The position numbers were made by a program, and so were the translations under genes. Source: a virus. From it: a DNA stretch of 28,684 nt. The notes beneath the pieces are model-generated. The model made no database searches. It was not told where the DNA came from and saw only the letters and a list, made by a program, of their open reading frames with translations. Numbering within the stretch: position 1 is the stretch's first letter; every line of letters begins with the position of its first letter. This document shows, piece after piece, positions 1 to 28,684 of this stretch. Location: the IMG/VR virus record IMGVR_UViG_3300013108_000113, positions 1 through 28,684 of that record. One strand, 5' to 3'.

Positions 1-435
1 ATCGTGTACAACCGTAAGCTGTCTTAATAAATCTTTCTTATGTTCATGCAAATGTTTGAAATAATTCATTGAATTAAGAAACCATGTTTCAGTATCATAT
101 GTGATTGTCTTTGCGTATAACCCTATGACTTCCTCTGCATCAGCAACTGGTGTCATGTTTGTATGCCAATCTAATTCATAATCACCAAATAATCCTTGGT
201 TCCTTTCATCCATCATCTCATTAGTTACTGTCCAAAACAGATCTGAATGTTCTTTATCAGTACACCATATTTCTGGACTCAAGTGATAACCTAAACCTAA
301 TGACCACTCAGCATATTCTTCAGGTGTTGCACCACTATCACGTATAACAACCACTCCAGCATGAGCAACCATTCTTGCTATATTATCTGGATCTAAATCT
401 TCTAATGGAATTTCTAAATAAGTTGGTACTACCAT
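1..435 (-). CDS. TauD/TfdA-like Fe(II)/2-oxoglutarate oxygenase, C-terminus cut by window edge
   Basis: This is the first 145 codons of a minus-strand gene that runs out of the window at base 1. The start is ATG at 435-433, overlapping the stop of the upstream aminotransferase gene (CAATGGTAG). The segment ELDWHTNMTP (residues 87-96) followed by a strand-rich stretch (GLYAKTITYDTETWFLNSM) matches the iron-site region of TauD/TfdA-type dioxygenases, which couple 2-oxoglutarate decarboxylation to substrate hydroxylation. The usual iron motif is His-X-Asp/Glu; here His91-Thr-Asn93 stands in that place, which is odd. The distal His and the 2OG-binding Arg would lie outside the window. It sits in a three-gene minus-strand set behind the late promoter at 1913-1920. 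Family assignment is fairly good; the substrate is unknown. Confidence 0.62.
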   Translation of the reverse strand, partial: MVVPTYLEIPLEDLDPDNIARMVAHAGVVVIRDSGATPEEYAEWSLGLGYHLSPEIWCTDKEHSDLFWTVTNEMMDERNQGLFGDYELDWHTNMTPVADAEEVIGLYAKTITYDTETWFLNSMNYFKHLHEHKKDLLRQLTVVHD

Positions 436-1256
436 TGTGTTAGCGGGGTTAAGCAGAGCCTTGCTCCTGGGTTATCATGCATTCGTCTTCTCCTTTTATA
501 ATATGGGTCACCTGATACCGCAAGAAAAAAACAATCAGATGGTAGTAAACTATATTCTTGACATAATTTTAATTGTGTTTCTCTATGTATATGAAACATT
601 TCATCAACAGTAAAGTTACTCATAATAAGATCCATTGTCTTTACAGATGCGTAATTCCAATTTTCAAATTGTTTTAATAAGTGTAATGATTTATGAGGTT
701 TCTTTGTATAGACTAAACCTAATCTATTGCCTACCATACCAAATCCTTTTGAGAAGCTAAACATCACTTGTTCAGTATTTTTTGGTATATGTATTCTTTG
801 TATGGATGTGCTAGATATATATGTACAGTCTAATATAACAGGACAATTAACTTCTACATCTCTAAAATTGCCATCACCAGCAAATGGATTAGATAGGTAT
901 AATACTTTGTGGGGATCTATAAAATATGAGTGATCTATTTCTGTACCAGCATCGATAACATTAGGATATTCATAATCACCTTTAATATATTGCCATTGAC
1001 GATCTTCTGTCATTAACCAATGATGAATTGCATCTGTTGTGCCATTTGTAACATAGCAATATGGAAAATCACTTAAGTCGGTAATCTCATGAACCCAGTT
1101 TCGGTGTGTTGCCTCAACCCATTCTAATTCTTGGGTGGCTTTACCTGATCCACGTTGATAATAAGTATCGGATATGCGTTGTTCTTTCAGAAGATGCCAA
1201 ACATCTTCAGTCATAGGAACATCAACCCATTTATTGTTTCTTAATTCTTTTTCCAA
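429..1256 (-). CDS. short fold-type I PLP aminotransferase (class I/II-like)
   Basis: The 275-residue protein carries the landmarks of class I/II aminotransferases: NGTTDAI (71-77), SNPFAGDG with the PLP-ring Asn123, DCTY with Asp143 and Tyr146, SFSKGFGMVGNRLG with the Schiff-base Lys170, and a C-terminal GARLCLTP that could supply the carboxylate-binding Arg. It transfers amino groups between amino acids and keto acids or related substrates. Family members are usually near 380-400 residues, so this is a compact version with a reduced C-terminal domain. The start is uncertain: TTG at 1256 overlaps the upstream desaturase by 16 bases, while the first in-frame ATG is at 1214. Neither has a clear Shine-Dalgarno sequence. 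The gene overlaps the oxygenase gene downstream by 7 bases, so the three genes look co-expressed. Confidence 0.72.
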   Translation of the reverse strand: MEKELRNNKWVDVPMTEDVWHLLKEQRISDTYYQRGSGKATQELEWVEATHRNWVHEITDLSDFPYCYVTNGTTDAIHHWLMTEDRQWQYIKGDYEYPNVIDAGTEIDHSYFIDPHKVLYLSNPFAGDGNFRDVEVNCPVILDCTYISSTSIQRIHIPKNTEQVMFSFSKGFGMVGNRLGLVYTKKPHKSLHLLKQFENWNYASVKTMDLIMSNFTVDEMFHIHRETQLKLCQEYSLLPSDCFFLAVSGDPYYKRRRRMHDNPGARLCLTPLTQW

Positions 1257-1882
1257 AATCTATTCGCTAAATGTCCACCTAAATCGTATTTACCTAATAT
1301 CAATCTACGTGGCTCTTCATGATGTACTTTGTGATAACCATCACCGCCTAAAATCCAATTCATCCATGGTCCATCGGTCGGACCATTCCAATGACCAAAT
1401 ATATTTAACATACCAAATCCAACCTTAGCAAATACATAAGGCATAAAGGCTGCACCCCACCAGAAGTAAGGTGATATGGCCATACATACAGCCCAATATA
1501 ACCATAAGAATGTATCCCAATTCTCATGAGCCCATACAAGTCTTGGGTTATTGTATAAATCTTTTGCAAACCTTACTGGTATGTGTGGTAACTTCCATGT
1601 TGTTAATGCCACTTTCCAGTAACCTATTTGTTTAGCGTCATGTGGATCTAATGGTCCTTCAAGATCTGCATGGTGCATTCTATGGCTTGCTATCCAACCA
1701 ATAGGTGTACGAACACAAGCAATCATAATAAGTATTATGAAGCCCCATTCGTGTGCTACAGATGTTCTAAATTGTCCGTGAGCAAAATACCTGTGTAATC
1801 CTACAGATACAGCATAGTGTGTGACTACCTGACACCATAGAAATCCCAATCCAGTTGCCCATAAAAATAATTCCCAGTTCAT
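1241..1882 (-). CDS. membrane fatty acid (acyl-CoA type) desaturase
   Basis: The protein has the three histidine boxes of the membrane-bound di-iron acyl desaturases: HRYFAH (residues 30-35), HRMHH (67-71) and HKVHH (184-188), plus the extra family histidine in NIFGH (about 160-164). Hydrophobic segments near residues 4-24, 45-60 and 126-160 fit a membrane protein. It would introduce a double bond into an acyl chain in the host membrane. At 213 residues it is shorter than typical family members (about 300), lacking much N- and C-terminal sequence, yet all iron ligands are present. I chose ATG at 1882; an in-frame TTG at 1891 is the alternative. It is the first gene behind the minus-strand late promoter at 1913-1920. 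Desaturase genes are known in some marine T4-like phages. Confidence 0.88.
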   Translation of the reverse strand: MNWELFLWATGLGFLWCQVVTHYAVSVGLHRYFAHGQFRTSVAHEWGFIILIMIACVRTPIGWIASHRMHHADLEGPLDPHDAKQIGYWKVALTTWKLPHIPVRFAKDLYNNPRLVWAHENWDTFLWLYWAVCMAISPYFWWGAAFMPYVFAKVGFGMLNIFGHWNGPTDGPWMNWILGGDGYHKVHHEEPRRLILGKYDLGGHLANRFWKKN

Positions 1883-1912
1883 ATTTGTCAAGTTAATTAT
1901 AAATTATATACC

Positions 1913-1920
1913 TATTTATA
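1913..1920 (-). promoter_or_regulatory. T4-type late promoter box driving the minus-strand genes
   Basis: On the minus strand this reads TATAAATA, an exact match to the T4 late promoter consensus recognised by the phage late sigma factor with the sliding clamp. It lies 31 bases upstream of the desaturase ATG, a normal distance for a late leader. Confidence 0.65.
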
Positions 1921-1923
1921 CAT

Positions 1924-1931
1924 TATAAATA
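1924..1931 (+). promoter_or_regulatory. T4-type late promoter box driving the long plus-strand gene run
   Basis: Exact TATAAATA on the plus strand, 28 bases upstream of the ATG of the glycosyltransferase/radical-SAM-like fusion gene. It is the only convincing late box in front of the 18-kb plus-strand gene block. Confidence 0.65.
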
Positions 1932-1959
1932 GAACTATAATTGAAATTATTGAGAAGAT

Positions 1960-4107
1960 ATGTTAAACATAGTATGTACAAGCAAACCGTGTGATGGTTT
2001 ATTTTATTATAGTTATGAATACTGTTCACACCTAAACGAAAAAGGAATACGAGCACAAGTATACGTAGTAACTCATCGTGACTTTACTTCTGGTGATTAT
2101 ACAGAATCTATTAATGACAAATATATTCATTGTGAGAATATAGTATTTAACAATGATTATATTGAAGATGGTTGCACATCATTGATTCTAGGTAGAAGTA
2201 TGATGACTCTTGCTCATATGGCATGGAATGATTATAGACCAGTACAACAAGAATCACTTAAGAAATTATTTGGTAATAACGTTATTTCTGTTTACTCAGA
2301 AAATCATCCGAAGAAATATCCTAAAGCTCTAAAATTCTTTAAACCAAAAAAGGTTATTGATTTATGTGATACTGATGTTTATCCAAAAGGTGTTGGTGCA
2401 CACTTCGAAAAGATTATACATTTCCCTATATACAAAGAAGTTGAAGAAGATATTCAATTCGATCATTTATTCTTAGGCACAAATCCAGAGTATTATGAAA
2501 GTATAGAAAAAATAATAAGTGATTATCCCGATCATGGTATATTAACTTATCATCAAAATTACATAAACTTTGAGAATAACAATCTTAAATCTCCTGTTCC
2601 AAATCTATTAGGTAAATTCAAAACATATGTTTATACTAAAGACACATTTGATCCTGCACCAAGATTATTTCAAGAAGCAAGATGGCTTGGTAAAGAGATC
2701 ATTTATCATCGTAAAAATCCTACAAAGGATGGTGGTTACTGGTATTGGAAGAGAGGATTAAAGCAACAAGATTTAGAACCAATATTTGATGCACTTGATG
2801 AACTCGATGGTAAAATTAAATTAGAGACTCAATTAGTTAAAACAAATGTAACACAAATAGGTTCTGTAGAACAAGCCGATAATGTAGACTTTTATGAGGA
2901 TAGACTAGAATTACTTAATCAAATAAATGATGAATTTAATCATCACTTAGATTGGGGAACATCTAAAGGCGAAAGAGTTTGGTTTTGTAGTATGCCATAT
3001 CGAACACCATTTAGACACAAAGATGGTAAGTACTCACCGTGTAGTATTGGTAAAAAATCAGAAAAGAAATATGATTCAATAGAAGATTGGATGACAAGTG
3101 AAGAATTAAACAATATTCGCAAAGATATGTTAAACTTAAATGACTATGTATCTGATGGATGGTCAGAAATGGAAATACATTCAATGGGTATTTCTTATAT
3201 AGGCAAATATTGTACAGCATGTGTTAATGCTGAAAGACGTGAAGTAATCTCAAAGAGAATATCATCTAATCATCAGTATCAAGATCTATATAGAAATAAA
3301 TGGGATTCTGTTATAAATTCTGCCACAAAAATAATAAGAGGCCAAGAATATAAGATTGAAGGCAGAATGCTTGAAGTTGAAGTATGGGATGATTCTCAAT
3401 ACGATCAAATTATAGACATATCTGAAAAAATTCTAAAAATAAATTATAATGATGGACCATCATTTGAATTAATCAAAGGATTAGTCGATAAAAAACAAGC
3501 AAAGGAAATAGAATTAAGAATTGAGCTTGATAATCGTATATTAGATGGTGTTGAAGACGAGCAAGCAAAGTTTTTATATTTTGTTCCGTATTTTAAAAAG
3601 GTTATAATAGATGTAGCGATAGATGGAATTGGAGTATATAATAATTATTTAAATAGAACTAGCGATTATAAAATTATTAAAAAACGTATAGACGAACTTT
3701 CACGATATGAAAATGTTGTTATTCATTTACATTCTAAAGTAAATTTCTTAAGTGTATTACGCTTATACGAGATTCAATCTTTCTTAGGAAAATATAATCA
3801 TTACTGGTTACCGGACAACGAACCAAGTGTGATGAAATGTAATAACTTACCACATATAGTTAAATCTAAACTTATTCAAAAATATGCAAAGGGAAAGGCA
3901 GTAAATCTTAAAGGCATTGCTGATATTCTTAAACAACCTGAAGAAGAAGACTTTAGCAAGGAAAAACTATATAAATACTTAATGAGCATAGATGATAAAT
4001 ATAAAGGAACAGAGTGGGAAATGAATTTATTTGAAATATACCCAGAACTCAAATCCGAATACTTTTATCTAACCCATAAACCAAAAAATAAAAGAGGTAA
4101 AAAATGA
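1960..4107 (+). CDS. glycosyltransferase-like protein fused to a degenerate twitch/radical-SAM domain
   Basis: There are two parts in 715 residues. Residues 1-290 look like a GT-B-type glycosyltransferase; the clearest block is FDPAPRLFQEARWLGKEIIY (230-249), a motif shared with phage sugar transferases. Residues 330-705 align by eye with the two radical SAM proteins encoded downstream: a twitch/SPASM-like section with Cys343, Cys361, Cys418 and Cys421, then IDGIGVYNNYLNRTSDY (554-570), VNFLSVLRLYE (594-604), and a shared end YKGTEWEMNLFEIYPEL (681-697). Where the relatives carry CX3CX2C and GGEP, this protein has EVEVWDDSQYDQI (472-484) and no GGEP, so it cannot bind the SAM-cleaving iron-sulfur cluster in the normal way. 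It is likely a scaffold or pseudoenzyme partner joined to a transferase. It is first in the plus-strand run, 28 bases past a late promoter. Confidence 0.7.
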   Translation: MLNIVCTSKPCDGLFYYSYEYCSHLNEKGIRAQVYVVTHRDFTSGDYTESINDKYIHCENIVFNNDYIEDGCTSLILGRSMMTLAHMAWNDYRPVQQESLKKLFGNNVISVYSENHPKKYPKALKFFKPKKVIDLCDTDVYPKGVGAHFEKIIHFPIYKEVEEDIQFDHLFLGTNPEYYESIEKIISDYPDHGILTYHQNYINFENNNLKSPVPNLLGKFKTYVYTKDTFDPAPRLFQEARWLGKEIIYHRKNPTKDGGYWYWKRGLKQQDLEPIFDALDELDGKIKLETQLVKTNVTQIGSVEQADNVDFYEDRLELLNQINDEFNHHLDWGTSKGERVWFCSMPYRTPFRHKDGKYSPCSIGKKSEKKYDSIEDWMTSEELNNIRKDMLNLNDYVSDGWSEMEIHSMGISYIGKYCTACVNAERREVISKRISSNHQYQDLYRNKWDSVINSATKIIRGQEYKIEGRMLEVEVWDDSQYDQIIDISEKILKINYNDGPSFELIKGLVDKKQAKEIELRIELDNRILDGVEDEQAKFLYFVPYFKKVIIDVAIDGIGVYNNYLNRTSDYKIIKKRIDELSRYENVVIHLHSKVNFLSVLRLYEIQSFLGKYNHYWLPDNEPSVMKCNNLPHIVKSKLIQKYAKGKAVNLKGIADILKQPEEEDFSKEKLYKYLMSIDDKYKGTEWEMNLFEIYPELKSEYFYLTHKPKNKRGKK

Positions 4108-4769
4108 CACAATTAGAATTGTTAGATAAAAGAAGACACATTATGAAATTTTCTGATGATAATATTCCACCAAAATCTGTAATAGAAGATGTATTGTGGA
4201 AATCATGGAAAGTAACACCATCAAAAAATAGCTTTATGCCATATCATGTAAATGTATTAGGCCCAGATAAAGTAGAAGAGAAAAAAGCTATATGGCAAAA
4301 ATCTCAAAATAATAATGATACTCAAAATACAAAAAACTTTGGAGCTCCTAATCCTGTAGGTAATAATTTATTCTTTGAACATCTATCATCTACTCCATAT
4401 CTTTTAGTTTTTTCACAAAGAGTATGCGAGCCAAATGGACTCATAGCTAAAAACGTAGAAGCAGGTGCATACTATCAACAAATGCATGAAGATGAAGCTG
4501 ATGGAAATCAACAAGCTGTTGGTATAGAAGTTGGTATGTTTCATTCTAACCTAACTGCATTTGCCTTAGAAGCAGGATTAGACACATCGTGTATTCTTTG
4601 TTTTCCAAGTGATAGATCAAGTTGGACAGATATGGATTTTGTAGAAGGCCATGTTCTTTTACTTATGAGTATTGGATATTCTGAATTAGCAAGAAGAGAC
4701 TTTTTAACTGAAGCAGACTCAGCATTAGATAAAAAACCAGAGCCAGAAGAAGTAATTCGCTGGATATAA
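4104..4769 (+). CDS. nitroreductase-family flavoprotein
   Basis: The N-terminus LLDKRRHIMKFSDDNIP (Arg10-Arg11) and the block TPSKNSFMPYHVNV (38-51) match the FMN-phosphate and isoalloxazine contacts of the nitroreductase family; AFALEAGLDTSC fits the later helix around the flavin. Members are usually dimers that use NAD(P)H to reduce or oxidise small substrates, and some act as dehydrogenases in natural-product pathways. At 221 residues it has full family length. Its ATG overlaps the preceding stop (ATGA), so it is probably translationally coupled to the fusion gene. A second nitroreductase lies at 8532, after the two radical SAM genes. The substrate is unknown. Confidence 0.82.
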   Translation: MTQLELLDKRRHIMKFSDDNIPPKSVIEDVLWKSWKVTPSKNSFMPYHVNVLGPDKVEEKKAIWQKSQNNNDTQNTKNFGAPNPVGNNLFFEHLSSTPYLLVFSQRVCEPNGLIAKNVEAGAYYQQMHEDEADGNQQAVGIEVGMFHSNLTAFALEAGLDTSCILCFPSDRSSWTDMDFVEGHVLLLMSIGYSELARRDFLTEADSALDKKPEPEEVIRWI

Positions 4770-4772
4770 GTA

Positions 4773-4801
4773 TGTACAAATAAGCCAATATATGGTATAA
4801 T
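4773..4801 (+). promoter_or_regulatory. possible sigma70-type promoter with extended -10
   Basis: TGTACA (4 of 6 to consensus) is followed by a 17-base spacer and TGG-TATAAT, an extended -10 with a perfect hexamer. It lies in a 37-base gap, by far the largest in the plus-strand gene run. The predicted start of transcription (about 4807-4809) coincides with the next ATG at 4807, so a transcript from it would be nearly leaderless. Chance is possible in DNA this rich in A and T. Confidence 0.35.
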
Positions 4802-4806
4802 ATATT

Positions 4807-5406
4807 ATGGAACTTGAACCAATCGTTGCAGTATTGTTAATTGATTTTGAAGGGCATCCTGCTTTATCTGATGATGAAGTATTAAATAATCTTCGCTTTT
4901 CATATTTAAAATCATTAATATTTAATCCATTACCTGATAAAACAGATCCACTTAATGGATTTGTAAGAGGGCATAAATTTATATTTATTTCTGATCATGA
5001 TCCATATCAACCAAAGATAAATGAATTATATAACATGTCTGAAGCTGAAGGTTTTCATGAATGGATAATTATTCCACCCGAGTCTAAATTAAGCCCCCAT
5101 GAATTAAATGATTTAATAAACGACAAAGGTTATTATATACATAATATTATTGCTGGAGGATGTAATACAGCCGGATGTGTTATGAATAGTAGAACATATT
5201 CAGCTGTTCCATGGGCTAAAGCAGATTTTCCTATACAAATATTCCTTCCTATGTGTGCTGATTACCAATTTGGTGGTGCAACTACATATGAATCACAAAT
5301 GACGGCTATATGCAACCTTTTTAATGGATTAAAAGAAACTGAAACTATAGATACTTGTAAGGTTGTATCTAATATATGGGAGTTAAAACTAGACACAGAT
5401 GAGTAA
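4807..5406 (+). CDS. isochorismatase-like cysteine hydrolase (divergent)
   Basis: The 199-residue protein fits the isochorismatase-like fold. VAVLLIDF places Asp13 at the end of strand 1. PPESKLSPHEL supplies Lys94. IHNIIAGGCNTAGCVMNSRT places Cys124 after the turn that normally carries the cis-peptide. Asp, Lys and Cys at this spacing are the catalytic triad of the family, whose members hydrolyse amides such as nicotinamide or N-carbamoyl compounds, or the vinyl ether of isochorismate. Overall similarity is weak, so the fold call is by motif. No Shine-Dalgarno sequence precedes the ATG, but a sigma70-like -10 ends 5 bases upstream. Its 3' end overlaps the next gene by 8 bases. A carbamoyltransferase later in the run makes a carbamoyl or amide substrate conceivable, but this is inference. 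Confidence 0.55.
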   Translation: MELEPIVAVLLIDFEGHPALSDDEVLNNLRFSYLKSLIFNPLPDKTDPLNGFVRGHKFIFISDHDPYQPKINELYNMSEAEGFHEWIIIPPESKLSPHELNDLINDKGYYIHNIIAGGCNTAGCVMNSRTYSAVPWAKADFPIQIFLPMCADYQFGGATTYESQMTAICNLFNGLKETETIDTCKVVSNIWELKLDTDE

Positions 5407-6982
5407 AGATAATGAACCAATAGATTACGTAGACGAATGGAATGAACTTCCAAAGTTTATGACACGCAATGGTCCAGGTGACCATGAATTTGTAATATCT
5501 CCACTTGATGGTAAAGTTGATACATCATCTTGGTTTGTAGATCAGCTTACAAATGAAGTGGGTGATAATACAGGACCATGGAATTATAATCCAGATGTAC
5601 TTAAAGAAGGATCTATAGCTCAAATGTCAAAAGACCAAGAAATATTCTTTTGCGATATTCCATTTGGGCAAATATACACTGCGATGGGTGGTGAATATGC
5701 AGCATGTTGTTTTGGTGCAGAAGCAAGTGGTAAAGATGGATTGCCACATAATACTGTATATAATACTACATTATTAGAATGGATGGAAGAAGGCGAATAT
5801 ATGAATAATATTCGTAAAGAAATGTTAGATCCAAATTCAGATTATGAGTGGGTAAAAAAGACATGTAAGAGATGTATAGCTGATGAACACCGTTATGGTA
5901 GATCTAGAAGAACCGCTTGTATGAAAATTCATAGTAATGACCAAACATATTGGGACAAGATTGATTATACTGCTCGTATGTTTAAAGCCACAGGTGAATT
6001 TAAATTAGAACAAAGAGTATTTGAAGTTCAATTAAAAGTTTATGGTGATGAGTGTAACTTAGATTGTTATATGTGTATGCACAATAATTCATCTATTCGC
6101 CAGAAAGTTGCATTAGAAGGTGTGTGGAATCAACCTATATGGGATATGTCAGCTTGGAAAGTTCCATTAGATAATGAAGGCCAACCAGTAACTGAACTTG
6201 ACGGTTTAGATCCTTTAGTCAATGAAAAATCAAACTTCGAAGGTGATAACGTAGAATCTATGATAGAACAAACTGTTGCTATAGCTCCATATATTAACAG
6301 TATTAAAATTATCGGCGGTGAGCCTCTCATTATGAAAAAGCACTATGAGTTATTAAATAGATTGATAGAAGTAAATGAAGCTAAAAATATTACAATTAAA
6401 TATCAAACAAATCTTACAGAAACAAAAGCTGGTAAACATAATATATTCGACTATATACCACACTTTAAACTTGTTTGCATGGTAGCATCTGTTGATGGTG
6501 TAGGCCCGGTGATTGAATACATGCGAAGAAGAACCGATTGGAATAAAGTAATAAGGAATACCGAATATTGTAGAGAATACGATAATACCAATGTAGACTT
6601 TAATGGTTTAGTTTCTTTTCTAAGTGTAATGAGATTTTATGAAGTAATAGATTTTTGTTTAGAAACAAAAAGAACAACAAAGGATGGCAAAGAAGAACCA
6701 TTAATTGATGCAATAAATTGGGCATTATTAGAAACACCAAAACATTTAAGAGTAAATAATTTACCAGAAAAAATTAAAAAAGATTTAATACCTAAATACG
6801 AAAAATTCCCTGATATTCAATTTGCACTTAAAATGGAACCTGAACCAGATGTAGATATTCAAGATGTTTTTGATTATTTACTCAAAGGAGATGAGTATTA
6901 TACAGGTACTAAATGGGAAATGCATTTATTTGATGTGTTCCCAGAGCTAAAAGAATATTATATAAAACCAGAAGATAGATAA
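5399..6982 (+). CDS. twitch/SPASM-first (permuted) radical SAM protein, copy 1
   Basis: Two domains appear in unusual order over 527 residues. The first (about 80-165) is a twitch/SPASM-like cluster domain with Cys85, Cys103-Cys104, Cys156 and Cys159, ending CKRC. The second is the radical SAM core with CNLDCYMC (Cys219, Cys223, Cys226: CX3CX2C), which binds the 4Fe-4S cluster that cleaves S-adenosylmethionine, and the SAM-binding GGEP at 306-309. In most SPASM or twitch enzymes the accessory domain follows the core; here it precedes it, as in the family annotated as twitch domain-containing radical SAM proteins. A shared tail, YTGTKWEMHLFDVFPEL, closes the protein. It overlaps the hydrolase gene by 8 bases and the next paralog by 1 base (TAATG). 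The substrate is unknown. Confidence 0.85.
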   Translation: MSKDNEPIDYVDEWNELPKFMTRNGPGDHEFVISPLDGKVDTSSWFVDQLTNEVGDNTGPWNYNPDVLKEGSIAQMSKDQEIFFCDIPFGQIYTAMGGEYAACCFGAEASGKDGLPHNTVYNTTLLEWMEEGEYMNNIRKEMLDPNSDYEWVKKTCKRCIADEHRYGRSRRTACMKIHSNDQTYWDKIDYTARMFKATGEFKLEQRVFEVQLKVYGDECNLDCYMCMHNNSSIRQKVALEGVWNQPIWDMSAWKVPLDNEGQPVTELDGLDPLVNEKSNFEGDNVESMIEQTVAIAPYINSIKIIGGEPLIMKKHYELLNRLIEVNEAKNITIKYQTNLTETKAGKHNIFDYIPHFKLVCMVASVDGVGPVIEYMRRRTDWNKVIRNTEYCREYDNTNVDFNGLVSFLSVMRFYEVIDFCLETKRTTKDGKEEPLIDAINWALLETPKHLRVNNLPEKIKKDLIPKYEKFPDIQFALKMEPEPDVDIQDVFDYLLKGDEYYTGTKWEMHLFDVFPELKEYYIKPEDR

Positions 6983-8535
6983 TGAAACATATGACCAAAG
7001 GTGGCCCAGGAGATAAATTTCTGGGCAACGGTAAAGTAGATACAAGTAAATGGTTTGAGAGCACTCGTAACTTAGAACAAGAAATTAAAGATGGTGATAT
7101 TTGGTTTTGTTCTGCACCATTTCAATTATTATATACACACACGGATGGTGAGCTAGCTCCATGTTCTTGGGCCGCTGCCCAACAAGGTCCTAATATTAAA
7201 AATGTTAGTATTCTAGAATATTTTCAAAATGATAACGTTCTAAATAAAATACGTAAAGAAATGACTACACCTGGGTCTGATCTTAAACAAACTAATTTTA
7301 CATGTTATAATTGTAGACACCAAGAAGAATTATATGGTCGATCGAGGCGCCAAGCCTCTATGAAAATACAAACAAATGATAAAATTCTTTGGCCTAAAGT
7401 ACGAAATTCTGCAGAAGCTTTTATTAAAGACGGAAGGGTACATTTACAAGATAGAATATTTGAGGTACAAATAAAAGCCTTTGGTAATCAATGTAATTTA
7501 GATTGTTATATGTGTATTCCATATGATTCTACTGTTCGTTTAAAAACAATGAATTCAAAAGAATTAAAAGAGGAAAACATATTCTCAGATTATTCTAAAA
7601 CTAAATTAAACTTACCGTCGTCCGCAAAACTTGATGATGTAATAAGTCAAATTGTTCATCTTGCACCTTACATATACAATTTAAAATTAATTGGTGGTGA
7701 GCCATTAGTAATGAAGAAGTTCTATACATTATTAGAAAAAATAGTAAAGACTGGTCATGCTAAACATATTATGCTTAAGTACCAAACAAATATGTCTGTA
7801 TTAGAATTTGACAGGCATAAAGTATCAGATTTTATTCCGGAATTTAAGTTATTTGAATTTACAGTATCGCTAGATGGAATTGAGAAAGAAAATGATTATA
7901 TAAGGCGTAGATCTAGTTGGTCTAATGTACTTCACAATATGCAATATGTAAGTATGTTTCCAAATGTAAATGTAAATATAAATGGAACTATATCATTCTT
8001 ATCTGTACTTCGTTTTTATAGATTAATAGAATGGGCAAAGGAGAATGGAGATATAATACATCAAATTAATTGGTCAAACATACGTGGTCCTGCACGAATA
8101 TGTGCTAATGTATTACCACAAAAATTAAAAGATGAACTTATTCCAAAATATGAAGGATACCCCGATATACAAAATGTTTTAAAAGAAAGTAATCACGGAT
8201 TTACCCCGCAAGATGCCTTAGATTACTTAATTATGTTTGATAATAAATATAAAGGTACTAAGTGGGAAATGAATTTATTTGATGTATATCCTGAATTAGA
8301 AGAATTTTATAAACCAGGAATACCAAAAAGAGATGCAAACTTTAAAAATGATATTCATGTTATTAATGAAGATAATAATATACCACATCCAGAAAAACAA
8401 GAGGTAATTTCATCAAGAGGATATTATTACATAACTTCACGTCTTTCATGGTTAGGTATACCTGTGTATAAAGATCAGTGGTATAAACAACAACAAAATA
8501 TGATAAATTGGTTTAACAAAGGAGAAAAAAGATGA
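6982..8535 (+). CDS. twitch/SPASM-first (permuted) radical SAM protein, copy 2
   Basis: This is a paralog of the preceding gene (517 residues) with the same layout. The twitch-like cysteines are Cys43, Cys61, Cys108 and Cys111. The core motif CNLDCYMC is at Cys171, Cys175 and Cys178, and GGEP is at 238-241. The blocks RRRSSW and SFLSVLRFYRLIEW and the tail YKGTKWEMNLFDVYPELEEF are also shared. It differs by a C-terminal extension of roughly 75 residues after the shared tail, rich in aromatic and charged residues (SRGYYYITSRLSWLGIP), and by lacking the doubled Cys in the twitch segment. The tandem copies probably arose by duplication and then diverged, which suggests two different radical steps or a heteromeric complex. 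The next gene starts inside its last codons after a good GGAG site at 8521. Confidence 0.85.
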   Translation: MKHMTKGGPGDKFLGNGKVDTSKWFESTRNLEQEIKDGDIWFCSAPFQLLYTHTDGELAPCSWAAAQQGPNIKNVSILEYFQNDNVLNKIRKEMTTPGSDLKQTNFTCYNCRHQEELYGRSRRQASMKIQTNDKILWPKVRNSAEAFIKDGRVHLQDRIFEVQIKAFGNQCNLDCYMCIPYDSTVRLKTMNSKELKEENIFSDYSKTKLNLPSSAKLDDVISQIVHLAPYIYNLKLIGGEPLVMKKFYTLLEKIVKTGHAKHIMLKYQTNMSVLEFDRHKVSDFIPEFKLFEFTVSLDGIEKENDYIRRRSSWSNVLHNMQYVSMFPNVNVNINGTISFLSVLRFYRLIEWAKENGDIIHQINWSNIRGPARICANVLPQKLKDELIPKYEGYPDIQNVLKESNHGFTPQDALDYLIMFDNKYKGTKWEMNLFDVYPELEEFYKPGIPKRDANFKNDIHVINEDNNIPHPEKQEVISSRGYYYITSRLSWLGIPVYKDQWYKQQQNMINWFNKGEKR

Positions 8536-9350
8536 ACGCAAATGAGTCGTTAGAAAAAACAGAATGGAGAGACAAAATACGTGCATCTATTGACGTATCC
8601 AAAGTAGCACAAAGAAACTGGGATTTAACTCGTAGTATTTCAGACGAGGATTTAAATACATTAATTTATGCTGCAAGCAATAGCCCAACAAAGCAAATGG
8701 AAACACATTATGCTTTACATGTGCTTACACACCCAGCAAAGGTTAGAGAGATTTATGACCATACGAAAAAATTTACATTATTTCCAAATGATGCAACAGA
8801 CTTCAGTCAAGTTGAATCTGATATGTTTTCTGAAGGATCAGAAGGAGAGTTTGTACAAAACGATGATTATTCTGTAAAGAATTCTCAAATTCTATCGAAT
8901 GCTATGTTTGTTTATTGTGAAGATATGGGTGTTCCACGCGGAGGAACTCACTATATGGCACAAAAAGAAGGTGCGTCACCACATGTTAAATCACTTTATG
9001 AAGAGCAAGTTGATTTCTCGATTGGAATATCGGTTGGTCAATTATTGCTTTCAGCTGCGATGATGGGATATAAAACTGGTATTTGCTCAGCACTTGAATC
9101 TCAAGAAATAGGTGAACACTTACCAAGAGATAAAGATGGTCTAGTATATAATCCTAAATTAGTTATTGGCATTGGGTATGAAAATATAGGAGTTGATAGA
9201 ACATTCCATCAAGAAACATATAATAGAGATATACCTCATGAAAATCGTAGATCTGGACCACTTGATGAAAAGTTTCGTTTTCCTACATTCGAAGGTAAGT
9301 TAGCTGATGGTAAAAATTCTCGAGTATATATAAATGGAGTATTACAGTAA
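8532..9350 (+). CDS. nitroreductase-family flavoprotein, second copy
   Basis: The 272-residue protein has the family pattern RNWDLTRSISDEDLNTLIYAASNSP, split as RNWDLTRSI (28-36) and LIYAASNSPTKQMETHYAL (44-62), standing for the usual Arg-rich start and the P-S/N flavin-binding segment. GISVGQLLLSAAMMGYKTG corresponds to the helix and loop around the flavin in the C-terminal half. It is longer than the first nitroreductase (221 residues), has an inserted acidic segment around residues 85-105 and a C-terminal tail, and is only distantly related to it. The ATG at 8532 follows GGAGAAAAAAG. It sits between the radical SAM pair and the split radical SAM pair, so a redox partnership is plausible. 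The substrate cannot be inferred. Confidence 0.75.
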   Translation: MNANESLEKTEWRDKIRASIDVSKVAQRNWDLTRSISDEDLNTLIYAASNSPTKQMETHYALHVLTHPAKVREIYDHTKKFTLFPNDATDFSQVESDMFSEGSEGEFVQNDDYSVKNSQILSNAMFVYCEDMGVPRGGTHYMAQKEGASPHVKSLYEEQVDFSIGISVGQLLLSAAMMGYKTGICSALESQEIGEHLPRDKDGLVYNPKLVIGIGYENIGVDRTFHQETYNRDIPHENRRSGPLDEKFRFPTFEGKLADGKNSRVYINGVLQ

Positions 9351-9748
9351 TGAGCTCATCTGAGGCAGCAATGAATAAACAAAAAGAAGATCAAGAAGCA
9401 CAAGAACTTGATATTGGTGAATTTAAATTAAAGATTGAACCACGATGTTTAACCTTTAATCCGAAATCTTACCATAAACCTGCTGCTTATACATCTGATG
9501 GATTTATGCTTCCATGCTGTTGGTTAGATGACCCAAAAAATGATTTTGGTGTAGAATATTTTGGTATGAAAGAGGAGCATCTTCGAGTAAGAAATGTTGA
9601 TAAACTTGAAGACATATTTAAATCTGAAGAATGGAATCATTTCTTTTGGACATTACTACATGACCAAAAACACGCAATGAAGCATTGTAAATATAAATGT
9701 GGTAATCTAAGGAAAGATAACAATTTATATATGACAGAAACAATATAA
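9350..9748 (+). CDS. free-standing twitch/SPASM-like iron-sulfur domain protein
   Basis: There are 132 residues and no radical SAM core. Cys33, then DGFMLPCCW (Cys56-Cys57), then CKYKC (Cys113, Cys117), separated by a segment IFKSEEWNHFFW, follow the layout of SPASM/twitch auxiliary-cluster domains: an aromatic or acidic lead, pCC, a helix with a Trp, and a closing C-x-x-x-C. The same pattern forms the N-terminal domain of the two permuted radical SAM proteins upstream. It is directly followed, after 4 bases, by a radical SAM core that lacks such a domain, so the two probably form one enzyme made of two chains. The N-terminus (1-22) is charged and likely disordered. The start TAATG overlaps the previous stop. 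Confidence 0.6.
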   Translation: MSSSEAAMNKQKEDQEAQELDIGEFKLKIEPRCLTFNPKSYHKPAAYTSDGFMLPCCWLDDPKNDFGVEYFGMKEEHLRVRNVDKLEDIFKSEEWNHFFWTLLHDQKHAMKHCKYKCGNLRKDNNLYMTETI

Positions 9749-9752
9749 TGAT

Positions 9753-10571
9753 ATGGGATTTTCATATGTTAATGATAACGGAGAACTTGTAATGGCAAGA
9801 TTTACTGAACTAAAACCTGATGATAGGATAGCAGATTGGTATGCACATAACGAAGTATGGGGATCACCTAATATTGATTCATCGCATCGTTGTATTCTAA
9901 GATGCCCACAATGTTTAAGACAAAAGAAAGAGGGTGGACCACGTATTAAAAGATCATATGATCTTGAAGTGAAAGACTTTAAAAAGATTATAGATTACTT
10001 TGAACACTGTGTTACATTCTGTGGACAAATATCAGATCCTATATACAATCCAAACTTTTTAGAATTCTTAAAGATATTAGATGGAACTGGAAGAGGTGTA
10101 AGAATCGCTACTGCTGGTCAATCACAAAGAAATGTACATACTCGCGAATGGTGGGAAGAAGCATTTACTTATGGTATGAATGAGAATGCATGGTACTTTG
10201 GTGTAGATGGTATCGATAAGAAGAGTGAACTATATCGTATTGGTTCTGATCGTGATGCGGTATGGGAGACAATGAGATTAGGTAAATCTATGGGTGCAGT
10301 TATTGTTTGGCAATTTATCGTATTTGGTTATAATGAACACGAAATAGAAATAGCAAAACAAATGGCAGCAGATGAAGGTTTTACTTTATTATTAATTAAG
10401 ACAAATAGAGGATTTGATCCTAAAGCAAGAAATGTACGTGATAGTATGAAAGATATATATAATAATTTTCCAGCACCAAGCAAGGAAAATACTGTAAAGA
10501 AAATTAAGAATGAAGAATACTTTAATGTTACAGAATCAATGAAAATATGGAGAAACACTAGGAATACATAA
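9753..10571 (+). CDS. radical SAM core protein, probable partner of the upstream twitch protein
   Basis: The CX3CX2C motif is CILRCPQC (Cys47, Cys51, Cys54), preceded by the short strand NIDSSHR. FCGQISDPIYNPNFLEFL (89-106) stands where other family members have the G-G-E-P or GxxGDP SAM-binding motif; the form with SDP resembles the radical SAM families with F-x-G-x-x-G-D-P. VDGIDKKSELYRIGSD (about 150-165) is the common SxDG-type strand. The 272-residue protein holds only the core, with no C-terminal cluster domain, and the 132-residue twitch/SPASM-like protein lies immediately upstream. The start at 9753 has a poor Shine-Dalgarno; ATG at 9748 in another frame is not used. The next gene is coupled by TAATG. 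Confidence 0.8.
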   Translation: MGFSYVNDNGELVMARFTELKPDDRIADWYAHNEVWGSPNIDSSHRCILRCPQCLRQKKEGGPRIKRSYDLEVKDFKKIIDYFEHCVTFCGQISDPIYNPNFLEFLKILDGTGRGVRIATAGQSQRNVHTREWWEEAFTYGMNENAWYFGVDGIDKKSELYRIGSDRDAVWETMRLGKSMGAVIVWQFIVFGYNEHEIEIAKQMAADEGFTLLLIKTNRGFDPKARNVRDSMKDIYNNFPAPSKENTVKKIKNEEYFNVTESMKIWRNTRNT

Positions 10572-11452
10572 TGGAAATAACTTATAATGGAATAACGATA
10601 CCGTTTTTTGATACCGAAGAATGTAAAAATTTAGATAATGTGAAGCTTGGTGAGAATGGATTACCTGAGCAAGTTTTAGTATCACTCTCAGGCGGATGCG
10701 ATTCAGCATCTGCTTTATACCTTTGCTTAACGCATTTCCCAGATATTGAATGGTTACCATATACTTGTAGAGACTTAAATGCTCCAGGTGATGCAGATTC
10801 AGCCATTATGTTTATTGAAAAAATGCAGAAAGAATTTCCACATGCTAACTTACAAGACATACAAGTATTTGAATTTGACGATAAAGATCCTAAGCATTTT
10901 GCTGATGCGCAATATTGCATAGATCATTATGAAAGATATAAAGATATGACTGTTGTTGGAATGGTAAAGGTATTATTAATTGATCGTATTACCACAAGCC
11001 TTATGCAAAAATATGATAGGCCATTACGATTTGATGGCATGTCAAAAAATCCTTCTGAAGCAGAGATGATAGCTGGTGGTTTCTTAGATGTAAGTGAACC
11101 ACGAAGAACTCATGAAGAGATTTGGCCAACAATGGTTAGGCAAATATATCAACCATTTATTAATGTTGATAAAAAATTTATTGCTGATATTTATTTCCAG
11201 CATCCGTTTTTATTAGAAGAAATTTATCCTCATACTAAATCATGTACTGGTACAGCATGGTACACAAATAATTTTACGAGAGTATGTGGTAAATGTTTTT
11301 GGTGTCATGAAAGAAACTGGGCATTTGGTGATGAACTATATCCAATTAAGAACTTACCAAAAATAGATAAACCACCTAAAGGTTACGATGGATCTTTAAG
11401 ATCTTTACCTATTCCAAAAGTTGTTAGAGATGGAAAAATTACTAATTTGTAG
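10571..11452 (+). CDS. QueC-like PP-loop ATPase with zinc-finger end
   Basis: SLSGGCDSAS (residues 38-47) is a PP-loop, the ATP pyrophosphate-binding motif of N-type ATPases that adenylate a substrate before amide, nitrile or thio transfer. Near the C-terminus, Cys225 followed by CGKCFWCHERNWAFG (Cys239, Cys242, Cys245) reproduces the zinc site of QueC, the 7-cyano-7-deazaguanine synthase, which reads C...CGxCxxC-x-x-R. The middle of the protein differs from typical QueC and it is longer (293 against about 230). No QueD, QueE or FolE gene is in the window, so queuosine or archaeosine precursor synthesis is not supported here. It may activate a carboxylate in the pathway of this cluster. It sits between the split radical SAM pair and two SGNH genes. 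Confidence 0.72.
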   Translation: MEITYNGITIPFFDTEECKNLDNVKLGENGLPEQVLVSLSGGCDSASALYLCLTHFPDIEWLPYTCRDLNAPGDADSAIMFIEKMQKEFPHANLQDIQVFEFDDKDPKHFADAQYCIDHYERYKDMTVVGMVKVLLIDRITTSLMQKYDRPLRFDGMSKNPSEAEMIAGGFLDVSEPRRTHEEIWPTMVRQIYQPFINVDKKFIADIYFQHPFLLEEIYPHTKSCTGTAWYTNNFTRVCGKCFWCHERNWAFGDELYPIKNLPKIDKPPKGYDGSLRSLPIPKVVRDGKITNL

Positions 11453-12365
11453 CGGAGACAGTTTTACTGATCCAATATTTAGATCTGCTCCTCATCCTGA
11501 AATGGATACATCTTGGCCTAAGTGGCCAGAGATTATGGCTAAAGAGCTAGGTATGAGATGTATTAATTTAGGAAGATCTGGATCAGGTAATGAATACATA
11601 TATTCTTCATTACAAGATGCTGTACTTAAAATAAAAGATAAAAGCCGAATAGGTTTAATAGTTGCTGCTTGGTCTCAAGGGTTTAGAAGAGATTTTCAGA
11701 TATGTGAAGGAGGAAAATCCGGTCCATTTAGTTGGCAAAGTGAATGGAATGACGGTATGGGAATGCGTGATCCTTTTGCCTTTGGTGGTGAGACGCATTA
11801 TATGGATAAGGAACATTATTTTGAAAGTGAAGGAAACTTATTGTTTTGGCAAGAAGAATGGATAAAAAATGCTATAGATGTTAAAGGATGGTCTAATGAA
11901 AGAGTTGATGCATATGGTGATATACAAGGTTGGGTAAGAAGAAGTATGAGACACTTCATGAATTTACAAATGATGTGTGAACGATATGATATACCTTATT
12001 TGCAAACCCAAATGATACCTTTATACATAGATTATATAAGAGGATTACCACCTACCGAGGAAGAAATTAAACAAGGTTTAAGGGAACCAACTGATAATTT
12101 ACAGTATAACGGTAATAAAGATAAAGCAAAAGAAGAAGTTAATAAAATTATATTAGAATATGATGAAGCAATAGATGAAAAAAGATTTTTTGGTTGGCCA
12201 ATTTCAAGAGAACTAGGCGGGTTTACTTTTAATTTAGCGTATCTTGGTGGATTTCATGATCCGGATAATGATTTGCAAATATCAGAAATTGATACACACC
12301 CGAGTAAATTAGGTCACGAAACAATAGCAAAAGTTTTATTGGAGAAATATCATAGTGTTATATGA
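11430..12365 (+). CDS. SGNH/GDSL hydrolase-like protein, copy 1
   Basis: CSGDSFTDP near the start gives the nucleophile block (Gly9-Asp10-Ser11), GRSGSGNEY gives the block II Gly and block III-like Asn54, and IDTHPSKLGHETIA near the end gives the Asp288-X-His290 pair. These are the landmarks of SGNH hydrolases, which remove or transfer acyl groups on sugars and lipids. The protein has 311 residues, longer than its neighbour because of an insertion of about 50 residues after RRDF. I chose ATG at 11430; TTG at 11421 is in frame too. The gene begins inside the last 23 bases of the PP-loop gene. No signal peptide is seen, so action in the cytoplasm is likely. An O-acetyl transfer role on a cluster product is possible but unproven. 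Confidence 0.68.
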   Translation: MEKLLICSGDSFTDPIFRSAPHPEMDTSWPKWPEIMAKELGMRCINLGRSGSGNEYIYSSLQDAVLKIKDKSRIGLIVAAWSQGFRRDFQICEGGKSGPFSWQSEWNDGMGMRDPFAFGGETHYMDKEHYFESEGNLLFWQEEWIKNAIDVKGWSNERVDAYGDIQGWVRRSMRHFMNLQMMCERYDIPYLQTQMIPLYIDYIRGLPPTEEEIKQGLREPTDNLQYNGNKDKAKEEVNKIILEYDEAIDEKRFFGWPISRELGGFTFNLAYLGGFHDPDNDLQISEIDTHPSKLGHETIAKVLLEKYHSVI

Positions 12366-13134
12366 GAATAATAAAAAATATTTAATAGTAAGCGGAGATA
12401 GCTTTACTGATAAAAATATGAGATCAGCAGCATATCCAGATATGGATACATCTTGGCCTAAATGGCCAGAGTTATTAGGTAAAAAATTAAATATGGAAGT
12501 AATTAATTTAGCATATTCTGGTTCAGGTAATGAATATATATTTTCTACATTACAAGATTGTGTTATGGATATACCTAAAGAACGAATAGGATTAGTTGTT
12601 GCCGCTTGGTCTCAAGCACAAAGAAGAGATTTTCAAACAGGATATAAAAATGGTACTAGAAGCTGGGGTCAAGAAAGGGTAGATTCGTGTGGTGATTTAA
12701 TGTATTTTACTCGTAGATCTTTAAGATATTTTTTAGCTTTTCAACATATGTGTGAAAGATATGATTTACCATATTTTCAAACTCAAATGATAGATCTATA
12801 TAAAGACTATATAGATGGATTAGCTCCTACTGAACGTGAAGTAGTAATTGAAGGTAAAGATCTTTTTAAAGATGGAATGACATATCCTGGTGATAAGAAA
12901 AGAGATGAAGAAGAATTAATACAACTCATTTTAAGTTATGAAAATAAAATAGATACAAGTAAATTTATTGGTTGGCCAATTACAAGAACTCTTGGTGGAT
13001 GGCCAATAAATCGTGGCGTAATAGGATGGAGTGTAGAGCAAGAAGCACCTTATGTTATAGATGAGCATGATAATCATCCGAATGCAGCAGGACAAGAATT
13101 AATAGCGGAGTATTTTTATGACTGGTTGGGATAG
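12355..13134 (+). CDS. SGNH/GDSL hydrolase-like protein, copy 2
   Basis: This is a close paralog of the preceding gene: SGDSFTD (Ser16), MDTSWPKWPE, YSGSGNEYI, GLVVAAWSQ, RRDFQ, and the end block HDNHPNAAGQELIA with Asp239 and His241. At 259 residues it lacks the insertion found in copy 1. The start is GTG at 12355, with GGAG at 12341-12344 giving good spacing; no ATG lies in frame before the first motif. It overlaps copy 1 by 11 bases, and the next gene starts inside it. The tandem pair, sharing many identical segments, points to duplication within the phage lineage with a change of substrate or formation of a heterodimer. Confidence 0.68.
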   Translation: MLYENNKKYLIVSGDSFTDKNMRSAAYPDMDTSWPKWPELLGKKLNMEVINLAYSGSGNEYIFSTLQDCVMDIPKERIGLVVAAWSQAQRRDFQTGYKNGTRSWGQERVDSCGDLMYFTRRSLRYFLAFQHMCERYDLPYFQTQMIDLYKDYIDGLAPTEREVVIEGKDLFKDGMTYPGDKKRDEEELIQLILSYENKIDTSKFIGWPITRTLGGWPINRGVIGWSVEQEAPYVIDEHDNHPNAAGQELIAEYFYDWLG

Positions 13135-14188
13135 AGATTATTTAGAACATAAAGATGAGTATTTAGAAATCTTTGATAGTTCAATGCAGAAAGAACAAGA
13201 AAGAAATATAGAATTTCTTGAAAAGAGTTTAAAAGAATTAACAAGTAGAAAGTTTGCAGTTGCTTGTAGTAGCGGAACGGATGCTTTACTTTTTGCACTA
13301 TTAGGTTTAGATCTGCAATCTAATGATGAAGTATTAGTAACTAATTTCTCTTGGATCTCTTCAGCTTCGTGTGTATCACTAGCTGGTGCTGTTCCAGTAT
13401 TTTGCGATGTAGACTTAGACACATATCATATATCATTAGATAGTATAAAGAGGATGGTAAGCGATAAAACAAAAGCAATTGTTTATCCATTTCTATTTGG
13501 AAGTATATCTAATACATTTGAGATACAAGCTTTTTGTAAAGAGAATGATATAGTGTTTATTGAAGATGCTTGTCAAGCCATAGGTTCTACGCTTATGACT
13601 AAGCAAGGCAATATGGTTGCAGGTAATATAGGAGATATTAGTACATTTAGTTTTAACGCAAACAAACAAGTTGCTGGTATTGCTGGAGGTGGTGCAGTAC
13701 TCACAGATGATAAAGAACAAGCTGTGTTATTTAGAAAATTAAGAAAGCATGGTGAACATGAAGTATTAGGATATAATTCTAAGATGCTTGGTATGAATGC
13801 TGACTTTATTAATTTTAGATTAACAAAGATGAATGATTGGAATGCGAAGAGACAAGAGATTGCAAAGAAGTATGATAATGTTTTTCAAATGTGTGATATA
13901 CATATACAGCAACCGACAGATGACGAATACCATACTTACCATAAATATGTAGTAAGGTTTAAAGACACAGAAACAAGAGATGCAATTAAAGAAAAAATAA
14001 AAGGTAGTGGTGTACATTATCCTAAACCTATAAGTGAACATCCGATGTATGAAAATATAAAACATAGAAAGGATGATTACCCAAATGCAAAACAAATAAG
14101 TGAAACAATATTAACTTTACCTATGCATCCATACTTGACTGAAGAAGAAATAAATGAAATAACAAACACAATTATGATTTTAGCATGA
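13118..14188 (+). CDS. DegT/DnrJ/EryC1/StrS-family PLP aminotransferase
   Basis: The protein is typical of sugar and aminocyclitol aminotransferases of the DegT family. It has CSSGTDALLFAL (50-61) for phosphate binding, IEDACQAIGS with the PLP-contacting Asp150, SFNANKQVAG with the Schiff-base Lys183, and YNSKMLGMNADFINFRLTKM for the dimer region. At 356 residues it is close to full length. The family converts keto sugars or keto-cyclitols to amino sugars, using Glu or Gln as donor, and is a hallmark of nucleotide-sugar, O-antigen and aminoglycoside pathways. Its ATG at 13118 follows GGAG at 13106. It is the clearest pointer to sugar chemistry in this gene run. The exact substrate is unknown. 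Confidence 0.9.
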   Translation: MTGWDRDYLEHKDEYLEIFDSSMQKEQERNIEFLEKSLKELTSRKFAVACSSGTDALLFALLGLDLQSNDEVLVTNFSWISSASCVSLAGAVPVFCDVDLDTYHISLDSIKRMVSDKTKAIVYPFLFGSISNTFEIQAFCKENDIVFIEDACQAIGSTLMTKQGNMVAGNIGDISTFSFNANKQVAGIAGGGAVLTDDKEQAVLFRKLRKHGEHEVLGYNSKMLGMNADFINFRLTKMNDWNAKRQEIAKKYDNVFQMCDIHIQQPTDDEYHTYHKYVVRFKDTETRDAIKEKIKGSGVHYPKPISEHPMYENIKHRKDDYPNAKQISETILTLPMHPYLTEEEINEITNTIMILA

Positions 14189-14493
14189 TACAAATAATCC
14201 ACGAAAATATTGTATTAATTGATAAAGACGGTAACTGGAACTGGCTTAATGATGAAGCTTTAGAAGCGTTATGCCATAATGTAAGATTTTATGTTATAAA
14301 TGATGATAAAATATTTAATGAAGAACATAAGGGTGATTGCGAAGATATATATTCTTATATTATAGAAAAAATATATACTATGCAAGATTATCCTAAATGG
14401 AATGATGTACCGTTTAAAGATAAACCTAAAGCAAAACTAGTAATAGCATTGAATAAATTTGTATATGATAAGATTAACGGACGTACAGAATAA
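14185..14493 (+). CDS. small acidic protein of unknown function
   Basis: This gene encodes 102 residues that I do not recognise. It is rich in Asp, Glu, Asn, Ile and Trp (GNWNWLNDEALEAL near residues 16-29) with a basic end (KPKAKLVIALNKFVYDK). There is no signal peptide or membrane segment. The ATG overlaps the aminotransferase stop (ATGA), and the last 29 bases overlap the start of the next radical SAM gene, so it is tightly coupled to both. The coupling suggests a small partner or carrier for the radical SAM enzyme, but no Ser of a carrier-protein motif or clear peptide leader is visible. Two Cys residues (near 30 and 52) are present. That it is a real gene rests on frame, length and exact fit between neighbours. 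Confidence 0.6.
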   Translation: MIQIIHENIVLIDKDGNWNWLNDEALEALCHNVRFYVINDDKIFNEEHKGDCEDIYSYIIEKIYTMQDYPKWNDVPFKDKPKAKLVIALNKFVYDKINGRTE

Positions 14494-15304
14494 ATATCTA
14501 GCAATAGATTTCTTTTTGACAATGTCCTGTAATAAGGATTGCCACTATTGTACTAGCTATACTTTAGAACAAAGGAATCTAACAGTTGATATGGAATTCT
14601 TAAATAGAACCTTATACTATTTAAGAAATTATAAAGTAAGATGTAACTTGCTTGGCGGTGAACCTGGATTAATTAAAAATTTACCTGATGTAATCAAAGC
14701 AATTCAAAGTAATCCTAATCATGTATGCGAAGTACTATCTAATTCTACTGTTCGTAGAAGATACCCACAAGTATTAGAAGATGAGAATATCATTTATGTT
14801 GAACATTTTATATTAGACTTTTATGAACATGAAATATCTCTATTAGGGCCAAAATCATATGACTTCCACCCTGAAAATGATAAGAATAATTATAATCTAG
14901 TAATTAAGACACCTAACTTTGAGAAGTATAAACATCTATATCCTGAAGCTATGGCTAAATTAGATCATAAGAATACTTTGTGGAAAGAGTTTAATGGACG
15001 AGCACCAGATTTTAATGAAATAAAATTAAATATGCAGGCAGCAGAGATAGATAGGAAGATGTGTGCAGCATTTCCTATGGTGCCTGTTATTAATTTTGAG
15101 AACCAAAACTTGGTACATTGTAGTAAGAAGTTTGCAAACAATGCTATCACATCAAAAGAATTTGAGATCACTCAAGAGAATATAGATAAGATGATGAATT
15201 TCAGATTATTTAAATATGAAAACTATTGTAAAGGTTGTATGGAATATGTACAACCAAAAGGACATTTTAATATTAAAAAATATGCGAGCATACTAAATGA
15301 ATAA
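14465..15304 (+). CDS. radical SAM protein with C-terminal Cys-rich region
   Basis: CNKDCHYC (Cys22, Cys26, Cys29 counted from ATG 14465) is a CX3CX2C cluster motif near the N-terminus, and GGEP (64-67) is the SAM-binding motif. This protein has the standard order, core first. Several Cys follow: KMCAAFP, VHCSKKF and the closing YCKGC, which suggest an auxiliary iron-sulfur cluster of SPASM or twitch type. It has 279 residues. The start is uncertain: TTG at 14459 lies in frame and neither site has a strong Shine-Dalgarno. It is less similar to the permuted radical SAM proteins upstream, so it is a separate recruit. It overlaps the carbamoyltransferase gene by 8 bases, suggesting sequential steps or a complex. 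Confidence 0.82.
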   Translation: MIRLTDVQNKYLAIDFFLTMSCNKDCHYCTSYTLEQRNLTVDMEFLNRTLYYLRNYKVRCNLLGGEPGLIKNLPDVIKAIQSNPNHVCEVLSNSTVRRRYPQVLEDENIIYVEHFILDFYEHEISLLGPKSYDFHPENDKNNYNLVIKTPNFEKYKHLYPEAMAKLDHKNTLWKEFNGRAPDFNEIKLNMQAAEIDRKMCAAFPMVPVINFENQNLVHCSKKFANNAITSKEFEITQENIDKMMNFRLFKYENYCKGCMEYVQPKGHFNIKKYASILNE

Positions 15305-16919
15305 AAAAATAATGGGAGTAGCGTTAAACCTACACGATCACAATACATATGATGGGGTATGGCATAACCAAAGAGAAAGGGAAACACGATTTAAGCATAA
15401 CCTACCTTATAAGGCAGAAGCTTATGCTCATCAATCAGATGTATTAAACCCTAGTGATTATAAACTTAATGATGCATTCACAAAAGAATATTTCCATAAA
15501 CCTGATGATGGTGTACTAGCATTCACATACACATACGGTGGAGTAAGGATGTCAAAGCCAGAATTATTAGAAGGCATCCTCAAGGGTCATGAGGAAATAT
15601 TTGAATGGCAACCTAAAAAATTATGGGATCATTATTATAAAGATGACATATATTTTATAGATCATCATCAATCTCACGCAGCATATGCCTTTATTAATTC
15701 AGGCTATGAACAATCAGATAAATTAGCTATTGATGGTATTGGCAATAGATATAGATGTTGTTTCTTTGATAAAGATGATAATATGACTGATCTATCTGAT
15801 GTACTACCTATTGGTTGGTTATGGAATCATATGTCTAACCTTACTGGATTTGGTACTTTAGGTGCAGGTAAACTTATGGGATTATCTGGTTATGGTAGAA
15901 GAAATGATTATTTTTATGAAATATTCGAAACAATACTTGCTGGTCCAATTACTGAAAAGAAACAAGAGAAATTTGAAGAACACATTGATTTAAAAAGATA
16001 TAGAAAGGAAGATTTAGCACATACTCTAGAAATATTTACATTAGACAAAATAAGAGAATATGTTTATCCACTTAAATCTTCTAATAATTTGTGTGTTGCT
16101 GGTGGTGTATCTTATAATGGATACATGAATGAAGAGTTTACAAAGGTATGGGAAAATGTTTATGTACCTCCAGCGGTTGGCGATGAAGGCCAAGCTTGCG
16201 GAGCATATCAACATGCTGACTATGTATTAAATGGAAATAAACATATAGTAGATACTTATTCTGGTTGGGACTATAGTGAATGGCCAGAAAATCTTGAAAA
16301 TAGACTTGGTAAAAAAAGAAACCCAAGTAAAATGGATGCTTTTGAATGGGGTTATGAAAACTTACATTGGGAACCACTTGATATAAAGGTAGTTGCTAGT
16401 GCAATTGCTGATGGCAAAATAATAGGTTGGTTCCAAGGTAAAGGAGAGAGTGGTAATCGTGCATTAGGTAATCGTAGTATTTTAGCAGATCCACGTAATC
16501 CTGATATAAAAAATATTATCAATAGAACCATAAAAATGAGAGAAGACTTTAGACCATTTGCTCCTGCTGTACTAGAAGATCATTATCAAGATTGGTTTGA
16601 TACAAATCAACCATCACCATACATGTCAAGAATTATGCCTGTTAAATCTGATAAGATTCCTGGTGTAACACATGTTGATGGTACAGCAAGAATTCAAACA
16701 GTAAATATGTCACAAAATATAAGGTTTTGGAATATTATTAATGAATTCTATAAGATAACAGATATACCTATGTTGCTCAATACTAGTTTTAATTCTCAAG
16801 AACCTATCGTAGAAGAACCGTGGCATGCTGTCCGCACGTTCCGTGAAACAGCTATAGATATATTAGTAATTAATGATTGGATGTTAATTAAAAAAGTGAC
16901 ACATGACGGATGGTTATAA
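15297..16919 (+). CDS. NodU/TobZ-type O-carbamoyltransferase
   Basis: The 540-residue protein has both domains of the family. The N-terminal Kae1-like domain has the metal-binding HHQSHA (123-128) and IDGIGNRYR, plus GGVSYNG. The C-terminal domain has GKGESGNRALGNRSI (about 380-394), REDFRPFAPAVL, and TSFNSQEPIVEEPWHA. These enzymes make carbamoyl-adenylate from carbamoyl phosphate and ATP and transfer the carbamoyl group to a hydroxyl, as in nodulation factors, tobramycin and cephamycin. The usual G-P-R-A-L-G is G-N-R-A-L-G here, with the Arg kept. The likely acceptor is a sugar or cyclitol made by the neighbouring genes. It is the most confidently identified enzyme of the run and supports a decorated sugar product. 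Confidence 0.95.
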   Translation: MNKKIMGVALNLHDHNTYDGVWHNQRERETRFKHNLPYKAEAYAHQSDVLNPSDYKLNDAFTKEYFHKPDDGVLAFTYTYGGVRMSKPELLEGILKGHEEIFEWQPKKLWDHYYKDDIYFIDHHQSHAAYAFINSGYEQSDKLAIDGIGNRYRCCFFDKDDNMTDLSDVLPIGWLWNHMSNLTGFGTLGAGKLMGLSGYGRRNDYFYEIFETILAGPITEKKQEKFEEHIDLKRYRKEDLAHTLEIFTLDKIREYVYPLKSSNNLCVAGGVSYNGYMNEEFTKVWENVYVPPAVGDEGQACGAYQHADYVLNGNKHIVDTYSGWDYSEWPENLENRLGKKRNPSKMDAFEWGYENLHWEPLDIKVVASAIADGKIIGWFQGKGESGNRALGNRSILADPRNPDIKNIINRTIKMREDFRPFAPAVLEDHYQDWFDTNQPSPYMSRIMPVKSDKIPGVTHVDGTARIQTVNMSQNIRFWNIINEFYKITDIPMLLNTSFNSQEPIVEEPWHAVRTFRETAIDILVINDWMLIKKVTHDGWL

Positions 16920-17693
16920 ATGTTAACAAGAGATGAGTTAGTATATATTAAAAATATATTAAATGTATCGAATACAAAAAATATAGATTTTAGTTTACTT
17001 GATAATGTGTTTACAGCCTTTGAGCATGAACCAAACTTTAAAGATGATATTTACGATTCATTTAGTCGTAATCAATTCTTAGCTAAAAGCAATTTAGTTC
17101 AAAGATTAGATGATCTCAACCTTTTAAATAAAGATACCGAAGTTGTTATTTGGGGTTGTTGGTATGGAAGTATTCTTATACCATTACTACACGATAAGGT
17201 TCGTAAAATTACTGCAATAGATTTTGATGATAATGTTGTTACTATTGGTAAAAATAGATTATTTGAAGAATATTTTAAAGTTGATTGGATAACTGGTGAC
17301 TTATTTGAAGACTATAAAGAAGCATATAATGATGCTGATATTTTTATTAATACATCATGTGAACATATGTTACCAATGAAATGGTGGGGACCAAAGGGCC
17401 CTAGATCATCGCATAATTATTTTTTAGAATGGGATGGTGATTATAGAAGAGAATGGAAAGGTGCAGATGAAAATAATTGGCCAGTATATGATATAGCATG
17501 GTGGGATCGGGTTAAACCTACAGCACACTTTGCTTTTACATCAAATGACATGCATGATATTGAAGGCCATATTAATTGCGTAGATAGCATAGAAGAGTTT
17601 AAACTACAACTACCACCCGGTGCAGAAGTGTTGGCAGAGGATGAATTAGAAGACGAGAGAGGTACCAGATACCTATTAATAGGAAAGATATGA
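16920..17693 (+). CDS. class I SAM-dependent methyltransferase-like protein
   Basis: VVIWGCWYGSILIP (75-88) is a motif I glycine-containing SAM loop in a modified form, and ITAIDFDDNVV ends the second strand with the acidic Asp101 that contacts the ribose of SAM. INTSCEHM (about 142-149) fits the motif IV strand. The 257-residue protein begins with an extra helical region of about 70 residues. Trp-rich segments (MKWWGPKGP, NNWPVYDIAWWD) after motif IV are unusual and could form the substrate pocket. The gene begins directly after the carbamoyltransferase stop (TAA-ATG) and overlaps the next gene by ATGA. A role in O- or N-methylation of the cluster product is inferred. Confidence 0.7.
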   Translation: MLTRDELVYIKNILNVSNTKNIDFSLLDNVFTAFEHEPNFKDDIYDSFSRNQFLAKSNLVQRLDDLNLLNKDTEVVIWGCWYGSILIPLLHDKVRKITAIDFDDNVVTIGKNRLFEEYFKVDWITGDLFEDYKEAYNDADIFINTSCEHMLPMKWWGPKGPRSSHNYFLEWDGDYRREWKGADENNWPVYDIAWWDRVKPTAHFAFTSNDMHDIEGHINCVDSIEEFKLQLPPGAEVLAEDELEDERGTRYLLIGKI

Positions 17694-18547
17694 AAAGAAT
17701 AATCTATAGTATCTATGTCGACATACCGGCACCTGAACATTATGGCACAACATCAAAAAGTAAATGGGACACAGAAGAGAAAGCAACTGTTACAGTTGAT
17801 GCCTTTAAAGAACATTATGATCGATTAATTGAATGTAAAAAAGTTTATGCTGAACGTATAGGTGTACCTTTTAAGATGTACCTATATGATAAAAGGTATA
17901 TAGAGTTCGAAGAGAAATTTAAACGTGACTTTCCAGAGGTTACCGGATATGAGATAATAAATTTCTATAAGTTACACGTATTGTATGAATTATCAAAGAG
18001 TTATGACGAAATTCTATATCTAGACTTTGATGCTATACCGATGAATCATTCGGTTAACTTCTTTGAAGAATGGGATTTATCTAAAGGTATATGTGTCCTT
18101 GACAATAATGAAAAGATTGTTCATAATGTAGAAGTAAGCCAAAGCATTCGTAGTCCATCAGCAAAATATTATAATTGCCAAGCGATGTTAATAGATGGTG
18201 GTTATCATCCTGATAATGATGTAATCAATACTGGTATTGTTGGAGCAAGGGCAGAACATATAAAGCAATTAGATTATTGGGGTGATTTTCGTGAAACATT
18301 AGATCTTATGACAAGATTAAGATACGAAGAATCTGATATATACCCACAAAATATTATTGATATGTTTAGATATGATAATGAAACAATCTTTTCATATAAA
18401 GTAAAAACAACAAATACTCCTATACAATGGCTTAATCCAAGATGGCATTACTTTTTTGATATGCAAAGATTTGTACCAGCTTCAGCAAAAATAGTCCATG
18501 CAATTTGTAAAGACTTTGATATTGTATGGAGAAGATACGATGCTTAA
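17690..18547 (+). CDS. GT-A-type glycosyltransferase-like protein with DxD motif, first of three
   Basis: This 285-residue protein has EILYLDFDAIP with the DxD motif (Asp112, Asp114), the metal and nucleotide-sugar phosphate site of GT-A glycosyltransferases. Upstream, the segments NFYKLHVLYELSKSYDE match the helix that precedes this strand in such enzymes. VINTGIVGAR (about 180-189) is the usual N-T-G-I acceptor-loop block. The family is diverse, so the donor is unknown. It is followed by two further DxD proteins, 245 and 188 residues, suggesting sequential sugar additions. No membrane segment is seen, so it acts in the cytoplasm. Confidence 0.68.
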   Translation: MKRIIYSIYVDIPAPEHYGTTSKSKWDTEEKATVTVDAFKEHYDRLIECKKVYAERIGVPFKMYLYDKRYIEFEEKFKRDFPEVTGYEIINFYKLHVLYELSKSYDEILYLDFDAIPMNHSVNFFEEWDLSKGICVLDNNEKIVHNVEVSQSIRSPSAKYYNCQAMLIDGGYHPDNDVINTGIVGARAEHIKQLDYWGDFRETLDLMTRLRYEESDIYPQNIIDMFRYDNETIFSYKVKTTNTPIQWLNPRWHYFFDMQRFVPASAKIVHAICKDFDIVWRRYDA

Positions 18548-19277
18548 GATATGCACAGTATATTATGGTGATAGATACACGCCAGACTATGTAGGTAAAT
18601 TATACGATAGTATAAGAAGAAACTGTAGTATACCATTTCAATCAATTTGTATTAGTGATAATCCGGATGTCGAAGCTGATATAATATTACCATATAATCA
18701 TCATAGCAATGTAAAAAAGCATTGGCATAAACTAAAGTTCTTTTCTCCCTATTATGGTTATCAAGATCCAGGTGATGATATAATAATTATGGATATTGAC
18801 CAGGTTATTACTGGTAATGTTGATGACCTTATAGGACATCCAGTACAAGAGAACGAATTAGTTACTTATGGTATATGGTGGAAATCTAAGCTACACACAA
18901 ATGGAGGATTTTATAAATTTAAATCTGGTAGTTTATCGTATGTATGGGATGACTTTATTTTAAATCCTGAGTATTGGCAAATGCATTACTATGATATAAG
19001 AGAAGTACATTTTCCATATTATGGAGAACAAAACTATGTTAATTGGAGAGCTGATGAACATAATATAAAGTTAATTAAAACGCCTGAAGAATGGATAGGT
19101 AAGTGTGATATGGATATTGATGAAGATACATCAAATAATAGAATATACTGCGAAAAATTTGGTGACTTTATGTTTATGGATGAAGTAAATCCACATATCA
19201 AAGTAATACATTTTACAGGTTTAGAAAATAATATACACAATAATCGTAATGGATGGATTAAGGATCATTGGAAATGA
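18540..19277 (+). CDS. GT-A-type glycosyltransferase-like protein with DxD motif, second of three
   Basis: The N-terminus KICTVYYGDRYTPDYVGKL resembles small GT-A proteins of phage and bacterial glycan clusters; IIIMDIDQVI (81-90) carries the DxD motif (Asp85, Asp87). HTNGGFYKFKSG and a late EVNPHIKVIHFTG provide a typical final strand with a His that could bind metal. I chose ATG at 18540 because GGAGAAG at 18528-18534 sits 5 bases before it; an upstream ATG at 18498 has no such site and would extend 42 bases further into the previous gene. The length is 245 residues. The gene overlaps the previous one by 8 bases and the next by 4. Confidence 0.68.
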   Translation: MLKICTVYYGDRYTPDYVGKLYDSIRRNCSIPFQSICISDNPDVEADIILPYNHHSNVKKHWHKLKFFSPYYGYQDPGDDIIIMDIDQVITGNVDDLIGHPVQENELVTYGIWWKSKLHTNGGFYKFKSGSLSYVWDDFILNPEYWQMHYYDIREVHFPYYGEQNYVNWRADEHNIKLIKTPEEWIGKCDMDIDEDTSNNRIYCEKFGDFMFMDEVNPHIKVIHFTGLENNIHNNRNGWIKDHWK

Positions 19278-19840
19278 GAAGAATAATAGCTTGTAGATTC
19301 GGAGATAAGTTTACTCAATGGCATGTTGATAACTTAAGGCACATGATTGATACTTATTCAGGTATACAGTATGACCAATTTGAAGTTATTGAAACAGATT
19401 TATATGGTAATTGGTATAATAAATTTCAGATGTATGACAAGTTTAGAGATGGTGAGAACCTTTATTTTGATTTAGATATGATTATATACGGAAGGTTACC
19501 AAATCTATTTAGAAAAAACTTTACACTATTAGATGATAAATGGTGGAGAGAACCAGCACATACCCCACTCAATTCATCAATTGTTTCTTGGACTGGAGAT
19601 GTATCTCATATATGGGAGAAGTTTTGGCCTTATGCAGATATGTACATGGAAAAATATAATAAGGGTAGTGATGAATGGTATTATAAAGAAATAGAATATA
19701 ACATATATGATCCGGTATGCCCGAAGTTTAAAGTGGAAGGGTGTGATCCTTACTTCAATGTGTGCACCTTAGGACAGATGCACCACATTATGGAAGAAGG
19801 GTGGACCGGATGGTGGTCCCCTTGGTTGTTAAAGCGTTAA
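19274..19840 (+). CDS. short GT-A-type glycosyltransferase-like protein with DxD motif, third of three
   Basis: This protein has 188 residues from ATG 19274, which overlaps the preceding TGA (ATGA); TTG at 19268 is in frame but less likely. MRRIIACRFGDKFTQWHVDNL resembles the start of the second glycosyltransferase, split here as MRRIIACRFGDKF and QWHVDNL. ENLYFDLDMII (61-71) has the DxD motif (Asp66, Asp68). NSSIVSWTGD could be the acceptor loop. It is much shorter than its two neighbours, with a Trp-rich end (GWTGWWSPW), so either the acceptor domain is reduced or it works with another subunit. It is the last gene of the plus-strand run; its stop abuts the stop of the convergent structural gene. 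Confidence 0.62.
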   Translation: MRRIIACRFGDKFTQWHVDNLRHMIDTYSGIQYDQFEVIETDLYGNWYNKFQMYDKFRDGENLYFDLDMIIYGRLPNLFRKNFTLLDDKWWREPAHTPLNSSIVSWTGDVSHIWEKFWPYADMYMEKYNKGSDEWYYKEIEYNIYDPVCPKFKVEGCDPYFNVCTLGQMHHIMEEGWTGWWSPWLLKR

Positions 19841-19852
19841 CTATTTTTTCTT
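19828..19852 (+). terminator. weak intrinsic terminator candidate at the convergent gene junction
   Basis: GTTAA, a 4-base loop AGCG and TTAAC form a short 5-bp stem, followed by TATTTTTTC with six T residues at 19844-19849. The stem is short and AT-rich, so the call is weak, but the position, exactly at the end of the plus-strand gene run, is right. A second small hairpin, GGACC/GGTCC at 19803-19819, lies just upstream inside the gene. Confidence 0.35.
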
Positions 19853-20488
19853 AGTTGTTTTAGTTTTTTTAGCTTTATTTACGTTTTTCATTATAGCTTT
19901 TTTCTTATCAGCTTTATGTTCAGCTGCTTGTTTATCTAAAGCTTTTTGGTTTTCAACTGGATCTGTTACTGGATCAGTATCACTAAGAGTGTTTCTCACA
20001 CCTGTGATAGCAAATGCATGTTGTAAGACTTCAATTTTATTTGAACTCTTTCTTAATGCAGTCTTTGCTTCAACATTATCTGACTCACGTATTTCTTGTA
20101 ATTCAAATAAGGCTAACTTTAATGCAAATAAATGATCTTCATTATCCATGTTAGTAAAGATATTGTCTACAATTGTAGGGAATAACTTTGTTTTTGACAG
20201 GTTAGTTTCCTGCTCTAGTACACCAGTGTCCGATAAAACCTGTTTAGCTGTTGCTACAAAAGCTTCACTCTCAGCTTTTTTAACATTCCATGTTTCTTCA
20301 TGAATGCTGTCCATCGTAGTCAAATTCATAAGAGCTTTAAAATCCGCTTGTGATTCATCAGCTTCAATGACCATTGGTGTTAGTTCTAACTCACCTGTAT
20401 GATCCATGTTCAGTAAAACTTCAAGGTTCTTCCTGTCCTGGTCAATGAAGTGAGCTGATACAAATGTATTTTTAGTAATTAAACTCAT
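19841..20488 (-). CDS. putative virion-associated protein with Lys-rich tail
   Basis: I do not recognise this 215-residue protein by function. The N-terminus MSLITKNTFVSAHFIDQD is followed by mostly helical, acidic sequence, and the last 35 residues are Lys-rich (KADKKKAIMK, KAKKTKTTKKK) and probably disordered or nucleic-acid binding. It is translationally coupled to the preceding 304-residue gene (TAATG) and has a strong GAGGAAAG site before its ATG at 20488. Its place as the last gene of the fibre block, behind a late promoter, suggests a virion or fibre-accessory role. It ends at 19841, directly against the end of the plus-strand gene run. Confidence 0.65.
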   Translation of the reverse strand: MSLITKNTFVSAHFIDQDRKNLEVLLNMDHTGELELTPMVIEADESQADFKALMNLTTMDSIHEETWNVKKAESEAFVATAKQVLSDTGVLEQETNLSKTKLFPTIVDNIFTNMDNEDHLFALKLALFELQEIRESDNVEAKTALRKSSNKIEVLQHAFAITGVRNTLSDTDPVTDPVENQKALDKQAAEHKADKKKAIMKNVNKAKKTKTTKKK

Positions 20489-21402
20489 TATGCTTTCCTC
20501 GCTTTTAAGTAATATGTATTAATTGTTGTTGCCGAACCAGCCGGAAACTCTTGTGTTCGATAGTCATCTCCACCCACTTCTCTTTGTGCATATGTCGAAC
20601 TATTCAATTTAGTGTCTGTCATACCAGAACCTAAGTTGGTTCCAGACCCGCCAATAGCGTATCTGATTTTGTGTGAAGTTAAGTTCACTGCTACATAACG
20701 TATCATCTCTTTTATCAAAGCATCAAATTCTGCTTCAGTATATTCTTTAATATTATTATCACCATTAATATAACATGGTTTAGCAGTATATTCTGTTTCA
20801 GTACCATTTGCTCTGTGAAGATAAAAGTTAGTAATTGTAGTTGGTTGGTCTTGTGTTTCAGTAATACCACCTGCCGTATATGCACTCGCATCTGCTCGTG
20901 TATCTGTAAATACCGCTGTTGTTGAAACATTAGTATATCCAGATGGAGCTGAAGTAGATGTGCTTATTTGATAAGGTAATGCTGCAATAATTGCATCAAC
21001 AAGAGTATCTGCATATGTATCAAACATCTCTTGTGGAGTCATAGCTTGTAAGTTATTGCTTGCATTTACATATACTGGCATTCTTGTTGTAGTGCCATTA
21101 TCATTAAAGGTTAATGAACCTGTTTCTGTTTCAGATATCTTATCATACGATACTGTTACAGTGCTTACATCAGGAGTATCACCTGCAGATCTAAAGCTAC
21201 TTGCATGAGTCGTAGCTGCGCCTGCTTGAAGTCGTGTATCACTCATAGCATCTAAAGTACCACTACTACCAACAACAGACAATGTTACTGACTGATCTGC
21301 TAAGTATAACCATTTTGCACGGTTAATAATCGCAGTCTTGTCGTCAGCTGACATCTCCTTTAAGTTATTTGAATCTATTTTTACTGGTGTTCTTGCTGCC
21401 AT
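20488..21402 (-). CDS. putative structural protein made of three related domains
   Basis: The 304-residue protein contains three tandem repeats of about 100 residues. Each starts with a short helix (NNLKEMSADDKTAI, NNLQAMTPQEMFDTY, NNIKEYTEAEFDAL), continues with a long amphipathic segment, then a DTR/DTK block (MSDTRLQAG near 53, FTDTRADAS near 165, MTDTKLNSS near 262), and ends with a beta strand rich in Thr and Tyr (TNFYLHRANG, INTYYLKARK). I know no enzymatic function for it. Repeated beta-rich domains plus its position between fibre genes suggest a virion or fibre-associated protein. AAGGAT at 21420-21415 serves as ribosome site. A late promoter box lies 29 bases upstream of the start. 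Confidence 0.7.
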   Translation of the reverse strand: MAARTPVKIDSNNLKEMSADDKTAIINRAKWLYLADQSVTLSVVGSSGTLDAMSDTRLQAGAATTHASSFRSAGDTPDVSTVTVSYDKISETETGSLTFNDNGTTTRMPVYVNASNNLQAMTPQEMFDTYADTLVDAIIAALPYQISTSTSAPSGYTNVSTTAVFTDTRADASAYTAGGITETQDQPTTITNFYLHRANGTETEYTAKPCYINGDNNIKEYTEAEFDALIKEMIRYVAVNLTSHKIRYAIGGSGTNLGSGMTDTKLNSSTYAQREVGGDDYRTQEFPAGSATTINTYYLKARKA

Positions 21403-21407
21403 AGTAT

Positions 21408-21415
21408 TATTTATA
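21408..21415 (-). promoter_or_regulatory. second TATAAATA box, very close to a start codon
   Basis: An exact late-promoter octamer on the minus strand, only 6 bases from the ATG at 21402 and overlapping the ribosome site. It is too close to serve as the main promoter and is probably secondary or chance; the box at 21431-21438 is better placed. Confidence 0.2.
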
Positions 21416-21427
21416 TCCTTTAGTTAA

Positions 21428-21468
21428 GTCTATTTATACTCATCTGTAGTAGAAAAGTATAAATAGAC
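21428..21468. repeat. perfect 12-base inverted repeat with a late promoter box in each arm
   Basis: GTCTATTTATAC at 21428-21439 and GTATAAATAGAC at 21457-21468 are exact reverse complements around a 17-base loop. No T run follows on either side, so it does not look like an intrinsic terminator. The right arm carries a plus-strand TATAAATA (21458-21465) pointing into the fibre genes in antisense. Confidence 0.8.
21431..21438 (-). promoter_or_regulatory. T4-type late promoter box before the 304-residue structural gene
   Basis: TATAAATA on the minus strand, 29 bases upstream of the ATG at 21402, in the only real gap (77 bases) of the structural block. It sits in one arm of a perfect inverted repeat. 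Confidence 0.6.
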
Positions 21469-21479
21469 GTTGTTAATAT

Positions 21480-23840
21480 TTATGCTCCTGCTGTATGACA
21501 AGTTTTCACTGTAGTACCAGCCGCGTTAATAATCAATAGTGTTGATAGTGTCTTTAACTGAGCTGAACCAATAGCATCATCTGCCATCTTCGCTTCAGTT
21601 ACTTGGTCATCAGCAATATGTGCTGTGTCAATAGAACCATCAGTATAATGTTCACTATTAATAGCATCGTCCGCAATCTTAGCACCAGTTATAGCATCCG
21701 CTGCGATCTTAGCAGTAGTAACCTGTAGATCTCCAAGGTGAGCCGTATCAATTGAACCATCAACATAGTGTTCACTATCGATTTGGTCATCAGCGATCTT
21801 AGCATTTGTTACTGAATCTGCTGCTAAATGAGCTGTATCAATTGAACCATCAACATATTGATCTGAATCAATAGAGTTAACACTCATATGAGCTAAATCA
21901 ATTGCACCATTAGCAATATGTTCACTATCAATAGCATCATCAGCAATCTTAGCACTTGTTACTGCATCTCCATTAATCATTGCTGTCTCAACAGCATTTG
22001 CTTGAATTGTTGCAGCACCTGTTACATTGCCTGAACCATCAAATGAAGCTGATGTCCATACAACATCTCCTGTCATTCCAATTGTTCTACCAGTTGCTAG
22101 AGCAGTCGCAGTATCAGCATTACCTGTAATATTACCTGTTACATTACCCTCTAAGTTAGCAACTAATGTGCCAGCTGCATAACCAGTACCAGAAGTATTA
22201 ACTGTTGTAGTAGGTGCAGCTTGGTTGTCTTTAAAGATCTTCCACTTACCTGAATCAGAAGCATCTCTAAAGATACCACCATAAAGGTCTTGTGAACCTG
22301 ATGTATCGTACAATCCATATAAACCAATATCAACTGCATCAGCCGAACCATTGTTTGTTGCTAAATGTAATAATGGATCAGCAACTTCTACTGTTGTTGA
22401 TGATACTGAAGTAGTTGTACCAGATACTGTTAGGTTACCAGCAATTGTTACATTGTTTGGTAAACCAACTGTGATTGTTCCTGAAGACTCAGCAACTTCA
22501 ATCTCGTTGGCAGTTCCAGAGAAAGTAACCGTACCACCAAGAGCTGTAGCTGTAGAGTTCGAACCATCACTTACAGTAATAGTTGAGTTAGCAAGTTTAG
22601 CGTTAGCAATTGAACCTGCTAAGTGAGCATTATCAACTGAACCATCTACATAATGCTCTGAATCAATCTGGTCATCTGCAATCAATGCATTAGTAATTTG
22701 ATCAGCTGCGATATGAGCAGTTTGAATTGAACCATCGATATATGCATCACTATTAACACTGTTTGGTGCTAGATGTTCTGCATCAACAGAGTCTGCAACT
22801 AAGTGCTCGCTATCAATTTGGTCATCGGCAATTAATGCTCCAGTGATTTGATCTGCAGCAATATGTGCTGTATCAATTGCACCATTAGCAATATGCTCCG
22901 AGTTAATTGCATCATCAGCAATCTTCGCTCCAGTTACCGCATCCGCTCCAAGAGCTGTAGTATCTACTGAACCTGCTGCGTAATGCTCTGCATCAATTGA
23001 ATCAGCAGCTAAGTGCTCTGAATCAACTGCGTCATCGGCAATCTTAGCACCTGTAATTGCATCTGCTGCTATCTTTGCTGTTGTAACATTTAAATCAGTA
23101 ATTTTAACTGTAGTAACTGAATCAGTAGCAAGGTGACTTGCGTCTACTGAACCGTTTACTAACTCAGCTGAATCAACTGTATTCGCTGCAAGGCTTACAA
23201 CACCTGCATTCGTCATTGTTACATCACCACTTAGTGCAGCAGCAGTAAATCCTGTGCCATCACCAATTAATAATTGAGTATCTGCAACAGCTTTAGCTGA
23301 AACAACACCCGAACTATTTGCATCCCTTACTAAGACTGTGTTAGCAGCTTGGTTAGCGATCTTAGCTAATGTTACTTGAGCATCAGCAATATGTGATGTA
23401 TCGATTGAACCATCAACTAGTTCTGATGAATCTACCGTGTCAGCAGCTAGTGATATTACACCACCATCTGTCATCGTAGCATCACCTGACATCACATTGT
23501 CGATCCACATTGATGTTCCCGTGTCATATAATAACATTGAACCATCAGCTGCAGATGTAATGTTTACATCGTTATCTTCAGCAAGTGTATTCTCAGCACC
23601 AACTTGAGCATCTACATAAGCTTTGACGGATTGCTGTGTAGGTACCTTTGTGGCACTATTTGTTGACATGTTGTCTTCATCAATAACAAATCCAAGACTT
23701 GCTGTTGTTGATAGACCTGTATCGACTAACGTACCAGCACTATCTGGTAATGTAATCGTTCTATCTGTAGATGAGTTAGGAGAAGCAATTGTAAATACAC
23801 CTGTTCCGCCCGAGTCACCTGAAAATTTTATTTTTGACAT
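21480..23840 (-). CDS. tail-fibre-like protein with decapeptide repeats
   Basis: This 786-residue protein is low in Cys and Trp and rich in Ala, Asp, Ser and Thr. Residues 1-80 include a collar-like start (FTIASPNSSTDRTITLPDSAG) and the module DEDNMSTNSATK...QQSVKAYVDAQV. Residues 221-420 are about twenty tandem decapeptides of the type ADDQIDSEHL / AADQITGALI; a second block covers roughly residues 620-765. Between them lies a module of about 130 residues (TVGLPNNVTIAGNLTVSG to NLEGNVTGNITGN) shared with the neighbouring 1372-residue fibre. Such repeats form trimeric beta-structured shafts in phage fibres. GGAGAG precedes the ATG at 23840. The end ILIINAAGTTVKTCHTAGA-like segment is short, with no obvious receptor-binding domain. 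The protein probably takes part in host contact. Confidence 0.85.
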   Translation of the reverse strand: MSKIKFSGDSGGTGVFTIASPNSSTDRTITLPDSAGTLVDTGLSTTASLGFVIDEDNMSTNSATKVPTQQSVKAYVDAQVGAENTLAEDNDVNITSAADGSMLLYDTGTSMWIDNVMSGDATMTDGGVISLAADTVDSSELVDGSIDTSHIADAQVTLAKIANQAANTVLVRDANSSGVVSAKAVADTQLLIGDGTGFTAAALSGDVTMTNAGVVSLAANTVDSAELVNGSVDASHLATDSVTTVKITDLNVTTAKIAADAITGAKIADDAVDSEHLAADSIDAEHYAAGSVDTTALGADAVTGAKIADDAINSEHIANGAIDTAHIAADQITGALIADDQIDSEHLVADSVDAEHLAPNSVNSDAYIDGSIQTAHIAADQITNALIADDQIDSEHYVDGSVDNAHLAGSIANAKLANSTITVSDGSNSTATALGGTVTFSGTANEIEVAESSGTITVGLPNNVTIAGNLTVSGTTTSVSSTTVEVADPLLHLATNNGSADAVDIGLYGLYDTSGSQDLYGGIFRDASDSGKWKIFKDNQAAPTTTVNTSGTGYAAGTLVANLEGNVTGNITGNADTATALATGRTIGMTGDVVWTSASFDGSGNVTGAATIQANAVETAMINGDAVTSAKIADDAIDSEHIANGAIDLAHMSVNSIDSDQYVDGSIDTAHLAADSVTNAKIADDQIDSEHYVDGSIDTAHLGDLQVTTAKIAADAITGAKIADDAINSEHYTDGSIDTAHIADDQVTEAKMADDAIGSAQLKTLSTLLIINAAGTTVKTCHTAGA
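21540..21995 (-). repeat. second block of decapeptide repeats in the same fibre gene
   Basis: About fifteen further units of the same period-10 pattern (DDAIDSEHIA, DGSIDTAHLA, DDQIDSEHYV, ADAITGAKIA) lie in the C-terminal third, separated from the first block by the shared module at 22121-22510. Confidence 0.8.
22121..22510 (-). repeat. fibre module A, copy in the 786-residue gene
   Basis: Encodes the segment from NEIEVAE through VGLPNNVTIAGNLTV, ADAVDIGLYGLYDTSGSQD, GKWKIFKDNQAAPTTTV to NLEGNVTGN. It aligns nearly residue for residue with the segment at 26101-26485 in the next fibre gene. Confidence 0.8.
22581..23180 (-). repeat. tandem 30-bp repeats encoding about twenty decapeptides
   Basis: Residues 221-420 of the 786-residue fibre run in register with period 10: positions carry I/V-D/T-S/T-x-H/K-I/L followed by A-D/A-D-x. 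Units such as DDQIDSEHLV, DDAINSEHIA, NGAIDTAHIA and ADQITGALIA recur. The DNA is diverged at third positions, so the repeats are old or selected at protein level. Confidence 0.85.
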
Positions 23841-26800
23841 TTTTTGTCTCTCCTATCTTTTAAACTACTGTCCAAGTACTGCCGCTTCCGACTGTAACTG
23901 AACTCCCTGAACCAATAAAGATTGGTCCGCATGAAATCATATTATTTCCATCTGTCATAACATAGTCTCCTGAAGACTCTGATTCATGTTCCCAACCCAC
24001 TTCTGTTGTGGTATTTCCACCACCAACTAATCCCCAAGCACTTCCATCATAAATTTCCGCACTTGAAGTTGTTGTGTTCCATCTAAAGAAACCTGCACTT
24101 GGAGAACCATCTCTTTGTGCTGTAGTTCCTGAAGGTATCTTCGCAGATGCATTAGCACCTGATTCCATTACCGCACCAGCTGCTTCTACATTTGTAGCAT
24201 CTGTGACATCTGCCGATGCTTCAATACCATCCAATTTGGTACCATCTGCAGCAACATCTCGTCCATCAACCGTACCACCAACTGTAATATTACCAGTTGT
24301 AGTTACCGTTGCACCTTCAAGATTTGCCTTAAGAGTACCAGTTGTAACTGTTAAGTTACCAGTTGAAGCACCTGTAAATGAACCTGTACCAACAACAAAC
24401 TTATCATCACTCTCATCAAATCCAATAAAGGCATTATCAGCTGAACCACGTTCAATAACAATACCTGAATCATTAGATGGTGTACCTGATGTACCTGTAC
24501 CATACTCTACTAAAGAATCAGTAACTGTTGTGTTAGTTGTATTTATAGTAGTTGTAGTGCCGTTAACCGTAAGATTACCGGTAATTGTAGCATCACCTGT
24601 AATATCAGCATTACCCGCAACTGATAAACTTGTACCATTTAATAATTGTAAGCTATCACTTCTAAATCTACCAGTAATAACATTAGAACCAGCTTTCTTA
24701 TGTGCAAATTCTATAATACCATCTTCAGATCCATCTGAAGCATCTAAAATTTTAGCTGTTATCTTAGCATATACTACTTCTTGATCTGCATCATTCTCAC
24801 CCTTGAATTTTAATTGACCAAGATAATCTGCATCAGCTGGGCTTGAACTATTTCTTTTCAGCGTTATAACTGGTGCTGCTGTACTTGAATCTTCTGTAGT
24901 TGTAATTAATAAACTATCATCAGTTGTTGTATTAGCAATAGCTAGTGACCCTGAAGCTGTTCCTGAGAATGTTGGACTAGATAACGTCTTATTAGTTAGT
25001 GTCTGTGTACCTGTTAATGTAGCAACTGTTGAGTCAATAGCTACTGTAAGAGTATTACTAGAACCTGATGTATCAATACCTGTTCCACCAGCAATATCTA
25101 ATGTCTCACTATCTAAATCAATACTTAGTGCACCACCTGAGTCTCCTTGGAAGTCTAAGTCTTGTGCCGTAACTTGAGCATCTACATAAGCTTTAACAGA
25201 TTGTTGTGAAGGAATATGCGTAGCTGAATCCGACGCCATATTATCTTCATCTTTAATTGCATTTGCAATTCTTGCATCTGCTCTTGCATTTGTATAGTAT
25301 AAGTTAGATGAACCTTCAGAAAGGTCATCTGTATCGTTAGCAGCTAGATCATAACCACTCGCACCCGTTGTTGCTGATATTGTTAATCTGTTATTAGCAT
25401 CATCATATGTTGCAGTTACGTTTGTACCACCAACAATCAATGCATTTACACGATCATCAACTCTTTCCTCTGTGAAGTATAAGTTAGATGAACCTTCAGT
25501 GATCTCATCAGTATTATCTTTAGTAGCTACTTGAGCATCAACATAAGCCTTAATACTTTGTTGAGTTGCTAGCTGAGTAGCTGAGTTAGTTGCCATATTG
25601 TCTTCATCTAATATAGCTGTACCACTAACACCAGTATTTAATACAGGACTTGTAAGTGTTTTATTTGTTAATGTTTGCGAAGCTGTATTTAAAGTAATAG
25701 CACTCGTATTAGATAAATCAGTTGAAGCAATTGTAATATTAGCAGAACCATCAAAGCTTTGACCTGCAATTGTTCTTGCAGTTGCTAATGTAGTTGCTGT
25801 ATCTGCATTACCTGTTAAAGCACCTGTAAATCCTGTTGATGTAATACTTGTAGCACCAGTAACTACACCGGCATCAACAACGATTGTACCATCTAATACA
25901 ATTTGTTGTCCAGCAACTGGACCAATATTTAAATCAGTACCACCCGTCGTTGAAATAGTATTACCATTAATGTTAATGTTATCAACTTGTAATGCTGTAA
26001 GAGTACCTACAGAAGTAATAGCTGTTTGAGCCGCGCCAGTAACTGTAGCTGCTGTGCCTGATGCATTACCCGTTACGTTACCTGTAAGGTTACCTACTAC
26101 GTTTCCTGTTACATTACCTTCAAGGTTAGCAACTAAAGTACCAGTTGCATAGCCTGTAGCACTTGTATTAACCGTAGTTGTTGGTTCTGCTTGTGAGTCT
26201 TTAAATAACTTCCATTTACCAGAATCATTTGCATCTCTAAATAAACCTGAGTATAGATCTTGTGAACCACTTGTGTCATATAAACCATAAAAACCTATAT
26301 CAACAGCATCTGCTGAACCATTGTCTGTAGCCAATGATAACATTGGATCTGCAACATTAACTGTAGTCGATGAAACAGTTGTTTGTGTACCTGCAACAGT
26401 TAAGTTACCAGCAATCGTAACATTATTAGGTAATCCAACCGTAAGGGTATTACCTGACATTGATGTTTCAATTTCATTTGCTGTACCTGCAATTGTCAGT
26501 GTTTCAGAATCTAAATCAATAGCTCCTGTACCAGAGTCACCAGCGATATCTAAATCTTGTGCAGTAACCTGCGCATCCACATATGCTTTAATAGACTGTT
26601 GAGTTGCTAGGTGAGTAGCAGAATCAGATGCCATATTATCTTCATCTTTAATTGCCGAGCCACTTACTCCTGTATTAAGGACTGGGCTCGTTAATGTAGC
26701 AGCTGTTAATGTTTTGTTTGTTAATGTATCTGTTGTTGCTCTACCTACCAATTGATCTGTTGCCGCAGGCATTGTCAATGTAGTAGAACCATTTGGTTTT

Positions 26801-27710
26801 AATGAAGCAATAACAGGAGTTGTAAGAGTCTTATTCGTTAATGTCTGTGAACCGGCAAGGGTAGCAACAGTAGAATCAATAGCAATCGAGATGTCATTAT
26901 CAGATACTGTTGTATCAATACCTGTTCCACCAGTAAAGTTTAATGTATCAGTGGCAAGAGCTACTGTATCATCAGAACCAGAATCAGCACCAACCGTTAA
27001 TGATGTTGTAATAGACGCAGTACTCGCTGCTGTAATTAAACCTTTAGCATTAACTGTAATAACTGGAATTGCTGTTGTAGAACCAAATGAACCTGTATTT
27101 GAATTAACTGTAGCAAGTGTTAATGCACCTGTATCAGCTAGAGTGGCATCGCCTGACATGACATTATCAATCCAAACTGAATTGCCAGTATCATAAAGTA
27201 ATAGAGAACCATCTGCTGGAGATGTTATAGTCGTATCATTTAATTCGGCAAGCGTATCTTCTGTTGCTATTTGAGCATCAACATAAGCTTTAATTGATTG
27301 TTGAGTTGCAAGTGCTGTTGCACTATCACTTGACATATTATCTTCATCATTAATGGCAGTAATACCATCAAGTAAATTTAATTCAGTAGATGTAGAAGTT
27401 AAGGCAACATTTTCATTAAATTTAGGAGATGTTAATGTTTTATTTGTAAGTGTTTGTGTACCTGCAAGAGTAGTAACTGTACCATCAATAGCAATTTGTA
27501 CGTTATTACCAGAAATAGTTGTATCAATACCTGTAGAACCACCGATACCTAATGTTTCACTATCTAAATCAATAGAGGCTGGACCACCTGAGTCAGCAGT
27601 AAAATCTAAATCTTGAGCTGTTACTTGTGCATCCACATAAGCTTTGATTGATTGTTGTGTAGCTAAATGTGTTGCTGAATTCGATGCGAGGTTATCCTCG
27701 TCTAATACTG
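23602..27710 (-). repeat. six dispersed copies of the DEDN...QQSxKAYVDAQ module across two fibre genes
   Basis: Copies lie near 23602-23680 (in the 786-residue gene) and near 25170-25250, 25531-25610, 26565-26650, 27269-27350 and 27624-27710 (in the 1372-residue gene). Each encodes about 28 residues that alternate an acidic segment with AT-QQS-KAYVDAQ. Spacing is irregular, so this is a dispersed, not tandem, family. Confidence 0.82.
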
Positions 27711-27978
27711 GAACCACAAAGTCAAGTGTTCCATCTGAGTCATCATAGGTTACTGTAATAAAGGTTTCAGTATTACCTGTAACCATTCCACCTATAAAGT
27801 CTTCAACTGATTCCTCAGATTGTGTGAATTGCCCTAATGAATTCCATGCTGTACTACCATCACCAATCTTAATGTACGAATTAGTTTTATCAAAACCTAT
27901 TTCACCATCTGCTAGTGTTGGGTTATTACTCGACCAATTAGTCGCGGTATCTCTTCTTATTTTAAAGATTGTTGACAT
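23860..27978 (-). CDS. large modular tail-fibre protein
   Basis: The 1372-residue protein starts with a virion-attachment-type domain (FKIRRDTATNWSSNNPTL, ADGEIGFDKTNSYIKIGDGS), similar to the N-terminal domain of phage tropism-determinant and fibre proteins. Five copies of the module DEDNMxSxSATxLATQQSIKAYVDAQ follow, with several copies of DLDSETLxIAGGTGIDT and GTQTLTNKTLTSP between them. Later come module A, a glycine-rich zone (NLEGNVTGN, NLTGNVTGN), a beta-rich zone (TITGNLTVNGTTTTINTTNT) and an end SGTTAQRDGSPSAGFFRWNTT ... GSGSSVTVGSGSTWTVV, a typical closing motif of marine T4-like fibres. It is long, repetitive and likely trimeric. Its ATG at 27978 has GGGGGAGC upstream and lies 2 bases after the previous stop. 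It probably forms a shaft and contacts the host. Confidence 0.88.
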   Translation of the reverse strand: MSTIFKIRRDTATNWSSNNPTLADGEIGFDKTNSYIKIGDGSTAWNSLGQFTQSEESVEDFIGGMVTGNTETFITVTYDDSDGTLDFVVPVLDEDNLASNSATHLATQQSIKAYVDAQVTAQDLDFTADSGGPASIDLDSETLGIGGSTGIDTTISGNNVQIAIDGTVTTLAGTQTLTNKTLTSPKFNENVALTSTSTELNLLDGITAINDEDNMSSDSATALATQQSIKAYVDAQIATEDTLAELNDTTITSPADGSLLLYDTGNSVWIDNVMSGDATLADTGALTLATVNSNTGSFGSTTAIPVITVNAKGLITAASTASITTSLTVGADSGSDDTVALATDTLNFTGGTGIDTTVSDNDISIAIDSTVATLAGSQTLTNKTLTTPVIASLKPNGSTTLTMPAATDQLVGRATTDTLTNKTLTAATLTSPVLNTGVSGSAIKDEDNMASDSATHLATQQSIKAYVDAQVTAQDLDIAGDSGTGAIDLDSETLTIAGTANEIETSMSGNTLTVGLPNNVTIAGNLTVAGTQTTVSSTTVNVADPMLSLATDNGSADAVDIGFYGLYDTSGSQDLYSGLFRDANDSGKWKLFKDSQAEPTTTVNTSATGYATGTLVANLEGNVTGNVVGNLTGNVTGNASGTAATVTGAAQTAITSVGTLTALQVDNININGNTISTTGGTDLNIGPVAGQQIVLDGTIVVDAGVVTGATSITSTGFTGALTGNADTATTLATARTIAGQSFDGSANITIASTDLSNTSAITLNTASQTLTNKTLTSPVLNTGVSGTAILDEDNMATNSATQLATQQSIKAYVDAQVATKDNTDEITEGSSNLYFTEERVDDRVNALIVGGTNVTATYDDANNRLTISATTGASGYDLAANDTDDLSEGSSNLYYTNARADARIANAIKDEDNMASDSATHIPSQQSVKAYVDAQVTAQDLDFQGDSGGALSIDLDSETLDIAGGTGIDTSGSSNTLTVAIDSTVATLTGTQTLTNKTLSSPTFSGTASGSLAIANTTTDDSLLITTTEDSSTAAPVITLKRNSSSPADADYLGQLKFKGENDADQEVVYAKITAKILDASDGSEDGIIEFAHKKAGSNVITGRFRSDSLQLLNGTSLSVAGNADITGDATITGNLTVNGTTTTINTTNTTVTDSLVEYGTGTSGTPSNDSGIVIERGSADNAFIGFDESDDKFVVGTGSFTGASTGNLTVTTGTLKANLEGATVTTTGNITVGGTVDGRDVAADGTKLDGIEASADVTDATNVEAAGAVMESGANASAKIPSGTTAQRDGSPSAGFFRWNTTTSSAEIYDGSAWGLVGGGNTTTEVGWEHESESSGDYVMTDGNNMISCGPIFIGSGSSVTVGSGSTWTVV
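26101..26485 (-). repeat. fibre module A, copy in the 1372-residue gene
   Basis: Encodes the segment from NEIETSM through VGLPNNVTIAGNLTV, ADAVDIGFYGLYDTSGSQD, GKWKLFKDSQAEPTTTV to NLEGNVTGN, matching the copy at 22121-22510. Confidence 0.8.
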
Positions 27979-27980
27979 TG

Positions 27981-28235
27981 CTAAGCTCCCCCGCCGTCAT
28001 ATGTTATTATTACTGAATCATCGGAGTCGCCTCCATCTATAAGTACGTCACTATTCCAGTTTCCCATGTCTATTGTTTCTTGCGATGTAATGGCAAAAAT
28101 ATTACCATTACCATCTTTGGAATATAAAATTTGGTCAGTTACGTTAAGGGCTAACTCGCCTTGCTGGAGATCGCCTGCTACGGGTTTCTTTCCCGCAACC
28201 GTCGATTGCTTGATTTTTACTACTGTTCCTGCCAT
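27981..28235 (-). CDS. small fibre N-terminal-domain protein
   Basis: This 84-residue protein reads as a free-standing fibre or baseplate attachment domain: VKIKQSTVAGKKPVAGDLQQ, GELALNVTDQILYSKDGNG. The same pattern, GE-x-x-x-N/D-x-T/D-x-x-x-Y-x-x-DG, opens the 1372-residue fibre that starts 2 bases downstream. Proteins beginning in this way are widespread in marine T4-like phages, often as the first part of a long fibre. Here it stops after 84 residues with an acidic, Gly-rich end (DSDDSVIITYDGGGA). The start ATG at 28235 lacks a clear Shine-Dalgarno sequence. A late promoter box lies 49 bases upstream, so it leads the fibre operon. It may be a separate connector protein or the split-off head of a former longer fibre. 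Confidence 0.75.
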   Translation of the reverse strand: MAGTVVKIKQSTVAGKKPVAGDLQQGELALNVTDQILYSKDGNGNIFAITSQETIDMGNWNSDVLIDGGDSDDSVIITYDGGGA

Positions 28236-28283
28236 ATATATGCCATCTAATTGTTTAAGGTGATTATATAACCACCATGTACT

Positions 28284-28291
28284 TATTTATA
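28284..28291 (-). promoter_or_regulatory. T4-type late promoter box before the fibre genes
   Basis: Exact TATAAATA on the minus strand, 49 bases upstream of the ATG at 28235, in an 82-base gap between structural genes. It is the likely promoter for the 84-, 1372- and 786-residue genes. Confidence 0.6.
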
Positions 28292-28317
28292 ATATATTTA
28301 AACTCAATTCAAATTAA

Positions 28318-28684
28318 TTAGAATGTTCCGCCATCAATAGTTCCCGTAGCTGTAGGAACGCCTGACGAATTGAATCCCATAACCTGGTATTGAGTACCTG
28401 TTTCGAACTCAAGAGCTGTACCGCCAGTGTTGGCTATGAGTACACCGTTGGATGTAAATGCACTTAATCCTGTACCACCATGTGCTACTGCAACATCTGT
28501 ACCTTGCCAAACACCTGTAGCAATAGTACCAAGTGTTGTTATTGTATTTTGACCGGAATATGTATTTGCAATAGTAATCGCATCAGCACTTACAGTAATT
28601 TTATCTGCCGTACCAACTGCATTAATTGTATTACCAGTTTTTGTTAAACCATTTCCAGCTGTAATTTGACCTGCGCCAGAGAAT
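28318..28684 (-). CDS. C-terminal end of another fibre-like structural protein, N-terminus outside window
   Basis: A minus-strand reading frame enters at the right edge and ends at TAA 28320-28318, giving the last 122 residues. TAGNGLTKTGNTINAVGTAD, ITTLGTIATGVWQGTDVAVA and HGGTGLSAFTSNGVLIANTG are motifs common in phage tail fibres and collar proteins (G-x-W-x-G-T ... GGTG). The end is TGTIDGGTF. It is a separate gene upstream of the 84-residue protein and probably another part of the adsorption apparatus. Confidence 0.75.
   Translation of the reverse strand, partial: FSGAGQITAGNGLTKTGNTINAVGTADKITVSADAITIANTYSGQNTITTLGTIATGVWQGTDVAVAHGGTGLSAFTSNGVLIANTGGTALEFETGTQYQVMGFNSSGVPTATGTIDGGTF

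Follow-up and report, generated by a model that had tools for sequence, protein, structure and literature searches.

A conserved gene block beside the tail genes of T4-type marine phages, and its probable role in making a decorated sugar

The window analysed here, 28,684 nt of virus record IMGVR_UViG_3300013108_000113, covers part of the genome of a T4-type marine phage. Its positions 1960-19840 are filled by 19 collinear plus-strand genes. This gene block is real and widespread among viruses of abundant ocean bacteria, with about a dozen enzyme genes conserved. On balance, the genes probably encode a cytosolic pathway, specific to phages, whose product is a decorated sugar, made late and placed on the surface of the virion or of the host. 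The features are as follows (rSAM, radical SAM).

1913..1920, minus: T4-type late promoter motif TATAAATA of the divergently oriented operon (desaturase, aminotransferase, 2OG oxygenase); matches exactly and lies 21 nt ahead of the gene starting at 1891, kept in relatives
1924..1931, plus: T4-type late promoter motif TATAAATA of the 19-gene run; matches exactly and lies 28 nt ahead of the start codon (ATG) at 1960
1960..4107, plus: putative GT-B-like glycosyltransferase domain (~residues 1-290) fused to an N-twitch rSAM relative without CxxxCxxC; N part 54% to Mosig_00083, C part NF033640 95.7 bits
4104..4769, plus: nitroreductase-family protein 1 (N1); PF00881, 30% to Mosig_00082
4807..5406, plus: isochorismatase-like cysteine hydrolase (CH), tentative; invariant Cys124 in GGxNxxGCV, no profile match
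5399..6982, plus: rSAM A, N-terminal twitch then rSAM core; NF033640 271.5 bits, cluster cysteines invariant in 21 homologues
6982..8535, plus: rSAM B, paralogue of rSAM A; NF033640 282 bits, AlphaFold mean pLDDT 81, rSAM core matches PDB rSAM enzymes
8532..9350, plus: nitroreductase-family protein 2 (N2); PF00881
9350..9748, plus: stand-alone twitch partner, SPASM-like; weak SPASM match
9753..10571, plus: rSAM C; PF04055, CX3CX2C invariant in 13
10571..11452, plus: QueC-like PP-loop ATPase; PF06508, weak, just over cut-off
11427..12365, plus: SGNH protein 1; Lipase_GDSL E 8e-5, just below gathering score; alternative TTG start at 11421 possible
12355..13134, plus: SGNH protein 2 (core); weak match, Ser and Asp-x-His invariant in 50/50
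13118..14188, plus: DegT aminotransferase (core); PF01041 E 2.7e-80, PLP lysine K183 in 63/63
14185..14493, plus: small unknown protein; counterpart fused to the DegT C-terminus in Mosig_00087
14465..15304, plus: rSAM D with C-terminal cysteines (core signature enzyme); 71% to Mosig_00088
15297..16919, plus: NodU/TobZ-type carbamoyltransferase (core); PF16861 and PF02543, HHxxH and DEG invariant in 49/49
16920..17693, plus: methyltransferase-like protein (core); weak PF13649, 48% to Mosig_00090
17690..18547, plus: GT-A glycosyltransferase 1 (GT1), GT8-like (core); weak PF01501, DxD 46/46
18498..19277, plus: GT-A glycosyltransferase 2 (GT2) (core); PHROG 1962 glycosyltransferase, DxD 48/48
19268..19840, plus: GT-A glycosyltransferase 3 (GT3) (core); PHROG 1962, DxD 38/38
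19841..28235, minus: convergent genes for tail-associated proteins, two of them tail fibres; 21480-23840 and 23860-27978 fall in PHROG tail fibre families

The 19 genes overlap or abut at 17 of the 18 junctions (15 overlaps, two spacings of 0 or +4 nt and one of +37 nt), in line with the original prediction, and dN/dS is below 0.6 for every one of them. The family assignments are backed by Pfam or NCBIfam profiles, several weakly; those for the methyltransferase, SGNH, GT1-3 and hydrolase proteins rest on weak matches and are best regarded as putative. Every enzyme family that had been listed was recovered except the cysteine hydrolase, 4807-5406, which gave no match in Pfam or in a PDB profile search. 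Isochorismatase-like cysteine hydrolases have an Asp-Lys-Cys triad; among 13 homologues of CH, Cys124 is invariant and the Asp nearly so, and no conserved Lys is found at the expected place. The three GT-A proteins have weak or absent Pfam matches, yet every sequence compared keeps the DxD motif, and among the cluster homologues generally the residues of the active sites hardly vary.

Gene order was compared in 201 related contigs and is kept across dozens of them, the 19-gene arrangement being beyond chance. The core order DegT, rSAM D, carbamoyltransferase, methyltransferase, GT1, GT2, GT3 is collinear wherever the seven genes occur together (59/59 contigs), as are its first four genes in 78/78 contigs holding them. 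At interior loci the carbamoyltransferase flanks rSAM D in 65/65 cases and DegT in 60/65. An epimerase/GDP-mannose-dehydratase-like gene adjoins the core in 42 related contigs, and a homologue of 19841-20488 follows it in 35 of 37 testable loci. Scattered homologues had been named as the result that would count against a single unit; the homologues are not scattered and their order is kept, which supports one inherited unit. The distances of core genes correlate with those of the neighbouring tail gene (r 0.67-0.88) about as tightly as with one another, so that co-inheritance cannot tell one pathway from simple linkage.

The cluster is modular: it has accessory cassettes, in some cases found elsewhere in the genome, which comprise the twitch-type rSAM pair, the nitroreductases and the hydrolase-like and QueC-like genes. 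Separable cassettes account for about a third of the genes of the run. With no nucleotide-sugar dehydratase in the window and no cyclitol synthase among the Pfam matches of the run (one may sit elsewhere in the genome), the description of the run as a complete pathway does not hold. The cassettes are found at a distance from the core as well, so their substrate may be a different molecule. It is conceivable, though we think it unlikely, that the genes for rSAM A/B, the nitroreductases and the hydrolase-like and QueC-like proteins belong to a separate pathway modifying a peptide, nucleotide or cofactor, that only the DegT-to-GT3 core makes a glycan and that the operon arose by accretion in a hypervariable island. 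The genes for rSAM B, N1, CH and rSAM A do stand as a four-gene unit in 15 contigs; in the two examined for neighbours, this unit has structural genes on one side and UvsY/UvsW on the other. In L173 and L180 the N2, twitch, rSAM C and QueC-like genes lie together at a distance from the core. Mosig, a cultured Pelagibacter phage, lacks rSAM A/B and the QueC-like gene, and the rSAM B model has its top fold matches among RiPP maturases. Against this, both long records with the displaced cassette also hold the core, one rSAM paralogue is fused to a glycosyltransferase-like domain, cellular relatives of rSAM A/B are housed in polysaccharide loci, and a search that was not systematic found no precursor peptide.

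The motif CxxxCxxC is present in four rSAM proteins (5399-6982, 6982-8535, 9753-10571 and 14465-15304) and is invariant in the 21, 13 and 12 homologues compared. Both rSAM A and rSAM B exceed the curated cut-off of 170 bits for NF033640 (N-twitch rSAM), an NCBIfam entry which lists a subfamily without a reaction. Their twitch domain is N-terminal, in contrast to the C-terminal SPASM of RiPP maturase systems. The degenerate rSAM relative was also correctly recognised: fused to a putative glycosyltransferase domain, it makes up the C-terminal half of 1960-4107, is related to the N-twitch rSAMs while falling below the cut-off, and has lost the cysteine motif, intact in the homologues of L008, L020, L016, L104 and L133. 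Its dN/dS is 0.21. rSAM B is missing from the near-identical relative L006. In a fold search only its rSAM core was matched (query-normalised TM ~0.3), and the matches include RiPP maturases, MoaA, BlsE and viperins; with such a spread the fold does not name a substrate. A separate twitch-like gene lies within the cluster in 51 other contigs, and in L016 and L035 the twitch is fused to rSAM C. In rSAM D, whose predicted structure has a mean pLDDT of 66, cysteines 22/26/29/200/219/255/258 are invariant in 12 sequences. Assignment of rSAM D as a prokaryotic viperin was rejected (29.6 bits against a cut-off of 180 for NF038283), as were weak and non-specific PADLOC matches to viperin, DndA and QueC.

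The proposed connection with sugar chemistry is supported by the DegT matches, the TobZ/GdmN-like carbamoyltransferase, the four glycosyltransferase genes, the epimerase gene near the core and the cellular rSAM loci. The top PDB match of DegT is 7b0d (189 bits), named a scyllo-inositol transaminase by its depositors; the best matches include NDP-sugar aminotransferases, with 165 bits for QdtB and 139 for WbpE against ~105 for 2-deoxy-scyllo-inosose aminotransferases. These scores, together with the lack of a cyclitol synthase in the window, speak against the cyclitol that had been offered as a product, and a nucleotide sugar would appear to fit better.

The carbamoyltransferase shares both domains and the metal-site motifs with TobZ, NodU and GdmN, and sets of DegT, rSAM, carbamoyltransferase and methyltransferase enzymes are typical of antibiotic sugar pathways. 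TobZ and GdmN being its closest solved relatives, a diffusible aminoglycoside- or nucleoside-like molecule acting on the host or on competitors could be imagined in place of a surface glycan. This is improbable: among the Pfam results for the run there is no gene for export, self-resistance, scaffold formation or cyclitol synthesis, four glycosyltransferase genes are counted as core, and the place beside the tail genes is conserved.

QueC-like, PLP and glycosyltransferase enzymes occur in phage DNA hypermodification pathways, and the run might in principle make or decorate a modified base. The QueC-like proteins have the SGGxDS loop and the zinc cysteines C(x)n-CxxCxxC in 14/14 cases, with a spacing that exceeds the canonical C(x)8CxxCxxC. 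However, YxQxHxxE, VPxRN and YPDC, the substrate motifs of the preQ0 synthase QueC (PMC13329287), are found in 0/14, and the protein at 10571..11452 is for this reason called QueC-like and not QueC. With QueD/QueE/FolE and nucleotide kinase/hydrolase genes also absent from the window (Pfam), a T4-type late-promoter motif that suggests expression after DNA synthesis starts, and a restriction system in only one of more than 100 SAR11 genomes (PMC7029224), hypermodification of the genome is very hard to credit.

For the late promoters that had been noted, the motifs are borne out by position. The motif also lies upstream of the first plus-strand gene in Mosig, L006, L008, L020, L022, L049, L075, L104 and L133; over the whole window it is not above chance (8 found, 7.1 expected), and only its conserved position is informative. 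A sigma-70-like promoter scan gave fewer sites than shuffled sequence and a terminator scan was near chance. The tail-fibre setting was likewise correctly described, tail fibre families being found among the convergent genes after the run. Tail fibres and glycosyltransferases share one variable island, as in the pelagimyophage host recognition cluster. That cluster is placed between VrlC and gp14; the window is a 28.7 kb fragment, and in Mosig VrlC is found past the convergent genes on the tail side.

rSAM D is missing from the sampled SAR11 host genomes, with a match above trivial similarity in 1 of 297 SAR11-order genomes. A pattern scan of 84,980 genomes, which can miss distant relatives, found it in three MAG contigs, two flanked by phage tail genes and the third wholly inside the cluster. 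A search of SAR11-order genomes for rSAM B, run without a positive control, gave no match. The rare cellular relatives of the permuted (N-twitch) rSAMs sit in surface-polysaccharide loci, neighbouring Wzm/Wzt, RmlC/RmlD, WbsX, GT2 and epimerase genes, and one is fused to Wzt.

These loci, of the ABC-transporter O-antigen type, bear on a further reading, in which the same enzymes decorate host LPS or another surface glycan during infection, blocking competing phages or the adsorption of progeny to debris. This is quite possible, if the less probable case; Zaragoza-Solas et al. 2020 (PMC7029224) put it forward for the glycosyltransferases that the island encodes. The late-type motifs suggest expression when exclusion would be least useful, and no O-antigen modification membrane proteins were found: the run holds no clear transmembrane protein, flippase or polymerase (one marginal TM-like stretch occurs, in DegT), and no membrane exporter (Wzx/Wzy or ABC-type polysaccharide exporter) lies within the cluster. 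LPS-core transferases are cytosolic, so the missing membrane proteins do not exclude a host target.

The phage-specific pathway favoured here might start from a nucleotide-linked keto-sugar supplied by host enzymes or by the epimerase/dehydratase-like gene which adjoins the core in relatives. DegT would aminate the keto-sugar and rSAM D would remodel the product. Carbamoyl and methyl groups would then be added, SGNH possibly changing an acyl group, and the three GT-A enzymes and the one putative GT-B would transfer the finished sugar. Further changes may come from the optional cassettes, one comprising the N-twitch rSAM A/B, a nitroreductase and the hydrolase-like protein and the other rSAM C, twitch, QueC-like protein and a nitroreductase; the QueC-like step probably makes an amide on a sugar carboxylate. 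As expression of the run appears to be late, judging from the motifs, the acceptor is more likely a structural protein of the virion, for example a tail fibre, with host LPS close behind. A bolder version, in which T4-type marine phages hold a host-independent, rSAM-rich pathway for a sugar unknown in cells, installed on tail fibres and in some phages accompanied by phage Fe-S assembly genes, seems doubtful to us.

The statement that no described phage system has this gene set stands in part. A literature search found no description beyond the 2020 island paper, which reports a hypervariable host recognition cluster with tail fibres, GT8-type glycosyltransferases and rSAM gene cassettes and proposes O-chain modification (PMC7029224); its main text is silent on carbamoyltransferase, aminotransferase and nitroreductase genes and sets out neither a pathway nor a conserved order. 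The core is also present in a cultured phage, Mosig EXVC030M (MT647606), whose syntenic cluster (Mosig_00082-00094) is annotated merely gene by gene and passed over in the genome announcement (PMC7892664). Its locus likewise lies between divergent desaturase/aminotransferase genes and tail genes. Of the 19 genes of the run, 14 have homologues there, their order almost unchanged (67% identity for the carbamoyltransferase, 71% for rSAM D). Mosig differs in having DegT and the small protein as one fusion and NTR2 placed between GT2 and GT3, and in lacking the fused rSAM half, hydrolase-like gene and second SGNH in addition to the genes mentioned above. Pelagibacter phage HTVC008M has a carbamoyltransferase/NadE-like/UDP-sugar dehydrogenase cassette, its adjacent methyltransferase, carbamoyltransferase and N-type ATPase being likened to the window. 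However, that carbamoyltransferase is only 31% identical, lies away from the tail fibres and has no rSAM, DegT or glycosyltransferase beside it as annotated. In 2020 the general setting, a glycosyltransferase-rich host-recognition island, was reported, but not this pathway.

SAR11 bacteria are among the most abundant cells on Earth. Their phages seem to devote 12-18 kb of late-type genes to a sugar pathway, the signature enzyme of which is missing from the hosts. The core is present in the cultured pair of Mosig and HTCC1062, so the product can be searched for directly. If it were found on the virion, these phages would be making, and not borrowing, complex glycans, and the N-twitch rSAM family would gain its first substrate class.

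Nineteen + strand genes fill positions 1960-19840 of the virus fragment (28,684 bases). Fifteen of the 18 junctions between them are overlaps, two lie at 0 and +4 nt and one at +37 nt. Checks of the family assignments against Pfam, NCBIfam and PHROGs gave four intact radical SAM (rSAM) enzymes, a separate twitch protein, two nitroreductases, a QueC-like ATPase, a DegT aminotransferase, a NodU/TobZ-type carbamoyltransferase, a methyltransferase-like protein, two SGNH proteins and three GT-A-like proteins. The features referred to by position are:

1-1891, - strand, divergent unit
1892-1959, intergenic region
1960-4107, + strand, fused protein
4807-5406, + strand, putative cysteine hydrolase
5399-6982, + strand, rSAM A
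6982-8535, + strand, rSAM B
9753-10571, + strand, rSAM C
14465-15304, + strand, rSAM D

Since several profile matches were weak, motifs were examined across homologues. Invariance was found for the DxD of the GT proteins (46/46, 48/48 and 38/38 homologues), the PLP lysine of DegT (63/63), the HHxxH and DEG motifs of the carbamoyltransferase (49/49), the SGNH Ser and Asp-x-His (50/50) and the radical SAM cysteines (A/B in 21, C in 13 and D in 12 homologues). Profiles and motifs together bear out the gene families of the original prediction except the cysteine hydrolase, for which an invariant cysteine makes the putative assignment plausible but the family is unconfirmed.

The N-terminal part of the fused protein is 54% identical to Mosig_00083 (L005 12410-13276) of the cultured Pelagibacter phage Mosig EXVC030M. 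Its record names Mosig_00083 a MoaA-type/molybdenum cofactor enzyme; CxxxCxxC is absent from its sequence, which, like that of the N-terminal part, reads as a putative GT-B-like transferase. The C-terminal half is a relative of rSAM A/B whose cysteine motif is missing in the window and in the near-identical contig L006, while homologues in L008, L020, L016, L104 and L133 keep CNLDCxMC. This half is still constrained (dN/dS 0.21 against L006), which suggests that a structural role may be retained.

The window proteins were compared with loci retrieved by the QueC-like protein, rSAM D and rSAM A/B, 201 distinct contigs in all. Among these the order DegT-rSAM D-carbamoyltransferase-methyltransferase-GT1-GT2-GT3 was collinear in 59/59 contigs with all seven genes and the first four genes in 78/78 contigs holding them, though these contigs are mutually related and partly retrieved via rSAM D and so are not independent samples. 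Their rSAM D proteins nevertheless span about 50 to 99% identity. Where at least 4 kb was present on either side of rSAM D, a same-strand carbamoyltransferase was near it in 65/65 contigs and DegT in 60/65. Given this collinear core and these recurrent neighbours, the homologues are not scattered, as they would be if the predicted genes formed no set. Distance matrices of the core genes correlate with one another (0.67-0.88), and just as well with that of the tail gene beside them, thus linkage alone cannot decide the matter.

The run is a conserved core with separable cassettes, some of which may serve another molecule, since the accessory genes are patchy among core contigs and are also found displaced. 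Of the 78 core contigs, 26 have rSAM A, 25 rSAM B, 37 the QueC-like gene and 22 nitroreductase 2. L006, with 91-100% identity to the window over most genes, is without rSAM B. The block rSAM B-nitroreductase 1-putative cysteine hydrolase-rSAM A stands by itself in 15 contigs, flanked in the two that were read (L115 and L111) by a tail-tube-like gene and UvsY/UvsW. Nitroreductase 2-(rSAM B)-twitch-rSAM C-QueC-like stands by itself in seven, and two long records (128 and 171 kb) in which such a cassette is displaced have the core elsewhere. The 171 kb genome, L173, has at 8604-9232 two twitch genes in succession ahead of rSAM C, with an A-type Fe-S carrier (11850-12188) close to its QueC cassette. 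PF01883 lies within the cluster in nine contigs (e.g. L194 11587-11925), as if these Fe-S assembly genes would supply the radical SAM enzymes. About 26 contigs have, on the opposite strand and upstream of the core, a gene for a B12-binding radical SAM protein (L064 118-1833).

The original prediction allowed a sugar or a cyclitol as product. Cyclitol chemistry was not upheld: DegT scored 165 bits with QdtB and 139 bits with WbpE, both NDP-sugar aminotransferases, against about 105 for authentic 2-deoxy-scyllo-inosose aminotransferases, and no cyclitol synthase was found among the Pfam matches of the run. The best-scoring DegT entry bears its depositors' name of scyllo-inositol transaminase. 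A gene of epimerase/GDP-mannose-dehydratase type, absent from the window, adjoins the core in 42 contigs, Mosig among them (Mosig_00096). Cellular N-twitch radical SAM proteins above the cut-off were rare (2/399, 1/369 and 2/385 genomes, one genome being counted twice), and four loci were read. One, a bacterial polysaccharide locus (L250 4235-11143), has four such genes in succession, one fused to a Wzt ABC ATPase, with Wzm, Wzt, RmlC, RmlD, WbsX and a TylF-type methyltransferase as neighbours; two others lie beside GT2 and epimerase-type genes and the fourth has only a methyltransferase near. These gene neighbourhoods lend independent support to rSAM A/B acting on a glycan.

SGGxDS and the zinc cysteines are retained in the QueC-like family. 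Synthesis of preQ0 is unlikely because the family has none of the three substrate motifs that PMC13329287 gives for canonical QueC; the ATPase may form an amide on a sugar carboxylate. In phage HTVC008M (L257 8024-12171) genes for a methyltransferase, a carbamoyltransferase, a NadE-like ATPase and a UDP-sugar dehydrogenase are adjacent, possibly a uronamide cassette, and the last three point the same way.

Back-to-back TATAAATA motifs, the T4-type late promoter core, lie in 1892-1959, each correctly oriented for its divergent unit. Over the whole window TATAAATA is not enriched, its count being at chance; the same placement recurs in Mosig, L006, L008, L020, L022, L049, L075, L104 and L133. 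The divergent unit has its own conserved late-promoter motif and encodes fatty-acid-desaturase-like, aminotransferase-like and 2OG-oxygenase-like proteins. Its Mosig equivalent has further genes for peroxiredoxin, FMN reductase, a methylase and an acetyltransferase, and resembles a second small pathway.

Among 297 SAR11-order genomes rSAM D was found in one, two others giving a trivial core match only. Three contigs of metagenome-assembled genomes carry rSAM D or the cluster: L152, L153 and L154 (Gammaproteobacteria, Pelagibacter and Rhodobiaceae). L152 and L154 carry phage tail genes and are therefore phage sequence binned with cells; L153, the SAR11 contig, lies entirely within the cluster. 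From this distribution the pathway appears phage-specific.

The run is best read, with somewhat better than even confidence, as a phage-specific glycan pathway. An acceptor on the virion is favoured because of the late-type promoters and the tail locus. Modification of the host surface is nearly as likely, and confidences in the rival readings overlap because they share the glycan-pathway core. No clear membrane protein was seen among the proteins of the run. The host surface idea is published: Zaragoza-Solas et al. 2020 (PMC7029224) reported a host recognition cluster that combines tail fibres, glycosyltransferases and radical SAM cassettes, and proposed that it modifies the O-chain. The general setting was therefore already known. 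Mosig has a syntenic run (Mosig_00082-00094), likewise with divergent desaturase/aminotransferase genes on one side and tail genes on the other; its genome announcement does not discuss this run. The run adds a new variant to a known phage island type, and the cultured representative allows testing.

Follow-up and report, generated by a model that had tools for sequence, protein, structure and literature searches.

The gene at positions 1960-4107 (plus strand) of the window, the whole 28,684-nucleotide stretch of viral DNA analyzed here, encodes a predicted glycosyltransferase joined to a pseudoenzyme, a domain that is derived from a radical SAM enzyme and has lost its catalytic residues, as seen from its grouping with intact fusions (support 100/100) and from the loss of its motifs. 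The domain is homologous to radical SAM proteins encoded nearby, bears a deletion, keeps its auxiliary-cluster cysteines and has been under selection since the split from contig L001. The radical SAM half was damaged at least three separate times among the fused proteins, and intact copies are present elsewhere on the contig; the fold is predicted to be kept. The odds are about even (a probability of roughly 0.5) that the pseudo-domain is a kept, folded, non-catalytic accessory domain for docking, stability or substrate binding, with catalysis left to the intact copies.

Domain layout of the fused protein

The reading frame is open throughout and encodes 715 residues; all parts described here lie on the plus strand. 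Residues 1-290 (1960-2829) form a predicted GT-B (GT4-like) glycosyltransferase domain, an assignment supported by the fold. The AlphaFold2 model of this part has a pLDDT of about 93, and residues 1-286 resemble GT4/GT-B structures such as BshA (3mbo) and PimA (2gej) in VIA-align, with Z up to 14.9 (249-254 residues aligned, rmsd 3.9-4.1). The Pfam search gave no family match for the N-terminal half. D231 and E239 are invariant, and the arrangement D231-x7-E239 was found in 101 of 101 transferase homologues. The name glycosyltransferase, given in the initial annotation, is thus backed at the level of the predicted fold by the GT-B match.

A linker (residues 291-334, 2830-2961) follows, with low pLDDT at 288-307 and 331-338; in the alignments it is also seen in the intact fusions and partly survives in the stub of contig L049. 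The C-terminal half opens with an N-terminal twitch/SPASM-like part (residues 335-475, 2962-3384), recognized from cysteine conservation and invariant columns and carrying the auxiliary-cluster cysteines Cys343, Cys361, Cys418 and Cys421. Next is the remnant of a radical SAM barrel (residues 471-618, 3370-3813), with six strand-helix units predicted by DSSP on the AlphaFold2 model and compared with the model of an intact paralogue, RS1. The C-terminal helical part (residues 619-705, 3814-4074) is the most conserved stretch (BLAST, alignment and AlphaFold2 model).

Losses and retained residues in the radical SAM half

In BLAST, residues 335-709 match RS1 (5399-6982, plus strand) at E 3e-26 and RS2 (6982-8535, plus strand) at E 6e-26, which bears out the relationship to these two proteins noticed earlier. 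The same residues match the NCBIfam family N_Twi_rSAM (NF033640, twitch domain-containing radical SAM protein) at E 3e-27 and 95.7 bits, below the 170-bit cut-off, and chance cannot account for this level of similarity. RS1, which contains CNLDCYMC and GGEP, scores 271.5 bits, above the cut-off, and RS2 scores 282 bits; both are intact N_Twi_rSAM paralogues.

Cys343, Cys361, Cys418 and Cys421, correctly reported as retained, coincide with the four cysteine positions shared by at least 90% of 66 intact relatives, and all four are present in both the window and L001. The sole further cysteine past residue 335 is C627. No cysteine is found between residues 422 and 626, and the CX3CX2C radical SAM cluster motif is gone. 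This motif had been thought to be replaced by WDDSQYDQI, which is not the case: about 60 residues are deleted at a junction near residues 475/476 (3382-3387, plus strand), and WDDSQYDQI aligns with the segment downstream of the loop that leads into helix 1. The missing residues correspond to profile positions 154-212 and comprise the last part of strand 1, the complete CNLDCxMC loop, the helix after it and an insert; KxxGxxCNLDCxMC was among them. The SAM-binding motif GGEP, also noted earlier as absent, is reduced to NDGP at residues 497-500 (3448-3459, plus strand), about six residues past this site are missing as well, and the KYQTN strand end is altered in the alignment. The combined loss of the cluster loop, of GGEP and of the KYQTN strand end leaves no SAM site. 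The window protein keeps 46 of the 86 columns that are conserved in at least 90% of the 66 intact relatives; 16 are deleted and the rest are substituted. The alignment agrees with the initial annotation of a conserved body without the catalytic cluster, the barrel itself being retained in the AlphaFold2 prediction.

Predicted fold of the pseudo-domain

The fold was taken from an AlphaFold2 model of the full-length window protein. RS1 was modelled too, and the models were compared by the order of strands and helices (DSSP), not superposed. The window strands at 471-475, 491-496, 518-523, 547-553, 586-594 and 613-618 have their counterparts in the RS1 strands at 208-212, 299-305, 332-337, 358-364, 397-405 and 438-443, and the helices between the strands are present in the window model as in RS1. 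The two models thus agree element by element over a predicted six-unit partial barrel and the C-terminal helices. A different fold of the C-terminal half, named earlier as an outcome that would contradict the proposal, is not seen, the six strand-helix units of RS1 being predicted here as well. Among the transferase matches, Foldseek with the full window model also returned viperin chains, with a probability of up to 0.97, and the RS1 model resembles radical SAM enzymes with Z up to 10.4. A sequence search found no solved structures related by sequence to the fused protein.

Relatives and origin of the fusion

Scans of viral contigs showed the transferase for the most part encoded on its own, with about 270-300 residues. 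Eight contigs (L002-L008 and L012) join it to an intact twitch radical SAM domain. In the window and L001, which have the deletion in common, its partner is the loop-deleted domain, in L009 a short remnant without the twitch or the start of the barrel, and in L048/L049 a stub, a tail of 49 residues. These scans found no other damaged fused copies, and no cellular homologues of the fusion were found among genome contigs. The intact fusions have the same domain order as the window protein and a largely similar gene neighbourhood; they keep CNLDC[HQ]MC and GGEP, whereas the window protein has neither. The transferase halves of the two groups are 72-88% identical and the radical SAM halves only 34-41%. 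Since many of the relatives have intact fusions, the fused protein began as two enzymes in one chain, and handing over a product is one of several possible roles that remain.

All fused radical SAM domains, whether intact or damaged, group in a single clade (support 100/100), and the transferase tree likewise unites the fused proteins with the L049 stub in one clade. The damaged copies as one clade were rejected on the transferase tree (AU p 2.5e-7 without the stub and 1.3e-5 with it), and with this a single origin of all dead copies, under the caveat of within-gene recombination. Given the single fused clade and the AU rejection, the history is most simply explained by one fusion and at least three later losses, although the gene has clearly recombined internally: the transferase half (1960-2829 versus L001 8001-8870) is nearly identical, with a dS of 0.024, against about 0.15 in the remaining gene, which points to recombination where the two domains meet.

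Several other arrangements were observed. The intact fusion of L002 carries about 200 extra C-terminal residues (10299-10913), with a similar tail in L004, L005 and L007; this tail has no significant Pfam match. The SPASM-only protein, which has its own gene at 9350-9748 of the window, is joined to the transferase in L086 (645-1865) and L089 (8001-9221). Transferases carrying a tail occur in L075 (4244-5422), L078 (8001-9206) and L120 (8001-9275), the L078 tail showing weak likeness to ParB_N/GmrSD/DUF6551, all below the Pfam cut-offs. In L070 (6260-8491), L089 (12135-14471) and L061 (6840-8858), N_Twi_rSAM is fused to a QueC-like/PP-loop domain that precedes it and has about 290 residues, a second fusion type in the same enzyme family.

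Gene neighbourhood

The stop of the fused gene is overlapped by a gene for a nitroreductase-family protein with conserved position (4104-4769, plus strand; PF00881, 4e-6). A conserved neighbour follows, encoding a 199-residue protein for which family searches gave no known family (4807-5406, plus strand), then RS1, RS2, a second nitroreductase-family protein (8532-9350, plus strand; PF00881, 3e-7), a SPASM-only protein, a radical SAM protein and a QueC-like protein. The order from the fused gene to the QueC-like protein is common to most intact-fusion contigs, and RS2 is missing from L001. The N_Twi_rSAM genes above the cut-off beside a damaged copy number one in L001, two in L009, one in L049 and two in the window. 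The SPASM-like and radical SAM genes of the window (9350-9748 and 9753-10571) are adjacent and separate, with reversed order in Mosig, and possibly represent a split radical SAM/SPASM enzyme.

Further downstream are GDSL-like hydrolases, a DegT aminotransferase, a radical SAM protein, a carbamoyltransferase, a methyltransferase and a GT8-like protein. Two related GDSL/SGNH-like proteins are encoded in tandem at 11433-13134, with a copy number that varies among relatives. Tail-fibre-like genes lie past the sugar genes, and for one of them Pelagibacter phage Mosig gave the only match in the phage collection; long repetitive tail-fibre-like proteins are encoded on the minus strand at 20488-28683. 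In pelagimyophages the host-recognition cluster is reported to include glycosyltransferases and radical SAM cassettes, the glycosyltransferases presumably altering the O-chain of the host (PMC7029224). The setting corresponds to a pelagimyophage-like host-recognition cluster of a virus related to marine Pelagibacter viruses.

Selection and proposed role of the pseudo-domain

In the pseudo-domain the window differs from L001 by 28.5 synonymous and 22.5 nonsynonymous changes, a dN/dS of 0.167 (p 1.5e-9, neutral binomial) obtained from one contig pair only, which shows purifying selection since the two split. Pairs of intact domains gave values between 0.04 and 0.62. The branch leading to the pseudo-domains of the window pair is very long (2.14 changes per site) and dN/dS against L002 is 0.57, so the domain passed through a period of weak or altered constraint. 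The picture of rapid change at or after the loss, followed by constraint, rests on the single contig pair.

The main rival, which is rather doubtful, holds that the gene is kept for its transferase half and that the radical SAM half is a passenger, redundant with RS1 and RS2 and eroding stepwise from loop deletion to short remnant to stub. It would account for three degrees of loss in separate lineages, for the long branch of the window pair and for the remnant of L009, where dN/dS (0.70) is not significantly below 1 (p 0.10), but it agrees poorly with the low dN/dS between the window and L001 and with the retention of the four twitch cysteines and the predicted barrel. A role as product carrier, the idea of the initial annotation, in which the domain binds the radical SAM product and hands it to the fused transferase, is considerably less probable. 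The single chain, the kept twitch and the predicted barrel would suit it, and the active fused version in the relatives could gain from channelling; however, the strand ends that hold SAM and substrate in intact enzymes are altered here (the KYQTN and GGEP sites), and L009 and L049 manage without the domain. Very little speaks for a domain that is still a radical enzyme, with SAM cleaved by the twitch cluster or by some other arrangement: some radical SAM enzymes are non-canonical, Dph1-Dph2 among them (PMC11048331), and four cysteines remain, but the cluster loop was lost together with GGEP and the end of the KYQTN strand. Assembly or local sequence damage in the window contig is least credible of all. 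In its favour, the full motif does occur in the nearest intact relatives (L002-L008 and L012), an outcome listed in the initial annotation as a refutation pointing to local damage. Against it, L001 has the same deletion with many differences elsewhere, for which reason an assembly artefact was rejected, and the frame is open throughout. The common deletion and the dN/dS of 0.167 mark a settled, lineage-specific loss and not damage private to the window.

The reading as a retained accessory domain is preferred because the independent contig L001 has the same deletion, the pseudo-domain evolved under constraint, and 4/4 auxiliary cysteines are present in the window and L001. It is further supported by the prediction of the six RS1 strand-helix units together with the viperin matches, by the single clade of intact and dead fused copies, by the failure of the dead copies to form one clade on the transferase tree, and by the persistence of intact N_Twi_rSAM genes on each contig with a dead copy. 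The fusions of the transferase to the SPASM-only protein in L086 and L089 support a working link between the transferase and radical SAM auxiliary parts. Counting against the accessory role are the long branch, the dN/dS of 0.57 against L002 and the losses in L009 and L049; these two lost even more and retained the gene, so the pseudo-domain is dispensable in relatives.

Under the accessory-domain reading, a glycosyltransferase of the sugar cluster would have become joined, in a single event, to a functional N-terminal-twitch radical SAM enzyme, and a deletion in the lineage of the window and L001 would then have removed the loop for the SAM-cleaving [4Fe-4S] cluster. Catalysis would probably fall to RS1 and RS2, the intact copies encoded by genes of their own. 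The pseudo-domain probably still holds an auxiliary [4Fe-4S] cluster and may bind the intact radical SAM proteins or their substrate, holding the transferase beside that chemistry. The fuller version is put forward tentatively: a selected pseudoenzyme domain with its auxiliary cluster, acting as docking, stability or electron partner for the intact paralogues in trans and tethering the glycosyltransferase in a phage sugar-modification pathway.

A domain with catalysis lost and auxiliary cluster ligands kept would help to separate the role of the twitch/SPASM cluster, usually approached by point mutation, from SAM cleavage. Related neighbourhoods provide a natural series of intact fusion, loop-deleted fusion, short remnant, stub and stand-alone transferase, in which each step can be compared, and phage sugar clusters are seen to build and dismantle multi-enzyme fusions.

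Comparison with known systems

GT4 enzymes of the GT-B fold such as BshA and PimA have the donor motif E-x7-E where the window transferase has D-x7-E; identity to them is about 10% and the window domain is smaller (290 residues). UDP-GlcNAc 2-epimerases likewise have the GT-B fold, with Z only slightly below the GT4 matches. The transferase is 54% identical to Mosig_00083 of Pelagibacter phage Mosig EXVC030M (MT647606), which has a similar sugar cluster beside tail fibre genes. Unlike the window fusion, Mosig_00083 is a stand-alone transferase of 288 residues, and no N_Twi_rSAM was found in the Mosig genome. A literature search, with most subscription journals outside it, found no paper on a radical SAM pseudoenzyme with a kept auxiliary cluster. 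In the Dph1-Dph2 radical SAM heterodimer, each subunit has iron-sulphur motifs that are important for keeping the dimer stable (PMC11048331); these are non-canonical radical SAM proteins unrelated to the window protein and serve as an analogy only. The closest known system is N_Twi_rSAM (NF033640), to which the window protein is homologous over the twitch, the barrel and the C-terminal helices, with the four twitch cysteines in common and the fold predicted to be kept. The window protein differs from this family in having neither CX3CX2C nor GGEP, in scoring below the cut-off and in being fused behind a glycosyltransferase.
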